64,000 nucleotides of DNA from positions 1,116,001 through 1,180,000 of the forward strand of contig NZ_JMQM01000001.1 of NCBI RefSeq assembly GCF_000733725.1. The letters run 5' to 3'. Shown here in pieces: positions 1-64,000 of this stretch. Under the pieces are notes generated by a model that worked only from the letters and a program-made list of their open reading frames with translations, did not search any database and had not been told where the DNA came from. The DNA comes from Nitratireductor basaltis (GTDB lineage Bacteria > Pseudomonadota > Alphaproteobacteria > Rhizobiales > Rhizobiaceae). Numbering within the stretch: the first letter of the stretch is position 1; every line of letters begins with the position of its first letter. A program made the position numbers and the translations under genes.

Positions 1-48
1 GCGGCTGCTGCCATGATCATTGCTGTAGTCGCGCTTCTGAGCATGTAG
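1..48 (+). CDS. possible C-terminal end of a gene cut by the window start
   Basis: Frame 1 is open from base 1 to a TAG at 46-48 and encodes about 15 residues, mostly Ala, Ile, Val and Leu, ending in Ser-Met. This would suit the last part of a membrane segment. The piece is too short for a family call and could be chance. Nothing but a hairpin lies between it and the convergent DUF3126 gene. Confidence 0.3.
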   Translation, partial: AAAAMIIAVVALLSM

Positions 49-52
49 GCAT

Positions 53-77
53 AAAAAAGCGCGCCATGAAGGCGCGC
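53..77 (-). terminator. rho-independent terminator of the DUF3126 gene
   Basis: A 7-bp stem (GCGCGCC at 59-65 and GGCGCGC at 71-77) with a 5-base loop is followed, read on the minus strand, by six T. It lies about 25 bases past the DUF3126 stop codon. On the plus strand the tail is poor, so it serves mainly the minus strand. Confidence 0.75.
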
Positions 78-103
78 CTTGATCAACGATATTGCGGTCT
101 AGA

Positions 104-367
104 TCAGTCGAGATCGATATCGAGGATGGCCATGGAGAAGTTGTAGGACAACTCGCCTTCGTCCTCATCCTTGAAAATGATTCCGAGGAACTCGTCGCCG
201 ACATAGAGCTCGCAGGAATCATCCTTGCGAGGACGGGCCTTCACCTCCAGCGACGGATTGTTGAATGTACGCTTGAAATAGGCGTCGAGCTTGCGGATCT
301 CTTCGGGCTTCAAAAAACTTCTCCGATGGAATTTGGGTTCGGCTATGGCCTGGTGAGCTTCTGACAT
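104..367 (-). CDS. DUF3126 family protein
   Basis: An 87-residue acidic protein without signal peptide or membrane segment. Sequence and length fit the DUF3126 family, small proteins of unknown function found almost only in alphaproteobacteria. The central part (SLEVKARPRKDDSCELYVGD) and an acidic C-terminus ending in IDLD are typical. It lies 70 bases downstream of cysE on the same strand and ends in a terminator, so cysE-DUF3126 probably form one unit. I see no motif that gives a biochemical role. Confidence 0.8.
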   Translation of the reverse strand: MSEAHQAIAEPKFHRRSFLKPEEIRKLDAYFKRTFNNPSLEVKARPRKDDSCELYVGDEFLGIIFKDEDEGELSYNFSMAILDIDLD

Positions 368-437
368 GCAGGCCTCTGCAGTGTAAACCCTTCACGCCAG
401 ACTTGGTTCAAACAATTCCCACCTTCGCGAAACTGTC

Positions 438-1259
438 TCAGTCATCCGCCTTGAGGAGTTGGTCCATGGCGCGAGAAGGCTCGTCACATCCTGCCTCACC
501 GACAATCCGGGCTGGTACGCCGGCCACCGTCTTTTTCGGCGGAACGGATTGCAATAGGACAGAACCCGAAGCCACCTTCGTGCAATGGCCGACTTCGATA
601 TTGCCAAGGATTTTCGCCCCAGCACCGATCAGCACACCGTGTCCGATCTTTGGGTGGCGGTCGCCGGATTCCTTGCCGGTGCCGCCTAGGGTAACCTCGT
701 GAAGGAGGGAGACGTCATCGCCTACCACGGCCGTCTGGCCGATAACCAGACCAGTCGCATGATCGATGAAGACCCCCTTGCCGATTTGTGCTGCCGGGTG
801 AATGTCGGTCTGGAAGGCGGCCGATGACCGGCTTTGCAGATAAAGCGCGAAATCGCGGCGACCATTGTTCCACAACCAGTGTGCCAGCCTGTGCGTCTGA
901 AGAGCATGGAAGCCCTTGAAATAGAGCACCGGCATTATGAAACGGTCGCATGCAGGATCACGATCATAGTAAGCCTGAATGTCGACACGCAGCGAAGCAG
1001 ACCATTCCGGCTGGTCATCCCGCATCGCGCGAAATGTCTGTCGTATCAAATCCGCACTTATATCCTGATGGTCAAGACGCTCGGAGACGCGGAAGATCAC
1101 CGAATCTTCCAGCGATACGTGATTGAGCACCGTCTCATAGACGAAACCGGCCAGGAACGGGTCGTTTTCTACAGCAGCCCGCGCCTCACTCTGCACCGCA
1201 GCCCAGATCGGATCCAGACTCTTGGGCGCATTCTTGTTGGTCAGTCGGGGCGCAGACAT
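438..1259 (-). CDS. cysE: serine O-acetyltransferase
   Basis: Makes O-acetyl-L-serine from serine and acetyl-CoA, the first step of cysteine synthesis in the cytoplasm. The 273-residue protein has the family's N-terminal helical domain (about 15-150, with the DPA segment of SATases) followed by a left-handed beta-helix of hexapeptide repeats (about 155-245). The repeat part shows IDHATGLVIG, the catalytic-His motif LLHEVTLGGTGK, and HPKIGHGVLIGAGAKILG. The C-terminal tail is of the kind that binds cysteine synthase and takes part in feedback inhibition. Length is normal. The DUF3126 gene follows on the same strand. Confidence 0.95.
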   Translation of the reverse strand: MSAPRLTNKNAPKSLDPIWAAVQSEARAAVENDPFLAGFVYETVLNHVSLEDSVIFRVSERLDHQDISADLIRQTFRAMRDDQPEWSASLRVDIQAYYDRDPACDRFIMPVLYFKGFHALQTHRLAHWLWNNGRRDFALYLQSRSSAAFQTDIHPAAQIGKGVFIDHATGLVIGQTAVVGDDVSLLHEVTLGGTGKESGDRHPKIGHGVLIGAGAKILGNIEVGHCTKVASGSVLLQSVPPKKTVAGVPARIVGEAGCDEPSRAMDQLLKADD

Positions 1260-1395
1260 GGGCCACTCCGTTTGCTGTTCGCAAGGCCACTTCCTAGCCC
1301 AGATGAGTGGCTAGACGAAACCGGATTCTACTACATCAAAGATGAAAGAAAATTGATCTCTCATCCTGGCTGCCCGCCTGCATCAACGAAAAGCA

Positions 1396-2268
1396 TCAGG
1401 CCGCCTGGTCTCCAGTCAGGAAATCCAGAACCGCACGCGAGAAGACATCATTGCGATCGCCTGCAACCATATGACCTGCGCCGCCAACGTCAATATAGCT
1501 CGCAGACGGAACCATTTCGACAAATTCGCGCGCATATTCCTCATGCACGAGTTCAGACTGCATCCCTCGGACAAGAAGCACGGGGAGCCGAAGTCGCGGA
1601 AGCGCTTCTATCATCTCGCCGACAAGCTTTTCGGCGCCGCAGTTGATGTTGTTCCGGCCACGAATAAAGGCGGGATCCCAATGCCAACGGTACCGTCCGT
1701 CATCACACAGACGCAGGTTCTTGCGCAGGCCTTCCAGTGAACGCGGTTTGCGACGATGGGGCAGATACTGCGCAATCGACTCTGCAGCCTCTTCCAGCGA
1801 GGCGAAGCCTTCGTCCATTCGCGCGCCCATGAAACCCTGAATCCTGGCCACACCTTCGGGATCCATTCGCGGCGTGATGTCAACCAGAACAAGGGATTCA
1901 AGAAGGTCGCGGTCGCGAATGAGCGCACCGAGCGAGGCGAGACCGCCAAGCGATGCGCCTACGGCCGAAGGTCGCTGATGGAACTTCGACATGATCTGCG
2001 CAACAATCGCGGCCACATCTTCGGCATAATGGCCGAAGCTGTAGTTCTCACTCTCGACCCAGTCGCTCTCGCCATGACCGCGCTGATCGATCGTGATCGC
2101 TCGCATCCCGCATTTGGCCAGACGTTCGGCAGTGGCATCCCAGGCATAGCGCGTCTGTCCGCCACCATGAAAGAAAAGGACCGGTTGACCCTGTCCGCCC
2201 CATAGGGACGCCTTCAGGTGGTTTCCTTCAGCTCCGACCAGATCGATCTCCTGCCGCAGGAAACTCAA
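1396..2268 (-). CDS. alpha/beta hydrolase, third gene of a three-gene operon
   Basis: A 290-residue cytoplasmic alpha/beta-hydrolase. The oxyanion loop is HGGGQT near residue 34, the nucleophile elbow is GASLGG and the catalytic His lies in GAGHMVAGD near the C-terminus. An Asp-rich stretch around 60-70 (DQRGHGESDW) is typical of the epoxide hydrolase/haloperoxidase branch. Substrate cannot be read from sequence. Its ATG overlaps the stop of the preceding hydrolase gene by 4 bases, so the two are translationally coupled. The two are only distantly alike, which argues against a recent duplication. Confidence 0.85.
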   Translation of the reverse strand: MSFLRQEIDLVGAEGNHLKASLWGGQGQPVLFFHGGGQTRYAWDATAERLAKCGMRAITIDQRGHGESDWVESENYSFGHYAEDVAAIVAQIMSKFHQRPSAVGASLGGLASLGALIRDRDLLESLVLVDITPRMDPEGVARIQGFMGARMDEGFASLEEAAESIAQYLPHRRKPRSLEGLRKNLRLCDDGRYRWHWDPAFIRGRNNINCGAEKLVGEMIEALPRLRLPVLLVRGMQSELVHEEYAREFVEMVPSASYIDVGGAGHMVAGDRNDVFSRAVLDFLTGDQAA

Positions 2269-3017
2269 CGCACGGACTCCAGAAACTCAAGCGCACGCTT
2301 CTTGAAGGTCCGATCTCCGACAGAAAGCATGTGATCCCTCCCCTGAATGTCGAAAGATTGCCCGTGTGGCATCATTTCCGCAAGTGGGGCGGGATTGCCT
2401 GCTATGTCATCCCTGGTGCCGACGGCAACAAGTGCAGGCATATCGATACGCGCCATATCCTCCGGCGTGAGCAATGCGCGGCTTGTCTGGATGCATGCGG
2501 CAAGTGCCAGGCGGTCGCTTTTTGTCTGATCGGCAAAAGTGCGGAACATGCGCGGTCGCTCACCGGTCACCGTGGCGGGATCGGGCGCACGCAATGCGTC
2601 CGCGATCTCATCCCACTCGCCAACGCCCTCGACCATTCCCAGGCCCAGGCCTCCGAGAATGATGCTCTTCACCCTGTCTGGATAATCCCGCGCCAGAAAG
2701 GCAGTGATACGCGCGCCCATGGAGTAGCCCATCACATGAGCCGCAGAGATGCCGAGATGATCCAGAAGCGCAACGGCATCGGCCGCCATCGCGGGAGGCG
2801 CGTAGTCTTCGGGATCGTGGCTCTTGCCGGAGCTGCCATGGCCCAGATTGTCCAACGCGATAGCCCTGTATCCGGCATCGCGAAGGGTTTTCACCCAACC
2901 AGGGGCGACCCAATTGACGAAATGGTTCGATGCGAAACCGTGAATCAGGAGGATGGGTTCACCCTCGCCCTTATCGATGAAGGCGATGTCGCGCCCATCG
3001 CGCTGGAATGACTTCAT
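2265..3017 (-). CDS. alpha/beta hydrolase, second gene of the operon
   Basis: A 250-residue alpha/beta-hydrolase with HGFASN (oxyanion region), DNLGHGSSGK, the nucleophile elbow GYSMGAR and a C-terminal catalytic His in GRDHMLSVGD. No signal peptide or membrane segment is visible. It starts 14 bases after the DUF192 gene and overlaps the next hydrolase by 4 bases (ATGA). Family members cleave esters, lactones or C-C bonds, and I cannot choose among these. Confidence 0.85.
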   Translation of the reverse strand: MKSFQRDGRDIAFIDKGEGEPILLIHGFASNHFVNWVAPGWVKTLRDAGYRAIALDNLGHGSSGKSHDPEDYAPPAMAADAVALLDHLGISAAHVMGYSMGARITAFLARDYPDRVKSIILGGLGLGMVEGVGEWDEIADALRAPDPATVTGERPRMFRTFADQTKSDRLALAACIQTSRALLTPEDMARIDMPALVAVGTRDDIAGNPAPLAEMMPHGQSFDIQGRDHMLSVGDRTFKKRALEFLESVR

Positions 3018-3031
3018 GAAGATACTGCCTG

Positions 3032-3499
3032 CTACTGTTGTGCGGAGACAATGGCCGGGTGTTCAACCCGGTCGCCGACGGTGATCCCGTTGTTTTCAGC
3101 CACGCCTGCGTTCAGTTCAAGAACAAAACGTGCGGGCACATTTGGAGCGATACTCGCGGTGGAAAAGGGTTCGCCCTGTTCGATTGCAGTGATGCGCCCC
3201 GCCGAGGATATGAAGAGAAGATCCAGCGGCAAAGGCGTGTTCTGCATCCAGAAAGAGCGACGTCCTTCTTCGGGGAATATGAACAGCATGCCGCGATCTT
3301 CGGACATCTTCTTTCGGTGCATAAGGCCGCGCTGCCGCTCCAGCGGGTCATCGGCGATCTCGATGCGCACCAGCAGCTCTTTACCTTCTGAAACGATCTT
3401 CAAGGGGGTATCGTCTACCGGCAGGAGCATGGGCTCCTGCGCCGCAGCCGGGCTGAGGATGCCGAAGATCAGGAAAAGGAAAGCAAAAAGGCGCGTCAC
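3032..3499 (-). CDS. secreted DUF192 family protein
   Basis: A 155-residue exported protein. Residues 1-20 form a signal peptide (hydrophobic core, then AAAQ). The mature part carries the DUF192 core: LEVRIEIADD-like strands, ERQRGLMHRKKM, GMLFIFPEEG and SFWMQNTPLPLDLLFI. DUF192 proteins are small periplasmic proteins of unknown function. It is the first gene of the unit with the two hydrolases at 1396-3017, so transcription probably begins just upstream, near 3500-3580. Confidence 0.9.
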   Translation of the reverse strand: MTRLFAFLFLIFGILSPAAAQEPMLLPVDDTPLKIVSEGKELLVRIEIADDPLERQRGLMHRKKMSEDRGMLFIFPEEGRRSFWMQNTPLPLDLLFISSAGRITAIEQGEPFSTASIAPNVPARFVLELNAGVAENNGITVGDRVEHPAIVSAQQ

Positions 3500-3579
3500 G
3501 ATTGTACTACCCCACCGATTGTTGGAGCGGCGACAGTAGTTCCTGTATCGCCGCGCGCAAGGGGCTGACGGTGATGCGC

Positions 3580-4176
3580 TCAGTGTGGGATGGAAAGTGT
3601 CCCCACATCGGGATGGATCTCAGCAGCCATGAGTCCCTTGCCGCTGTCACCGTAGCGGACGAGAACGACCTGCCCCGGACGAAGCTCCGTTACACCGAAG
3701 CGCCGGAGCGTCTCCATATGGATGAATATGTCTTCGGTACCCTCGCCCCGAGTGAGAAAGCCGAAGCCTTTGGTTCGGTTGAACCACTTCACCAAAGCGC
3801 GCTCGAGGCCGCTTTCCGGCGTGACAGTGACTCGGGTCCGTTGCGCCTGATCTTCCGCAGGTTCGCTGGCCGTCGAGGTGTCCATGGAGATCAGCTTGAA
3901 TGCCTGCAGACCACGTTCCCCGTGACGGGCAAGGCACTCAACGCGTGCACCTGACAGAGCAGTCTGGAAGCCATCACGGCGCAGGCATGATACATGCAGC
4001 AGAATATCGCCCATCCCAGGCGTGTCGGGCAGAATGAAGCCAAATCCCTTGGCGACATCGAACCACTTGATCGACCCGGTCACCTCAATGATGTCCGAAG
4101 TCTCACGTTCAGCGCCCGCCCCCCGGGCCTGATTGCTCTCTGCAAGCCCACGTCTGCTCGGGGAATTATCCTCCAT
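3580..4176 (-). CDS. protein with two cold-shock domains
   Basis: A 198-residue protein with two cold-shock (OB-fold) domains. The first is at about 32-97 (GSIKWFDVAKGFGFI, with the RNP1-like KGFGFI) and the second at about 125-190 (ALVKWFNRTKGFGFL and DIFIHMETLRRFG). A charged linker and a low-complexity N-terminus complete it. Tandem-domain cold-shock proteins are common in Rhizobiales, against about 70 residues for single-domain CspA. The expected role is single-stranded RNA/DNA binding. No operon partner is seen; DUF192 lies 80 bases downstream. Confidence 0.92.
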   Translation of the reverse strand: MEDNSPSRRGLAESNQARGAGAERETSDIIEVTGSIKWFDVAKGFGFILPDTPGMGDILLHVSCLRRDGFQTALSGARVECLARHGERGLQAFKLISMDTSTASEPAEDQAQRTRVTVTPESGLERALVKWFNRTKGFGFLTRGEGTEDIFIHMETLRRFGVTELRPGQVVLVRYGDSGKGLMAAEIHPDVGTLSIPH

Positions 4177-4403
4177 CCGTTTAGCCTTCCCTCAGGTCCA
4201 CAGGACTGATTCTGTTTAGTCAGGATAGCACCGCGTCTTCGTGACTTAGCAAGACCCGGCTGCCGCTTTTCAACAATGGTCGAAGATAGAGGCGGGAGCG
4301 CCCTTAATGTCTCATAAGCAACGGAGATTTTTTGTTTGGCCCGATCATCACCCACCACTTATGGTGCGCGCTTCTCTCGGCAATGAGCAGGAAAGGATTT
4401 TTG

Positions 4404-4844
4404 ATGCGGTATCTGCACACTATGGTGCGTGTGAGCGATCTGGATGCATCGCTCGACTTCTATTGCAACAAGATGGGCATGGTTGAAGTTCGCCGAACCG
4501 AGAATGAGAAGGGACGCTTCACATTGGTTTTCCTGGCAGCGCCGGAAGACAGGGAAAGCGGCGAGAAGACCAAGGCGCCATTGCTCGAACTCACTTACAA
4601 CTGGGATCCGGAAACCTATAGCGGTGGCAGGAATTTCGGCCACCTCGCCTATGAGGTGGATGATATCTATGGCCTGTGCCAGAAGCTCATGGATGCCGGC
4701 GTCACCATCAACCGACCGCCCCGGGACGGCTACATGGCATTCGTGCGCTCGCCCGATGGCATCTCCTTCGAACTGCTTCAGAAGGGTGGTGCCAAGGAGC
4801 CTCAGGAACCATGGGCGTCCATGGAGAACACCGGCAGCTGGTAA
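4404..4844 (+). CDS. gloA: lactoylglutathione lyase (glyoxalase I)
   Basis: Converts the methylglyoxal-glutathione hemithioacetal to S-lactoylglutathione. The frame opens at 4332, but the ATG at 4404 has AGGAAAGGA 8 bases upstream and gives 146 residues, the family length. The four metal ligands of GloA are all there: His5 ([10 protein letters not shown]), Glu in [10 protein letters not shown], His in [10 protein letters not shown] and Glu in SFELLQKG. The fold is VOC/glyoxalase with the typical GVTINRPP and [13 protein letters not shown] strong terminator follows. Confidence 0.93.
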
Positions 4845-4878
4845 GCTGACCTTGGTGCAATAAAGCATCTCGACGAGA

Positions 4879-4917
4879 CAGGCCCCCACAAACCGGTTTT
4901 GTGCGGGGCCTGCTTTG
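4879..4917 (+). terminator. rho-independent terminator after gloA
   Basis: A long hairpin with CAGGCCCC at its 5' side and GGGGCCTG at its 3' side, an inner ACAAA/TTTGT stem, then CTTTGT. It separates gloA from the acyl-CoA carboxylase gene. Confidence 0.8.
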
Positions 4918-4972
4918 TATCCGCCAGGGTGCATGGTAACAGCAAGTGACGGTGAGGTACGGAGGAACCTTG

Positions 4973-6505
4973 ATGAAAGACGTTCTGATCGAATTGGAGC
5001 GGCGCAGGGCAAATGCCCGTGCAGGCGGCGGACAGAAGCGCACCGACGCACAGCACTCGAAAGGCAAGCTGACGGCCCGTGAGCGCATCGAAATCTTTCT
5101 GGACGAGGGTTCCTTCGAAGAGTTCGACATGTTCGTCGAACACCGCTCCACCGACTTCGGCATGGAGAAGACGCGTATAGCCGGTGACGGGGTCGTTACC
5201 GGATGGGGTACGGTCAATGGCCGCACCGTTTTCGTATTTGCCAAGGACTTCACGGTCTTTGGCGGATCGCTTTCGGAGGCGCATGCCGAGAAGGTGATGA
5301 AGGTCCAGGACATGGCGCTCAAGAACCGGGCGCCGATCATCGGATTCTACGACGCTGGTGGAGCGCGCATCCAGGAAGGCGTTGCAGCACTCGGTGGCTA
5401 TGCCGAGATCTTCCAGCGGAATGTGCTGGCATCCGGCGTTATCCCGCAGATATCGGTGATTATGGGCCCATGTGCAGGTGGTGATGTCTACTCCCCCGCG
5501 ATAACCGACTTCATTTTCATGGTCCGCGACACTTCATACATGTTCGTGACCGGTCCTGACGTGGTGAAGACGGTAACCAACGAATCGGTGACTTCGGAGG
5601 AACTGGGCGGTGCCTCGATACACACGACCAAATCATCCATCGCTGACGGGGCTTACGACAACGACGTCGAGGCCCTGCTGCAGATGCGCAGGCTGATCGA
5701 TTTCCTGCCTGCCTCCAATACGGCAGCCTTGCCGGAAATCGAGTATCAGCAATCGGTGACCGAACCGGACTTTTCGCTCGACCGCCTCGTTCCAGAAAAC
5801 GCCAACAAGCCCTATGATGTGAAGGAGTTGATCCTGAAAACCATCGACGAGGGCGATTTTTTCGAAATCCAGGAAAGTTTCGCGCGGAATATCGTCACCG
5901 GGTTCGGGCGCATCGAGGGGCGTACGGTCGGTTTCGTTGCAAACCAGCCAATGGTTCTGGCCGGTGTTCTGGATTCCGACGCTTCACGCAAGGCAGCGCG
6001 TTTCGTTCGCTTCTGTGACTGCTTCAACATTCCCATCGTGACATTTGTCGATGTGCCAGGCTTCCTGCCCGGCACCGCCCAGGAATATGGAGGCCTGATC
6101 AAGCATGGCGCCAAGCTGCTCTTCGCCTATGGTGAAGCAACGGTGCCCAAGATCACCATCATCACACGCAAGGCATTCGGCGGCGCCTATGACGTCATGG
6201 CATCCAAACATCTTCGCGGTGACATGAATTATGCCTGGCCAAGCGCGCAGATCGCCGTGATGGGGGCCAAAGGTGCGGTCGAGATCATCTTCCGCAAGGA
6301 TATCGATGATGCTGAAAAGATCGCTGCGCATACCAGGATGTACGAAGAGCGATTTCTCTCGCCCTTCGTCGCCGCGGAACGCGGTTATGTGGACGAAGTC
6401 ATCATGCCGCATTCGACCCGACTGCGGGTCGCGCGGGCACTGAAGCTTCTTCAAAATAAGGATCTGAAAAATCCATGGAAGAAGCACGACAACATTCCGC
6501 TGTGA
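4973..6505 (+). CDS. pccB: propionyl-CoA carboxylase beta subunit (carboxyltransferase)
   Basis: The carboxyltransferase half of a biotin-dependent acyl-CoA carboxylase, moving CO2 from carboxybiotin to propionyl-CoA. The chosen ATG has GGAGG 7 bases upstream and gives 510 residues, the size of PccB; an upstream GTG at 4946 has no ribosome site. It shows both crotonase-like halves, [19 protein letters not shown] at the N-terminus, the oxyanion regions [14 protein letters not shown] and [12 protein letters not shown], and the acyl-CoA pocket [14 protein letters not shown]. The alpha (biotin) subunit is not next to it here, so specificity rests on similarity to PccB. Confidence 0.92.
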
Positions 6506-6533
6506 ATTTCCCCATGTGCAGACGGACCACCTG

Positions 6534-6752
6534 TCAGGCGGGAGAGCGGTCAAACAGTACAGCTGCATTCTGGCGAATAGCCGCAGACAGGACGTGAACT
6601 TCATAGTCGAGCAAAAGACCGTCCGCCATCGGATAACGCTGCAGCATTTCGTTTGCGATCAGGGGGACATTCACATGGCCCGTATTTATCGAGGCAAGAT
6701 CAACGACCAGATCGAGATCGCGAAAAAATTGCTCCGACGTTGGCGCAGTCAT
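6534..6752 (-). CDS. small conserved-looking protein of unknown function
   Basis: A 72-residue protein with no signal peptide or membrane segment. Its ATG has GGAG 7 bases upstream, and codon use is like that of its neighbours. The N-terminal half (TSEQFFRDLDLVVDLAS) would form an amphipathic helix. I recognise no family. It lies convergent to pccB, 28 bases after the pccB stop, and is not part of an evident operon. Confidence 0.55.
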   Translation of the reverse strand: MTAPTSEQFFRDLDLVVDLASINTGHVNVPLIANEMLQRYPMADGLLLDYEVHVLSAAIRQNAAVLFDRSPA

Positions 6753-6920
6753 AGCAGCCTCCAGTTCAATGAGCGGTGCGATGATACTTCACCGCTCAGG
6801 CTCATATGATATCTGGACCCACAATTTTAAACAAGGGAAAAGAATTTATTTTCAATTAGTTAGCACATACACCCTATATCGCCTTCTGAACAAGATCAGC
6901 CAAATGAGTAAGTTTAGACA

Positions 6921-6949
6921 TTGGACGGTGCGCAATTGTTGCGTAGAAT
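6921..6949 (+). promoter_or_regulatory. sigma-70-type promoter of the RHH-like gene
   Basis: TTGGAC at 6921-6926 and TAGAAT at 6944-6949 are separated by 17 bases, close to the housekeeping consensus. The surrounding 6790-6960 stretch is unusually A+T rich for this window. Transcription would start near 6957, about 32 bases before the TTG start codon at 6989. Confidence 0.6.
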
Positions 6950-6988
6950 GAACTCAAAAGGTTTGCGTAGGTCCCAGGGGCATTCGAG

Positions 6989-7222
6989 TTGGCAGCTTTA
7001 GGTCGCGACGAGCGTCTCCAGATCATGCTTTCCGCTGAAGAGCTGAAAGCACTCGAGGATTTCCGTTTCGAAAACCGCATGCCTAGCCGTGCAGCAGCCG
7101 TACGGGAACTCCTGCGCCGAGGTCTTCACGCAGGCGGATTTCTCCCCCAGACGGAAGGGTTTCGCTCCCAGGATTTTGGCGTTCTGGACGATGAGGCAAG
7201 CAGCGGGGACTCCGAAGCGTGA
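6989..7222 (+). CDS. small ribbon-helix-helix-like DNA-binding protein
   Basis: A 77-residue protein starting with TTG, with AGGGG 7 bases upstream. Residues 8-48 read as a ribbon-helix-helix: a short strand (DERLQIMLS), helix A (AEELKALEDFRFEN), a turn (RMPSR) and helix B (AAAVRELLRRGL). This is the layout of MetJ/Arc/CopG regulators, and the MPSRAAAVRELLRRGL segment is very typical. The C-terminal tail is acidic and probably disordered. It is monocistronic, convergent with the secreted protein gene whose stop is 2 bases away. No toxin partner is next to it. Confidence 0.75.
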   Translation: MAALGRDERLQIMLSAEELKALEDFRFENRMPSRAAAVRELLRRGLHAGGFLPQTEGFRSQDFGVLDDEASSGDSEA

Positions 7223-7223
7223 G

Positions 7224-7562
7224 CTAGAACGCCTTCGGTGGGACGAAAAGGCAGATCGTTTTCGTGTCTGCCTTGCCTGAAATCGAACACCAGTGAAAGA
7301 CGCCGTCCGGTGAGTGACGAATACGCTTGTCATCGTATGAGATGATCTCGCCGGTCGTCCTGATGACATAACCCTCAGCACTTTCATTCACCATTCTGGC
7401 GGGAACTTCACGGCAATCCTTGTTCGAACAGCAGGCATAGGGATAGCGCCAGCCGGTTTTCGCTTCGTGAGCCCCTACCCCATCGCCGGCAAGGAAAAGG
7501 CAACTGATCGAGATCAGGATGGAAGATCGCCTGTGCACGGATAATCTCATGGCACACCTCAA
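7224..7562 (-). CDS. exported cysteine-containing protein of unknown function
   Basis: A 112-residue protein with an N-terminal signal peptide (hydrophobic SSILISISCLFLAG, cleavage probably near VGAHE). The mature part of about 80 residues has Cys pairs (YACCSNKDCREVP, then HWCSI and TICLFVPP) that suggest periplasmic disulfides. Small exported proteins of this pattern are common in Rhizobiales and are annotated only as hypothetical. A second ATG at 7550 would shorten the signal peptide by four residues and is equally plausible. A CtrA-type box lies 40 bases upstream. Confidence 0.7.
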   Translation of the reverse strand: MRCAMRLSVHRRSSILISISCLFLAGDGVGAHEAKTGWRYPYACCSNKDCREVPARMVNESAEGYVIRTTGEIISYDDKRIRHSPDGVFHWCSISGKADTKTICLFVPPKAF

Positions 7563-7601
7563 GCCATAAGCCCCCGCGACATTGATGCTGGACCGTGATG
7601 C

Positions 7602-7616
7602 TTAACGAGCAGTTAA
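7602..7616. promoter_or_regulatory. CtrA-type box TTAA-N7-TTAA
   Basis: TTAA at 7602-7605, seven bases, TTAA at 7613-7616. This is the exact palindromic consensus of the alphaproteobacterial cell-cycle regulator CtrA. It lies between the divergent exported-protein gene (start 7562) and pncB (start 7749). It is nearer to the former, at a distance suited to promoter overlap. It is a sequence match only. Confidence 0.5.
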
Positions 7617-7748
7617 CGACCTTGAGCCGTGTACCAAAGCCGTGTGCACCACGATTGACTTTTGCGAGTGTACGTTGTCGGTTGCGCGGCAGAATTTAAA
7701 ACAGGCGGTATGGCAGAAATGATTGCGACAACGACGAGCAGGCCTCGC

Positions 7749-9053
7749 ATGACAAAGACGGATATTGCACGCCGCGTATACAATCACACCTGGAAGCTCG
7801 ACCCGATCTGCCGCAGTCTTCTGGACACCGACTTCTACAAGTTGCTCATGCTCCAGATGATCTGGGGTTTGTACCGGGACGTGGACGCGACCTTCACGCT
7901 TATCAATCGCAACAAGACGGTGCGCCTGGCCGAGGAAATTGACGAAGGTGAACTGCGCGAGCAGCTGGATCATGCCCGCCAATTGCGCTTCACGAAGAAG
8001 GAGATGATCTGGCTTGCCGGTAACACCTTCTATGGCAAGAAGCAGATATTCGAACCCGACTTCCTTGAATGGCTCGCAGACTTTCAGCTTCCTGAATACG
8101 AACTATCGACACGTGACGGGCAGTTCGAGCTGAATTTTCACGGCCGGTGGATGGAAACCACCATGTGGGAGATTCCCGCACTGACCATCATCAACGAATT
8201 GCGGTCGCGTGCGGCTATGCGCTCCCTTGGCCCCTTCGCACTTGATGTGCTTTACGCACGCGCCAAGGCGAAAGTCTGGTCCAAGGTCGAGCGCCTGAAG
8301 ACGATCCCCGATATTCGCATTTCCGACTTTGGCACCCGCAGGCGCCATTCGTTCTTGTGGCAGCGCTGGTGTGTTGAAGCGCTCAAGGAAGGTATCGGCG
8401 ACTCGTTCACGGGTACTTCCAACGTCCTTCTGGCCATGGATAGTGATCTTGAGGCACTCGGTACCAATGCTCACGAACTCCCCATGGTTCTTGCTGCACT
8501 GGCCGAGAGTGAAGAAGCGTTGAAACGGGCGCCCTATGACGTTCTGAAGGACTGGCAAAGCTATTATGGCGGTAATCTTCTGATCGTACTGCCAGATGCA
8601 TTTGGCACGGAGTCCTTCTTGCAGAACGCACCTGACTGGGTCGCCGACTGGACGGGTTTCCGCCCCGACAGCGCCCCACCCATCGAAGGGGGCGAGCGGA
8701 TCATCTCCTGGTGGAAAGATCGTGGACGCGATCCGCGTGAAAAACTCCTGATCTTTTCGGACGGCCTGGATGTGGAAACGATCGAAGAGGCCTATCACCA
8801 CTTCAAGGAACGCGTCCGGATGGCTTTCGGTTGGGGCACCAATCTGACGAATGATTTCGAGGACTGCGCTCCGATGGCCAATGATCGCCTTAACGCGATC
8901 TCTCTCGTGTGCAAGGTCAGCCAGGCGAACGGCAAGCCCGCGGTAAAGCTGTCGGACAATCCGGCGAAGGCTACCGGCGATCCGGAAGCGATCCGCCACT
9001 ATCTGGAAGTGTTTGGCGACACCAACCGCCAGGAGCAGAAAGTCAGCGTGTAA
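7749..9053 (+). CDS. pncB: nicotinate phosphoribosyltransferase
   Basis: Joins nicotinate and PRPP to nicotinate mononucleotide in the NAD salvage (Preiss-Handler) pathway. The start at 7749 ([17 protein letters not shown]) gives 434 residues, the length of rhizobial PncB; in-frame ATGs at 7710 and 7728 exist but give extra residues without a family counterpart. Clear family segments are [63 protein letters not shown] and [11 protein letters not shown]. NadE, the last enzyme of the same pathway, is at 49296-50963. Confidence 0.95.
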
Positions 9054-9061
9054 GCGCTGGC

Positions 9062-11644
9062 CTATTCCTGCTCCAGCATCTCTTTCACGACAGTTGCGAG
9101 CTGCTTCAATGAGAAGGGCTTTGGCAGGAAGCCGAATTTTGCGCCTTCTGGAAGATTCTTGGCGAAAGCATCTTCAGCATAGCCCGACACGAAGATGAAC
9201 TTGATGTCAGGCTGCAACTTCAAGAGTTCGGTCAGAAGTGTCGGACCGTCCATTTCGGGCATCACGACATCGGAGACGACGATATCGACCTTTCCTTCAA
9301 GCTCGTGGAAGATTTCGAGCGCTTCGGTGCCCGATGTCGCCTCATGTACCTCGTAGCCGCGCGATGAGAGTGCCCGGACACTGCCCATGCGCACAGCGTC
9401 TTCGTCTTCAACCAGAAGAACCCTGGCACTTCCCGACAGATCCTTCCTGGCGGATGCGGCCTGCTGGGCCTGCTTGGTTTCGACCGCTGTCTGCTCCGCC
9501 GAGATTTCGGCCGCCGTTGGCACGTGGCGCGGCAGGAAGATACGGAAGGTCGTGCCGACGCCGACCTCTGAATCACAGTATATGAAACCACCCGTCTGCT
9601 TGACGATGCCATACACCATGGATAGGCCAAGCCCGGTTCCCTTGCCCACTTCCTTGGTCGTAAAGAACGGCTCGAAGATCTTTTTCAGCGTCTCCGGCTC
9701 AATGCCGGTTCCCGTGTCGGTAACTTCAACGGCGACATAATCATCGGTGACGAGCCCGCGATACTGGAACCCGGCGCATTCCTCGGAGGTGATGTTGCGT
9801 GTGCGCACCGACAGTGTGCCGCCATCGGGCATGGCGTCCCTTGCATTGACAACCAGATTGACGACAACCTGTTCGAACTGACCGATATCCACCTTGACCG
9901 GCCACAAGTCCCGGCCGTGCTCGATGGATAGATTGATCTCGGTTCCGACCAGTCGCGAAAGCAGCATGCGCAGGTCAGCCAGCACATCGGTGAGGTTCAG
10001 AACCTCAGGCCGCAAGGTCTGGCGGCGCGAGAACGCCAGAAGCTGGCGGACCAGAGACGCCGCACGATTGGCGTTTTGCTTGATGTTCATTATGTCCGGG
10101 AATGACGGGTCCGACGGACGATGATTGGTCAGCAAGAGGTCGGATGCCATGATGATGGCGGTCAGGACATTGTTGAAATCATGTGCGATACCGCCGGCAA
10201 GTTGTCCGACCGCCTGCATTTTCTGGCTCTGCGCCATTTGGGCCTCGAGGGCCTTCTGCTCGGTGGTTTCAACCGCATAGACGATCGCAGCCTCTTCGAC
10301 GCCTTCGCCTCCGGTCTGATCAGCTACCGCATTCACGTAGAAGCGCATATGGCGCTCCTCGTCATCAGGCAGAACCGTATCTATAGGTGAAATGTCGGCC
10401 TGACGCTGTTTGGCTTTTTCCAGAGCGACTTCGAATGCCTCTCGATCACGCTGGTGCATGACCGTGTCGAGGCGGATGCGGCGTTCCAGGGAATCGTTGT
10501 CTACAATGCTGCCGAACAGTGAGTGGAAGGGCGCATTGGTGCGCAATATGCGCCCATTGGCATCCACGCTTGCGATCGCCATGGGCGTGGAATTGAAGAA
10601 ACGTGTGAAACGGACCTCGGAGGCACGCAGATCGGCAGAGGAATCTTCGCCCAAGGTACGATTGAGTACTATTGTTCGCGTGGGCCCGGGATAGCCTTCA
10701 CGGCTCGATGTGACCCGGTGCATGAAGCGCACCGGCAGAGCCTCGCCGCTCATGGTCGACAGATCGAGATCGATGACCGCGTTGCGCGCCGTGCCGTGTT
10801 CGGCCTTTACAGCCTGTATGAGGGCAATACCGTCTCCGGCCACGAACTCGGAGAGTGTCAGGGAACCGGGAGCGAAATTGGCGAGATCAACGCCCAGCCA
10901 CTCCGCAAGGGTGGCGTTGATATAGGTGACACGCCCTTCTGCATCGGCGGCAAAGAAACCTGCAGGCGCATGGTCGAGATGATCGATCGCCTTTTGCAGA
11001 TCAAGGAAAAAGCGTTCCTGCTCTGCCCGTTCTGCGGATATGTCGACCAATTGCCAGGCGTTGAGGGGCTTGCGGTGCCCAGGCACCTTGAAGACACGGG
11101 CCAAGGCGCGATACCAGCGCGCGGTCGGCTCTGCTCCGGGACGGATCGGACGTGAAAGACGAAATTCACCGTCAGCGGACTTACCGTCGCGCAGTGCCAG
11201 TGAAAGGCGCTCGATTGTGGGCGATGCCTCTGCATTGTCCGACAGGATGGCTTCGGCGGTTTTCACATCCGCAGCAGATGTCGCGCCCGTCAGCTCTGCA
11301 TAGGCGCGATTCGCATACATGATGCGTCCCTTGGTGTCGGTAACCACGAGACCTTCATCCATGGAATCGACGAAATGCTTGGCGAGTTCATCACCGGTCG
11401 AACGAGGAGCAAGCTGAATGAAGCCAATGGCGCTGGCGAAGAGATAGCCAATGCCGACCATTGCCAGGATGCCCAGAATTCCAAGGAAGAACTCCTCGCC
11501 AAGACTTTCCTTGAATAGTGCGAAGAACAAGGCAGCGCCCGTCAGCACCATTATGAAGATGATCAATCGGGCAATTACGCCTGGACGTGATCCCTGATCG
11601 ATGATCGGGGCCGTCTCAATATCGACACCAGAATGTTTGGCCAT
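9062..11644 (-). CDS. cckA: cell-cycle hybrid histidine kinase CckA
   Basis: A membrane-bound hybrid kinase that phosphorylates CtrA and CpdR through ChpT in alphaproteobacteria. The 860-residue protein has two transmembrane helices (about 24-44 and 52-76), then PAS-type sensor segments (about 88-205, 215-330 and 342-465). The HisKA domain follows with His488 in GGIAHDFNNVL, then the HATPase_c domain (NLVVNARDAMPDGG, EPFFTTKEVGKGTGLGLSMVYG). The C-terminal receiver domain (about 739-860) has the acidic pair VEDED and phospho-acceptor Asp792 in VVSDVVMPEMDG. Length and order match rhizobial CckA. It stands alone, divergent from the FliO-domain gene. Confidence 0.95.
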   Translation of the reverse strand: MAKHSGVDIETAPIIDQGSRPGVIARLIIFIMVLTGAALFFALFKESLGEEFFLGILGILAMVGIGYLFASAIGFIQLAPRSTGDELAKHFVDSMDEGLVVTDTKGRIMYANRAYAELTGATSAADVKTAEAILSDNAEASPTIERLSLALRDGKSADGEFRLSRPIRPGAEPTARWYRALARVFKVPGHRKPLNAWQLVDISAERAEQERFFLDLQKAIDHLDHAPAGFFAADAEGRVTYINATLAEWLGVDLANFAPGSLTLSEFVAGDGIALIQAVKAEHGTARNAVIDLDLSTMSGEALPVRFMHRVTSSREGYPGPTRTIVLNRTLGEDSSADLRASEVRFTRFFNSTPMAIASVDANGRILRTNAPFHSLFGSIVDNDSLERRIRLDTVMHQRDREAFEVALEKAKQRQADISPIDTVLPDDEERHMRFYVNAVADQTGGEGVEEAAIVYAVETTEQKALEAQMAQSQKMQAVGQLAGGIAHDFNNVLTAIIMASDLLLTNHRPSDPSFPDIMNIKQNANRAASLVRQLLAFSRRQTLRPEVLNLTDVLADLRMLLSRLVGTEINLSIEHGRDLWPVKVDIGQFEQVVVNLVVNARDAMPDGGTLSVRTRNITSEECAGFQYRGLVTDDYVAVEVTDTGTGIEPETLKKIFEPFFTTKEVGKGTGLGLSMVYGIVKQTGGFIYCDSEVGVGTTFRIFLPRHVPTAAEISAEQTAVETKQAQQAASARKDLSGSARVLLVEDEDAVRMGSVRALSSRGYEVHEATSGTEALEIFHELEGKVDIVVSDVVMPEMDGPTLLTELLKLQPDIKFIFVSGYAEDAFAKNLPEGAKFGFLPKPFSLKQLATVVKEMLEQE

Positions 11645-11836
11645 CCGTTCCCTGCCTGTCGCGCCGACTGATGGCGGCCCTGTTTCTTTGGCTCTTTCGC
11701 ATATAACAGGGCCTCAATAGCGCGCAAGGTGGCGCGCCTGTAAAGGCTGGGTATGGTAAGCTCGGCGCAAGTATTTGATCTTGCCGCTCCTGAGGTGGCG
11801 ACCTACCCTGTTTGAGCATTTGATCGGAGAGGCGCG

Positions 11837-12913
11837 ATGCAGGACTGGCTAAGTACTATGAGCAACAACGCTTTGACTGGAGCAATTCTGTGGACACTCG
11901 CGGCCCTTGTCGGTCTCGCACTGATCCTGGCAGCGGTCCGGTTCATGCGCGGTTCCCGCCAAGGCACCTATGTTGCTGGCGGTCGCAACCGGCGTCCGCG
12001 ACTGGCTGTCATCGATGCCACACCCGTCGACACCCAGCGGCGCCTGGTGCTTATTCGGCGCGACCATGTGGAGCATCTCGTTCTCATCGGCGGACAAAGC
12101 GATCTGGTAATAGAGCGCGGCATACCCATTGCGCCTCAACCGCAACAGGTCGCACCTCCCCCTCAGACAGCAGCTGCCGTCCAGCGTCCAATGCCCATGG
12201 AGCCCGCCTCCCCTGAGCCAGTGACATCTTATAGCGAGCGTCCCATTGTCCAGCCGGAGCATGTGGCGCCTACGGCCAGTTCCAATGTCGCCGGCGGTGT
12301 CGCCGCTGGCTCCGTCGCAGCTTCGGCAGCCTCGGCACAAGAGCGACAGGAAAGCCTTGAGCCGGCGCCGATGAGTGCGCGCGAGGTATACGAACAGCAG
12401 GCGGCCGAGCTTCGCGAACGTGAGAGGCAGCAGGCTTCAGTCGAACCGGAGATGGAACAGCAACAGTCGCTCCCAAGCCACTCCGTAGCGCCACCGAGCG
12501 AGGAAGAGGCCATCGCCAATCAGGATACAGCCTCTGAGGAAGCGGTATCAATCGGGACAGACATGTCCTTTGCAGAAGAACCACGGATCGATTTGCCAGA
12601 GCCGCAGCAGGAATGGGCATCGGTCTCGCGCGCTGAACCCTACTTCACCATGCCCGCCCCTGATCAACATCCATCTGACGCGGCACCCGATGCCCCTCAT
12701 GAACAACCGGCATTTGTTGATCAGCGGGCTGAAGCGGCACACACCGGGCAGGACATGGAAAGCCATGTCGCAGTCGAGCCAGAACCGGCAACGGCAGATG
12801 AACCGCAAGCCGAGTTGGACGAGAACGGCGAAGAGGACCCGGATCTGACGCTTGAGCGCGAAATGAGCCGTCTGCTGGATGATCTGGGGGACGATCGCAA
12901 TACGCGTAGCTGA
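11837..12913 (+). CDS. membrane protein with an N-terminal FliO-like domain
   Basis: A 358-residue protein. A transmembrane helix lies at about 15-35 (ILWTLAALVGLALILAAVRF), followed by a basic segment and a FliO-like domain (about 50-100: RPRLAVIDATPVDTQRRLVLIRRD, then HLVLIGGQSDLVIE). The remaining 250 residues are rich in Pro, Glu, Gln and Ala and look disordered. FliO proteins assist assembly of the flagellar export gate, but there is no flagellar gene nearby. Genes of this kind beside cckA seem a standing feature of Rhizobiales, so a role outside the flagellum is possible. Its start is 190 bases from that of cckA, on the opposite strand. Confidence 0.75.
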   Translation: MQDWLSTMSNNALTGAILWTLAALVGLALILAAVRFMRGSRQGTYVAGGRNRRPRLAVIDATPVDTQRRLVLIRRDHVEHLVLIGGQSDLVIERGIPIAPQPQQVAPPPQTAAAVQRPMPMEPASPEPVTSYSERPIVQPEHVAPTASSNVAGGVAAGSVAASAASAQERQESLEPAPMSAREVYEQQAAELRERERQQASVEPEMEQQQSLPSHSVAPPSEEEAIANQDTASEEAVSIGTDMSFAEEPRIDLPEPQQEWASVSRAEPYFTMPAPDQHPSDAAPDAPHEQPAFVDQRAEAAHTGQDMESHVAVEPEPATADEPQAELDENGEEDPDLTLEREMSRLLDDLGDDRNTRS

Positions 12914-12914
12914 A

Positions 12915-12945
12915 ATGAAGCCGCGGTCAGGTGCCGCGGCTTTCA
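12915..12945. terminator. bidirectional terminator between the FliO-like gene and glmU
   Basis: A 9-bp stem, AAGCCGCGG at 12918-12926 and CCGCGGCTT at 12934-12942, with a 7-base loop. It lies directly after the stop of the plus-strand gene and about 25 bases past the glmU stop, so it can serve both convergent units. The T tracts are short. Confidence 0.65.
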
Positions 12946-12969
12946 TCATCCAAAGGTGAGCGGAAGAGC

Positions 12970-14325
12970 TTACTTGCCCGCGAGCTTGCGCAGCCTTTCA
13001 CGCAGTTGCCTTCCCCGTCCTTCACGCGTGGACTGCCTTGCGCGTCCGAAGGCCAGCGCGTCATCCGGCACATCCTGCGTTACGACACTGCCCGATGCCA
13101 CATAGGCACCTGCGCCGATCCTGATCGGAGCAACCAGGGAGGAATTCGTGCCGACAAACGCATTGTCGCCGATTTCGGTCCGGTGCTTGCCGAAACCGTC
13201 ATAATTGCAGGTGATGGTTCCAGCGCCGATATTCGCACCTGCCCCGACATCCGCATCTCCGACATAGGATAGATGTGGCACCTTGGCGCCCTCACCGATG
13301 CGTGATTTCTTGATTTCGCAGAAATTGCCGATCTTGGCATTTTCCATGACTTTCGCACCCGGACGCAGGCGGGCATACGGGCCGACCTGCGCTCCTGTAG
13401 CCACATGCGCATCTTCAAGATGCGAAAACGCACGGATAAGGGCGCCTTCTGCTACTTTCACGCCGGGTCCGAAGAAAACGTTTGGCTCGATAACCGCGTC
13501 CGCTCCGATCTCGGTATCGTGAGCGAGATACACGCTGTCCGGCGCAAGCATGGTGACACCAGCCAGCATCAGTTCCTCGCGCCTGCGGTTCTGCCAGATT
13601 GTCTCCGCCCGAGCCAGTTCCGCGCGGTTGTTCACGCCCAGCGCGTCTTCCTCGTCAGCTTCCACCGCACGAACATCAAGTCCCGCCGCGGCAGCAATGG
13701 CCACGATGTCCGTCAGATAGTACTCCCCTTTTGCATTGTCATTGCCGATCTGGTGCAGCAATTCCAATGCATGCGCACCGGACAGTGCCATCGCGCCGCC
13801 ATTGCAGAAGGTGATGCGGCGTTGCTCGTCCGAACAATCCTTTTCCTCGCGGATGCCAACCAACGCACCGCCATCTTCCAGAAGTCGACCATAGCCATGG
13901 GGGGTCTGAGTGCGGAAACCCATGACGGCTACTTGGGCGCCCTGCGCCAGTGCCATCCGCATATCGCCAAGCGCCTCGGGGCGAATCAGCGGTGCATCGC
14001 CGAATAGGACAAGGATGTCGTCGAATTTCTTCTCAAGTGCCGGTCGGGCTGCCAGGACGGCATCAGCCGTTCCCAGCTGCTTTTGCTGCAAGAAAGTAGA
14101 AATGGCAGTACCGGCTCCCAGGCTATCCGCCGCCGCTGATACGCGGTCGGCGCCGTGACCGAGTACAAGTGCGATCTCATCGCTGCCGCTGCTGCGGGCA
14201 CTTTTGATCACGTGACCGAGCATTTCCAGGCCAGCCACCTTGTGAAGGACCTTGGGCAGCGCGCTTTTCATGCGTGTGCCTTCACCTGCGGCGAGAATGA
14301 TTGTGAGACAGCTTCGGTTCGACAT
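12970..14325 (-). CDS. glmU: bifunctional GlcNAc-1-P uridyltransferase / glucosamine-1-P acetyltransferase
   Basis: Makes UDP-GlcNAc from glucosamine-1-phosphate for peptidoglycan and lipopolysaccharide. The start at 14325 ([14 protein letters not shown]) has GGAG 5 bases upstream and gives 451 residues; the longer frame to 14343 has no such site. The N-terminal pyrophosphorylase domain (1-230) has [18 protein letters not shown]. The C-terminal left-handed beta-helix (250-440) has [27 protein letters not shown] and TITCNYDG, the acetyltransferase core. Unlinked to other amino-sugar genes. Confidence 0.96.
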
Positions 14326-14424
14326 GCAGGCTCCGTTCAGCAAGGATCAGACAATGCGTTGCCTTTAGCGCATTCCACCTGCATTTGAAATTTTCTTCAC
14401 ATCCGTGCAGCTGCAGAATTGCTC

Positions 14425-15159
14425 TCAGCCGAGCGCTCCAAGCGCTGGAAAGGTCTCGAGCAGCCAGAATGCGGCTGACTGGATACCACCGGTCAGAAAG
14501 AGAACGCCTGCTATGACCAACAGGCCGCCGATGATTCGTTCAACGCTTCCCAGGTGACTGCGAAAACGCTGCAGGAACGCCATGAACTGACCGGAAAAGA
14601 GCGCGGCTATGAGGAAAGGTATGCCAAGACCGGCGGAATATACAGCCAGGAGAAGCGCACCTTCGCCGATCGTGCCGCGCCCACCTGCGAGCGTCAGTAT
14701 AGGCCCGAGAACCGGACCTATGCAGGGTGTCCAGCCAAATCCGAATGCGAGACCCATCACATATGCGGAGGAGAGGCTGGCCGGCGTGCCGCTGGTCTGG
14801 AATCGCGCTTCGCGTGAAAACAGCGATATGCGCAGCACACCCAGGAAATTCAGCCCCATCAGTATGATGATGACGCCCGCCACGATTGCCAATTCCTGCT
14901 GCCAGGCACGCAGAAAGGCACCGATGGAGGAAGCGCCGGCGCCCAATGCGATAAAGACGGATGAGAAGCCAAGCACAAAGAACAGCCCCGACCTCAGGAG
15001 CGAGAGACGTGCCGCACCGCCCTCGTCAGCTCTGAAATCGTCCAGGGACACCCCTGCCATGTAGCAAAGATACGGAGGCACAAGCGGGAGCACGCAGGGT
15101 GAGAGGAAGGACAATGCTCCTGCGATCAATGCACTTGTGTAACCGATATCCAATGCCAT
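14425..15159 (-). CDS. ccdA: cytochrome c biogenesis protein CcdA (thiol-disulfide transporter)
   Basis: Carries reducing equivalents across the inner membrane to periplasmic thioredoxin-like proteins, mainly for cytochrome c maturation. 244 residues with six hydrophobic helices, the length of CcdA. The two redox cysteines sit in SFLSPCVLPLVPPYL near residue 22 and GWTPCIGPVLG near residue 148, each next to a proline as the family requires. It is a single gene, not linked to ccm genes here. Confidence 0.92.
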   Translation of the reverse strand: MALDIGYTSALIAGALSFLSPCVLPLVPPYLCYMAGVSLDDFRADEGGAARLSLLRSGLFFVLGFSSVFIALGAGASSIGAFLRAWQQELAIVAGVIIILMGLNFLGVLRISLFSREARFQTSGTPASLSSAYVMGLAFGFGWTPCIGPVLGPILTLAGGRGTIGEGALLLAVYSAGLGIPFLIAALFSGQFMAFLQRFRSHLGSVERIIGGLLVIAGVLFLTGGIQSAAFWLLETFPALGALG

Positions 15160-15366
15160 AGCGTCGCGCTCGTTCCTCAGCTGCTTTGCGCTCTTCTAGC
15201 CAAGGTAAGGCTCCCAAACCAATCACTTAACTGTGGCCAAATGCTGCACCACCGACTGCTTGTTCGGCCCATGGTAAAAGTGGAAGGAATTGAGACGAAG
15301 ATGGTTGACCGCTGTGCGGTGCCTGACTATGTTCCGCGCACTTTCTCCAGGCAGCTTGCCTTGTGG

Positions 15367-15442
15367 GAGCGCGTAGCTCAGCTGGTAGAGCAACTGACTT
15401 TTAATCAGTAGGTCCAGGGTTCGAACCCCTGCGCGCTCACCA
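15367..15442 (+). tRNA. tRNA-Lys (anticodon TTT)
   Basis: A complete cloverleaf. Acceptor stem GAGCGCG pairs with CGCGCTC, D arm GCTC..GAGC, anticodon arm ACTGA-CTTTTAA-TCAGT with TTT at positions 34-36, T arm CAGGG-TTCGAAC-CCCTG, and an encoded ACCA end. Its 3' end points at the glycan operon, whose last gene stops 28 bases away. Confidence 0.98.
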
Positions 15443-15469
15443 TCATCTCCCTGGTTGCGGACAGCCGAA

Positions 15470-16192
15470 TTACGATCTTGTGCAAAGATAGACTTCGCGT
15501 TCGGGATGCTCCCTGATCGTGAAGCCTGAGCTTCTGAGCATGGCTTCCACTGCTGCTCGATTGGGGAAGAACCAGTTTGTCGGATCGCCGGCATAGCTGT
15601 GCTCGACGAAATGAAGCTTGGGGTAGTCCGGTTTGTCGAATATCTCCCATTCGGAAAACGGATAATCCGCCTCGACCTCGGCCACCGTATTCCAGCCACG
15701 CTGCAGGCATTGGAAGAGCATCTTGTCGCCGCACACATGTTCGTGGATCAGATCAAGCGCCAAGAGCGGGTGGCGCAAATGATACAGCACACCCATGAAG
15801 ATCACGAGATCGAACTTCTCACCGAGTTTTGCCACGTCGTAGACGGACATCTGATGAAGTTCGAGTTCGAAACCCTCTGTCTCTGCAGCAAGTTTCGCCT
15901 GTTCGAGGTATCTCGGATCCGAATCGATGCCAACAACACGGCCAGCATTGCGCCGCTTCATCTCCATTGAATAGAAGCCCGCATTGCAACCGATGTCCAG
16001 CACGCTGCGACCTTCCAGGTCCTCCGGCAGAATATGTGCGAAATTGGCAAACTTGAACGCCGGGTAGTCGCCCAGAAAATGATCGGGAGCGGTTTCAATT
16101 CCTCCGATCTCCATGTTGTGAAACCATGGCCGCAAGGCGTGGATCCGATCCTCCAGTTCACTTGTGGAGATTCTATTGCTTCGCGCAGTCAT
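15470..16192 (-). CDS. SAM-dependent methyltransferase, TIGR04290-type
   Basis: A 240-residue class I methyltransferase with motif I VLDIGCNAGFYSME (about 60-73), the acidic residue after strand 2 (VVGIDSDPRYL) and FDLVIFMGVLYHLRHPLLAL after it. The N-terminal WFHNMEIGGIETAPDH segment is that of the family I know as TIGR04290, of unknown substrate. The start at 16192 lies one base after the stop of the SDR gene; the frame extends to 16225 but this would overlap that gene. It is the last gene of the operon. O-methylation of a sugar is the natural guess, from context only. Confidence 0.8.
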   Translation of the reverse strand: MTARSNRISTSELEDRIHALRPWFHNMEIGGIETAPDHFLGDYPAFKFANFAHILPEDLEGRSVLDIGCNAGFYSMEMKRRNAGRVVGIDSDPRYLEQAKLAAETEGFELELHQMSVYDVAKLGEKFDLVIFMGVLYHLRHPLLALDLIHEHVCGDKMLFQCLQRGWNTVAEVEADYPFSEWEIFDKPDYPKLHFVEHSYAGDPTNWFFPNRAAVEAMLRSSGFTIREHPEREVYLCTRS

Positions 16193-16193
16193 T

Positions 16194-17204
16194 TCAGGCT
16201 GTTCTCCTGACTTCGCCCGGAGCATTCATGGCGGGCATCCAGTGAATGCCGAGCTCGAGTGCAAAATAGGCAATGGTCGGCTCAAGCCCTTCGACCAGCG
16301 GCACCCGCGGCTCCCATCCCAGCAAGGTTTTGGCCTTCGAAATGTCCGGCTGCCTCTTTTGCGGGTCATCCTGTGGGAGCGGATTGTAAACGACTGGACC
16401 TGCGGCCGGAACGCGTGCCATTACCAGATCAGCCAGTTCGTTGATGGTGAATTCTCCGGGGTTGCCCAGATTAACCGGTGTCTTCGGATTCGCGTCGATC
16501 TGCATCAGAGCGATGATGCCGCGCACCAGGTCGTCGACATAGCAAAAGGAGCGCGTCTGCTGGCCGGTTCCATATATCGTCAGCTGCTCGCCCCTGAGCG
16601 CTTGAGTGATCAGATTGGAAACGATGCGCCCGTCGTCTGCCTGCATCCTCGGGCCATAGGTATTAAAGATGCGCACGACCCGTGCATCGATCGAGCCACG
16701 TCGCAGATAATCGAATGAAAGGGTTTCGCCGGCCCGCTTGGCTTCATCATAACAGGCGCGCGGACCGGTACAGTTCACATTTCCCAGATAGTCTTCCGGC
16801 TGCGGGTGAACCAGCGGGTCACCATAGATTTCACTGGTCGATGCCTGCAAGAAGCGCGCCGCGTTGGCTGCGGCAAGCTCGAGCAGGTTGTTCGTACCCA
16901 CCACACCGGTCATCATCGTATGCACAGGGTCCTTCTGATATTTCGGCGGGGACGCAGCACTGGCCAGATTGTAGATCTCATCGAAATTGCCCATGCTCGG
17001 CAGTGGATCGGTTATGTCAGCTTGCACGAGACTGAACCCAGGGTGGTTCTCCAGCGGGTCGATATTCTGCCGCGCGCCGGTGAGGAAGTTGTCCAGGCAA
17101 ACTACCTCATGCCCCTGCCCCAAAAGCGCATCACAAAGATGCGAGCCGATAAATCCCGCACCGCCAGCCACAAGGATTCGTTTCTGCTTGAGCGTGTTCC
17201 CCAT
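16194..17204 (-). CDS. UDP-glucuronate decarboxylase-like SDR (UDP-xylose synthase)
   Basis: A 336-residue extended SDR. NAD-binding GGAGFIG is at 14-20, the Ser/Thr of the active site lies in LQASTSEIYGDP, and Tyr152/Lys156 lie in CYDEAKR. NLASAASPPKYQKDP, GPRACYDEAKR, RIFNTYGPRM, DGRIVSNLITQAL and GTGQQTRSF match UDP-glucuronate decarboxylases (UXS) closely, so the likely reaction is UDP-GlcA to UDP-xylose. The start at 17204 has GAGG 6 bases upstream. UDP-glucose dehydrogenase, which makes its substrate, is at 25347-26723 in the same region. Confidence 0.85.
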   Translation of the reverse strand: MGNTLKQKRILVAGGAGFIGSHLCDALLGQGHEVVCLDNFLTGARQNIDPLENHPGFSLVQADITDPLPSMGNFDEIYNLASAASPPKYQKDPVHTMMTGVVGTNNLLELAAANAARFLQASTSEIYGDPLVHPQPEDYLGNVNCTGPRACYDEAKRAGETLSFDYLRRGSIDARVVRIFNTYGPRMQADDGRIVSNLITQALRGEQLTIYGTGQQTRSFCYVDDLVRGIIALMQIDANPKTPVNLGNPGEFTINELADLVMARVPAAGPVVYNPLPQDDPQKRQPDISKAKTLLGWEPRVPLVEGLEPTIAYFALELGIHWMPAMNAPGEVRRTA

Positions 17205-17211
17205 GTCGGCC

Positions 17212-18309
17212 TCAGACAGCCTTCGCGTAATGAGAAGTTCCGGCTCCTGCATCGCGCAGCGTCGCTACGAGTTCACGCGCGCGGGCCTCCCCGGTATGGT
17301 TTTTCAGAACGCGATCTCGGGCCGAATTGCCGATCGCCGCTCTTTCCTCGCGCGTTGAGTTGCAGAGCCAGTCGATCACCTGCCGGGTATCGTCAGCCAG
17401 CAGGATCGCCTCTCCTTCCGGTAGAACCTCTTCAATGCCGCGCCAACGATCGCTGATGATCGGTGTCGCACATGCAGCTGCTTCGAAAAGACGGACGCTG
17501 GGTGACCAGCCTGCAGCAACCATGTCAGCACGTGTGACATTCACAGTGAATTTCTGACGGCTGTAAAAGGATGGATGTTCTTCCGGCGGAAGGTGATCGA
17601 TCCTGTCGACGTTATCGGGCCAGTCGATGTCCTTGGGATATTGCGACCCGGCAACGACGAACTTGCGGTCAGGCAGTGCCCGGGCCGGCTCCAGCAGCAA
17701 CCTGTCCAGAACCGGCTGGCGGTCGGGACTGTATGTGCCCAGATAACCCAGCTCCCACTCGATCGCCTCGCCGGTCGGACGGTAGCGCTCGGCATCCACG
17801 CTGCAGTAGAGCGCTTCAGCCCGCTGCGCGCCGTAATCGCGCTCAAGCCTGGTGAGCACTTCTCCACCCGAGAAAGAATAATAGATATCGAAGAACGGCA
17901 CCTGCCGACGGGCAAGGAATGTTTCTTCCCCGCGATCGAGCGCGGCCATGGTGACCGGCGTATCAATGTCATAGAAGCAGAACAGTCTGGGCTGCATCCG
18001 CGCCACCCTGTCGATCACCAACTGTCCATCCGGCACATACGAGCCCAGGATCACCGCATCGGCCGAGACGATTTCCTTCTCGAACCGCGTGATCTCGTCA
18101 GCATTCTCATAATAGGAAAGCTTGCAGAATTCCGGGTCGGGTAGGTCACGATGCTCTGCATACCAGGGCACGTCGCGCTCTATGAAGTGGAGTTCATGGC
18201 CCTGCGAAGCCAGGCCGCGCATAAGAGAGCGATAGGTCGTGGCATGACCGTTGCCCCATGAGGAAGAGACGGAAAGACCGATGAAGACAATCGAGAGGGG
18301 GCGGTTCAT
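17212..18309 (-). CDS. CgeB-type glycosyltransferase, copy 1
   Basis: A 365-residue GT-B glycosyltransferase of the CgeB/Glyco_trans_1_2 type. The N-terminal domain (1-170) starts with SIVFIGLSVSSSWGNGHATTYR and the acceptor-side loop. The C-terminal donor domain (180-350) has YLGTYSPDRQ, YSRQKFTVNVTRADMVAAGWSPSVRLFEAAACATPIIS and the conserved Glu in FEAAAC. No signal or membrane segment, so it acts on the cytoplasmic side. It overlaps copy 2 by 4 bases. Donor and acceptor cannot be read from the sequence. Confidence 0.85.
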   Translation of the reverse strand: MNRPLSIVFIGLSVSSSWGNGHATTYRSLMRGLASQGHELHFIERDVPWYAEHRDLPDPEFCKLSYYENADEITRFEKEIVSADAVILGSYVPDGQLVIDRVARMQPRLFCFYDIDTPVTMAALDRGEETFLARRQVPFFDIYYSFSGGEVLTRLERDYGAQRAEALYCSVDAERYRPTGEAIEWELGYLGTYSPDRQPVLDRLLLEPARALPDRKFVVAGSQYPKDIDWPDNVDRIDHLPPEEHPSFYSRQKFTVNVTRADMVAAGWSPSVRLFEAAACATPIISDRWRGIEEVLPEGEAILLADDTRQVIDWLCNSTREERAAIGNSARDRVLKNHTGEARARELVATLRDAGAGTSHYAKAV

Positions 18310-19400
18310 TCGGCAGCCTCTATGTGATTGTTGTGCAAATGGTTCTTCAGGATGCGATCGAGCTCCGCCGCCCTGTGGGCATAAGTATGCTCGCGCAGAA
18401 TGCGCCGTCGGCCGTTTTCCCCGATACGCTTTGCCTCTTTGTCGGTCAGAGACTGAAGGATTTCCGCGACTTCCTGCCCGTCTCGCGCTGCCAGGACCTC
18501 TTCACCTTCTTTCAGGAACATATCGAGGCCTTCCCAACTGTCAGTGATGAGACATGCACCGGCACCAGCCGCCTCGAAGACACGTGTTGCCGGCGAGTAA
18601 CCATTCTGCGCCATGCTTTCACGGCTGATGTTCAACACTGCTTTTGGCGTCACATTGAAGGCGTTGTGGTCCTTGGTCGGAACATGGCCGATATAGCGGA
18701 TATTGCTCGGCATCGCCTTGTCGCCCCAACCTGATCCGCCAAGGATGAAGCGTTGGGAGGATGCCTGTTCGGCGGCATCGAAGAAGAACTGCTCAACGCG
18801 GGCCTCGCGATCGGGAAGACGATTCCCGAGGAAGGACAGATCGGCGGTGAAGCGGTTTTCGGCGCGGACGGGATGATGCGTATCGGGATCGAGCGCGTTG
18901 TAAATGGGGATACATTCACGAGCGCCCATGGCGTGGTAGCCGTCAATGACGGGCTTTCCGCCACCATAGGTCAGAACCAGATCCACCTCGGGAATCTGCC
19001 GATGCAACGGGTGGGTGCTATGCGACCGCATCTCGGACAAGGTTGCAGGTGCATCCACGTCCCAGAAAATCTTGAGCGATTGGGGATGCGCGGCGGCAAA
19101 GACTTCATCGAACAGGGCTTCGTCCTCGAAACCGACGCCGCTGGTCTTCACCACAACGTCTGCTTTCGCGGCTTTTCGGGCATGTTCTTTCAGCGCTTCG
19201 GTCGTGCCATCATAAACGACCGAGCGACACCATTCGGGCGGGCAGATATCCCTGTGTTTCTGGCGGTCATAGACATTCGGCTCGTAGAAAGTCACCTGGT
19301 GACCAAGCTTGTGAAGCTGACGAATGATGCCCCGGTAGTATGTTGCAGCACCGTTCCAGTAAGACGAAACGAGGCTCGACCCATAGAATGCGATCTTCAT
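18306..19400 (-). CDS. CgeB-type glycosyltransferase, copy 2
   Basis: A 364-residue GT-B enzyme of the same family as its two neighbours: IAFYGSSLVSSYWNGAATYYRG at the N-terminus, DLSFLGNRLPDREARVE at the start of the donor domain, and NISRESMAQNGYSPATRVFEAAGAGACLITD around the catalytic glutamate. The ATG at 19400 overlaps the stop of copy 3 by one base (TGATG); a GTG one codon upstream is also possible. Cytoplasmic. The three copies share the plan but differ along most of their length. Confidence 0.85.
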   Translation of the reverse strand: MKIAFYGSSLVSSYWNGAATYYRGIIRQLHKLGHQVTFYEPNVYDRQKHRDICPPEWCRSVVYDGTTEALKEHARKAAKADVVVKTSGVGFEDEALFDEVFAAAHPQSLKIFWDVDAPATLSEMRSHSTHPLHRQIPEVDLVLTYGGGKPVIDGYHAMGARECIPIYNALDPDTHHPVRAENRFTADLSFLGNRLPDREARVEQFFFDAAEQASSQRFILGGSGWGDKAMPSNIRYIGHVPTKDHNAFNVTPKAVLNISRESMAQNGYSPATRVFEAAGAGACLITDSWEGLDMFLKEGEEVLAARDGQEVAEILQSLTDKEAKRIGENGRRRILREHTYAHRAAELDRILKNHLHNNHIEAAE

Positions 19401-20527
19401 CACTCGGCGGCCTCCTTCGGAGCCAGTTGAGTGCGAACGCGCGCGGTACCGTGTTGGCTCAAGACGCTAAGCAATTCGTCCACGCGGTGGGCACAGCTGT
19501 GTCTTGTTGTGATTGTCTCGTACCCATTACGCGCAAGTTCGGCGCTGAGTTCCGGATCAGACAGTATGTTTGTCAGATGCTTCCTCATCTCCTGGCCATC
19601 GCGAGCGAAAAGGAAGTCCTGGCCGCCTCGAAACAAACCCTCGGTATCTTCCCAGGGTGCCGAAACCAGCGGGATGCCGCAGGCCAGCGCCTCGAACATG
19701 CGTATCGTGGGAATGCCGGGCAGTGTTTCGCGATATGGCCGTCTGGGCACATGAACCGTCACGCGGTAGCGGGCAAAGGCTTCCGGAACGTCAGCATTGG
19801 CAATCCAACCGCCATAGGTGATGTTGGCTGCCGCCAAGGTTTCTTTGGCTTCCGAGGGATAGCGGACACCCCGGACCAGGGTTTTCAGCCGAAGTGAGCG
19901 CGCGGGTTCAATCAGGAACTCGTGAAGTTCCGCCGTTCGTTCATCGTCACCCCAATTGCCGATCCAGATCAGGTCACCATCCTTTGCCGGCGTGTGCATG
20001 GGGCGGAACAGCCTCAAATCAGCCGCTTCATGCCAGGTTACCACCTGACTGCCCCATCCCTGCGCCAGATAGCGCTGGCGAAGCGTGTCGCCAAAGGCAA
20101 GGATCATATCGTAGTGCTTGAGGGACAGCTCTGCGATTTCGGGTTCGGCCGACACGGCGCGGTGGTGCGTGTCGTGGAAAATCAGAGTGAAATCACTGTT
20201 CTGACGGAGGTCCCCCAACCGTTTTACAAGTTGCGGGTCCGTCCATTCGTGCACGACGACCACATCGGCTCCGTCAAGAGCAGCTTCATGGTCGAAGTGT
20301 TCATCGTAGAGTGCGCTTTCAAGCCCGGGGAAGTCTTTCAAGAAGCGATCGACCGCCTGCTGGCCCTGATCGGATATCAGGTTCTGCCTGCTCCAGCCAT
20401 CTGCTGGTTCCAGAGCCACCGCATCGTGCCCAGCATTGACCAGTTCCCTCATGACGCCACGCAGGAAGTGGGCGTTGCCATGGTTCCAGTCCGAGAGAAG
20501 CGAGTGCGTATAGAAGACGAATTTCAT
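19400..20527 (-). CDS. CgeB-type glycosyltransferase, copy 3
   Basis: A 375-residue GT-B glycosyltransferase. The start at 20527 (MKFVFYTHSLLSDWNHGNAH) overlaps the GT4 stop by 4 bases and aligns with the starts of copies 1 and 2; the longer frame to 20554 does not. The donor domain shows LIWIGNWGDDERTAELHEF and VTVHVPRRPYRETLPGIPTIRMFEALACGIPLVSAPWED. The motif HVPRRPY..LPGIPTIRMFEA is the counterpart of the NVTR/NISR strings in the other copies. Confidence 0.85.
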   Translation of the reverse strand: MKFVFYTHSLLSDWNHGNAHFLRGVMRELVNAGHDAVALEPADGWSRQNLISDQGQQAVDRFLKDFPGLESALYDEHFDHEAALDGADVVVVHEWTDPQLVKRLGDLRQNSDFTLIFHDTHHRAVSAEPEIAELSLKHYDMILAFGDTLRQRYLAQGWGSQVVTWHEAADLRLFRPMHTPAKDGDLIWIGNWGDDERTAELHEFLIEPARSLRLKTLVRGVRYPSEAKETLAAANITYGGWIANADVPEAFARYRVTVHVPRRPYRETLPGIPTIRMFEALACGIPLVSAPWEDTEGLFRGGQDFLFARDGQEMRKHLTNILSDPELSAELARNGYETITTRHSCAHRVDELLSVLSQHGTARVRTQLAPKEAAE

Positions 20528-21681
20528 ACGGCCATCTCCACGGTTTCCCCGCACAGTGCCTGGTAGATTTCAATCATCTCGGCGGCCTGGATGTCGGGCG
20601 TGTAACGTCTTGAGCGTGCGAGAGCCTTTTGCCCAAGCTCCTCACGAAGTCCGGCGTCTTCAATGAGCCGAGCAAGAGCCCGTTCCAGGCTTTGTGCATC
20701 TCTGGGATCGAAGAAGATGGCGCTGTCGTTCCAAAGCTCGCGATAGGTCGCGATATCTGCAAGAACGAGCGCTGCGCCCGAACGCGCACCTTCCAGGGCT
20801 GCCAGACCAAACGGCTCGTAGAGCGAAGGGGAAACGACGATCGCCGCACGACCTAGCTGGCGCATCAGGTCGGCATGGGGCACCTCATCGAGATGGCATG
20901 CATTTTCGATGGCAACGCTCTGGCCGTTCGGCCCCTCGCCTGCGCCGGCCATGACAATCGGCCAGTCCACATTTGCAGCCGCGGCATCCAGCAATGATGC
21001 GTTCTTCGCTTCATCCCACCAACGTGCCGCTGCAAAGATTACCGGATCTTTCTCGGCACCGTTCATGAAATTGCTGAGGCCGTTGTGGACCACCTGGAGC
21101 TTGGGAACCACGCCGTAGCTTCCTGCGACGGCCTGCGCGTGGCTTCCACTCGGTGCGATCACTGCATCCGCACGCTCCATTCCGCGCCGGTTCAGTTCTT
21201 CAAGCCATTTACAGCTTTCAGGCAGCGGTTCTTTCTTTACCGCATGCCACCAGGTGATCGGACAGGAATGGGAGACGGCCACTACGGGTAGCGACGTGGT
21301 GAGACCGGCTGCCTGGGTAGGCATGTTGAGGTGAATGAGATCAACGTTCTCTTCCCGAGCAACACGCTCAATCTCATCAGGCACGCGCGAGAGTGCGACG
21401 GCATCGCATACCATCCAGTCGAGCGGCTCATCCAGCCAGATCAGCTTACCCAGACGTTCAGCTTCTCCTGCCTTCTCCCCGCTTGGCCGTGGGCCGAAGC
21501 CGAGAAAGGTCACGCGGTGAAACTGCGGACGCAGTGCGCGGGCCAGTTCCATGGCATAGCGCCATACACCGCCCACGGCATCCAGGGTCATGAGGATATG
21601 GTAGCCGCCGGGACCGCCGTGGCCAGTCATCAGATGGTGGGTTGCTGCAACGGCTCCGAGTTCAGCTCCGACATGTTTCAT
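20524..21681 (-). CDS. GT4 family glycosyltransferase
   Basis: A 385-residue retaining GT-B glycosyltransferase. The N-terminal domain has HILMTLDAVGGVWRYAMELARAL, the glycine loop of GT4 enzymes. The C-terminal domain has VIFAAARWWDEAKN and the donor-site EX7E motif in EPFGLAALEGARSG, which marks the GT4 branch. Coupled by 4-base overlaps on both sides. It is a different lineage from the three CgeB-type enzymes beside it. Acceptor unknown. Confidence 0.88.
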   Translation of the reverse strand: MKHVGAELGAVAATHHLMTGHGGPGGYHILMTLDAVGGVWRYAMELARALRPQFHRVTFLGFGPRPSGEKAGEAERLGKLIWLDEPLDWMVCDAVALSRVPDEIERVAREENVDLIHLNMPTQAAGLTTSLPVVAVSHSCPITWWHAVKKEPLPESCKWLEELNRRGMERADAVIAPSGSHAQAVAGSYGVVPKLQVVHNGLSNFMNGAEKDPVIFAAARWWDEAKNASLLDAAAANVDWPIVMAGAGEGPNGQSVAIENACHLDEVPHADLMRQLGRAAIVVSPSLYEPFGLAALEGARSGAALVLADIATYRELWNDSAIFFDPRDAQSLERALARLIEDAGLREELGQKALARSRRYTPDIQAAEMIEIYQALCGETVEMAV

Positions 21682-23687
21682 GCTGACATCCTCTTCTTGT
21701 TATTGTTGTTGATGGTCAGACCGCGCGTGGCACAAAGCCAATCCGCAAGATCCTGCAACCCTTCCCGCCACGCGGTTTGGCTCTGCCAGCCCAGTTCTTT
21801 CTGCAGAAGGCGCGTATCGCTCACATAGTAATGCTGGTCGCCCGGCCGCCACGGCTCGCGACCGATATCGGGATCACTACCGGTGATCTTGCCGATTTCA
21901 TGCAGCACCATTTGCAGGCTGACCGCATTGGCCGGACCGCCGCCCAGATTGTAGGCTTTGCCCGAGATTGCACCGATGTGTTCGGCGGCAAGCCGATAGG
22001 CCTTCACCGCGTCGTTGACATGCAGGATGTCGCGCACCTGCTTGCCATCTCCGAAGATGGTGATCGGCTGGCCGTCCAGTGCCCTGATGAGAAAGTGCGC
22101 AACCCAGCCCTGGTCCTCTGTCCCGAACTGTCTGGGGCCGTAGATGCAGCTCATGCGCATCACCGCGCTGGGTACTCCGAAGGTCTTTGCGTAATCGAGC
22201 ACATACTGGTCCGCGACACCTTTCGAGCATCCATAGGGAGTGCAGAATTCCAGCGGCCGCGTCTCTGCGATCCCGTATCTGTGCGTCGACTTGGAAGCAG
22301 GGACATAACGGTCCTCCAGCTCGATCATTTCCAGATCCAGGAGTGCCCCGTACACCTTGTTGGTGCTGGCAAAGATTACGGGCGCATCGCGACCGGCGGC
22401 GCGCACACCTTCGAGTATGTTCAAGGTTCCACGTGCATTGACCTCGAAATCGCCGAAGGGCTCTTCAAGGCTGGTGGTGACTGCAGTCTGTGCGGCCAGA
22501 TGGAAGACGACCCTGGCATCCTGAAGTGCGGGCCGTATCGCGTGCATATCGCGAATATCTGCAAGAAGCGGATGGACCCGATCCTTGTGGCGATCCTTCA
22601 ACCAATTGAGGTTCTGGTCGACGCCGGGGCGGCTGATATTGTCGAGCACGATCACATCGTGACCATCCGCGAGGTAGCTGTCCGCCAGATTGCTGCCGAT
22701 GAAACCGCTGCCGCCGGTGATGAGTATCGGTGCTGCCTTGGCTCCCCGAGCGGGCGCGGCAAGCCGCGTTACCTCCCGGACCCGTTCGATACCGCCATCC
22801 TTGAGCAGCCGCGAAAGAAGTTTTGGCTTCCCGGAATTGTCCACAGCACCCAGATGGTAGTGGCGGACATCAAACCAATGACCTTCCTGGACGGCAATGT
22901 CATGGGGGACATCACGCCAGGAGTACCAGTACATGCGATCGGCAGCTGCATCCAAGGCGCTCAGGAACCGTCGCCCCTGTTCCACCTCATCGTTGCGCCA
23001 GGTTGAATAGCCTGTTTCGGTTATCCAGATCCGGGCGGCAGGGTTGTAGCGGTCGACAATCTCACGCAGCTCGTCGATATTGCGGTTCCATCCGTTCCAG
23101 CTGCCCTCCTCGCTGTCCCAAGTCCCCGGGAACCCATGGATGCCGACGGCTGACACAACATCCAGCAGGCCCCGTTGTCCCATAAGGTCGACCCAGTATG
23201 GGTCGAATGGTGAAGGCCCGCCCAGGACGGCCTTCCAGCCACGCTTCTGCGCCCAATAGGCTGCAGCACCGACCATTTCACAGAAGAGCTGAAAGTCCTG
23301 ATCGATCCGCCAATCCCAATCCAGAAGATTGTTCGGCTCGTTCCACAATTCGATCTCGGTGAAGTGTGCGCCGTAGCGGGTCAGTACATGGTCCACGAAA
23401 TCTGCGTAGTCCTGCAGCCGCTTTGGCGCGCCTGACGACTTGCCATTGCGTGAAATGGAGGGGGGCGTGTAGTGGACGCAGGGCAGCACCTCGAATTGTT
23501 CGGCCAGACGCGGCAGCAGCCAGTCGAACCACTCAGGACCGCCTTGCGCGAGATATTCGGCCCAGGAAAGGTGAGTGCGCAGATATCGAGCGCCGGATGC
23601 CTTCAGCTCCGGCAGTATCTGCTCAGTGCGCTCATATTCCCCGGGACGAAACCACTCGACGAACCCGAAGTCTTTCCGCTGACTCAT
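21678..23687 (-). CDS. fusion of a GH39-like glycosidase domain and an NDP-sugar 2-epimerase-like SDR
   Basis: A 669-residue two-domain protein. Residues 1 to about 305 form a clan GH-A barrel like beta-xylosidases: acid/base Glu117 in IELWNEPNN and nucleophile Glu224 in WITETGYST. Residues about 318-660 form an extended SDR with GGSGFIG (325-331), FASTNKVYG, and Tyr485/Lys489 in PYGCSKGVADQY. FCTPYGCSKG, YGPRQFGTEDQGW and GDGKQVRDILH are the pattern of CDP-paratose (tyvelose) 2-epimerases. There is no signal peptide, so the glycosidase half is cytoplasmic. Both active sites look intact. It is coupled by ATGA overlaps on both sides. I infer proofreading or trimming plus sugar-nucleotide conversion, without proof. 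Confidence 0.82.
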   Translation of the reverse strand: MSQRKDFGFVEWFRPGEYERTEQILPELKASGARYLRTHLSWAEYLAQGGPEWFDWLLPRLAEQFEVLPCVHYTPPSISRNGKSSGAPKRLQDYADFVDHVLTRYGAHFTEIELWNEPNNLLDWDWRIDQDFQLFCEMVGAAAYWAQKRGWKAVLGGPSPFDPYWVDLMGQRGLLDVVSAVGIHGFPGTWDSEEGSWNGWNRNIDELREIVDRYNPAARIWITETGYSTWRNDEVEQGRRFLSALDAAADRMYWYSWRDVPHDIAVQEGHWFDVRHYHLGAVDNSGKPKLLSRLLKDGGIERVREVTRLAAPARGAKAAPILITGGSGFIGSNLADSYLADGHDVIVLDNISRPGVDQNLNWLKDRHKDRVHPLLADIRDMHAIRPALQDARVVFHLAAQTAVTTSLEEPFGDFEVNARGTLNILEGVRAAGRDAPVIFASTNKVYGALLDLEMIELEDRYVPASKSTHRYGIAETRPLEFCTPYGCSKGVADQYVLDYAKTFGVPSAVMRMSCIYGPRQFGTEDQGWVAHFLIRALDGQPITIFGDGKQVRDILHVNDAVKAYRLAAEHIGAISGKAYNLGGGPANAVSLQMVLHEIGKITGSDPDIGREPWRPGDQHYYVSDTRLLQKELGWQSQTAWREGLQDLADWLCATRGLTINNNNKKRMSA

Positions 23688-24787
23688 GAAACAAGACCCC
23701 GTTCTTCGAGTTGCTTGCGCATCTGGGCCGCATTATCGACGGCTCCGGTCGTCCGCACCCACTCGGCAAACTCGGCTACGGAATCCTCAAGACGGTATCT
23801 GGGCTCGAAGCCGAGGAGATCACGAGCCTTTGCGATGTCCGCGAAGCAGTTGCGGATATCGCCTGAGCGCGCCTTGCCCAGGATTTCCGGCTTGACCGCC
23901 GACTTGTCGAGCGCTTCCGCGACCAGCTCCGCGACCTGTCGCACGCTATATGCGCGGCCGCTGCCGATATTGATGACCTGTCCGTCCGCGCTTTGGCATT
24001 CCAATGCAAGGCGGAACGCGCGGGCAACGTCCTTCACGTGAACGAAATCGCGCTTCTGGTTCCCGTCTTCAAATACCAGCGGTGCCTGATCATTGGCGAG
24101 ACGTGAAGCGAAATTGGCGAGAACGCCGGTATATGGATTGGAAAGTGCCTGTCCTGCGCCGAACACGTTGAACAGCCTCAGCGCGACGGCTTCCACCGGA
24201 TAGGCTTGCCCGAAGATCAGCACTTCGCGCTCCTGCGCATATTTGGAAAGCGCGTAGATGGATGCCAGATCGACCGGCTTCTCCTCATCGGTGGGGATGG
24301 GCGTCAGTGTACGCCCCGAAGCATCAACCGGATCCCATTGAGCGGCCTGGATACGGTTCCTTGTGCGCCTTGCACGATCGATCCGCCGGCCGTCCTCCGT
24401 TTCGTAAAGGCCTTCGCCATAGACACTCATGGAAGAGGCGACGACTATCCGTTTGATCGGGCGGTCGATCATGTTTTCCAAGAGGACGGCGGTGCCGAGG
24501 TCGTTCGCGCCGACATAGCGCGAAATCTCATACATGGACTGACCGACGCCGACTTCTGCCGCGAGATGAAGCACACCGTCGACTCCATCCAGTGCCTCGC
24601 GCACCAGGGCCGGGTCCCGCACATCGCCAAACAGATATTCCACGCCATCTGTCCTGGCTGGCTGTTCTTCCGCATGTACCTGTTCGACGAGCGAGTCCAG
24701 AATTCGGACCTCATAGCCGTTTTCGAGCAATTCAGCCGTCACATATCGGCCAATAAAGCCGCAACCACCGGTAACAAGAACTCGCAT
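23684..24787 (-). CDS. NAD-dependent nucleotide-sugar epimerase, first gene of the operon
   Basis: A 367-residue extended SDR with NAD loop GGCGFIG (7-13), HLAAEVGVGQSMYE, VVASSMSVYGEG and the catalytic Tyr-Lys pair in SIYALSKYAQE. RLFNVFGAGQALSNPYTGV and KRDFVHVKDVARAF are typical of the WbiB/dTDP-L-rhamnose 4-epimerase-like branch. A 35-residue stretch (about 125-160, with TRNRIQAAQWDPVDASGR) is an insertion relative to GalE. It opens the minus-strand operon, 43 bases from an EcfG-type promoter. The exact substrate is not clear. Confidence 0.85.
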   Translation of the reverse strand: MRVLVTGGCGFIGRYVTAELLENGYEVRILDSLVEQVHAEEQPARTDGVEYLFGDVRDPALVREALDGVDGVLHLAAEVGVGQSMYEISRYVGANDLGTAVLLENMIDRPIKRIVVASSMSVYGEGLYETEDGRRIDRARRTRNRIQAAQWDPVDASGRTLTPIPTDEEKPVDLASIYALSKYAQEREVLIFGQAYPVEAVALRLFNVFGAGQALSNPYTGVLANFASRLANDQAPLVFEDGNQKRDFVHVKDVARAFRLALECQSADGQVINIGSGRAYSVRQVAELVAEALDKSAVKPEILGKARSGDIRNCFADIAKARDLLGFEPRYRLEDSVAEFAEWVRTTGAVDNAAQMRKQLEERGLVS

Positions 24788-24829
24788 CCGCCGGGTGCTC
24801 CCAATCGTTTCTCGAAATGTCGGAACAGT

Positions 24830-24854
24830 AACTGTCGCAGCTTCTAAATGTTCC
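24830..24854 (-). promoter_or_regulatory. EcfG-type promoter of the glycan operon
   Basis: On the minus strand GGAAC (24854-24850), 16 bases, AGTT (24833-24830). This matches the GGAAC-N18/19-TT form of the general-stress sigma factor promoter. The start point would be near 24822, about 35 bases before the ATG at 24787. Confidence 0.55.
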
Positions 24855-24884
24855 AGCTGCGAACCATTCCTTGGTGAAGCAGCA

Positions 24885-24909
24885 GGAACCTTAGCCTCAG
24901 ACGATGGTT
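24885..24909 (+). promoter_or_regulatory. EcfG-type promoter of the small acidic protein gene
   Basis: GGAAC at 24885-24889, 16 bases, GGTT at 24906-24909. It differs from the consensus GGAAC-N16-CGTT by one base. Transcription would start near 24918, 45 bases before the ATG at 24963. Confidence 0.6.
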
Positions 24910-24962
24910 AAGTGGCTGACGTATCAACGACACCTGCAAGGCTTATTCAGGGAGCTTGTCCG

Positions 24963-25232
24963 ATGTCTGAAGCCAAGACCACCACAGATCACGAAACCAT
25001 ACGCCGATGGGCAGAAGCTCGCGACGGGCACCCAGCGAGAGTGCGTGACAGCGCTCCCGGCGGGGTCCTGCGCATCGATTTCGGAGAGCCGGAAGAGAAC
25101 CTCGAAAAGATCAGCTGGGAAGAGTTTTTCCAGATCTTCGACAGCAACAATCTGGCGTTTCTCTATCAGGATGAAACCAGTGACGGCGGCACAAGCCGAT
25201 TCAACAAGTTTATCAACAAAGCGGATCAATAG
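24963..25232 (+). CDS. small acidic conserved protein, probably stress-induced
   Basis: An 89-residue protein, soluble and acidic. The chosen ATG has AGGGAG 8 bases upstream; the frame itself opens at 24912. The pattern TTTDHETIRRWAEARDGHPARV, GGVLRIDFGEPEENLEKISWEEFFQIFD, AFLYQDETSDGGTSRFNKFI belongs to a widespread family of about 90-residue proteins in alpha- and betaproteobacteria. I recall these being sometimes labelled, wrongly, as 1,4-alpha-glucan branching enzyme; they are far too short for this. Function unknown. An EcfG-type promoter stands upstream. Confidence 0.8.
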   Translation: MSEAKTTTDHETIRRWAEARDGHPARVRDSAPGGVLRIDFGEPEENLEKISWEEFFQIFDSNNLAFLYQDETSDGGTSRFNKFINKADQ

Positions 25233-25289
25233 GCCGTATTTGCTTAATTATGCGAACATCCAGGAATGAGGTCTTTTTCTTCTTCTGCT

Positions 25290-25314
25290 GGAACAAGCGC
25301 AGGTCCCGATGATT
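25290..25314 (+). promoter_or_regulatory. possible EcfG-type promoter of ugd
   Basis: GGAAC at 25290-25294, 16 bases, GATT at 25311-25314. It fits the loose GGAAC-N18-TT form but lacks the CG before TT. It stands 33 bases before the ugd ATG at 25347. Confidence 0.4.
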
Positions 25315-25346
25315 AGGCGCATATCGTCCCCCTTGGAGGTTGCAGC

Positions 25347-26723
25347 ATGAAGATCGCGATTGTCGGCTCTGGTTATGTTGGCATCACAACAGGTACCTGC
25401 CTGGCGAAACTGGGACATGATGTGTGCTGCCTTGATCTGAACCGCGAGCGCATCACAATGCTGCAAAAAGGGGTGTTGCCCATTTACGAGCCGGGCCTCG
25501 ATATTGCGCTCAACGAGATGATCGGGTCCGGGAGGATGCACTTCTCCGCAGACACAGCAGAGGCCGTGCAGGGGGCTCATGCGGTCTTCATCGCAGTCGG
25601 GACACCGTCGGGTGCGGATGGCAGCATCGACCTCTCGCAAGTCTTCGCTGCAGGCAGGAGCATAGCTCCCCACTTGATGGCCGGAACCGTGGTCGTCATG
25701 AAATCCACGGTTGTGGCCGGCACTGCACAAAGCATGCGGGAAATCATCGCCCGCGAACGCGGAGCATTCGATGTGCGCGTGGCTTCCAACCCGGAATTCT
25801 TGCGGGAAGGGTCTGCCATAAAGGACTTCATGGAGCCTGACCGGATTGTCTTGGGAGCAGACGACCCCTACTCCATGAAGGTTCTCCGCAAAATCTATGC
25901 GCCGTTCGTCAAAGAACAGGCGCCAATCGTCGAGACAAGAACCATCAATGCCGAACTCATCAAATATGCTGCGAACGCCTTCCTCGCTCTGAAGATCGGT
26001 TTCATCAACGAGGTGGCAGATCTTTGCGAAAACAGTGGCGGCGACGTATCGGATGTCGCGCGCGGCATTGGCCTTGATACACGCATCGGCGCGGCATTCC
26101 TGCAGCCGGGACCTGGTTATGGTGGTTCCTGTTTCCCGAAGGACACGCGAGCCTTCGCCTCTACCGGGCGGGAATACGGTGCGCGGCAACATCTTGTCGA
26201 AGCTCTTATCTCCCGCAACGATGAGCGCAAGAAGCATCTTGCGCAACGTATCATACGCGAAGGCAGCCTGAACGCAGGGCAGCGTGTCGCCGTACTTGGC
26301 CTGGCCTTCAAGGCGAATACCGATGATGTCCGCGAAGCTGCCTCACTCTCCATTATACCGCATCTTCAGGAACGCGGTCTGGAAGTAGCTGCCCATGACC
26401 CCAAGGCACTTCAAACGGCTTCTGAACATCTCGCGGGCGTCTCCTTGCATGAGGATGCCTATGACTGCTGCCGCGGCGCCGATGCTGTCGTTATCCTGAC
26501 GGAATGGGAGGAATATCGCGCGCTCGACCTGAGACGCCTGCGCGGCCTCATGGTTGGCGATCATCTCTTCGATTACCGCAATCTCCTCGAACCCTCGGCG
26601 GCCTCCGAAGCCGGCTTGCGGCTCGTTAGTCTGGGCCGTGTCTCGGCAGCACCGGCATCGCGCAAAGGCGTGGCGCCTATTGGCTCCTGGGACAGGCGGG
26701 TAGCGGCGCCAGAACATATCTGA
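25347..26723 (+). CDS. ugd: UDP-glucose 6-dehydrogenase
   Basis: Oxidises UDP-glucose twice to UDP-glucuronate with NAD+. The 458-residue protein has the N-terminal Rossmann loop VGSGYVG (6-12), SNPEFLREGSA with the acidic active-site residue, Lys and Asn in IKYAANAFLALKI, and catalytic Cys262 in GYGGSCFPKD. The C-terminal UDP-binding domain is complete. A good ribosome site (TTGGAGG) precedes the ATG. Together with the UXS-like SDR at 16194-17204 it forms a route from UDP-glucose to UDP-xylose. Confidence 0.95.
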   Translation: MKIAIVGSGYVGITTGTCLAKLGHDVCCLDLNRERITMLQKGVLPIYEPGLDIALNEMIGSGRMHFSADTAEAVQGAHAVFIAVGTPSGADGSIDLSQVFAAGRSIAPHLMAGTVVVMKSTVVAGTAQSMREIIARERGAFDVRVASNPEFLREGSAIKDFMEPDRIVLGADDPYSMKVLRKIYAPFVKEQAPIVETRTINAELIKYAANAFLALKIGFINEVADLCENSGGDVSDVARGIGLDTRIGAAFLQPGPGYGGSCFPKDTRAFASTGREYGARQHLVEALISRNDERKKHLAQRIIREGSLNAGQRVAVLGLAFKANTDDVREAASLSIIPHLQERGLEVAAHDPKALQTASEHLAGVSLHEDAYDCCRGADAVVILTEWEEYRALDLRRLRGLMVGDHLFDYRNLLEPSAASEAGLRLVSLGRVSAAPASRKGVAPIGSWDRRVAAPEHI

Positions 26724-26777
26724 GCAGGGTCGGCACGATGCGCGCCGGCCGCACCAAGCTTTCTCATAGGAACTTGT

Positions 26778-27779
26778 ATGACACTCCTCGATCGCACTCA
26801 CACCGAGCAGGTTATTTCGAAAACAATGAGAGCTGCGGTACTCACTGCGCCCAATCGTTTCGAGATCAAAGAGGTCGCCATTCCCGAGCCCAAACGCGGC
26901 GAAGTTCTGGTGCGTCTTGCCGGCTGCGGAGTTTGCGCGTCCAATATCGAGCCATGGCAAGGGCCAGAATGGATGGAATATCCAACGGCACCCGGTGATA
27001 TGGGGCACGAAGGCTACGGCACGATCGCGGCACTGGGTGAAGGCGTGACTGGCCTGCAGATCGGCATGCCCGTTACAACTCTGTTCTACAATTCCTATGC
27101 CGAATATGACGTTGGACCGGCGGAAAATGTCGTTCCGCTGCCTGACGGCTTGTCCGACAAGGATTTCCCGGGCGAACCGCTTGGCTGCGCCATGAATATT
27201 TTTGCTCGCAGCGACATTCGCCCGGGCCAGACCGTCGCGATCGTCGGCAGCGGCTTTCTGGGGGCCCTGCTCTGCCGGTTGTGCGTATCGGAAGGGGCGC
27301 GCGTAATTGCTGTAAGTCGGCGTGACACTGCATTGTCCATTGCGAAGCATGCAGGCGCACGACATGTGATCAGGATGGACGACCACTATCGCATCATAGA
27401 TGAGGTAAAGGCGCTTACCGACGGTGCCCTATGTGACCGCGTCATCGAAGCCACGGGCAAGCCATGGCCCCTTGATCTTGCCGGTGAACTGACGAGCGAG
27501 CGCGGACGGCTGGTTATCGCCGGTTACCATCAGGACGGGCCACGTCAGATCAACATGCAGATGTGGAACTGGAAGGGTCTCGATGTCATCAACGCCCATG
27601 AGCGTGACCCTGAAAGATATCTTTCAGGGATCCGCGCAGCAATCGACGCAGTGGTTGCCGGCAAGATCGATCCTTCGCCCTTGATAACGCATCGCTATAG
27701 GCTGGAGGAATTGAACCAGGCGCTCCAGGATGCACGCGACCGGCCCGACGGATTTCTCAAAGCAGTGGTGAGGATGTGA
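26778..27779 (+). CDS. MDR-family (zinc-type) dehydrogenase
   Basis: A 333-residue medium-chain dehydrogenase. Catalytic-zinc ligands are kept: Cys in GCGVCASN and His-Glu in MGHEGYG. The four-cysteine lobe for structural zinc is missing. The coenzyme loop is VAIVGSGFLGALL (about 154-166). The start at 26778 has AGGA 6 bases upstream; MRAAVLTAPNRFEIKE at 26826 is a shorter alternative. It lies 54 bases after ugd and one base before the Gfo/Idh gene. Substrate unknown; a sugar or cyclitol is suggested by context. Confidence 0.82.
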   Translation: MTLLDRTHTEQVISKTMRAAVLTAPNRFEIKEVAIPEPKRGEVLVRLAGCGVCASNIEPWQGPEWMEYPTAPGDMGHEGYGTIAALGEGVTGLQIGMPVTTLFYNSYAEYDVGPAENVVPLPDGLSDKDFPGEPLGCAMNIFARSDIRPGQTVAIVGSGFLGALLCRLCVSEGARVIAVSRRDTALSIAKHAGARHVIRMDDHYRIIDEVKALTDGALCDRVIEATGKPWPLDLAGELTSERGRLVIAGYHQDGPRQINMQMWNWKGLDVINAHERDPERYLSGIRAAIDAVVAGKIDPSPLITHRYRLEELNQALQDARDRPDGFLKAVVRM

Positions 27780-27780
27780 A

Positions 27781-28809
27781 ATGAGCGGCAAGCCACGTAT
27801 CGGGTTTCTGGGCCTTGGTTGGATCGGTCGCATGCGCATGGAGGCGCTTGGAGCGAGCGGCATCGTTGAAATTTCTGCGCTCTGCGATCCTTCGGGTGAG
27901 TGTCTGCGCGAAGCGGCGATGATTGCTCCCGATGCCCGCATGGTTGCTGATCTGGATGAACTTCTGAGCCTCGACCTGGACGGTATCGTCATTGCCACGC
28001 CCAGTGCGATGCATGCGGCACAGTCCATCCGCTGCCTCGAGGCAGGTGTTGCGGTGTTTTGCCAGAAGCCGCTTGGCCGGAATGCTCCAGAAGTCGCAGA
28101 TGTTGTTGCAGCAGCGCGGCGTGCCGACAGGCTTCTTGGTCTGGACTTGTCCTATCGGCATACGGCGGCAATGCAGAAGATCCGCGAAGAACTGGCCAAT
28201 AGCCGGATCGGGCGATTGTTTTCAGCAGACCTCGTGTTTCACAACGCTTACGGGCCGGACAAGCCCTGGTTTTACGATGTCAGCCAGTCCGGCGGCGGAT
28301 GCGTTGTCGATCTGGGCGTCCATCTGGTGGATCTGATGATGTGGGTGACTGGCTTCCAGAAGGTCACGCAGGTCACGAGCAGCCTTTATGCGAAGGGCAA
28401 GCGTCTCGGCGGCAACCCGGACACTGTTGAGGATTATGCTGTTTCCGCCTTCGAACTTGCGGACGGCACGAGCTGCCGGTTGGCATGCTCCTGGGGTCTC
28501 AGTGCCGGAAAGGATGCGGAGATCACAGCTACCTTCTATGGCACCAATGGCGCCCTGGAGATGCGAAACATTGACGGGTCGTTCTTCGACTTCGAAGCTG
28601 CCGTGATGCATGGAACCACGCGTGAAGTGCTGGTCGTTCCGCCTGACGAATGGGGCGGCAAGGCACTGATTGCCTGGGCCGAACAACTCACCCGCTCGAG
28701 AAAATTCGACGAATCGGCCGAAGAGCATGTGCTGACCGCAGGTGTTCTCGACCGCATTTACGGGCGGGAAGAAGTCGCGCAACCACGGCTTCTCGCCCGC
28801 GCCGGCTGA
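27781..28809 (+). CDS. Gfo/Idh/MocA family oxidoreductase
   Basis: A 342-residue NAD(P)-dependent sugar or cyclitol oxidoreductase. The N-terminal Rossmann domain begins RIGFLGLGWIGRMRMEAL, and the EKP-type motif appears as CQKPLGRNAPE (Lys kept, with Gln in place of Glu). The C-terminal domain has GGGCVVDLGVHLVDLMMWVTG with the catalytic-type Asp and His. Starts one base after the MDR dehydrogenase stop, so they are coupled. The pair suggests a two-step oxidation-reduction of one sugar, which is an inference. Confidence 0.85.
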   Translation: MSGKPRIGFLGLGWIGRMRMEALGASGIVEISALCDPSGECLREAAMIAPDARMVADLDELLSLDLDGIVIATPSAMHAAQSIRCLEAGVAVFCQKPLGRNAPEVADVVAAARRADRLLGLDLSYRHTAAMQKIREELANSRIGRLFSADLVFHNAYGPDKPWFYDVSQSGGGCVVDLGVHLVDLMMWVTGFQKVTQVTSSLYAKGKRLGGNPDTVEDYAVSAFELADGTSCRLACSWGLSAGKDAEITATFYGTNGALEMRNIDGSFFDFEAAVMHGTTREVLVVPPDEWGGKALIAWAEQLTRSRKFDESAEEHVLTAGVLDRIYGREEVAQPRLLARAG

Positions 28810-28810
28810 C

Positions 28811-29521
28811 TTACGATTTGAACTCCAGGTCCGCATAAAGCGGGCGGTGGTCCGACGCCAACCGCGTCAGCGCGCTGTCATAGACCTCACTCCCGCGCGA
28901 GGAGACCGGGCCACGCATGAAGATGTGGTCGATGCGCAGCATGGGGAAGCGTGACGGGAAGGTCGCGCCGCGCCGACCGCGATAGTGCGTGGCGTCCTTC
29001 ATCTCGCGGCTGAGGCGGCGGTACACCGAAGAAAATGGTATCGCATTCAAGTCCCCCATCAGGACCAGAGGCATATCCTCCGGAACGCCTGCGATCCAGT
29101 TCGCACTCAAAAGTCGATCAAGCTGGTGGTTGCGCTGCCCACGCATGACGCCCAGATGGGTAGTCATGACGTGTACTGGTCCGGCGTCGCCTGATATCTC
29201 GACGTGAAGCGCACCACGGGGTTCCCCCGGGGCAGGCAAGATTCCCGACTTGACCACACGCATATCCCGCGAGGTGAGCACGGCATTGCCGTAGTGCTCC
29301 TCTTCCACTCTCATGGCCGCGTGAAAGTGAAACTTCATGTCGAGATGCCGCGCTATTTCATGCGCTTGATCCACACCGCCCGAGCGTGCGCGGCCCACAT
29401 CCAGTTCCTGAAGCGCAATGACATCAGGGTCACACTGAGCGATGACTTCGGCGATACGCGAGGCATCGCACCGTCCATCCGTTCCGCGACATCCATGTAT
29501 GTTGTAGGTCAAGAACCGCAA
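28811..29521 (-). CDS. endonuclease/exonuclease/phosphatase (EEP) family protein
   Basis: A metal-dependent hydrolase of the EEP superfamily (DNase I, sphingomyelinases, phosphatases). The 236 residues carry LTYNIHGCRG (Asn), DVIALQELDVG (catalytic Glu), MTTHLGVMRGQR, LMGDLNAIPFS (DxN) and SDHRPLYADLEF (Asp-His). I chose the TTG at 29521, which has GGAG 9 bases upstream and lies about 54 bases below the EcfG-type promoter. ATG codons at 29590 and 29620 would lie at or before that promoter and add residues outside the domain. The stop is 2 bases from the convergent Gfo/Idh stop. No signal peptide in this form. Confidence 0.85.
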   Translation of the reverse strand: MRFLTYNIHGCRGTDGRCDASRIAEVIAQCDPDVIALQELDVGRARSGGVDQAHEIARHLDMKFHFHAAMRVEEEHYGNAVLTSRDMRVVKSGILPAPGEPRGALHVEISGDAGPVHVMTTHLGVMRGQRNHQLDRLLSANWIAGVPEDMPLVLMGDLNAIPFSSVYRRLSREMKDATHYRGRRGATFPSRFPMLRIDHIFMRGPVSSRGSEVYDSALTRLASDHRPLYADLEFKS

Positions 29522-29579
29522 TTGAAAATGCTCCAGATCATGTCGGCGTTGAGAGGGTTCAACAGGCTTCCACGTAAAG

Positions 29580-29607
29580 GGAACCAACATATGCCGGCTC
29601 CCGTTCC
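29580..29607. promoter_or_regulatory. overlapping bidirectional EcfG-type promoter
   Basis: Plus strand: GGAAC at 29580-29584, 17 bases, CGTT at 29602-29605. Minus strand: GGAAC at 29607-29603, 17 bases, GGTT at 29585-29582. The same 28 base pairs thus carry a full promoter in each direction. Plus would drive the UPF0104 gene (ATG 29664), minus the EEP gene (TTG 29521), with start points some 50 bases from each. Confidence 0.7.
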
Positions 29608-29663
29608 CTGACACGAACAAGCTGCTTCACTTCGGCAAGTGCCACTTTAAAATGTCAGGTTAA

Positions 29664-30620
29664 ATGGCTATAAAAAAACACCTTCTTCGACTTTTTGTTT
29701 TCGCGGCAATTTGCCTTGCCGGCTATCTGCTCTACAGGACACTCAGCAAATACAGTTTCAGCGAGTTGAAGGGGTCGCTCTTCTCGATCTCTGCCTGGCA
29801 TCTTGCGGGGGCCATAGGGTTTGCGGCTTGCAGCTATTTTTGTCTCACCTTTTTCGATTACCTGGGCCTGCGCTATGCAGGGCGGCCAATGCCATATCCG
29901 AAGGTGGCATATGCCTCATTTACCAGCCTCTCCATCGGCCACAATATCGGTGTTGCCGCATTGTCCGGCGGTGCCGTGCGCTATCGCTTCTATTCCAAAT
30001 GGGGGGCATCGGGAGGTGAGGTTGCAAATGTGATCCTGTTCTCAGGAGTCACAGTGCTTCTCGGCCTCATCACACTGGCGGGAACGGCATTGCTTCTGCG
30101 CCCGCAAGCTGCAAGCGAAATGACGATGCTCGGCGTCACCACCATCCGCATTCTGGCTATCGGGGGATTGTGCGTCCCCCTCGCCTATATTGGGATCGCC
30201 GCCTTCTACTCGGACTTTACCTGGCGGTTCAAACATTGGGAGTTTCGTATTCCCCAGATGAAGTTGGCGATCGCCCAGATCGCTGTTGGTTTAGTCAACT
30301 TTGCGTTCGTCGCCGCCTGCCTTCATCAGACGGTTCTTGCATTCGCAGATGTTGGCTATATCGACGTGGCTGCCGTCTATGCCATTGCCAACGGGACGGC
30401 GTTGATCAGCCATGTGCCCGGCGGCCTCGGTGTTCTTGAAGCCACGGTTCTCTATCTGCTGCGAGGCGCACCATTGGTCGGTGCAGTGCTTGCATTCCGT
30501 TTTTGCTACTTTCTACTGCCGCTGATGATCGGCCTGCCGATGCTGCTTCTGGCCGAAGGCGGGATTCTTAGGAAAACGGATCGCGACAAGAAGGAGCAGG
30601 CATCCGCTTCGCGCGCCTGA
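29664..30620 (+). CDS. UPF0104 / lysylphosphatidylglycerol-synthase-like integral membrane protein
   Basis: A 318-residue inner-membrane protein with about eight hydrophobic helices. It corresponds to the transmembrane half of MprF (PF03706) and lacks the aminoacyl-transferase half. Family marks are LYRTLSKYSFSELKGSL, YLGLRYAG, SFTSLSIGHNIGVAALSGGAVRYRFYS and ANGTALISHVPGGLGVLEATVL. Members act as lipid flippases or in lipid modification, mostly unproven. A ribosome site (AGG) and an EcfG-type promoter stand upstream. Between an EEP and a phospholipase D gene it suggests a phospholipid-linked role. Confidence 0.85.
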   Translation: MAIKKHLLRLFVFAAICLAGYLLYRTLSKYSFSELKGSLFSISAWHLAGAIGFAACSYFCLTFFDYLGLRYAGRPMPYPKVAYASFTSLSIGHNIGVAALSGGAVRYRFYSKWGASGGEVANVILFSGVTVLLGLITLAGTALLLRPQAASEMTMLGVTTIRILAIGGLCVPLAYIGIAAFYSDFTWRFKHWEFRIPQMKLAIAQIAVGLVNFAFVAACLHQTVLAFADVGYIDVAAVYAIANGTALISHVPGGLGVLEATVLYLLRGAPLVGAVLAFRFCYFLLPLMIGLPMLLLAEGGILRKTDRDKKEQASASRA

Positions 30621-30649
30621 AACGGCGCGCCTGCCAAGGTCAGCACTGT

Positions 30650-32200
30650 TCAGGAAAACAGACGGGACGCCCAGCTGCGGATCCGGTGGGGCAGCACACG
30701 TACCTTCTGGAGCGGCCAATAGGGCTTGAGAGGATCGAGAACCGCCGTCCCAAACAGCAGTGACTTCTCACCACCGGGATCCAGGTTGAAAGGTCGAAGA
30801 TGCTTGTTGCCGACGTTCAGGCGGTCGATTGCTGACACGAGGGATCCGCTTTCGTAGACCGCGGACTCGACCTCTTTCAGCGGCACTCCGACATGCTCGG
30901 CCAGAAGGTCGTTGCGCAGAAACTCAACCGCCTGGCTCTCCTGCGGTGAGCGGGCCTCGATCGCAACATCGCACTCGGTGTCCAGCCCCTCGGAGCGGTG
31001 GTTGAGGTTGGATGACCCGATGCGCAGGAAGCGGTCGTCGACGATGAGAACCTTCGCGTGGATGAGAATTTCCTGCTCCTTGCCGGAGGTTTCATCCACG
31101 GCAACGGGATAATAGACACGCAGCCTGTTGTTCCGGTCAGCAGCCATGAGACGTCGGATGATACGGTCGCGGTTTCCACCCATGACAAATTGCTCGAACA
31201 AGCCGCGAGAGCTTTCGGTCACGAGGATCACCACCTCGGGCCCATCAGGTTCGGCAAGCCGTTTCTCAAGCAAGCGGCCAAGGGGACGCGAAGCCAGGTA
31301 TTGAGTTTCGATATAGATGCTTTTGCGCGCGGCACGCAGGACGTCGTAATTCAATCGTCCTGCCTCTCGCCGGCCCTGAAATCCCATCATCGAGGGCAAG
31401 GTGCGCGCAATGCCGATCTCACAGTCTTTCAGGTCCGGATCGAACCCGTCGGGCCAGATTTCCTCACCGTGATGTTCCGGCTGGTGGCGTTCGCCGGTAG
31501 CGCGACGCCAACGTTCACGTGCCAGATCACCGATCGCCTTGGCGGCTACGCCTTCGAGCGCGATCTGCGTGTCGTGCACCGGCTCATAGGCTTCACCGTC
31601 TTCCGTTACCCGGTCGGGGTCATAGGGGCGATGAGGTCTGCGGTCCCAGCGATGCACCGTCAGGTCCATGCCTCCGGTAAAGGCAAGACTGTCATCCAGG
31701 CAAACGAGTTTTTGATGATGGGAGGCGCGCAGCGGATGTTTGCCATCATAGCGAACCAGGATACGGGGATGCTCGCGCCATGGCTCCTTCTGAAGAATCT
31801 TCTTCTGCGAATACAGTGATCCCAACCGCCATACCAATATACGCACCGTCAGATCTTCATTCTCTTCCACCGCTTCGCGGATCAGATTTCCGAGCCTGAC
31901 CGACTTCTCGCCCTGATCGGGATGCAGGCGGATATTGCCGTTAAAGTCCCAGCCAATGATCCAGATGCTGCGCTTGGCATTGCGCAACGCCTGCTCGAGC
32001 ATCGTGAAATATGCCTCGCCATCCACGAGGAATTTCAGCCTTGTCGCTTTCTCGATGCGCCAGACATTGCGCCCGGGGCGCAGAATGCTTCCTGCCGAGG
32101 CGGCTGCTTCGGAGCGCGCGCTCTGCGTCTGCCTTTGGCCTGCATCCTTGGCGTTCAGATAATTGTTCGTGGAAATCATGTTATCGGCGGAAGCGTCCAT
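30650..32200 (-). CDS. phospholipase D-like protein
   Basis: A 516-residue phospholipase D-superfamily protein, either transphosphatidylase or hydrolase. Two HKD motifs: SHHQKLVCLDD..FTGG (about 157-175) and IHAKVLIVDDRFLRIGSSNLNHRS (about 385-408). The N-terminus is low-complexity and shows no clear signal peptide. Its two-domain size is that of the bacterial PLD/cardiolipin-synthase-like group, but it lacks the membrane helices of cardiolipin synthase. Convergent with the UPF0104 gene, 30 bases apart. A consensus EcfG-type promoter stands 50 bases upstream of the ATG. Confidence 0.88.
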   Translation of the reverse strand: MDASADNMISTNNYLNAKDAGQRQTQSARSEAAASAGSILRPGRNVWRIEKATRLKFLVDGEAYFTMLEQALRNAKRSIWIIGWDFNGNIRLHPDQGEKSVRLGNLIREAVEENEDLTVRILVWRLGSLYSQKKILQKEPWREHPRILVRYDGKHPLRASHHQKLVCLDDSLAFTGGMDLTVHRWDRRPHRPYDPDRVTEDGEAYEPVHDTQIALEGVAAKAIGDLARERWRRATGERHQPEHHGEEIWPDGFDPDLKDCEIGIARTLPSMMGFQGRREAGRLNYDVLRAARKSIYIETQYLASRPLGRLLEKRLAEPDGPEVVILVTESSRGLFEQFVMGGNRDRIIRRLMAADRNNRLRVYYPVAVDETSGKEQEILIHAKVLIVDDRFLRIGSSNLNHRSEGLDTECDVAIEARSPQESQAVEFLRNDLLAEHVGVPLKEVESAVYESGSLVSAIDRLNVGNKHLRPFNLDPGGEKSLLFGTAVLDPLKPYWPLQKVRVLPHRIRSWASRLFS

Positions 32201-32247
32201 CTATTACCCCTGCCCGGCGCGATCACGAATTGCCGGCTCAGTGCTGA

Positions 32248-32272
32248 AACGCCGCCCCTGGGCTATCGTTCC
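32248..32272 (-). promoter_or_regulatory. EcfG-type promoter of the phospholipase D gene
   Basis: On the minus strand GGAAC (32272-32268), 16 bases, CGTT (32251-32248), an exact match to the GGAAC-N16-CGTT consensus. Its upstream half overlaps the last codons of the NAD(P)HX repair gene. The start point would be near 32240, 40 bases before the ATG. Confidence 0.72.
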
Positions 32273-33798
32273 TTTAGAAGATGGTCCTGCCGCGTCCGCC
32301 AAAGGCGGCGAAGCACCGATGGCAACTGGTCTGGCAGGTCCTCTGCCATCAGGCCGGGACCAAAGGCTTCTGCAGCTTTTGCATGCAGCCATGTCGCGGC
32401 GCCTGCAGCATCCAGCGCCGTCATTCCCTGTGCGAGGAGACTTGCGATGATGCCTGACAGCACGTCGCCACTTCCCGCGGTCGCAAGCCAGGCCGGTGCA
32501 GCCGAATTGATCACTGTCTGGCCCGCGGGATCCGCAATTACGGTATCCGAACCCTTCAGCAACACCACGCATTTGGCACGTTCTGCCGCTTGCCGCGCAA
32601 GCTCCAGTGGCGAGCCTTCAAGGTCGGGGAAAATGCGACGGAATTCGCCCAGATGCGGCGTCAGGACGAGCGTACCACCGTTTCCCGAAAACGCTTCGGC
32701 AAGATCGAAGAGTTGCTGCGGATCACCTTCAAACGCCGTCAGCCCATCAGCATCCAGAACCAATGCGTTCGGCCGAATGGCCAGATCTGCACCAAGCAAG
32801 TCGGCAACAAAGACGCGCACCTTGTCCGCGGCTCCGAAACCCGGTCCCAATACGAATACCTGAGGGTGGCGCTTGGCAAGGAACTCATCCAGCTCATGCC
32901 GGTCTTCGAGTCGCGTAACCATGACCGACGTCAGGTGCATCGCATAAAGCAGCAGGGCGTTGGCTGGAGACAACAAGGTAACCGCCCCTGCCCCGGCGCG
33001 CGCGGCGGCCATGGCCGACAGTCTGGCCGCGCCTGACGTCATCGGCCCACCGCCAAACACGCCGACATGGCCTCGTGAATATTTGTGCTGGGACTGAGAA
33101 GGCCACGGATAAGCGTGCTGCCACAGCTCGGGCGCATTGAGCCGGCAATCCACCTGCAGCTGATCGAGGTGGCGCGCATCCATCCCTATGTCGCGCAGGA
33201 TGACCTCACCGCAATGCAGGCGGCCAGGCGCCATGACGTGACCCGGTTTGTATCGAAATAAGCTGACAGTTATCGCTGCCTCGAAGGCAGCGCCCAGAAC
33301 CTGCCCCGTGTCTGCTTCGATACCGGTCGGCAGATCGATCGCGACCACGAGCGACCCTGCAGCATTGGCACGGCTCACCGCAGCCAAGACATTGCCTTCC
33401 AGGTCTCGGCTTATGCCCGAACCGAATAGTGCATCGACAACCACGCGCCCTGCACGCGGCTCCCATTCGGCGAGTTCCCTGATTGGCCTGTCCCAGGCAG
33501 CGAAGGCGCGTGCGGCGTCTGTATGCGGTTTCGGCTGGCCAAGGGCGTAAACATCCACATCCAGACCTGCTTGCGCAGCCAACCGGGCCACCACATAGCC
33601 GTCGCCGCCATTATTGCCCGGCCCGCAAAGTACATCGAAGCCTCCAGCGTCTGCGAGCCGGGCGAGCAGCAGGTCGTAAACGGCCTGACTGGCTCGCTCC
33701 ATGAGCGTATAGGTCCCGTCAGCAAGCTCCGTTGCCGCGGCCTGTTCGGCGTGCTTGACCTTCGAGGCCGTGAGGAGTTCCAGTGGTGCATCGTTCAT
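32263..33798 (-). CDS. nnrD: bifunctional NAD(P)HX epimerase / ADP-dependent dehydratase
   Basis: Repairs hydrated NADH and NADPH. The N-terminal YjeF_N epimerase domain (1-210) has LMERASQAV and CGPGNNGGDGYVVARL. The C-terminal ribokinase-like dehydratase domain (about 225-511) has VFGGGPMTSGAARLSAMAAAR, LGPGFG and the nucleotide-site motif ATAGSGDVLSGI. The start at 33798 (MNDAPLELL) gives 511 residues; the 17 extra codons to 33849 have no family counterpart. The fused form is the usual bacterial one (NnrE plus NnrD). Confidence 0.92.
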   Translation of the reverse strand: MNDAPLELLTASKVKHAEQAAATELADGTYTLMERASQAVYDLLLARLADAGGFDVLCGPGNNGGDGYVVARLAAQAGLDVDVYALGQPKPHTDAARAFAAWDRPIRELAEWEPRAGRVVVDALFGSGISRDLEGNVLAAVSRANAAGSLVVAIDLPTGIEADTGQVLGAAFEAAITVSLFRYKPGHVMAPGRLHCGEVILRDIGMDARHLDQLQVDCRLNAPELWQHAYPWPSQSQHKYSRGHVGVFGGGPMTSGAARLSAMAAARAGAGAVTLLSPANALLLYAMHLTSVMVTRLEDRHELDEFLAKRHPQVFVLGPGFGAADKVRVFVADLLGADLAIRPNALVLDADGLTAFEGDPQQLFDLAEAFSGNGGTLVLTPHLGEFRRIFPDLEGSPLELARQAAERAKCVVLLKGSDTVIADPAGQTVINSAAPAWLATAGSGDVLSGIIASLLAQGMTALDAAGAATWLHAKAAEAFGPGLMAEDLPDQLPSVLRRLWRTRQDHLLKER

Positions 33799-33991
33799 GA
33801 TCTCAACCTTAGACAGCGGCGGCTGCCAAGCGCAACGATCGAGGCGCAAGATTAGTTTCTATGCATGTTGCTTAAATGTCAGGCAGACACCTATGATTTG
33901 GTCTGTCGAGTAGACTATGATCCCGTTGCACTGAGAGCGAAAGAGCCGGTTCTCAGCGCGTCCTGCTCATTTTTGCAGGTATAACCAAAAC

Positions 33992-34007
33992 TGGCACGGC
34001 ACATGCA
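33992..34007 (+). promoter_or_regulatory. sigma-54 promoter of glnBA
   Basis: TGGCACGGCACATGCA: GG at 33993-33994 and GC at 34005-34006 are the invariant -24 and -12 dinucleotides at exact spacing. The site is about 60 bases before the glnB ATG. NtrC-controlled nitrogen regulation is expected; I found no clear NtrC box in the 250-base intergenic stretch upstream. Confidence 0.8.
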
Positions 34008-34010
34008 TAA

Positions 34011-34406
<396 letters not shown>

Positions 34407-34463
34407 GCCTGATATCAAAAACCGATTGCAAGTTTTGTGGTCATAAACACGGGATAAAATAGA

Positions 34464-35873
34464 ATGACGACAGCACAGGACCTGATGAAGCAGATCAAGG
34501 ACAACGACATCAAGTTTGTTGACCTGCGCTTCACCGACCCGAAGGGTAAGCTTCAGCATGTGACGATGGATGCGTCTGCTGTTGACGAAGACATGTTCGC
34601 TGATGGCGTGATGTTCGACGGTTCGTCCATCGCAGGCTGGAAAGCCATCAACGAGTCCGACATGGTCCTCATGCCGGACACCGATACCGCAACCATGGAC
34701 CCGTTCTTTGCCCAGTCCACCATGGCTGTGGTCTGCGACATCCTCGACCCGATCTCCGGCGAGTCCTACAACCGCGACCCGCGCGGCACGGCCAAGAAGG
34801 CCGAAGCTTATGTGAAGTCCGAAGGGTTTGGCGACACGGTCTATGTTGGCCCCGAAGCCGAGTTCTTCATCTTCGACGACGTCCGCTTCAAGGCCGACCC
34901 GTACAACACCGGCTTCAAGCTCGACTCCAACGAATTGCCGTCCAATGACGACAGCGAATACGAGACGGGCAATCTCGGTCACCGTCCGCGCATGAAGGGT
35001 GGCTACTTCCCGGTACCGCCAGTGGATTCGGCGCAGGACATGCGTTCCGAGATGCTGACCCTCCTGGGCGAGATGGGTGTTGTTGTTGAAAAGCACCACC
35101 ACGAAGTGGCTTCCGCACAGCATGAGCTTGGCATCAAGTTCGACACGCTGACGCGCAATGCCGACAAGCAGCAGCTCTACAAATATGTCGTGCATCAGGT
35201 CGCACATGCCTACGGCAAGACGGCAACCTTCATGCCGAAGCCGATTTACGGCGATAACGGTTCGGGCATGCACGTCCACCAGTCGATCTGGAAAGACGGC
35301 AAGCCAACCTTCGCTGGCAACGAGTATGCCGGTCTGTCGGAAAGCTGCCTCTACTACATCGGCGGCATCATCAAGCACGCCAAGGCACTGAACGCCTTCA
35401 CCAACCCGTCAACCAACTCCTACAAGCGTCTGGTTCCGGGCTTCGAAGCTCCTGTTCTTCTTGCCTACTCGGCACGCAACCGTTCGGCGTCCTGCCGCAT
35501 TCCGTTCGGCTCCTCACCGAAGTCCAAGCGCGTTGAAGTTCGCTTCCCAGATCCGACGGCGAACCCGTATCTGGCATTCGCCGCGCTGCTGATGGCTGGC
35601 CTCGACGGCATCAAGAACAAGATCCATCCTGGCCAGGCCATGGACAAGGATCTCTACGACCTGCCGGCGAAGGAACTGAAGAAAATCCCGACCGTCTGCG
35701 GCAGCCTGCGTGAAGCTCTGATGAGCCTCGACAAGGACCGTGCCTTCCTCAAGGCCGGTGGCGTCTTCGACGACGATCAGATCGACTCCTACATCGAACT
35801 GAAGATGGAAGAGGTTCTGCGTTACGAGATGACCCCGCACCCGATCGAGTTCGACATGTACTACTCGGTATAG
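34464..35873 (+). CDS. glnA: glutamine synthetase type I
   Basis: Makes glutamine from glutamate, ammonia and ATP as a dodecamer. 469 residues, with [10 protein letters not shown], the metal ligands in [28 protein letters not shown] and [14 protein letters not shown]. The adenylylation site is Tyr398 in DKDLYDLP. It shares a sigma-54 promoter with glnB, and a strong terminator follows. Confidence 0.98.
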
Positions 35874-35912
35874 TACCTGATCTGCGAGCCGGTCCGGCCG
35901 GCCCGCAACAAG

Positions 35913-35946
35913 AAAAGCCCCGTCACTTCGGCGGGGCTTTTTTTTT
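35913..35946 (+). terminator. rho-independent terminator after glnA
   Basis: AAAAGCCCCG and CGGGGCTTTT form the stem with a 9-base loop, and the T run extends to nine or more. It lies 40 bases past the glnA stop and before the convergent lipoprotein gene. Confidence 0.9.
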
Positions 35947-35997
35947 GGATCGGGGTCGAAAGAGCGGCTCTTCGCATCCCGACACTTTGGAATGCTC

Positions 35998-36615
35998 CTA
36001 GAGACTGCTGACGACCCAGTCGACAATCTCAACCGTGGCGGTCTCGAAGGCAGTGTTGAAGGCTGCCCGATAGGCTGCGCTGCCTGTGCCGCTTACCGGT
36101 GCGACAGCAACGACGCTGCGTGATGCACGCACGACACCGTTGCGGTCATCGACTATGCGCACGAACAATTCCACATAGGTCGTCTCGCTCGCCCCTGTGC
36201 GGATTTCAAAGGCGCGGATGTCAGTGACAACCTGGTAGTCGATCGCCAATCCCTGCCCGGGCAGTCCCACTCCGCCGAAACTGTCGGTTTTCTGAAAGGC
36301 CTCGGCCAGGCGTGCCTGTATCAGCTGCGGCAACCGATCGGTCCAGCGCACGCCATTGAGGAGCTGTACCGTCCCCTCACCCGTTCGGATGACGATGTCT
36401 TCTCCGTCCAGCAGCTTGAGCGCGGACGGTTCGGCTATAAGGATCTGGCGCCGCGGGAAGGCCCGTGCGGTTTGGATGAGAGCGGGAGCCGACAGATCAA
36501 TGGCGTCAACAGGAGGCGGGGAAAATCCGGGGATCGCCGAGCAAGCCGAGAGGAAGGCCGTGGCAAGCAAGCCGCCCGCGGCATAAACAAGTCTCACGTG
36601 CAGAACTCCCCACAA
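35998..36615 (-). CDS. ABC-type transport auxiliary lipoprotein (PqiC/MlaB-adjacent type)
   Basis: A 205-residue lipoprotein of the ABC_trans_aux family (PF03886). A signal peptide with lipobox LSAC (Cys near 25) is followed by a domain with DLSAPALIQTARAFPRRQILIAEP and a helical-strand C-terminal part (IQARLAEAFQKTDSFGGVG). Such proteins sit at the periplasmic side of MCE-type lipid transporters. It follows the MlaD gene by 46 bases and is the last gene of the mla-like operon. The frame starts with TTG at 36615; a GTG six codons later is a likely alternative start. Confidence 0.85.
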   Translation of the reverse strand: MWGVLHVRLVYAAGGLLATAFLSACSAIPGFSPPPVDAIDLSAPALIQTARAFPRRQILIAEPSALKLLDGEDIVIRTGEGTVQLLNGVRWTDRLPQLIQARLAEAFQKTDSFGGVGLPGQGLAIDYQVVTDIRAFEIRTGASETTYVELFVRIVDDRNGVVRASRSVVAVAPVSGTGSAAYRAAFNTAFETATVEIVDWVVSSL

Positions 36616-36661
36616 CGGCTGAATTGCAATAGATTAACCACTACTTGCTTGGCTTTGCATG

Positions 36662-38035
36662 TCAACGACGGGCACGCCCGTCATAGCGTTTGATCTCACC
36701 TTCCCCACCGGTAATGATCCGCTGAGGATTTCGTTCAAGATCGGTGACGGCTCTTTCGATGCGGGTGATTGCGCGGCGTCCATCTTCAACAAGCGCCTCG
36801 ACGTCCCTCAAGCCTTTTCCCGAAAAACGCGACAAGCCGTCTGTGATCGTGCCAACGCGCGCATTCAATGTATCTGCGACCTGACGGAAGGACTGGAGGG
36901 TTGCGCGCGCCTCTGCAACGAGCCCCTCGCCGTCACCGGATTCCAGCATCTTGTCGACCTTCGCCAAGACACCATCAACCCGTACAGATGCCTCGTTGAG
37001 CCTGCTGGCAAGCTGGGAGGCGTCTACGATTATCTGGTCGATCTCCTCGCTGCGGCCGCCGATCTTTTCCGTGACTTTCGCAATCTCGGACGAGGCGCGG
37101 TTCACCGCCCCGCTGGCCTCTTCGAAGTTCCTGACGGCGGAGGAGACGGCATCGCCATCAATTCCTTCCAACACGTTGTCGACCTTCGAAAGGGTCTGGT
37201 TCGCACTGGTCGAAAAAGTCGAGATGGATGCGACAGCCTGATCCACACGCGTGACCACAGTCTCGAACTGATCGCTGGCTTTCGCCAGATCATCCGTAAA
37301 CTGCTCCACATTGGTGACGATTTCGGTGACCTTCTCGCGATCGACGGATACGATCAGGTCTTCTGCAGCCTTGAGCGTGTTCTCCAACTGGCCGGTTACG
37401 GTGCCTATGGTCTTCGAAAGTTCCCCGACATTGGCCAGGAAATCGTCGATCCCCGAGGCGTTCTGGGAAAGAGCCTGGGAAAATTGCTCGATGTTCTGCA
37501 CGGTCTGGGAAAGCGGCCCGCGCGCTTCCTTCACGAAGCCTTCGAGCTCTCCGATAACACTATCGGCCCGCGTAAGCAGGCTTTGTGCCGTCTGCAGCAA
37601 ATTCGTAACAGCTGATGGACTGGCCGTGATTTCGGCGATCTCGTTGGATTGCTCTGCCAGGTGAAGAATGTTCTGTTCGGTCGGATCGCCACCCTTCAGC
37701 TCGATATTCGCCTGCCCGGTCAGGCCCGCGAGGCCGACATCGGCCTGGGTAGAGCGGGTAATGGGGGTGAGACGGTCGACCTCGGCATCGGCGACAGCCA
37801 CTTGCGGATTGGTCAAGTCGAGATAGACCCGGCGCACGTCGCCAACCTTTACGCCGTTGAACAACACAGCACTGCCGCGCCCAAGCCCTGATGCGGAACC
37901 GGGTATGCGAATACGCAGCAGAGACGTCTCGCCGCGCTCGCCTATCGCAGCGGTCCAGTAGACGAACCCGAAGGCTGCCAACAGCGCGAGAATGGCGAAT
38001 GCACCGACCGCGACGTAATTTGCTTTTGTTTCCAT
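36662..38035 (-). CDS. MCE/MlaD-family phospholipid-binding protein
   Basis: A 457-residue inner-membrane-anchored periplasmic protein. One N-terminal helix (about 8-28), then the MCE domain (about 38-120: LLRIRIPGSASGLGRGSAVLFNGVKVGDVRRV) and long alpha-helical repeats (about 150-440) that would form a coiled tube. E. coli MlaD is only 183 residues, so the helical extension is large and more like that of PqiB/TTG2-type proteins. Third in the operon with the ATPase and permease; substrate phospholipid or sterol-like lipid by family. Confidence 0.9.
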   Translation of the reverse strand: METKANYVAVGAFAILALLAAFGFVYWTAAIGERGETSLLRIRIPGSASGLGRGSAVLFNGVKVGDVRRVYLDLTNPQVAVADAEVDRLTPITRSTQADVGLAGLTGQANIELKGGDPTEQNILHLAEQSNEIAEITASPSAVTNLLQTAQSLLTRADSVIGELEGFVKEARGPLSQTVQNIEQFSQALSQNASGIDDFLANVGELSKTIGTVTGQLENTLKAAEDLIVSVDREKVTEIVTNVEQFTDDLAKASDQFETVVTRVDQAVASISTFSTSANQTLSKVDNVLEGIDGDAVSSAVRNFEEASGAVNRASSEIAKVTEKIGGRSEEIDQIIVDASQLASRLNEASVRVDGVLAKVDKMLESGDGEGLVAEARATLQSFRQVADTLNARVGTITDGLSRFSGKGLRDVEALVEDGRRAITRIERAVTDLERNPQRIITGGEGEIKRYDGRARR

Positions 38036-38051
38036 CAGTACACTATCTGCA

Positions 38052-38879
38052 TCAAGGTCGATTGTCCGTCACGATCTGACGGGCGCGCTTGCCTCGGAAG
38101 TAAGACTTTACCCAAGGCTCTTCGCTTCGCATCATTTCTTCCACGGTGCCAGCGACCAGCACCCGTTTCTTCCCCAGCACCGCGATGCGATCACACACCG
38201 TAAGCAGGCTGTCCAGGTCGTGGGTTACCATATAGACGGTAAGGCCCATCGTGTCGCGCATCTTGGCGACCAGTTCGTCGAACTCCGCGGCACCGATCGG
38301 ATCGAGGCCGGATGTCGGCTCATCCAGAAACAGGATATCCGGATCCAGCGCGAGCGCTCGCGCCAGGGCAGCACGTTTGATCATGCCGCCTGAAAGCTCC
38401 GATGGCAGCTTGTTCGCCGCTTCGCGCGGCAGCCCCACCAGTTCCACTTTCAGCAGAGCCAGTTCGTCCATCAGTTTGTGCGGCAGGTCCAGATACTCGC
38501 GCATCGGAACCTGGATGTTCTCCAAGACAGTGAGGGATGAGAACAAGGCACCATGCTGAAACAGCACCCCCAACCGCATATCCAGCGCAATCTTCTCGCG
38601 GGTTGATGCCGTTGCGAGATCCTTTCCGAAAAGCTCAATCGTGCCGCTGCTACGCGGGATCAGTCCCAGAACCGTGCGCAAAAGCACGGACTTGCCTGCA
38701 CCCGACGCTCCCACAAATCCCAGGATCTCGCCGTGATGAACGTCCAGCGACAGGTTCTCCAGAACCGTGGTTTCCCCGAAGGAGACCGTAATGTCACGTG
38801 CCGACAGTACGACCTTGTCGCCCTGCCATTCTGGCTGAACCGGCGTCATCACGTCGCTGTTGCTCTCCAGACCGGCCAT
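38052..38879 (-). CDS. ABC transporter ATP-binding protein, MlaF-type
   Basis: A 275-residue ATPase of a lipid transporter. Walker A GASGAGKS (about 56-63), signature SELSGGMIKRAALARAL (SGGM is the MlaF variant of LSGGQ), Walker B DILFLDEPTSGLDP, H-loop VTHD. It overlaps the permease gene by one base (TGATG), so the two are co-translated. The MlaD and lipoprotein genes follow. Confidence 0.93.
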   Translation of the reverse strand: MAGLESNSDVMTPVQPEWQGDKVVLSARDITVSFGETTVLENLSLDVHHGEILGFVGASGAGKSVLLRTVLGLIPRSSGTIELFGKDLATASTREKIALDMRLGVLFQHGALFSSLTVLENIQVPMREYLDLPHKLMDELALLKVELVGLPREAANKLPSELSGGMIKRAALARALALDPDILFLDEPTSGLDPIGAAEFDELVAKMRDTMGLTVYMVTHDLDSLLTVCDRIAVLGKKRVLVAGTVEEMMRSEEPWVKSYFRGKRARQIVTDNRP

Positions 38880-40087
38880 CAGAAATCGATCGCAGCATAG
38901 AACATGGCAAAGAGGCCATCGACGACAATCACCACGAAAATCGCCTTCACCACTGAAGCCGTGACGTGGCTTCCAAGCGATTCGGCACTGCCGCCGACCT
39001 TCATGCCTTCAACAGACGCAATGACACCGATGATCAGCGCCATGAACGGGGCCTTGATGAGCCCGGCGAAGATGGTGGTGAGATCGATCGCTTCATGCAT
39101 GCGGTCGATAAATGCCGTTGGTGGGATCCCTGAATAGAGCCAGGCCGTTGCCATCGCTCCACCGACAGCCGCAAAATTCGCGACAATCGTCAGGCAGGGC
39201 AAGGCGATCACCAGGGCAAGAAGGCGTGGAAAAACCAGAACCCCTACGGGATTGAGCCCCATAACGGTCAGTGCGTCGACTTCCTCACGCATCTTCATCG
39301 AGCCGATTTCGGCAGTAATGGCGCTGCCAGAGCGACCCGATACCATGATGGCGGTCATGAGCACGCCGAGTTCACGCCATATAAGGATCCCGACAAGATC
39401 AACGACGAAGATCTCGGCACCGAAATAACGCAGCTGAAATGCACCTTGCTGTGCAATGATTGCGCCCACGATCGCCGACATCAGCATTATGATCGGTATG
39501 GCACCCACGCCCATGCGGTCGATCTGGTTTGCAATTGCGGCAGGGTTCAAGGTGTGCTTGCGGCCGAGTTTCATCTGCGCGCCGCTGATGGTCGCACCCA
39601 GGATGAACAGTCCCTGCATCATGTCGTCGCGCATATTGTACATCGCGCGTCCGATCGCCGCCGGCACCGCCACGAACCAGGAATCGCTTTTGGGCTTTTC
39701 AGGTATCGTCGGATTGCGGGCAATCGGCTGTACTTCCTCCAACAATATGAGGGCCGATTTCGAGGCGCCGAGCACCTCCACTTCACCTCCGCCGGCGCGA
39801 TGGGCGTTGATGAAGCGGGAAATCAGCCATGCGCCCGCTGTGTCGAGCGTCTCTATCGCAGAGATATCCAATCGGGCAGAAACGCCTTCGGCATTTGCCT
39901 CCAGCTTGCGCAGGGCCTCATCCACGCTGCCCACAGTGCGCGAGATCCATTTGCCGCTCAACCGGCACAGCAATGCATGTTCCTGCCACTCGACATCCAG
40001 GCCGGCACCGGCTGGACCAGCCGTTTCCCTTGATGCCGCGTCTTGTGCCTGAGCTTGTGAAACCATATCCAATCCATAGTTCGCCAT
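38879..40087 (-). CDS. ABC transporter permease, MlaE-type, with N-terminal STAS domain
   Basis: The membrane part of the Mla-like system. The C-terminal 260 residues have the MlaE pattern: IGVGAIPIIMLMSAIVGAIIAQQGAFQL-like helix, GRSGSAITAEIGSMKMREEVDAL and VFPRLLALVIALPCLT. An N-terminal STAS domain (about 35-115: LDISAIETLDTAGAWLISRF) is fused on, whereas in E. coli this is the separate MlaB. The start is uncertain: 40087 leaves room for divergent promoters; ATGs at 40066 and the frame end at 40135 are other options. Confidence 0.88.
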   Translation of the reverse strand: MANYGLDMVSQAQAQDAASRETAGPAGAGLDVEWQEHALLCRLSGKWISRTVGSVDEALRKLEANAEGVSARLDISAIETLDTAGAWLISRFINAHRAGGGEVEVLGASKSALILLEEVQPIARNPTIPEKPKSDSWFVAVPAAIGRAMYNMRDDMMQGLFILGATISGAQMKLGRKHTLNPAAIANQIDRMGVGAIPIIMLMSAIVGAIIAQQGAFQLRYFGAEIFVVDLVGILIWRELGVLMTAIMVSGRSGSAITAEIGSMKMREEVDALTVMGLNPVGVLVFPRLLALVIALPCLTIVANFAAVGGAMATAWLYSGIPPTAFIDRMHEAIDLTTIFAGLIKAPFMALIIGVIASVEGMKVGGSAESLGSHVTASVVKAIFVVIVVDGLFAMFYAAIDF

Positions 40088-40151
40088 ACGCGCATTGGAA
40101 ACTCCATTCCGGCCAAGCGCGCTGCTTTTTCGCACCGTTGGAGGGTGAAAG

Positions 40152-41135
40152 ATGTCCTACAGCATGAAAGTCGAGATCGAACGGTTTCCTATCGCCGGTG
40201 TTTTCCGAATCGCGCGCGGTGCGCGTACGGAAGCCCAGGTCGTGACCTGCACGATTTCATGTGGTGATGCGGTTGGTCACGGCGAATGTGTTCCCTATCC
40301 CCGCTACGATGAGACCGTAGATAGCGTCATCGCGCAGATCGAAAAGGCACGAACTCTCATCGAAGGCGGATTGTCTCGCAAGGAACTGCTCGAAGCCATG
40401 CCTGCGGGCGCTGCGCGCAATGCCGTTGACTGTGCCTTGTGGGACGTGGAAGCCAAGATCAGCGGCAAGCGCGTCTACGAACATGTCTGCGACACGCCGT
40501 TGCGACCGGTCACCACGGCAGCAACCATTTCCCTTGGCACGGTCGACGAGATGGCCGAAGCAGCGCGCGGTCAGGCGATGCGCCCCCTTCTGAAGGTGAA
40601 GGTGGGCGCGGAGAATGACGCAGCCCGCATTCACGCGGTTGCGGCCTCGGCCCCCAACAGCCGCCTGATCATCGATGCCAATGAAGGCTGGACCGAAGAC
40701 AATATAAGGGAAAACCTCCTCGCCTGCGCAGAGCACAAGGTGGCGCTCGTGGAACAGCCACTACCGGCTGGCGGAGACGCCATTCTGGCCCAGATACCTC
40801 ATCCTGTCCCCGTATGTGCCGACGAGAGCCTTCATACTGCCGAAGACCTGCCTGATCTCAAGGGACGCTATGACGCGGTAAACATAAAGCTGGACAAGAC
40901 TGGCGGCCTGACAGCGGCAATCACGCTTCACCGCGAGGCACGTGCGCAGGGTTTCTCCATCATGATAGGTTGCATGGTCGGCTCATCACTGGCCATGGCA
41001 CCGGCAATGTTGCTTGCCCAGGACGCGGATTTCGTCGATCTGGATGGTCCACTGCTCCTGAAGCAGGACCGTGAGCCCGGATTGAAATATACCGGCTCTG
41101 TCGTATCACCCCCACTCCCCGAGCTTTGGGGCTAG
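40152..41135 (+). CDS. L-Ala-D/L-Glu epimerase (dipeptide epimerase, enolase superfamily)
   Basis: Interconverts L-Ala-D-Glu and L-Ala-L-Glu during murein peptide recycling. 327 residues, with the enolase-superfamily acid-base and metal ligands: the KxK motif (LLKVKVG), Asp in IIDANEGW, Glu in VALVEQPLP, Asp in CADESLH and the second Lys in NIKLDKTGG. GGAGG stands 6 bases before the ATG. The stop lies 11 bases from the convergent phosphoesterase gene. No other recycling gene is adjacent. Confidence 0.9.
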   Translation: MSYSMKVEIERFPIAGVFRIARGARTEAQVVTCTISCGDAVGHGECVPYPRYDETVDSVIAQIEKARTLIEGGLSRKELLEAMPAGAARNAVDCALWDVEAKISGKRVYEHVCDTPLRPVTTAATISLGTVDEMAEAARGQAMRPLLKVKVGAENDAARIHAVAASAPNSRLIIDANEGWTEDNIRENLLACAEHKVALVEQPLPAGGDAILAQIPHPVPVCADESLHTAEDLPDLKGRYDAVNIKLDKTGGLTAAITLHREARAQGFSIMIGCMVGSSLAMAPAMLLAQDADFVDLDGPLLLKQDREPGLKYTGSVVSPPLPELWG

Positions 41136-41146
41136 TTCGTCGCGCT

Positions 41147-42007
41147 TTACGCAGCTTTCACTCCTGCTGCCTCTGCGACGCGGAGCTTGGATTCGGCTGT
41201 TGCGGGCGCGGCTATGCCGGTCCAGGTGATTATCTCGAAATTTCCTTCGAAATCCTCGACAAGGGCGGTGCAGCTTTCCACCCAGTCGCCGGTATTCATG
41301 TAGCGAACACCCCGGATCTCTTCGATCGCGGCATGGTGGATATGGCCGCAAATGACTCCGTCGACATCGCTGCGTCGGGCTTCCTGCGCCAGGACTTCCT
41401 GAAACGAGCTGATGAAGTTGACGGCCTTCTTCACCTTGACCTTGGCCCAAGAAGAGAATGACCAGTAAGGCCGCCCAAGCAGCCTGCGGAGCGCGGCAAC
41501 CGCACGGTTGATCACGATGGCCAGATCATAGGCCTTATCGCCGAGATAGGCGAGCCAGCGCACATTGTGCACGAGCTGGTCAAACTGATCGCCATGGATG
41601 ACAAGATAATCCCTGCCATCGGCACCTTTGTGGATGAGTCGATCGCAAACCACGATGCCGCCGAAATGCGTTCCCTGGAAAGAGCGCAGAAACTCGTCGT
41701 GATTGCCGGCGACATAGTAGATCTCGGTACCCTTGCGGGCCTTGCGCAACAGCTTTTGCACGACATCATTGTGAGCCTGAGGCCAATGCCAGGAACGGCG
41801 CAAGCGCCAACCATCAACGATGTCACCCACCAGATAAACCGTGTCGGCGTCATTGTAGCGCAGGAAGTCGATCAGATACTCCGCCTTTGCAGGCCTTGAG
41901 CCAAGATGCACATCGGAAATGAAGATGCTGCGGTAGTGGCGGGATCTGGGCTCTGGCATGGCTGGCGACCGTTTCGTTCGAGACGCAGCTTCTATGGACA
42001 GATTCAT
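41147..42007 (-). CDS. metallophosphoesterase, UDP-2,3-diacylglucosamine diphosphatase-like
   Basis: A 286-residue calcineurin-like phosphoesterase. Motifs in order are ISDVHLGSR (DxH), YLVGDIVDGW (GD), AGNHDEFLR (GNHD), VIHGDQFD (GDxFD) and CGHIHHA (GHxH). The two His in GDQFDQLVHN and the WSFSSWAKVKVKKAVNFI helix recall LpxH. Alphaproteobacteria mostly use LpxI for lipid A, so the substrate should be taken as open. The start is uncertain: MPEPRSRHYRSIFIS at 41959 is a shorter option. No signal peptide. Confidence 0.85.
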   Translation of the reverse strand: MNLSIEAASRTKRSPAMPEPRSRHYRSIFISDVHLGSRPAKAEYLIDFLRYNDADTVYLVGDIVDGWRLRRSWHWPQAHNDVVQKLLRKARKGTEIYYVAGNHDEFLRSFQGTHFGGIVVCDRLIHKGADGRDYLVIHGDQFDQLVHNVRWLAYLGDKAYDLAIVINRAVAALRRLLGRPYWSFSSWAKVKVKKAVNFISSFQEVLAQEARRSDVDGVICGHIHHAAIEEIRGVRYMNTGDWVESCTALVEDFEGNFEIITWTGIAAPATAESKLRVAEAAGVKAA

Positions 42008-42085
42008 GTCACAGCCATGTGACGGTTGTCATGCAGGCAGGCCATCTGTAGATCATCCAACGAAGCAGAAGCCTGGGAGAAGCAG

Positions 42086-42865
42086 ATGGATCTGGGAATC
42101 AAGGGCCGCAAGGCAATCATATGCGCATCAAGCAGAGGACTTGGCCGCGGCTGCGCCATGGCGCTTGCTGAAGCCGGCTGTGATGTGGTCGTCAATGGCC
42201 GTGAGCCCAACTCCCTGCATCAGACTGCGGAAGAGATTCGTCGCGCATATCCGGTCGTGGTGACCGAGGTCGCGGGCGACGTTTCTGAACCTTCGGTTCA
42301 GGATGCATTGCTCAGCGCGTGCCCGCAGCCGGATATTCTCGTGAACAACAATGGTGGCCCGCCTCGCCGCGATTTTCGCGACCTTACCCGCGAGGACATG
42401 CTGAGGGGCGCGACGCAGAACATGGTCGTTCCACTCGAACTGATCCAGCGGGTGATCGACGGCATGGCAGAGCGCAATTTCGGTCGCATCGTCAACATCA
42501 CTTCCCTGTCCGTCTACATGCCGATAGAAGGCTTGGATCTGTCTTCCGGCGCACGCGCGGGTCTCACGGCCTTCCTCGCCGGCGTGTCGCGTTCCGTTGC
42601 CAACAAGAATGTGACCATCAACAATATTCTCCCCGGCAAGATGGATACAGAACGGCTTGCGAGCGGCATTCGCGCAGGCGCAGAAAAGGCCGGTGTTTCC
42701 TATGAGGAACAGGCCGCGAAACAGGCAGCCGAGATACCGGCGGCCCGCTTTGGCACGGCCGAGGAATTTGGGCAGGCCTGCGCCTTCCTGTGTTCGGCTC
42801 ATGCCGGGTACATCACGGGCCAGAACCTGAAACTCGACGGCGGCCTCTACAACAGCGCCTTCTAA
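42086..42865 (+). CDS. SDR family oxidoreductase
   Basis: A 259-residue classical short-chain dehydrogenase. The ATG at 42086 follows GGGAGAAGCAG; the longer frame to 42026 has no site. It has the ASSRGLGRGCA nucleotide loop, NNGGPP in place of the usual NAG, Ser in ITSLSV, and a Tyr of YMPIEG near 143 at an unusual place. The common YxxxK pair is not evident: the position is occupied by SSGARAGLTAFL. That is the form of FabG-like SDRs with LDLSS..R. Substrate not known. Confidence 0.78.
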   Translation: MDLGIKGRKAIICASSRGLGRGCAMALAEAGCDVVVNGREPNSLHQTAEEIRRAYPVVVTEVAGDVSEPSVQDALLSACPQPDILVNNNGGPPRRDFRDLTREDMLRGATQNMVVPLELIQRVIDGMAERNFGRIVNITSLSVYMPIEGLDLSSGARAGLTAFLAGVSRSVANKNVTINNILPGKMDTERLASGIRAGAEKAGVSYEEQAAKQAAEIPAARFGTAEEFGQACAFLCSAHAGYITGQNLKLDGGLYNSAF

Positions 42866-42907
42866 GGCATCGTCCGGCTTGGGACTGATACGCGGGAAAT
42901 TGCGACT

Positions 42908-45214
42908 ATGGCTGATAACGAGAACAAGAACAGCAAAACGTCGGAACTCGACGAAGCGGCACTCTTCTTTCACCGCTATCCCGTGCCGGGCAAGCTGGAA
43001 ATCCAGGCGACTAAGCCGCTCGGCAACCAGCGCGATCTGGCCCTGGCCTACTCGCCGGGTGTTGCTGCACCCTGCCTGGCCATCAAGGAAGACCCGACCA
43101 CGGCTGCGGACTACACCGCGCGCGCGAATCTTGTCGCCGTGGTCTCCAACGGCTCGGCCGTGCTGGGCCTGGGCAATATCGGGCCCCTTGCTTCCAAACC
43201 CGTTATGGAAGGCAAGGCGGTCCTTTTCAAGAAATTTGCCAATATCGATGTCTTCGATATCGAGATCGATGCACCGGAAATCGACCGGATGGTCGAAACC
43301 GTTTCAGCGCTGGAGCCGACTTTTGGCGGCATAAACCTTGAAGACATCAAGGCTCCGGAATGTTTCGACGTTGAAGAGCGTCTGAAACAGCGCATGAAGA
43401 TTCCCGTCTTCCATGATGACCAGCATGGCACTGCAATCATCGTCGCCGCCGCGATCATCAACGGTCTGGAACTTGCGGGAAAGAAGATTTCCGAGGCCAA
43501 GATCGTGACCTCGGGCGCGGGTGCTGCAGCGCTTGCCTGTCTCAACCTGCTGGTCGAACTGGGTGCAAATCTGGAGAACATCTGGATCACCGACCGCCAC
43601 GGCGTTGCCTATAAAGGCCGCGTGGAGGAGATGGACCGCTGGAAAGAGCCCTACCTCAAGGACACAGACAAGCGCAGCCTTGCCGAGGTCATCCCCGGAG
43701 CGGACGTGTTTCTGGGGCTCTCGGCGGCAGGCGTATTGAAGCCGGAAATGCTGGCGGACATGGCGGACAAGCCGCTGATCCTGGCTCTGGCCAATCCGGT
43801 TCCGGAGATCATGCCGCAAGTGGCCCGTGAGGCGCGGCCCGATGCCATGATCTGCACAGGACGCTCCGACTTCCCCAATCAGGTCAACAATGTTCTGTGC
43901 TTTCCCTACATCTTCCGCGGTGCGCTTGATGTAGGCGCCACGGCCATCAACGAAACGATGAAGCTTGCTGCGGTGCGTGCCATTGCAGCGCTTGCACGCG
44001 AAGAACCTTCCGATGTGGCCGCGCGCGCCTATAGCGGCGAAACACCCATCTTCGGCCCCGACTTCCTGATCCCCTCGCCCTTCGACCCGCGCCTGATCCT
44101 GCGGATTGCTCCGGCAGTGGCGGAAGCGGCCATGGAAAGCGGCGTGGCGAGCAGACCGATCGAGGACATGCAGGCCTATTACGACCGGCTGAACCGCTTC
44201 GTGTTCCGCTCGGGCCTTGTCATGAAGCCGGTCTTCTCCTCCGCGAAGGCGGCGCAGCACAAGCGCGTGATCTATGCCGATGGCGAAGACGAACGTGTCT
44301 TGCGCGCTGCCCAGGTCGTTCTTGAAGAAGGCATTGCGCGTCCAACGCTGATTGGAAGACCTGCTGTCATCGAGACACGGCTAAGCCGCTATGGTCTGAA
44401 AATCCGGCCGGGCAAGGATTTCGACATCATCAATCCCGAGGATGATCCGCGATACCGCGAATATGTCGACCTGCTGCAGAAGCGCACGGGGCGCCGTGGC
44501 ATCACGCCTGAAGGTGCCCGCACACTTGTGCGAACGAACAATACCGTCATCGCGGCCCTTGCCATGCTTCGTGATGAAGCTGATGCGATGATCTGTGGTC
44601 TTGAAGGCAGGTTCGAGCGTCACCTTCGCTATGTGGACATCATCCTGGGTCGTCGTCCCGGCGTGGATGAGCTATCGGCACTGTCAATGCTGATCACGAA
44701 GCAAGGGGTGATGTTCTTCACCGACACCTATGTGAGCATCGACCCTTCAGCAGAAGAGATCGCGGAGATGACGCGTCTGGCAGCGGAAGAAATACGACGC
44801 TTCGGCATCGAACCACGTGCTGCCCTCCTTTCGCATTCCGATTTCGGTTCGCGGGAATCCGCTAGCGCTGCAAAGATGCGCAAGGCAACGGCACTGCTTC
44901 ATGAACAGGCACCAGATCTTGTCGTGGATGGCGAGATGCATGGTGATTCCGCACTGTCGGAGACGCTGCGTCGCAGGGTGTTCCCGCATTCCAACCTCGA
45001 GGGGGAAGCCAATCTTCTCGTCTTCCCCAATCTCGACGCGGCCAATATCACCCTGACCACGGTCAGCGCCATGACCGATGCCCTTCATGTGGGACCGATC
45101 TTACTCGGTCCGGCCATGCCGGCTCATATCCTGACGCCATCAGTTACCTCACGCGGCGTGGTCAACATGACAGCGCTTGCAGTCGTGGAAGCGAGCCAAA
45201 ATAGAAATGGCTAA
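42908..45214 (+). CDS. maeB: NADP-dependent malic enzyme with C-terminal phosphotransacetylase-like domain
   Basis: Decarboxylates malate to pyruvate, forming NADPH. The 768 residues show an N-terminal malic domain (1 to about 420: [92 protein letters not shown]). The C-terminal PTA-like domain (about 430-768: [31 protein letters not shown]) is regulatory and binds acetyl-CoA in related enzymes. This is the normal MaeB type of proteobacteria. Confidence 0.94.
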
Positions 45215-45398
45215 AATTCGTGGGGTGCAGATAATTTGCACTTAATCTACCTTTGCTAACAATTTTATCTCAACGCAACTTGTAGGCGTACCGTGCCTGC
45301 TTCTATTATTGTGACTGCAGGCGCGAGATGAAGTTGTGACCATTACTGTTTTTTCGTTTCGAACTCATACCGCTGACCGACAGCGGAACGGAGGCTAC

Positions 45399-46628
45399 AT
45401 GTACGGCTTTGTGCGCATCGCCATACTTGGATTCATTTCATGTCTATTTCTCACCGTTCAGGCAGATGCTCTTTCCCGCACGTGCCGAAATCTCGAAGCG
45501 CAGCTTGCAAAGGCCTCACGTGGGGGCTCAAGCACTTCGATCGCCAAGTATGACAGGGCCATCTCCCGTCAGGGCAGCGAGCTGAATCGCGCCCGTGCCA
45601 GCGCGCGAAATGCCGGCTGTACGGGCGGACTTTTTGGCAATAACAGTGCCCAGTGCCGCTCCATCGGTTCCACCATCCAGAAGATGAGCAACAACCTGGC
45701 GCAGTTGAAGCGCAAGCGTGCCTCAATGGGTGGCGCAGGCAACACAAAGCAGATCAAGGCCCGCCTGTTGCGCGATATCCGCAAATATGGCTGCCGAAAC
45801 AAGCCGGCGACCTCCGTAAAGGCGAAAACCAAGACGAAGAAAAAGGTGCAAAAGGCTGCGGCTCCACGCATCAAGAAAAATGCAGCGCCTGCGCGGGTGG
45901 TACAAAAGGCACCGCAAAAGAAGCAGGCAGTCCGCAAGGCAGCCGTCAAGAAGGTCGTCCGCAAGCAGAACTCGGCAACAAGGGCCAGTGCACCCTTCGT
46001 CAAGCCGCGCAACATGACCACTTTCCGCACCATGTGTGTGCGCATGTGCGACGGCTACTATTTCCCCATTTCCTTTTCCGTGCCGAAAGACATGTTCGAG
46101 CGGGATCAGCAGACTTGCGAGGCACGGTGCCCGGGCGCGGCGGTGGAACTTTTCGTTCACAGCGTACCAGATGAAGAAACCGCCCAGATGGTATCGATCT
46201 CCGATGGTACGCCCTACCAGCGAACGGAATTTGCCTATGCATATCGCCGCAAGGGTTTGGGGGGCGCAGGTTGTAGCTGCGAAGTGCAATCCCCCAGCTT
46301 CGAAGTCATGGCTGGCGAATATGATCAACCGCAGAACGGCGAGACTGTGAGTTCCATCGCCAAAACGGATGACGCAGCCCTGGCGCAGAACGAGGACATG
46401 CTCGACATGCCCGCACCGCGCTTTCGTCCCGATCCGGCTGCAGACCCGGAGACGCTTGCCAACCGCGCCGGCGCGCTCGACATGAAGTCACCAATACCTT
46501 CCGCGCCGATCCAGACGGCGGTCTCTTCCTTCGGCGTTCCAGCCATCAGGGTCGTCGGGCCAGTGTTCCTTCCCGACCCAAAAGAGGCAATAGATCTGAA
46601 AGCTCCGGTCCCCACTCGCGACCGGTGA
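45399..46628 (+). CDS. DUF2865 domain-containing exported protein
   Basis: A 409-residue protein with signal peptide ([17 protein letters not shown]). The DUF2865 core starts with [17 protein letters not shown] and a Ser-rich repeat, then a basic low-complexity stretch with many Lys-Lys pairs (about 130-185). The globular part is [20 protein letters not shown] with [15 protein letters not shown]. The C-terminal segment [23 protein letters not shown] is a family mark and overlaps gltX. The chosen ATG has GGAGG 5 bases upstream. Periplasmic or envelope location is expected; function unknown. Rhizobiales-specific family. Confidence 0.85.
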
Positions 46629-47919
46629 GAGCGATCCGCAAGGGCTTGAAGAGTTGCTTGCCCTTGCGCCCCGTCTCGGTCTTCACCCGAGAAGTCCATT
46701 CCTTCCAGACATTCTCCGTCCATGGCTCTTCGGGCAGCAGATCGAAAGCCTGGCGGACAAAGTCCTGATCCGCTTTATCGAGCGGGGTGTCTTCCGACGG
46801 CCCCTGCTCCACGATTACCCACCACTCAGCAGCATCTTCGATCTTCTCGATATTGCCGCATATGGCCTGCCAGAACGGCTTTGCCTTCGCTCCGGTGATG
46901 CCAAGCTCTGCGAGGCGCTGTTCAACAGCGTCGAAAGGTTTCTGCTGAACCAGCTGACGGCTCAGCATGCGCAGTTCCTCCGGGTCGAACTTTGCAGCAG
47001 AACGTGAACTGGCCGAAGGTTCGAAGCGTTCTTCCAGTGCCTTCATGCTGCTGCAGGCTTCAACGGATCCGGATGCACCGATCAGCACGGCCAGTGAAGC
47101 CACGGCCATCGGCTCCAACCCATCTTCCCTAAGAGAAGCGATTGAAAGCGCCCCTTTTCGTTTCGACAACCCTTCGCCAGAGGTCGCGGTCAACAGATTG
47201 TGGTGACCGAAAGCCGGAACCTGCGCGCCGAGCGCTTCAAAGAGTGCGATCTGCGCGCCGGTATTGGTCACATGGTCATCACCACGGATGATGTGCGTGA
47301 CCTTGGTATCGATATCGTCCACCACCGAAGGCAGGGTGTAGAGATAGGTGCCGTCCTCGCGGATGAGCACGGGATCGCTCATGGAGGCAAGATCCACCGT
47401 TTGCGGACCGCGCACCACATCGTCCCATGTCACGTCGGTGCGTTCGGGCTGATGCGGATCATCCTTGAAGTTCGGCAGCAGAAAACGCCAATGAGGACTC
47501 CGGCCTTCCTCTTCCAGCCGCTTGCGGTCCGCCTCGGAAAGCTTGAGCGCCTCACGTCCGTAAACTGGCGGCAATCGCCGCGAGAGGCGGATCTTGCGCC
47601 GACGTTCAAGTTCTTCCGGCGTTTCATAGCAGGGGTACAACAGCCCTTTCTCACGCAGAAACGCGGCCGCACGATCATGCGCGTCAGTTCGATCGGACTG
47701 GCGAATGATTTCGTCCGGCTCTATGCCAAGCCATTCCAGGTCTCGTTCGATCTCATCGGCAAATTCACGCGTGGAGCGCGCGCTGTCCGTGTCGTCAAAA
47801 CGCAGGATGAACCGGCCGCCCGCCTTCCTGGCAAAGAGCCAGTTGAACAAAGCGGTGCGCGCGTTGCCGATATGGATCCGGCCCGTGGGCGATGGTGCGA
47901 AACGTAGGGTAACAGTCAT
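46546..47919 (-). CDS. gltX: glutamyl-tRNA synthetase
   Basis: Charges tRNA-Glu, and in many bacteria without GlnRS also tRNA-Gln. The start at 47919 ([21 protein letters not shown]) gives 457 residues, normal for the short alphaproteobacterial form. HIGN is at 15-18, and the KMSKS-type loop is GLSKRKGA. A second gltX is common in Rhizobiales, so this may be one of two. Its start overlaps the MFS gene stop by 4 bases, and its 3' end overlaps the convergent DUF2865 gene by 83 bases. Confidence 0.94.
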
Positions 47920-49160
47920 GGCTGCGAGGTAGCCGAGGCCATCTCGCTTTGCAAGCTTCTCCGCGCGAGCTTGCGGGAGACATAGAGCATGAGACCGCAT
48001 GCACCGAGGCAATAAAGCCCCATGAAGGCGATCTGCAGCGGATAGGATATACCGACATCGATCAGATATCCGGTGAGCCCCGGTCCCATCGCTGTTGCGA
48101 AGACCATGATTGCAACGGTCAGAGCGCGTATCGAACCGAGATGGCGCAAACCATACACCTCAGGCCAAACCGCGCCGAACAAGGTCGACGAAAAACCGTA
48201 GGAGATTCCAAGCAGCCCCATGAAGGCGAAGGCGCTCCACTGGGCGTCGAAACTTGCCAGGGCGAGGCAGGCTGCCGCCAGAGGAAACAGGAAGCTTGGA
48301 AGGAGTGCCGTCGCAGAGAACCGATCTACCAGCTGTCCGGCTACCAGTGCGAAAATTACCGTCATGGAAGCCATGAAGGTGAAGGAGGAGGCAAAGACTT
48401 CCAATGACCAGCCACGCAACTCCACCAGATAAACCTGATGGAAGAAAATGGTGGTGCCAATGAAACCCGGTGCCATGACACCGAGAAGCAGGAGATAGAA
48501 CAGGGGATCCCGTATCACTTCGGCACGTGTCCAGTCGCGAGCGGGTGCCTTGCGCGGCTCAGGATCCGTTGATCGCGGTTCGCGTTCCTGCCAGATCAAC
48601 CCGCTGATGAGCGGCAGTGCAACGAGGATCAGAACTCCGGCAGCCACGAACCACGCGTTGCGCCAGCCCAGGTAGCCCGCCACGGCAACAAAGATCAGCG
48701 GGAGAACCGCCTCGCCCGTATTGTGGCCCAAGGTCGCCACAGAGACGGCTCTGCCGCGTTGTGCGGAGAACCATCGTGCCATGGCCGTCAGAGCGTTGTG
48801 GGTCATCATCCCCTGGCCGAAGAGCCTCAGCATGTAGATGGTGATAACCAGGACGATGAGCGAATGGGACAGCGCCATGGATATGGTGGCCGCGGCGAGC
48901 ATCGGAATGATGATCAGAGCCACATTGCGCGGCGAGTAGCGATCCACGATCTGGCCAAAGCGCGGCAAAGTAAAGGCGCTTGCAAGCGTCGCGACCATGT
49001 AGAGCATGCCAAAATCGCCGTGGGACAGCTCATATTCACGACGAATGTCGCCTGCAGACAGCGATATGAAAAATGTCTGCCCGAAAGAGGAGAAGAAGGT
49101 CAGCAGAAACCCGCCCGCAATCCAGCGCGCATTCTCCCGCAAGAACACAAGAAACGACAT
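47916..49160 (-). CDS. MFS transporter
   Basis: A 414-residue inner-membrane protein with about 12 helices. It begins [39 protein letters not shown], which is typical of the oxalate/formate-antiporter-like MFS group. The loop after helix 2 is [12 protein letters not shown] and the one after helix 8 is [15 protein letters not shown]. The substrate cannot be named. It precedes gltX with a 4-base overlap. Confidence 0.85.
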
Positions 49161-49295
49161 CGATAACCTTGGATTACCGGCAGCAGAACGATGCCGGATT
49201 AACTGATCGCCAAATTATGCGGGAATGTGCAGCAGGCTGCAATAGAGCTGCAGCCAACGGCACCTGGTGGCATAGTTCCACTGGCATCGAGATCG

Positions 49296-50963
49296 CTATG
49301 AGCGATCCCTGAACTTGTTCGTGATGGGATATCGGCGGTCCCGACCAAAGTTCTTCCGGGTGATCTTGACCCCGGGGGCAGCCTGACGGCGCTTGTATTC
49401 GGCGATGTAGAGCAAATGCTCGATGCGGTGCACGAGCTCCCGGTCATGCCCCCGCTCGACGATCTCATCAACGCTCATCTCGTTTTCCACGAGGCATTCG
49501 AGAATGTCGTCAAGCACCGGATATGGCGGCAGTGAGTCCTGGTCCTTCTGATCCGGCCGCAACTCCGCGGAAGGTTCCTTGTCTATTATGTTTTGCGGGA
49601 TCACCATACCCGTCGGGCCGAGCGCGCCAGGCGGCGTATGCTCGTTGCGCCAGCGTGAAATGGCGTAGACCTGCATCTTGTAGAGGTCCTTGATCGGGTT
49701 GAAACCGCCATTCATGTCACCGTAAAGCGTGGCATATCCGACCGACATCTCCGACTTGTTGCCGGTGGTTACGACCATGGAGCCGAACTTGTTCGACAGC
49801 GCCATCAGAATGGTGCCGCGTGTGCGGCTCTGCAGATTTTCCTCCGTTACCCCCTCTTTCGTGCCCTCGAAAAGATTGGACAAGGCGCTGGCGAAACCTT
49901 CGACCGGCTCCATGATTGGAACCGTGTCATAACGGCAACCAAGGAGCCTGGCGCAATCCTCCGCGTCCTTCAGCGATTCATCCGAGGTGTAGCGGTATGG
50001 CATCATCACGCAACGCACACGCTCTTCACCCAAGGCATCGACCGCTAATGCGGCACAGATCGCGGAATCGATCCCTCCCGACAGGCCAAGAACGACATTC
50101 TTGAAGCCGTTCTTGTTTACGTAGTCGCGCAGACCAAACATGCAGGCGCGATAATCGGCCTCTTCCTTCTGCGGGATCTTCGACATGGGTCCTTGCGCGC
50201 AAACCCATGTGCCGCCATCGCGTTTCCACGTGGTGACGATAAGCGCCTCTTCGAACTGGCTCATCTGGAAGGCGAGCGACTTGTCCGCCTGGATGCCGAA
50301 GGATGCACCGTCGAAGACAAGCTCGTCCTGTCCACCCAACTGGTTGACATAGATAAGCGGCAACCCACTCTCGATGACCTGCACGATGGCGACTTGTTGG
50401 CGAACATCGACCTTGCCACGATAGTAGGGAGAACCGTTCGGGCTGAGCAGAAGTTCGGCACCTGCCTCGGCCAGCGTCTCGCAAACCTGCAGCTCACCCC
50501 ATATGTCTTCACAGATGGGAATGCCCAGGCGCACGCCGCGGAAGTTCACGGGGCCCGGCATGGCTGGACCCGGCTGGAATACGCGCTTTTCGTCGAACTC
50601 GCCGTAATTCGGCAGGTCCATCTTGTAGCGCTCGCCGATCATCTTTCCCCCGTCAAGCACCTGAACGGAGTTGTGCAGCCCGCTTTCGCGCCTCAGGGGC
50701 AAGCCCATGACCACGCCCGGACCGCCATCTGCCGTATCGGCCGTGAACTCCTGTACCGCACGCTCACAGGCTTCAACGAAAGCGGGTTTCAGCACGAGGT
50801 CCTCAGGCGGATAACCGGCTATGAAGAGTTCGGGGAACAGAACCAGATCCGCTCCCTGCCTTGCAGCGTCTGCACGCGCTTCACGCGCCTTCTTGAGGTT
50901 CCCCTCAATGTCGCCGACGGTGGGGTTCAGCTGTGCGAGAGCGATGCGCAGTATATCGGTCAT
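49296..50963 (-). CDS. nadE: glutamine-dependent NAD+ synthase
   Basis: Amidates NaAD to NAD+ using glutamine. The 555 residues contain an N-terminal nitrilase domain (1-260: Glu in FPELFIAGYPPEDL, Lys in RYKMDLPNYGEFDEKR, nucleophile Cys in IPICEDIWGE). The C-terminal synthetase domain (about 270-555) has SGGIDSAICAAL and TTGNKSEMSVGYATLYGDMNGGFNP. Length is normal for the fused form. Transcription unit with a single gene. Same pathway as pncB at 7749-9053. Confidence 0.95.
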   Translation of the reverse strand: MTDILRIALAQLNPTVGDIEGNLKKAREARADAARQGADLVLFPELFIAGYPPEDLVLKPAFVEACERAVQEFTADTADGGPGVVMGLPLRRESGLHNSVQVLDGGKMIGERYKMDLPNYGEFDEKRVFQPGPAMPGPVNFRGVRLGIPICEDIWGELQVCETLAEAGAELLLSPNGSPYYRGKVDVRQQVAIVQVIESGLPLIYVNQLGGQDELVFDGASFGIQADKSLAFQMSQFEEALIVTTWKRDGGTWVCAQGPMSKIPQKEEADYRACMFGLRDYVNKNGFKNVVLGLSGGIDSAICAALAVDALGEERVRCVMMPYRYTSDESLKDAEDCARLLGCRYDTVPIMEPVEGFASALSNLFEGTKEGVTEENLQSRTRGTILMALSNKFGSMVVTTGNKSEMSVGYATLYGDMNGGFNPIKDLYKMQVYAISRWRNEHTPPGALGPTGMVIPQNIIDKEPSAELRPDQKDQDSLPPYPVLDDILECLVENEMSVDEIVERGHDRELVHRIEHLLYIAEYKRRQAAPGVKITRKNFGRDRRYPITNKFRDRS

Positions 50964-51038
50964 TTATCCGTCTCGTTCCTCGAAATGGTTTGCGGCAGAT
51001 ATCCGCGGATATGATTGCAGGAAAGCTTGATTGGCGAA

Positions 51039-51635
51039 TTACCCTTGGTCCAGACCTAGAGCGGCTTCACCACGATCAAGGATCACCGGCACGATCAAAT
51101 CTTCCTCATCAGCCAGATGGCGGGTCAGCATGAGGATCAAGTCATCATTCTCCTTGGCGTATTCATCGGCAGCAAAGCGGCGTCTGGAGCCGTTTTCATG
51201 AAGCACCTGCAAGAACGCGCGCCCTTTCTCGTGGTTGCGCTCGAGTGCGTCATGGATCACTTCATGGTCGTTTTCGAGAATATCAAAGCCCTTCTTGAGT
51301 CCTTTTTCTGCCTCCATAAAGATGGGAAAATAATGCATGTCTTCGATCTGATGATGACCATGAAGCTGCTGGAGGAAGAAGCGCAGTCGTGGTGCGAAGA
51401 AACCTGCGAAGGCTTCGACGTCCAACCTGTCCTCCCGAAAGTCGACGAGGCTTGAGCGCAACATGGCGCTCAGCTCTCGAAACATGTCGTGGCGCTGCAG
51501 CCAGAACCGCGCCATTTCCCCGAGATTCTCGTGTCCCTGCCAGACTTCCCGCGGATATTTGTCGATCAGGTACCGCAGATCCGAGGGCAGTACCGTACGC
51601 TCGTTCAATGTCAGTTCGATTGGCACGTTGGACAT
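51039..51635 (-). CDS. hemerythrin domain-containing protein
   Basis: A 198-residue cytoplasmic protein with a hemerythrin-like four-helix bundle. Possible iron ligands are His/Glu in HHQIEDMHYFPIF, HEVIHDAL and HLADEEDLIVPV. The first 50 residues have DLRYLIDKYPREVWQGHENLGEMARFWLQRH. I start it at 51635 (MSNVPIEL) because ATGs further upstream, to 51725, run into the terminator of the preceding gene. Role not known; oxygen, NO or iron sensing is typical for the family. Confidence 0.8.
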   Translation of the reverse strand: MSNVPIELTLNERTVLPSDLRYLIDKYPREVWQGHENLGEMARFWLQRHDMFRELSAMLRSSLVDFREDRLDVEAFAGFFAPRLRFFLQQLHGHHQIEDMHYFPIFMEAEKGLKKGFDILENDHEVIHDALERNHEKGRAFLQVLHENGSRRRFAADEYAKENDDLILMLTRHLADEEDLIVPVILDRGEAALGLDQG

Positions 51636-51713
51636 GGGAACTCGCATTCGCGGTCTTGTTGAACGATCAAGCGCCTGACCAGGTGCCCGGATACCTGCAG
51701 TACGCGTGGCCAT

Positions 51714-51751
51714 AAAAAGAAACACCCCCGCGCATTAGCATGACGGGGGTG
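51714..51751 (-). terminator. rho-independent terminator of aroG
   Basis: On the minus strand CACCCCCG (51751-51744), a 13-base loop and CGGGGGTG (51730-51723) are followed by TTTCTTTTT. It lies 50 bases past the DAHP synthase stop. The end of the stem overlaps the longest possible hemerythrin reading frame. Confidence 0.85.
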
Positions 51752-51799
51752 CATCCGAAACATGTGGCAGCGGCCGGTTGATGACCAGCTGCATGGGCG

Positions 51800-53176
51800 T
51801 CAGGCGTTAACCGCCTGATCAAGACCGTGGGACGCGCGGTCCTTCTTCAGGAGCTCAGCCACCAGGAACGCCAATTCGATCGCCTGATCGGCATTGAGCC
51901 GCGGGTCACAATGCGTGTGGTAACGGTCCTGCAGTTCCTCGTCACGAATGGCACGCGCGCCGCCGGTGCATTCGGTGACGTTCTTGCCGGTCATCTCGAC
52001 GTGAATGCCACCCGGATGCGACCCTTCGGCGCGGTGGACATCGAAGAAGGTCTGCACTTCCTTCATGATGCGCTCGAACGGACGGGTCTTGTAGCCCGCA
52101 GCGGTGATGGTGTTGCCGTGCATCGGATCGCAGGACCAGACAACCTTGCGCCCTTCCCGCTCTACTGCCTGAACCAGGCGCGGCAGATGCTCGCCGGCCT
52201 TCTCCGCACCGAAACGGGCGATAAGCGTCAGGCGTCCCGGCTCGTTCTCCGGATTGAGAATGTCGATCAGCTCGAGCAGACCGTCCGGTGTGGTCGATGG
52301 ACCACATTTCAGGCCGAGCGGGTTTTTCACGCCACGGCAATATTCGATATGGGCGTGGTCGGGCTGGCGCGTGCGATCACCAATCCACAGCATGTGGCCC
52401 GAGGTGGCGTACCAGTCGCCTGAAGTCGAATCCACGCGCGTAAGGGCTTCCTCATAGCCCAGAAGCAGTGCTTCATGGCTGGTGTAGAAGTCGGTCTCAC
52501 GCAATGAAGGATGCGCCTCGGCGTTGATGCCCACGGCCCGCATGAAGTCGATCGTCTCCGAGATGCGATCGGCAAGCGCCTGGTAGCGTTCGCCCTGCGG
52601 ACTGTCGGAGACGAAGCCGAGCATCCATTTATGCACATTTTCCAGATTGGCGAAGCCACCCTGGGCGAAGGCGCGCAGCAGGTTCAGGGTCGCTGCAGAC
52701 TGGCGGTACGCCATTTCCTGTCGCGCCGGATCCGGCAGACGTGAGGCTTCGTCGAACTCGATGCCATTGATGATGTCACCGCGGTAACTTGGCAGTTCGA
52801 TGTCACCCTTCTTCTCGATATCGGAAGAACGTGGCTTGGCGAACTGACCTGCGATGCGGCCAACCTTTACGACAGGCTGGGAGCCAGCAAAGGTGAGCAC
52901 GACGGCCATCTGCAGGAATACGCGGAAGAAGTCGCGGATATTGTCTGCGCCATGCTCGGCAAAGCTTTCAGCGCAGTCTCCGCCCTGGAGGAGGAAACCT
53001 TCTCCATTGGCAACCGCGGCAAGCTGTCTTTTCAGCTTGCGGGCCTCACCGGCAAAGACCAGGGGTGGATAGGTCGCCATGCGTGCCTCGACATCGGCCA
53101 GCGCTTGCTGGTCCGGATAGGAAGGCACCTGAAGGATAGGCTTGCTTCTCCAGGAATTTGGCGACCAGTTTTTCAT
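51800..53176 (-). CDS. aroG: class II 3-deoxy-7-phosphoheptulonate synthase
   Basis: Condenses PEP and erythrose-4-phosphate in the first step of the shikimate pathway. The start at 53176 ([22 protein letters not shown]) gives 458 residues; the GTG four codons upstream is weaker. Class II (plant/actinobacterial/alphaproteobacterial) marks are [54 protein letters not shown] and [12 protein letters not shown]. Single gene. Confidence 0.95.
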
Positions 53177-53311
53177 TTCAACACCCAATTACAATTGTCC
53201 GGCCAACCCTCCAAGGCAGCCATGGCCGCCTTTTAACCAATGCGTCACCGAGACGCCAGCCCAGATAGCTGCCGATTCGTCCACGCTTTGGTACGAGTTT
53301 TGCCGCGAGAC

Positions 53312-54694
53312 CTACTCGACCCGCTCGCCCTTCTTAACGCGATAGCTTGGTTGATACATCGTCACCAGCTCCTCTGCCGCAGAAGGATGTACGGCCATGG
53401 TACGATCAAAGGCATCCTTTGTCAGGCGCGCCTTGAGGGAAATCGCCAGAAGCTGTGCCATTTCGCCCGCGTCGGGCCCCATTACATGGGCACCAACGAC
53501 AATGCGCGATGCCGCATCAACGATGAGCTTCATGATCATCTTTTCCTGCCGGCCCGACAAAGTGTGCCGCATCGGGCGGAAGCTGGCGCGGTAGATCTCC
53601 AGCTCGTCATATTTCTCCGCCGCATCCGCTTCGCTCAAACCCACGGTGCCGATTTCGGGCTGCGAGAACACGGCCGTTGCAATCGTGTCATGATCTATCG
53701 ACGTGGGCTGACCGCGAAATTCCGTGTCGATGAAACACATCGCCTCGTGAATGGCGACCGGGGTAAGCTGTACGCGGTCGGTCACGTCACCAAGTGCCCA
53801 GATGTTCTCGATATTCGTGCGGGAATAATCATCGACAAGAATCTCACCTTTCACGCCGGTCTCAACGCCCGCTTTTTCAAGGCCAAGGCCCTCGGTATTT
53901 GGAATACGACCGATGGCCAGCAGGATCTGGTCGAAACTTTCGACCTTGCCGGACTTCATCGTTGCTTCCAGCTTTCCATTCGGATTCTTCTCGATATTGT
54001 TCAGCACTTCCTGGCAAAGGATCCGGATGCCTTTCGCTTCCATGGCCTCATGAAGCCCGCGACGCATGTCCTGGTCGAAGCGTCCGAGGATCTCCTGGCC
54101 GCGATAGATCAGCGTGGTATCGACGCCAAGGCCGTGGAAAATATTGGCGAATTCGACTGCAATATACCCACCGCCCTCGATGGCAATGCGCCTTGGCAAC
54201 TCCTTCAAGTCGAATGCCTCGTTGGAGAAAATGCAATGCTCGTGGCCCGGCAACGCCTCGTGCGGATTGGGACGCCCACCAGTTGCGATCAGGATCTTGT
54301 CGGCGGTGTAGGTCTTTTCTCCGACGGCAATCTCATGCTGCCCCGTGAGCACGGCTCGGCCCTCGATGATCGTGGCACCAGCCTTTTCCAGGCCCGCACG
54401 GTAAAGCCCCTCCAGCCTTGTGATTTCCTTCTCCTTGTTGGCGACCAGTGTCGGCCAATCGAACCGGGCCTCGCCAACGCTCCAGCCATAGCCCGCAGAA
54501 TCCTCAAAATGCTCCGGAAATTGAGAAGCGTAGACAAACAGCTTCTTGGGTACGCAACCACGTATGACGCAAGTTCCGCCAAAGCGGTATTCTTCAGCTA
54601 TGGCAACACGCTTCCCAAGCCCCGCTGCCAGACGTCCGGCGCGCACTCCGCCTGATCCGCCGCCGATGACAAACAGGTCGAAATCATAATCAGC
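53312..54694 (-). CDS. gor: glutathione-disulfide reductase
   Basis: Reduces GSSG with NADPH. The 460 residues show FAD site GGGSGGVRAGR, redox-active pair in GGTCVIRGCVPKK (CxxxxC), NADPH domain IEGGGYIAVEFANI, FAD loop NIWALGDV and the C-terminal active-site His-Glu in HPSAAEELV. Start at 54694 (MADYDFDLFVIG). It shares the direction of the DUF2059 and rpiA genes, but a terminator at 54753-54784 stands between. Confidence 0.94.
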   Translation of the reverse strand, partial: ADYDFDLFVIGGGSGGVRAGRLAAGLGKRVAIAEEYRFGGTCVIRGCVPKKLFVYASQFPEHFEDSAGYGWSVGEARFDWPTLVANKEKEITRLEGLYRAGLEKAGATIIEGRAVLTGQHEIAVGEKTYTADKILIATGGRPNPHEALPGHEHCIFSNEAFDLKELPRRIAIEGGGYIAVEFANIFHGLGVDTTLIYRGQEILGRFDQDMRRGLHEAMEAKGIRILCQEVLNNIEKNPNGKLEATMKSGKVESFDQILLAIGRIPNTEGLGLEKAGVETGVKGEILVDDYSRTNIENIWALGDVTDRVQLTPVAIHEAMCFIDTEFRGQPTSIDHDTIATAVFSQPEIGTVGLSEADAAEKYDELEIYRASFRPMRHTLSGRQEKMIMKLIVDAASRIVVGAHVMGPDAGEMAQLLAISLKARLTKDAFDRTMAVHPSAAEELVTMYQPSYRVKKGERVE

Positions 54695-54752
54695 CATGTG
54701 CTGAATCCCCATCCATTCAATTCATTCCCCTGCAGCTATGCGCACGGAGCCC

Positions 54753-54784
54753 AAAAAGAAAGCCCGGCATCGGGTGCCGGGCTT
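54753..54784 (-). terminator. rho-independent terminator of the DUF2059 gene
   Basis: AAGCCCGGCA at 54760-54769 pairs with TGCCGGGCTT at 54775-54784, loop 5 bases. Read on the minus strand it is followed by TCTTTTT. It lies 27 bases past the DUF2059 stop. Confidence 0.85.
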
Positions 54785-54811
54785 CAAAAAATCGGGAAAT
54801 CGCGTTGATGC

Positions 54812-55342
54812 TTACTGGCTGTCGCCATTGGCTGGCGCCTGGCTGTTTGCCGCAGCATCAAGCGTCTCGCCTACCGCATTGGACAAATCACGAACGATTC
54901 CGCGGCGCCAGATCTCACCCGCCTTGGCAACTTCACGAATGACAATCGGACCGTCAGCGACAAGCTTCTTCCCTGCTTCCGAATTGTAGAATTCGGCAAT
55001 TGCATTCAGATGCTCCTCGGAGAAGACTCGGGCGTAAGCGAGCGCGGCTTCCTGCTCCAGATCCGCACGGCGGCTAGCCAGTTCGATCGCCTTCTCGTCC
55101 ACGGTCTGATTGATGAGCTCAACCATGTTCGGGCTCTGCTGGATGAGCTGCGCCTTGAGATTCTGGGCGGCCTGAGGGAGTACGACATCATAGTCGGACG
55201 TGGCATTGATTGCCGAGACCGCCTGACGGGCGGCCTTCAGATGCGAATCGGAAATTTCCTGTGCGACAGCACTCATCGACAGCACAGAAAAGGCCATCGC
55301 TGCGGCTAGCGCGACGTGGCGAGCGCGTTTGGCCATGTTCAT
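54812..55342 (-). CDS. DUF2059 domain-containing exported protein
   Basis: A 176-residue protein with signal peptide (ALAAAMAFSVLSMSAVAQ) and an all-helical DUF2059 domain (SEEHLNAIAEFYNSEAGKKLV at 108-128). The domain's function is unknown; periplasmic location is expected. An alternative first codon is the Met at position 3. The rpiA gene lies 46 bases upstream on the same strand, so they may form an operon. Confidence 0.85.
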   Translation of the reverse strand: MNMAKRARHVALAAAMAFSVLSMSAVAQEISDSHLKAARQAVSAINATSDYDVVLPQAAQNLKAQLIQQSPNMVELINQTVDEKAIELASRRADLEQEAALAYARVFSEEHLNAIAEFYNSEAGKKLVADGPIVIREVAKAGEIWRRGIVRDLSNAVGETLDAAANSQAPANGDSQ

Positions 55343-55387
55343 TTCGTTACAACTCCGTTGTATCTCGTTTCTTCTTGCTTTGCTTCT

Positions 55388-56083
55388 TCACGCCTGGATC
55401 GTGCGAACACCCTGTGCGCCTGCAAGCACCGCACGGCCTGCCATATCCAGGAAAAGCCCATGCTCAACGACGCCCGGGATCGCATGAAGTGCATCCGATA
55501 GCGCTCTTGGCTCGGGAATGCGGCCAAATGATGCGTCGAGGATCAAATGTCCACCATCCGTTTCGAATGGCTTCCCGTCGCGTTCGCGCAGGCGAATTTC
55601 TCCGCTCAGACCCAACTTCTTGGCGGCGCGTGATATTGCGGCACTGGTCGCACCGCGACCAAATTCGTTGATCTCGATGGGCAGCGGGAACCTACCCAGC
55701 GTCTCCACATGCTTTGTTTCGTCGGCAATGACGATGAAATCCCGGCAGGCGGCAGCAACGATCTTTTCGCGGAGCAACGCCCCGCCGCCGCCCTTCATGA
55801 GCGAAAGTCCAGGGCCGATCTCGTCGGCACCGTCCACTCCCAGATCAAGCTCGGGCGTTTCCTCGAGCGACGTCAGGGGCACACCCAGTTCGCGACACAG
55901 CTTGGCCGTGCGTTCGGAGGTTGGCACGCCGATGATCGATAGTCCGTCAGCAACGCGTTCTGCGAGGAGACGTACGAATTCCGCCGCGGTCGAACCGGTG
56001 CCGATCCCCAGACGCATGCCGTCTTCAACGAACTTCAGCGCCTCTCGCGCCGCTTCAACCTTCAAAGCCTGTTGATCTGCCAT
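55388..56083 (-). CDS. rpiA: ribose-5-phosphate isomerase A
   Basis: Interconverts ribose-5-phosphate and ribulose-5-phosphate. The start at 56083 ([22 protein letters not shown] 4-5 bases upstream) gives 231 residues, the family size. It shows [13 protein letters not shown], the catalytic Asp in [21 protein letters not shown] with Lys-Glu, and [14 protein letters not shown]. Confidence 0.95.
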
Positions 56084-56220
56084 GCTGCCCCTCACCTGTT
56101 TGGTCGCTTCCCTACCCTTTTTCGCAAGCCTCGGCAATTCTGCAGATGCCTTGCCTCCCCGTGACGGTTGCTCAGCATCAAGGCAGGCTGTAACCAGAAG
56201 CAGCCTTCAGGAGGAAGCTC

Positions 56221-56916
56221 ATGCCCAAACCCATCATCGTCTTCGATCTCGACGGCACGCTGGTCGATACAGCTCCAGATCTTCTCGACAGTCTGAACCA
56301 TTGTCTGAGCGGGGTTGGCATTGGACGCGTCGATGCGAGCGAAATACGCCGCTATGTCGGTTTCGGCAGCAGGGTCATGATCGAACGCGCATTTGCGGCG
56401 CACAATCGCAGCTTGGCGGAAAGCGAGCTTGATCGGCTACAGGCAATCTTCCTCGACCACTACACCGCCAACATGCCCGGAAAATCAAAGCCCTTCGACG
56501 GCGTCCTCGCCGCCATCGAACGTTTTCACGATGCCGGTTACCTGACCGCCGTCTGCACGAACAAATATGAGGGCCTGTCCCGCCAGCTTCTGGAAGCGTT
56601 GAAGATGACGCAGTTGTTCGAATGCATCTGCGGTTCCGACACCTTCGGTCACCGCAAACCCGACCCGCGCCATCTGACGGACACGATCAGCATGGCTGAG
56701 GGGGATCCGGAGCGGGCGGTGATGATCGGTGATTCGCGCACCGACATAGATACCGCCAAAGCCGCGGGCATACCGGTGGTCGCTGTCGATTTCGGATATA
56801 CCGACCAGCCGGTGCATGTGTTCGAGCCCAGCTGCGTCATCTCCCATTTCGACGAGCTCACCGTAAAACTCTCCGAGAGACTGGTGCTGGCTGCGCAGGG
56901 CCATACGGTCACTTGA
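56221..56916 (+). CDS. gph: phosphoglycolate phosphatase (HAD family)
   Basis: Dephosphorylates 2-phosphoglycolate, from DNA repair and other sources. 231 residues with HAD motif I FDLDGTLVDTAPDLLDSLN, motif II VCTNKYEGL, motif III Lys in GHRKPDPRHL and motif IV MIGDSRTDIDTAKAAG. A ribosome site AGGAGGAAGCTC precedes the ATG. The tRNA-Val follows 55 bases after its stop. Confidence 0.9.
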   Translation: MPKPIIVFDLDGTLVDTAPDLLDSLNHCLSGVGIGRVDASEIRRYVGFGSRVMIERAFAAHNRSLAESELDRLQAIFLDHYTANMPGKSKPFDGVLAAIERFHDAGYLTAVCTNKYEGLSRQLLEALKMTQLFECICGSDTFGHRKPDPRHLTDTISMAEGDPERAVMIGDSRTDIDTAKAAGIPVVAVDFGYTDQPVHVFEPSCVISHFDELTVKLSERLVLAAQGHTVT

Positions 56917-56971
56917 CTTAGCATCAGCTCGTCATCTATATCGCCGCTCGCTCGGCAAATTGCCGTCGGGC

Positions 56972-57046
56972 GGGCGCGTAGCTCAGCGGGAGAGCACACC
57001 CTTCACACGGGTGGGGTCACAGGTTCAATCCCTGTCGCGCCCACCA
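56972..57046 (+). tRNA. tRNA-Val (anticodon CAC)
   Basis: Cloverleaf: acceptor GGGCGCG with CGCGCCC, D arm GCTC..GAGC, anticodon arm CACCC-TTCACAC-GGGTG with CAC at 34-36, T arm CAGG-TTCAATC-CCTG with one more pair, encoded ACCA. Reads GTG codons. Confidence 0.97.
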
Positions 57047-57098
57047 TCTGCTGCCAGCGGATGGGACGATGCACTGCAATGTTATCCAATCAACCTGA

Positions 57099-58568
57099 TT
57101 GAAAGCGATAAACCCTTTGCATGCGGCTGCAATCCGATCGGCAACTTACGTCGCCTCGATTTTCGCGCTCTATGTTGCCGGAGCGATGCTCGTTCCGGCG
57201 GCAGTAGATATCTATTACGGCAACAGTGACTGGGCCGTGTTCGCGATCAGCGCGCTCGCCACCGGCGGCCTGGCTATCGCGACCGCGATTGCCACACACA
57301 GTCAAAGACCCGTCCTTACAACACGCTTCGCGTTCCTGGTCGTCACCGTTCTTTGGGCCACTTTGGGGGTCGTGGGCGCCCTTCCCTTTTATGCGGCTTC
57401 CCTGAAGCTCGACTTCGCATCGGCTGTCTTCGAATCGGTTTCGGCAATCACCACAACGGGCTCGACCGTCATCGTCGGGCTGGATCATGCGCCCCCCGGC
57501 ATCCTGATGTGGCGCTCGGTGCTTCAATGGATCGGTGGCATCGGCGTCATTGCGCTCGGCCTGTTCCTCCTGCCGATCCTGAAGGTGGGTGGATTTTCGT
57601 ATCTGCGGATTGAATCCTCGGACATCGAGGACAAACCATTCAGCAGGCTCAACAGCCTGTCGCAGGCCTTGCTGGCAATCTATCTCGGACTGACAATCCT
57701 CTGCGCCATCGCGTATTCGGCCGCCGGCATGCGTCTTTTCGATGCTGTCAATCATGCGATGACCACAATCGCCACAGGCGGATTTTCAACCCATGATGCG
57801 TCCTTCGGATATTACGACGGTTACGCGGTGCGGTGGGTTGGTACGGTTTTCATGCTCCTGGCAGCACTGCCGTTCTCGATCCTGATCGTGATCACGCTGC
57901 GCGGACGGCTGGACGCCGGGCGCGACCCACAAATCCGATTGTTCGCCAGCTATGTGACGGCCTTCGTGCTCGTGATTGCACTGGAACGCAGCATCCGCGC
58001 GGATGTACCGTTCCCCGAAGCATTGACTGCAGCGGCGTTCAACTTCGTTTCGATCATATCAACCGCAGGCTTCGCCAGCGAGGACTACACGACATGGGGT
58101 TCCCTTGCGGTGATGCTGGCCTTCCTTGCGACCTTCGTGGGTGGTTGTTCGGGTTCAACCGCTGGCGGGATAAAGGCCTATCGATTTCTGATCATGGGGC
58201 GCATGCTCCAGAACGGCTTCCATATGCTGATCTATCCGGACGCTGTCAGAAGTTTGAGCTACGGCAATCGCGTCGTTGATGCGGAAATGCAAAGATCGGT
58301 CGTTCTGTTCATGGTGTCATTTCTGGCTGTATGGGCTTTCTCATCCACAGCGCTTGCTGCAAATGGCCTGGATCTTGTCACTTCACTCACCGCAAGTCTG
58401 ACCGCACTCACGAATGTCGGTCCCGGTCTGGGCCCGGTCGTCGGACCTGCGGGCAACTTCTCCTCGCTGAGTGACTTCGCGAAATGGGTGCTCACGGTGA
58501 CGATGCTGCTTGGACGCTTGGAGATATTGGCGGTCCTTGTGCTTCTGACACCTAGTTTCTGGCGCTAG
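57099..58568 (+). CDS. trkH: Trk-type potassium uptake protein
   Basis: The membrane K+ translocating part of a Trk system. 489 residues, with about 12 hydrophobic segments and four pore loops: SAITTTGSTVI, HAMTTIATGGFSTH, SIISTAGFASED and ALTNVGPGLGP carry the conserved glycines. The typical GGCSGSTAGGIKAYR follows loop 3. The frame starts with TTG at 57099 (no strong ribosome site); no upstream ATG in frame. The regulatory partner trkA is not in the window. Confidence 0.92.
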   Translation: MKAINPLHAAAIRSATYVASIFALYVAGAMLVPAAVDIYYGNSDWAVFAISALATGGLAIATAIATHSQRPVLTTRFAFLVVTVLWATLGVVGALPFYAASLKLDFASAVFESVSAITTTGSTVIVGLDHAPPGILMWRSVLQWIGGIGVIALGLFLLPILKVGGFSYLRIESSDIEDKPFSRLNSLSQALLAIYLGLTILCAIAYSAAGMRLFDAVNHAMTTIATGGFSTHDASFGYYDGYAVRWVGTVFMLLAALPFSILIVITLRGRLDAGRDPQIRLFASYVTAFVLVIALERSIRADVPFPEALTAAAFNFVSIISTAGFASEDYTTWGSLAVMLAFLATFVGGCSGSTAGGIKAYRFLIMGRMLQNGFHMLIYPDAVRSLSYGNRVVDAEMQRSVVLFMVSFLAVWAFSSTALAANGLDLVTSLTASLTALTNVGPGLGPVVGPAGNFSSLSDFAKWVLTVTMLLGRLEILAVLVLLTPSFWR

Positions 58569-58584
58569 ATCACATGACTCATGC

Positions 58585-58615
58585 AAAAAGCCGCCGCGTG
58601 CGACACGCGACGGCT
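58585..58615 (-). terminator. terminator of the L,D-transpeptidase gene
   Basis: A 12-bp stem with one mismatch (58589-58600 with 58604-58615), 3-base loop, then on the minus strand five T. It lies 24 bases past the transpeptidase stop and may also stop trkH transcription. Confidence 0.75.
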
Positions 58616-58638
58616 CGATTTGCAGGCGGCGGTTAATC

Positions 58639-60531
58639 CTAGCTGCCAGCTGATCGCTGCTCTTGGACTTTTGCCAGAGCTTTCAGCAGGGCTTCATCCC
58701 GGTCGTAAATGTCCTCATGGTACCCGACCTTGCCCTGTGCATCGGGGAAAGCGGTGAAGTAGCCGACATAGACCGGGATTTTCCTGGGCAGGTTTCTGCG
58801 CGCATTTTTCCCGCGCGCGATCGCCGCGCCCACATCTTCACGCGTGCTCTGCAAGACAGCAGCAGCCATTGCGCGGGGATCTTCAAGCCGCACGCAACCA
58901 TGGCTGTAGGCACGCATGTCCCTGGAAAACAGGTTCTTTGCGGGTGTGTCATGCATGTAGATTGCATGCTTGTTGGGGAACATGATCTTCAACTCGCCCA
59001 GCGCATTCCGTTCGCTTGGCGTCTGGCGCACATTGTAAGGGATATTGGCTCCGTAACGTCCCCAATTGATCGAGCTTGAGGCTATGCGCCGACCGCTGGA
59101 ATCAGTGACTTCATAGCCGGCACGGTCGAGATAGCCAGGGTCGCGACGCAGGCGCGGAAGCATCTCGTTGATGATGATCGAGCGAGGAACGCCCCAGTAG
59201 GGATTGAACTCGACATATTCGATTTCATCATAAAAGAAACTGGTCTGGTTCGCCTTCTTGCCCACGACGACGCGCATGGAGAGCTTCTCCTCCCCATCTT
59301 CCTGGAACTGAGCCTTATAGGAGGCGGCGTTGATCATGACGCGGGTGTCACCAAGACGGGAGGGATGCCAACGCAGCCGCTCCATGGAAAGCTTCACCTT
59401 CTCGACGCGTTCAGCCTTGGATTCGCCAGCAATTGCAGCAACCGTCCGCTTGCCGATGATCCCGTCGGTGGTCAGCCCCTTTGCCTTCTGCGCTGCTTTG
59501 ACGAGCGGGACGAATTCCGGAGCATAGGTTTCGCTGCCATCATAGCCAGCCAGCACTGCGCGCTGCTCTTCATCCAGGATGATCTCCTGATCGCGCTCGA
59601 TCAGCGTCATCAGCTTGGGGAATTCGCTGCTGCTCTTGCCCGGACGAATGAATGTGTCGGGCTCGACCACGATTTCCCGCTCGGCGCTTTCCCGCAGCGC
59701 CGCGAGTTCCTTGCGAAGATATGTATAGAGCTCGTTTTGCGGGTGCTGGCTTTCCAGGTAGCGGCGCGCGTCGAAGGTGTGTGCGAGAATGTCGAGCGAT
59801 TTGACAAGATCGACATCCGGCAGGTCAAAGTCGTGATAGCCGGAAATCTTGTTGGGATCGATGCGCGAAAGCTTCGCATCAAGCACGTAGCGAAGCGCCT
59901 TGGCGCTCATCTGGATTTCGAAGCGAGCCAAGGCCTTTTCCTGCGAACTCGTATCGCTCCCCTCCGCCCCTGCTCCGTTCGCTGCGAGCGAAACGGCGTA
60001 GTGGGTTTCATCAAGACCATGCTCGCCTGCCTGTGCGAGCACTTCCTGCACAAGCCGAGCGCGCTCGTTCAGTTCGCCCTGCTCGATCCAGATAAACTCA
60101 GGATTTTGCGAATAGTATTGGGAGATCGCTGCAGCAATCTCCTTCTCCGCCCGCAATTCGTCTCCGCTCAGCGAAGCGATTGCAGCGGCGAATGATGCCT
60201 GGCCATCGGCAGCTTCGGCAGATTGAGCGATGGAAGCCAGGTCGATCCTGGCGTAGGAGCCGACCTTGTAGTCGTAATATTGCGGGCCGGTGATCTTGGG
60301 GAGTGGCTTGGGAGCGGCACGCTTGACCACACGCTTTTGTTGCCGTGCCTGGGGGGCAGCGCGGCGCACCTGATTTGCAGGCTTCTGAACCTGCTGACGC
60401 TTCTGGTTACCGCCGAACAGGTAGTCGAAAAGATATTTCTGTTCTGCCTGCACGGGCGTAGGCATCGCGGCCGTTCCGACTGCCAGCGCAACTGCCATCA
60501 TTGCGGTCGACTTGATTAGTTTCGCCCTCAT
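58639..60531 (-). CDS. L,D-transpeptidase (YcbB-type)
   Basis: A murein cross-linking enzyme of the periplasm. The 630 residues begin with a signal peptide (about 1-28, TAMMAVALAVGTAAMPTPVQAE) and a basic low-complexity stretch. A scaffold domain follows (about 120-330), then a peptidoglycan-binding motif (LVKAAQKAKGLTTDGIIGKRTVAAI, about 343-370) and the YkuD catalytic domain (about 395-560). The domain has IYMHDTP and the nucleophile Cys in YSHGCVRLEDP. Size and domain order match E. coli LdtD/YcbB and Brucella/Agrobacterium counterparts. Confidence 0.93.
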   Translation of the reverse strand: MRAKLIKSTAMMAVALAVGTAAMPTPVQAEQKYLFDYLFGGNQKRQQVQKPANQVRRAAPQARQQKRVVKRAAPKPLPKITGPQYYDYKVGSYARIDLASIAQSAEAADGQASFAAAIASLSGDELRAEKEIAAAISQYYSQNPEFIWIEQGELNERARLVQEVLAQAGEHGLDETHYAVSLAANGAGAEGSDTSSQEKALARFEIQMSAKALRYVLDAKLSRIDPNKISGYHDFDLPDVDLVKSLDILAHTFDARRYLESQHPQNELYTYLRKELAALRESAEREIVVEPDTFIRPGKSSSEFPKLMTLIERDQEIILDEEQRAVLAGYDGSETYAPEFVPLVKAAQKAKGLTTDGIIGKRTVAAIAGESKAERVEKVKLSMERLRWHPSRLGDTRVMINAASYKAQFQEDGEEKLSMRVVVGKKANQTSFFYDEIEYVEFNPYWGVPRSIIINEMLPRLRRDPGYLDRAGYEVTDSSGRRIASSSINWGRYGANIPYNVRQTPSERNALGELKIMFPNKHAIYMHDTPAKNLFSRDMRAYSHGCVRLEDPRAMAAAVLQSTREDVGAAIARGKNARRNLPRKIPVYVGYFTAFPDAQGKVGYHEDIYDRDEALLKALAKVQEQRSAGS

Positions 60532-60852
60532 GGCGCTCCCCGTTCTTATACCCCGTGCGTCGAGGTTTCGATGCTACACTCATTTCGTGCCGAGTTACAT
60601 CTGGTGGTAGTGAAAACAGATGCTGAAGGCAGTCGCAACAAATCAGCGCCCTCTGGTTAACCTTCTGTGAATACAGTTCGTTTTCCCAGCCACGGATCCG
60701 GGTGATGGAGCAGGTTTTTGGCGAGCTGTGGCTAAAGCATCACTAACAGTTCGCCATCTCCCGATCCGCATACAGTTCACCGACGGACCAAAGTTCCGCC
60801 GCGTTATCGCTCCGTTAACCATAAAAACGCACGCTGTGGCCTGGTTCCACCT
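60532..60852. other. divergent intergenic region, transpeptidase / deacetylase
   Basis: About 320 bases without a gene. It holds a GGTTAACC palindrome at 60655-60662, a TTAACCAT string at 60815-60822 that resembles a CtrA half-site, and a TTAA-N7-TGAA near-match at 60657. I see no hairpin terminator or small ORF with a ribosome site. It should hold both divergent promoters. Confidence 0.4.
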
Positions 60853-61689
60853 ATGCGAGCAGCCTGCATCATGGCTAATCTTAAGTTCCTGTCGGTAATG
60901 GTTGTGGCACTGTCCGTGCAGGCCTGTTCCCACAGCGCACCGCCGCCGAATGCATTTTCGGCGGAAGTCGAGCATGGTGGAACGCTGAAGACGACGGCGT
61001 TTCCACTAAACCGGCCCGGGCCGAATCCTGGCCTCAAAGGCCGCACGATCGCAGTGGACAGCATCGAAGATTTGCAGCTGGCGAAGGGCGAGGTTGTTCT
61101 CACCTTCGATGACGGCCCTGTCCGCCATAATACGAGAAGCATCCTGGACACGCTGGCCCGACATGATGTGAAGGCCACCTTTTTCATGGTGGGGCAGATG
61201 GCAAATGCCTATCCCGCACTGGTTCGTGAGGTCGCGAGCGCTGGCCATACCATCGGCTCGCACACGCAAAATCATCTCAATCTTGCACGCATCAACACGA
61301 ATGACGCGCGACAGGATATCGAAGCAGGCAAGGCCTCTCTGGAGCGTGCCCTGATCCCGCTAGACCGGTCGGTCGCGCCGTTTTTCCGCTTTCCCTATCT
61401 GGCTGACACCCCGAAACTCAGGGACAGTCTTGCGCGGCAGGGCATAGTCGTTATCGACCCGACCATCGATTCAAAGGACTATTGGGTATCGACGCCGGAT
61501 CAGATCAAAAACAGGATCATGAAAGCACTGCGCAAGCGGGGCTCGGGGATCATTCTGCTGCATGACATACACAAGCGAACCGCGCGCATGCTGCCGGCTT
61601 TGCTGGCGACATTGGATCGTGAAGGCTACAGCATTGTTCATTTCGTCCCCGGCCCGGATGCCGCCACCAAGGTCGCCCCATCCTTCTGA
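60853..61689 (+). CDS. polysaccharide deacetylase family lipoprotein
   Basis: A 278-residue envelope protein. An N-terminal lipoprotein signal ends in LSVQAC (Cys at about 25). The NodB homology domain (about 75-240) has VLTFDDGPVRHNT (Asp-Asp), SHTQNHLNLARI (metal His pair), FFRFPYLADTP and the His in ILLHDIHKRT. The family removes acetyl groups from GlcNAc-containing polymers; peptidoglycan is a likely substrate since an L,D-transpeptidase lies divergent. A second ATG is at 60871. Confidence 0.85.
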   Translation: MRAACIMANLKFLSVMVVALSVQACSHSAPPPNAFSAEVEHGGTLKTTAFPLNRPGPNPGLKGRTIAVDSIEDLQLAKGEVVLTFDDGPVRHNTRSILDTLARHDVKATFFMVGQMANAYPALVREVASAGHTIGSHTQNHLNLARINTNDARQDIEAGKASLERALIPLDRSVAPFFRFPYLADTPKLRDSLARQGIVVIDPTIDSKDYWVSTPDQIKNRIMKALRKRGSGIILLHDIHKRTARMLPALLATLDREGYSIVHFVPGPDAATKVAPSF

Positions 61690-61698
61690 CCTTGCACG

Positions 61699-62058
61699 CT
61701 AGTCGCGCGAGGCACCTGCCCGTTCAAGCTCGTCCAGATATTCCTGCCACCTGACTTCCCGCTCGATTGCCAGCTCGTTCAGGTAGCTCCAGCTATAGAT
61801 GCCGGTGTCATGGCCGTCGGAGAAAGTGATGCGGATTGCATAATTGCCCACCGGTTCCACATTCGCGATCTCGACCTGCCGCTTTCCAGTCTGCAGAACC
61901 TTGTCGGCGGGTCCGTGTCCACGCACTTCGGCTGAAGGCGAGAAGACGCGCAGATATTCCGCGTCCAGCCGCGCATCCCCGTTAGTAAAAACAAGCGAGA
62001 TGCTGCGGCGGTCGGATGAAACTCGTATCTCTCGGGGCGCTTTCATGGGCAGTTTCAA
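61699..62058 (-). CDS. DUF971 domain-containing protein
   Basis: A 119-residue soluble protein. The DUF971 (gamma-butyrobetaine hydroxylase N-terminal-like) pattern is present: AEYLRVFSPSAEVRGHG, VEIANVEPVGNYAIRITFSDGHDTGIYSWSYL. The domain is found alone in many alphaproteobacteria, and often near iron-sulfur or Mrp genes. It lies between the convergent deacetylase gene and the divergent moaA. Function unknown. Confidence 0.88.
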   Translation of the reverse strand: MKLPMKAPREIRVSSDRRSISLVFTNGDARLDAEYLRVFSPSAEVRGHGPADKVLQTGKRQVEIANVEPVGNYAIRITFSDGHDTGIYSWSYLNELAIEREVRWQEYLDELERAGASRD

Positions 62059-62165
62059 TATCCTCTTGAACGCAATTGCCGCATATGCGCGGCGAGTGTT
62101 AGGCTTGCCTTCGTTTCAGAACTCTCCACACCTCGCCAATGCTCTGGCGAAGCAGGATATACAGC

Positions 62166-63173
62166 ATGACAGCGTTTGGTGACATGGTAGACCCGTTCGG
62201 CCGCAAGATTGATTATCTGCGCGTGTCCGTAACGGATCGCTGTGACTTTCGGTGCGTCTATTGCATGGCCGAGGACATGACCTTTCTTCCCAAGAAGGAT
62301 CTGCTCAGCCTTGAGGAATTGGATCGTCTCTGTTCCGTGTTCATCGACAAGGGTGTGCGCAGACTTCGCCTGACTGGCGGCGAACCACTCGTGCGCAAGA
62401 ACATCATGCAACTGATCCGCGGACTGTCGCGTCACATCAAGAGCGGCGCGCTTGATGAATTGACGCTGACCACCAATGGCTCCCAGCTTGCGCGGTTTGC
62501 CGGCGAACTTGCCGAGTGCGGTGTCCGGCGTGTGAATGTATCAGTGGATACGCTAGATCCCGAGAAATTCCACGAGATCACCCGCTGGGGCCATCTGGAC
62601 CAGGTATTGCGGGGCATAGATGCGGCGCTGGATGCAGGCCTGGCCGTGAAACTGAACGCGGTTGCGCTGCGTGGCTTCAACCAGGACGAACTGCCGGAGA
62701 TGATGCGCTGGGCGCATGGACGCGGGATGGACATGACAGTGATCGAGACCATGCCGCTGGGTGAGATCGACGGAGACCGGACAGACCAGTATCTGCCCTT
62801 GAGCGAATTGCGCCAACGCCTGGAGGAACAGTTCACCCTCGAGGAAATAGCCTACAAGACCGGCGGTCCCGCACGCTATGTAAAGGTGGCGGAAACCGGC
62901 GGGCGGCTCGGCTTCATCACGCCGCTTACCCATAATTTCTGCGAAAGCTGCAATCGTGTGCGCGTGACCTGTACGGGAACGCTGTTCATGTGCCTCGGTC
63001 AGGAGGATGCAGCGGATCTGCGCGCGCCCTTGCGCGCGTCTGAGGGCAATGAGTTGCTTGCCCGTGCGATCGATGAAGCGATTTCGCGCAAGCCCAAGGG
63101 TCATGATTTCATCATCGACCGCAACACCCGACAGCCTGCCGTGTCGCGTCACATGAGCGTGACCGGTGGATAG
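62166..63173 (+). CDS. moaA: GTP 3',8-cyclase (molybdenum cofactor synthesis)
   Basis: Radical-SAM enzyme that starts molybdopterin synthesis from GTP. The ATG at 62166 (AGGA 8 bases upstream) gives 335 residues; the frame opens earlier, at 62139. The first 4Fe-4S site is CDFRCVYC (CxxxCxxC) and the second [19 protein letters not shown], both complete. The C-terminus ends with a [10 protein letters not shown] instead of the usual GG tail; it still ends Gly-Gly. Confidence 0.95.
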
Positions 63174-63292
63174 GCTGGCGCTGCCAGTATTACGAGACTG
63201 GACCTTGCGGTTGAACCAGGCTGGGGCAGCTTGAACGGCAGTATCCAACGCCAGTCCACTCCAGCCGCGGCTGCCTCATACGGAATAATGCA

Positions 63293-64000
63293 ATGTCTAC
63301 GCGGGTGATTGACCGCACCACACCACCACACATCCTGACGCTGGTGATTGCAGCTGCGACTGCCGCCGTCTCCATGAACGTGTTTCTGCCGGTACTGCCG
63401 GAAATGGCGACCTTTTTCGCTGCCGACTATGCGGTCGTGCAGCTGGCCGTTTCGCTCTATCTCGGAGCGACAGCGATATTGCAGCTATTCATCGGCCCCG
63501 CATCAGACCGTTTCGGGCGCCGTCCGGTCATGCTGTTCTGCTTCAGCGTCTTCGTGGTAAGCACCCTGGCTGCAATATTTGCGCCTACCATCGAGATCCT
63601 GCTGGCCTTGCGTATTTGCCAGGCGTTTTCGGCTGCCGGCATGGTGCTTTCTCGGGCCATAGTCCGCGACATGGTTGAAGCCAATGAAGCTGCAAGCCGC
63701 ATAGGTTATGTCACGATGGGCATGACAGCCGCGCCGATGGTCGGGCCGTTGATCGGTGGCATACTGGGTGAGATCTATGGTTGGCAGGCGCCCTTCTATC
63801 TCATGCTGGGTTTCGGGCTTTTCGCGCTTACGGTTGTCTATCTCGACCTTGGCGAAACCAACCACACACAAAGCGCAAGCCTGGGCGGTCAGTTCCGAAA
63901 CTATCCGGAGCTGTTCAAGTCACGCCGTTTCTGGGGTTATTCGGCCACAGCCGCCTTCACTTCCGGTGCATTTTTCGCCTTTCTCGGCGGAGGCCCGTTT
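63293..64000 (+). CDS. Bcr/CflA-type multidrug MFS transporter, 3' end cut
   Basis: Starts at ATG 63293 and stays open to the window end, 236 codons. The segment MNVFLPVLPEMATFF, QLAVSLYLGATAILQLFIGPASDRFGRRPVML and MVGPLIGGILGE are the marks of the Bcr/CflA family (drug:H+ antiporter, 12 helices). About 40% of a normal 400-residue protein is missing at the C-terminus. No ribosome site is strong at this ATG. Confidence 0.85.
   Translation, partial: MSTRVIDRTTPPHILTLVIAAATAAVSMNVFLPVLPEMATFFAADYAVVQLAVSLYLGATAILQLFIGPASDRFGRRPVMLFCFSVFVVSTLAAIFAPTIEILLALRICQAFSAAGMVLSRAIVRDMVEANEAASRIGYVTMGMTAAPMVGPLIGGILGEIYGWQAPFYLMLGFGLFALTVVYLDLGETNHTQSASLGGQFRNYPELFKSRRFWGYSATAAFTSGAFFAFLGGGPF

Follow-up and report, generated by a model that had tools for sequence, protein, structure and literature searches.

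The region studied here spans positions 15470 to 32272 of a 64-kb window of the Nitratireductor basaltis genome, the window being the whole stretch of DNA analyzed. Eight genes on the minus strand, SDR1-FUS-GT_d-GT_c-GT_b-GT_a-SDR2-MT, would be read as one leftward operon. The first, SDR1 (23684..24787), encodes a UDP-sugar 4-epimerase-like SDR (Pfam PF01370, GalE-like structures), and the second, FUS (21678..23687), joins an N-terminal PslG/GH39-like glycosidase domain (approximately residues 1–310) to a C-terminal sugar-nucleotide SDR. These are followed by four glycosyltransferases: GT_d (20524..21681) belongs to the GT4 family (PF13439, PF00534), while GT_c (19400..20527), GT_b (18306..19403) and GT_a (17212..18309) are of the Glyco_trans_1_2 type (PF13524). 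A search of GT_b against PDB sequences gave no match up to an E-value of 0.1. SDR2 (16194..17252) is of the UDP-glucuronate decarboxylase (UDP-xylose synthase) type and matches UDP-glucuronate decarboxylase 1 (2b69) with 372 bits (phmmer, E 1.8e-110). The last gene, MT (15470..16225), encodes a TIGR04290 methyltransferase (389 bits in NCBIfam, cut-off 300).

Four further genes lie on the plus strand. SAP (24963..25232) encodes an acidic protein of 89 amino acids with no match in Pfam or NCBIfam; its AlphaFold model (pLDDT 82.6) retrieved nothing from the PDB at E ≤ 0.001 in a fold search. UGD (25347..26723) belongs to the UDP-glucose 6-dehydrogenase family (TIGR03026, 441 bits, cut-off 189.8), ADH (26778..27779) is a zinc-binding dehydrogenase (PF00107, PF08240) and GFO (27781..28809) is a Gfo/Idh/MocA oxidoreductase (PF01408, PF22725) whose relatives in the PDB include 6jw6 and DgpA.

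The N-terminal part of FUS has no Pfam match, and a sequence search against the PDB returned only antibody chains with weak E-values. The AlphaFold model of FUS (pLDDT 81.4) was searched with Foldseek, and the top three folds for the N-domain were all PslG (5bx9, 4zn2 and 9g17; E 3.8e-13, TM 0.68–0.71 by query length, ∼20% identity). The predicted PslG-like fold is a TIM barrel of clan GH-A. Additionally, E117 (in WNEPN) and E224 (in TE(T/A)GY) are invariant in 29 of 29 sequences, and we take them to be the acid/base glutamate of the NEP motif and the nucleophile glutamate of the clan, respectively.

Beyond the sugar genes lie EEP (28811..29521, minus strand; endonuclease/exonuclease/phosphatase family, PF03372), LPG (29664..30620, plus strand; LPG_synthase_TM or UPF0104-type integral membrane protein, PF03706, 43.5 bits, cut-off 33.4) and PLD (30650..32200, minus strand; phospholipase D superfamily, PF13091, PF00614). 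The start of EEP is placed at the TTG at 29521 because homologues align from that residue or the next; the longest frame begins at 29620. In E. coli, ybhP-ybhO(clsB)-ybhN likewise brings together an EEP family protein, a phospholipase D superfamily protein and a UPF0104-type membrane protein. The same three families adjoin in N. basaltis and in five further genomes from its order, but the N. basaltis genes are divergent and convergent rather than a single operon, and PLD falls below the NCBIfam cardiolipin-synthase cut-offs, reaching 36.4 bits against the 281 set for ClsB.

EcfG-type sites and their placement

The EcfG (ECF15) promoter consists of a GGAAC −35 element, a spacer of 16–17 bp and a −10 element of C/GGTT or NGTT, as given in the parts of PMC3892343 and PMC4814048 used here. 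GGAAC-N16/17-NGTT occurs six times in the 64-kb window, with five of the matches inside 15470–32272. One precedes the glycan operon (24830..24854, minus strand, GGAAC-N16-AGTT) and another precedes SAP (24885..24909, plus strand, GGAAC-N16-GGTT). Two more, 29580–29605 (plus strand, CGTT) and 29607–29582 (minus strand, GGTT), overlap back to back between EEP and LPG; they are not independent because they are the two strands of a single 28-bp near-palindrome (29580..29607), an arrangement that recurs at the same place in one other genome (G103). The fifth site, before PLD (32248..32272, minus strand, GGAAC-N16-CGTT), overlaps the 3′ end of an nnrD-like gene. Thus four of the five −10 elements are C/GGTT and one is AGTT. 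A degenerate site before UGD (25290..25314, plus strand, GGAAC-N16-GATT) misses NGTT by one base. An earlier sequence-only reading had placed all of these sites correctly, including its choice of the UGD site as the weakest and the PLD site as an exact match to the consensus.

We considered the density of sites as evidence and rejected it. Shuffled versions of the 64-kb window contained a mean of 2.7 matches, and 9 of 100 shuffles reached six. For 16.8 kb, 0.81 sites are expected, giving P(≥5) = 0.0015 and P(≥4) = 0.009 before scan correction. Genome-wide, GGAAC-N17/18-GTT occurs 171 times and its reversed form 180 times; the strict consensus occurs 64 times against 79 for the reversed form. 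A genome-wide count, proposed in the sequence-only reading, therefore showed no excess, while the region did prove the densest 17 kb among 100 listed sites (contig C1; 171 in total), with five sites against four for the runner-up. The phyR-nepR-ecfG locus, on a second contig, holds six full-consensus sites inside 6.2 kb. With no genome-wide excess of the motif, and a P for 17 kb of only ∼0.01 for independent sites, density by itself says little; the strong evidence comes from placement and conservation.

With genes called by a simple home-made caller, all five module sites are promoter-placed, compared with three of nine sites in 220 kb sampled from the same genome (11 stretches) and none of nine reversed motifs in that sample. 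Together the four intergenic stretches concerned, picked post hoc, amount to 472 bp, in which chance alone would place 0.023 sites.

Conservation of the predicted promoters

To place the sites in a wider context we used the best 80 of 514 relatives by similarity to FUS, which are named genomes and not independent of one another. In 74 of the 80, the 250 bp before the SDR1 orthologue contain a site (median position −71); the reversed motif is there in none. The order of genes in the glycan cluster is conserved, and the cluster with its sites spans Rhizobium to Paracoccus among these relatives. R. etli CFN42 (plasmid p42b, RHE_RS22255–RHE_RS22300) and S. meliloti 1021 carry it with sites as well. 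ADH orthologues have an upstream site of their own in 62 of 78 relatives; N. basaltis has no NGTT site before ADH. Where UGD is linked to the cluster, 11 of 12 relatives carry a full NGTT site (median −63) at the place where N. basaltis has its weak one. SAP is present in the stretches of 24 relatives, half of which (12/24) have a site before it. By comparison, each operon-internal gene has an upstream site in only 0–2 of 63–80 relatives (63 being the number of fetched stretches with an intact MT start region), and reversed motifs upstream of module genes number 0–1.

Unbiased enumeration of dyads recovered the same motif. GGAAC-N17-GTT ranked first of 151,993 word pairs before SDR1 (66/80) and first of 158,357 before ADH (58/78); in a few loci the start rule chose an SDR inside FUS, an error that could only lose SDR1 matches. 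Altogether the 80 loci contain 457 sites and 81 reversed motifs, and the 719 kb outside module genes contain 206 and 45, respectively. Some of the non-module genes behind sites resemble stress genes, as recognized by eye from their sequences. We also asked whether palindromic double sites matter in particular; they form 21 overlapping pairs against 2 for the reversed motif in the 80 loci; no excess is clear, because the site totals themselves stand at 457 versus 81. Taken across these genomes, the predicted glycan-operon promoter is a deep phylogenetic footprint.

The stress machinery and the extent of the proposed regulon

Under stress, PhyR sequesters NepR and EcfG is freed, and mapped EcfG regulons exist for several species. 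The N. basaltis genome encodes PhyR (86.8 and 75.7 bits) and NepR by Pfam, together with an ECF sigma factor adjoining nepR, identified by Sigma70_r2/r4 and position; back-to-back sites in the near-palindromic arrangement lie between phyR and nepR. NepR was found in 79 of the 80 named relatives. The sole exception, L110, also lacks a site across its 22 kb. In a test of 96 genomes, the motif preceded the cluster in 77 of 86 with NepR and one of nine without it (G622), an association confounded with taxonomy; G527, with a sub-threshold NepR match and a site, was excluded from the table, and two of the genomes, G646 and G668, are 85% and 82% complete. Four of seven distant genomes with NepR lack the site, and some distant SDR1 matches (47–50% identity) may not be orthologues.

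The sequence-only reading had treated 15 genes as one stress regulon. EcfG control of the glycan operon, SAP and UGD is supported by PhyR, NepR, the ECF sigma factor and the footprint, and we regard EcfG control of the glycan module as highly probable from these genomic comparisons. For the lipid genes the case is weaker. A site precedes LPG in four of eight genomes with a close LPG homologue, and a same-strand site lies within 80 bp of the estimated PLD start in three of 26 (N. basaltis included in both counts). The lipid genes are thus probable EcfG targets. As a single unit, the 15 genes were overstated, because EEP and LPG lie together in the fetched stretch with the glycan cluster in only one of 80 relatives; the sites would mark several separate transcription starts rather than one operon. 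A PLD-like match lies near the cluster in two relatives and a 35% EEP match in one (L110), the glycan cluster being conserved mostly without lipid genes. EEP-LPG-PLD would form a separate, adjoining membrane-lipid module that the same sigma factor probably controls.

The known EcfG regulons of R. etli, M. extorquens, S. melonis and S. meliloti share GGAAC-N16/17-C/GGTT promoters and PhyR-NepR-EcfG control (PMC3892343, PMC4814048, PMC6599016, PMC6180224), and in the parts of these papers covered here the glycan pathway of N. basaltis is not named. Term searches in the body of the R. etli EcfG regulon paper turned up no mention of the cluster, and searches by guessed R. etli p42b and S. meliloti pSymB locus tags gave nothing relevant. 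The S. melonis regulon does contain glycosyltransferases; its 3506–3509 set differs in having poor predicted sites and other annotations in the part consulted. The sequence-only reading knew of no description of the unit, and we likewise found none in the literature searched.

A plasmid cluster of Xanthomonas sacchari (NZ_CP010410) has the same enzymes, including SAP (56%), FUS (47%) and a TIGR04290 methyltransferase. In contrast to N. basaltis, this gammaproteobacterium has no EcfG-type site before the cluster, SAP lies inside the set and all genes run in one direction.

The proposed pathway and its product

From the genes present, EcfG-RNA polymerase, once freed, would start at the GGAAC-N16/17-NGTT sites and produce the leftward eight-gene transcript as well as rightward transcripts of SAP and, from the weaker site, of UGD-ADH-GFO. 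Judging by strong homology, UGD would convert UDP-glucose to UDP-glucuronate and SDR2 would decarboxylate this to UDP-xylose, with further activated sugars coming from SDR1 and the SDR half of FUS. The four glycosyltransferases, which lack membrane segments, would assemble a short glycan that MT would cap and that the PslG/GH39-like half of FUS may trim or proofread. The gene content suggests soluble enzymes that make a methylated glycan fed by UDP-xylose.

Pfam searches of the module revealed neither a flippase nor a polymerase nor an ABC exporter, and for this reason a cytoplasmic product appears most likely: the cell would synthesize a protective glycoside or glycan in its cytoplasm and might also retain it there, a reading we hold with slightly less than even confidence. 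The module may instead make an exported exopolysaccharide or capsule, with flippase and polymerase encoded elsewhere and stress control serving biofilm or desiccation protection. PslG, the nearest solved fold of the FUS N-domain, is the hydrolase of the Pseudomonas Psl exopolysaccharide and is encoded inside its biosynthetic operon; FUS resembles it in predicted fold, in both clan GH-A catalytic glutamates and in being a glycosidase within a biosynthetic operon. GSR-dependent glycosyltransferase and 'exopolysaccharide' genes appear, too, in the part of the Sphingomonas melonis study consulted (PMC6599016). FUS differs from PslG in its ∼20% identity, its fusion to a sugar-nucleotide SDR and its lack of a hydrophobic segment. 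Unlike a Wzx/Wzy or ABC-type locus, the module lacks an exporter; none was recognized by eye in the recurring site-bearing neighbor groups, and no membrane-bound priming glycosyltransferase was found in the module by Pfam or hydrophobicity. The glycan enzymes have no clear membrane segment apart from one hydrophobic stretch in ADH, and no hydrophobic segment above threshold was found in GT_a. We thus consider export rather unlikely.

Still less probable is inositol as the acceptor of the glycosyltransferases, in which case the product would be a glycosyl-inositol compatible solute, induced by stress, or a glycolipid head group. On S. meliloti pSymB and in Roseomonas mucosa a gene of its own encodes the GH domain, and the cluster also includes an inositol-phosphate synthase, 75% identical between the two species, and a histidine phosphatase, 48% identical; in S. 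meliloti an EcfG-type site starts 64 bases before the synthase frame. This idea is weakened because the N. basaltis genome shows no inositol-phosphate synthase in a PF01658 search (PF07994 was not among the Pfam matches of the Roseomonas synthase). A tblastn search of the stretches from all 80 relatives found none either, and inositol would have to be imported. Finally, that the sites are chance intergenic matches, or are bound by another regulator or a sigma factor of related specificity, is very improbable: the motif is no commoner genome-wide than its reversed form and similar −35 elements occur in other ECF groups, for example S. meliloti ECF26 (in the part of PMC6180224 used), but the footprint is fixed in spacing and position with no reversed counterpart, the motif is the top dyad, it lies between phyR and nepR-ecfG, and it is associated with NepR.

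Because the same switch precedes the glycan genes across dozens of alphaproteobacteria, this sugar-building gene set very probably belongs to the standard output of the general stress response in this class and has been overlooked as such. The module genes recur in neighborhoods rich in EcfG-type sites. More tentatively, a widespread cytoplasmic glycan or glycoside, xylose-containing, methyl-capped and possibly inositol-based, could be a core protective product of the stress response. If so, its place in these bacteria would match that of trehalose or glycogen elsewhere. A near-complete pathway whose predicted stress promoter is kept in 74 of 80 relatives offers a concrete chemical product to look for.

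Predicted enzymes of the glycan and lipid-type genes

An eight-gene glycan operon, with domains assigned by Pfam and NCBIfam, runs leftward from 24787 to 15470 and comprises SDR1, FUS, four glycosyltransferases (GT_d, GT_c, GT_b and GT_a), SDR2 and the methyltransferase MT. Rightward lie the small gene SAP (24963-25232), encoding an 89-aa acidic protein, and the UGD-ADH-GFO set (25347-28809; UDP-glucose 6-dehydrogenase family, zinc-binding dehydrogenase and Gfo/Idh/MocA oxidoreductase). By the same domain searches, the lipid-type genes are EEP (endonuclease/exonuclease/phosphatase family, leftward), LPG (LPG_synthase_TM, rightward) and PLD (phospholipase D superfamily, leftward). Because PLD scores far under the ClsB cut-off, we do not assign it as a cardiolipin synthase. 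A tRNA-Lys gene (anticodon ttt, 15367-15442) lies immediately downstream of the glycan operon.

UGD scores 441 bits against TIGR03026, and the match of SDR2 to UDP-glucuronate decarboxylase 1 reaches 372 bits, so UDP-xylose appears to lie within the capacity of the module. MT belongs to the methyltransferase family TIGR04290 (389 bits, NCBIfam), of which we found no mention in the literature searched. FUS is a sugar-nucleotide SDR fused to an N-domain lacking a Pfam match. The top three solved folds for the predicted structure of this N-domain (pLDDT 81.4) are all PslG, a glycosyl hydrolase of Pseudomonas, and both glutamates expected for the clan are invariant in 29 sequences. The glycan enzymes contain no clear membrane segments, ADH having one hydrophobic stretch near residue 152, and Pfam revealed no flippase, polymerase or ABC exporter among the module genes. 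Elsewhere in the genome (GCF_000733725.1) is a second SDR1-like gene (G000:C1:283962-285074, in loci L206 and L208; 45% identity), which has no promoter-placed EcfG-type site.

EcfG-type sites are distinguished by placement

The motif GGAAC-N16/17-NGTT occurs five times in the 17 kb and once in the remainder of the 64-kb window, and every site reported by the sequence-only reading is where it was said to be; the UGD site carries GATT rather than NGTT. The EEP/LPG pair is a single 28-bp near-palindrome, readable on both strands. While the longest EEP frame extends to 29620, close EEP homologues align from the codon at position 29521 or the next, and we therefore took 29521 as the start, which places the EEP promoter 61-86 bp upstream.

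By number alone, the clustering hardly exceeds chance: GGAAC-N17/18-GTT occurs 171 times in the genome, versus 180 for the reversed control pattern, with P = 0.0015 for five sites in 16.8 kb and 0.009 when four independent ones are counted. By placement, it clearly does. All five module sites are promoter-placed, versus 3/9 in 220 kb of the same genome (11 sampled stretches), where none of nine reversed sites was so placed. For the remainder of the window the figures are 0/1 for sites and 1/4 for reversed sites. In the phyR-nepR-ecfG locus, our positive control, 5/7 sites are promoter-placed. This patch (L207) holds six full-consensus sites within 6.2 kb, and the interval between phyR and nepR-ecfG (10960-11020) has overlapping back-to-back sites plus a third.

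Conservation of the sites in relatives

To follow the sites across relatives, we used the best 80 of 514 found by a FUS scan of named genomes. SDR1, FUS and GT_d were matched in all 80 and MT was counted in 63. The order SDR1-FUS-GT_d-GT_c-GT_b-GT_a-SDR2-MT is kept with few exceptions, including L034 (no GT_a or GT_b matches), L040 (SDR2 inverted), and L081 and L088 (no close SDR2). In 74/80 relatives the 250 bp upstream of SDR1 contain a site, which begins 30-130 bp upstream in 72; the six lacking one are L035, L074, L086, L101, L109 and L110. Within the same distance, sites precede ADH in 62/78, UGD in 11/12 and SAP in 12/24. Operon-internal genes are each preceded by a site in only 0-2 of 63-80 relatives, and the reversed motif is upstream of any gene in at most one. 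Additionally, with no motif presupposed, we enumerated all 5-mer/3-mer dyads (gaps 5-25) in 150 bp upstream, using an older start rule; GGAAC-N17-GTT ranks first of 151,993 dyads before SDR1 (66/80 relatives) and first of 158,357 before ADH (58/78).

The site also tracks the regulator NepR, which was found in 79/80 named genomes; the only one without a NepR match is L110 (Falsiroseomonas), and no site occurs anywhere in the 22 kb of that locus. A further sample of the class contained 16 genomes with an SDR1 match (17/385 including our own), and here the site occurs in 3/7 with NepR above cut-off and 1/8 without, G527 (sub-threshold NepR match, site present) being left out. Pooled, the site is found in 77/86 NepR-positive versus 1/9 NepR-negative genomes (Fisher P = 1.6e-6). 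We take this association as support rather than proof, since taxonomy is a confounder and, at 47-50% identity, part of the distant SDR1 matches could be non-orthologous. The Xanthomonas sacchari cluster has the same enzymes and SAP but, unlike the one here, no preceding site.

The lipid-type genes are a separate element

The proposal that the 17 kb form a single unit of 15 genes is not supported: EEP-LPG-PLD lie outside the conserved glycan unit. A close LPG homologue (at least 38% identity) occurs in 8/150 genomes searched, with an upstream site in four of the eight, our own included in both counts. EEP and PLD accompany LPG in six of these eight stretches, and PLD alone in a seventh. In one genome, G103, the EEP-LPG gap carries the same overlapping double site as our own, and another site lies near the estimated PLD start. 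Of the 26 PLD matches, own included, three have a site on the gene's own strand no more than 80 bp from where the frame is estimated to begin. In this genome EEP-LPG-PLD are probably under EcfG control.

Surroundings of the cluster

The 80 loci contain 457 sites versus 81 reversed ones, and the 719 kb beyond the module genes 206 versus 45; these counts cover the locus stretches, and across our own genome the ratio is ~1. Genes behind these sites include what we take, by eye from sequence, to be an ECF sigma factor, manganese-catalase-like and DUF892-like proteins, and a response regulator. Site-rich surroundings with such genes suggest that the glycan cluster tends to be placed among stress genes. 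Fifteen sites occur over the 22 kb of a metagenome-assembled Rhizobiaceae locus (L037, 1-21977), where the glycan module co-occurs with EEP-LPG. In 12/80 loci, sites precede a gene for a ~84-aa protein (e.g. L060, minus strand), presumably resembling the RNA polymerase alpha C-terminal domain as read by eye.

Proposed product

Gene set, order, homology and sites are observed, and the roles of the enzymes are proposed. UGD and SDR2 would provide UDP-xylose, the four glycosyltransferases would assemble a short glycan, MT would methylate it, and the PslG-like domain of FUS may trim it. In the Sinorhizobium meliloti pSymB and Roseomonas mucosa clusters the PslG-like domain is encoded by a gene of its own, and the gene set is enlarged by an inositol-phosphate synthase together with a histidine phosphatase. 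In S. meliloti 1021 these three form an operon-like set (L185 3891-6622), with an EcfG-type site starting 64 bases before the frame of its first gene, the synthase. The presence of the synthase in both clusters hints at inositol as the glycan acceptor, against which counts our failure to find an inositol-phosphate synthase in our own genome. The two clusters also share a ~585-aa protein without a Pfam family (L188 2929-4689 and L185 6710-8458; 48%), which was not found in the stretches of the 80 relatives.

Probable general-stress control

Of the general-stress control proposed from sequence, the part concerning the glycan module is strongly supported as EcfG-type by placement, footprint and NepR, and for the lipid genes it is reasonable. 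We found no description of the glycan cluster as an EcfG target in the literature searched, including passages of PMC3892343, PMC6599016, PMC6180224, PMC4167512, PMC4814048 and PMC3188799, though supplementary regulon tables may list single genes. The lasting result is a glycan pathway that is conserved, apparently stress-promoted and uncharacterised.
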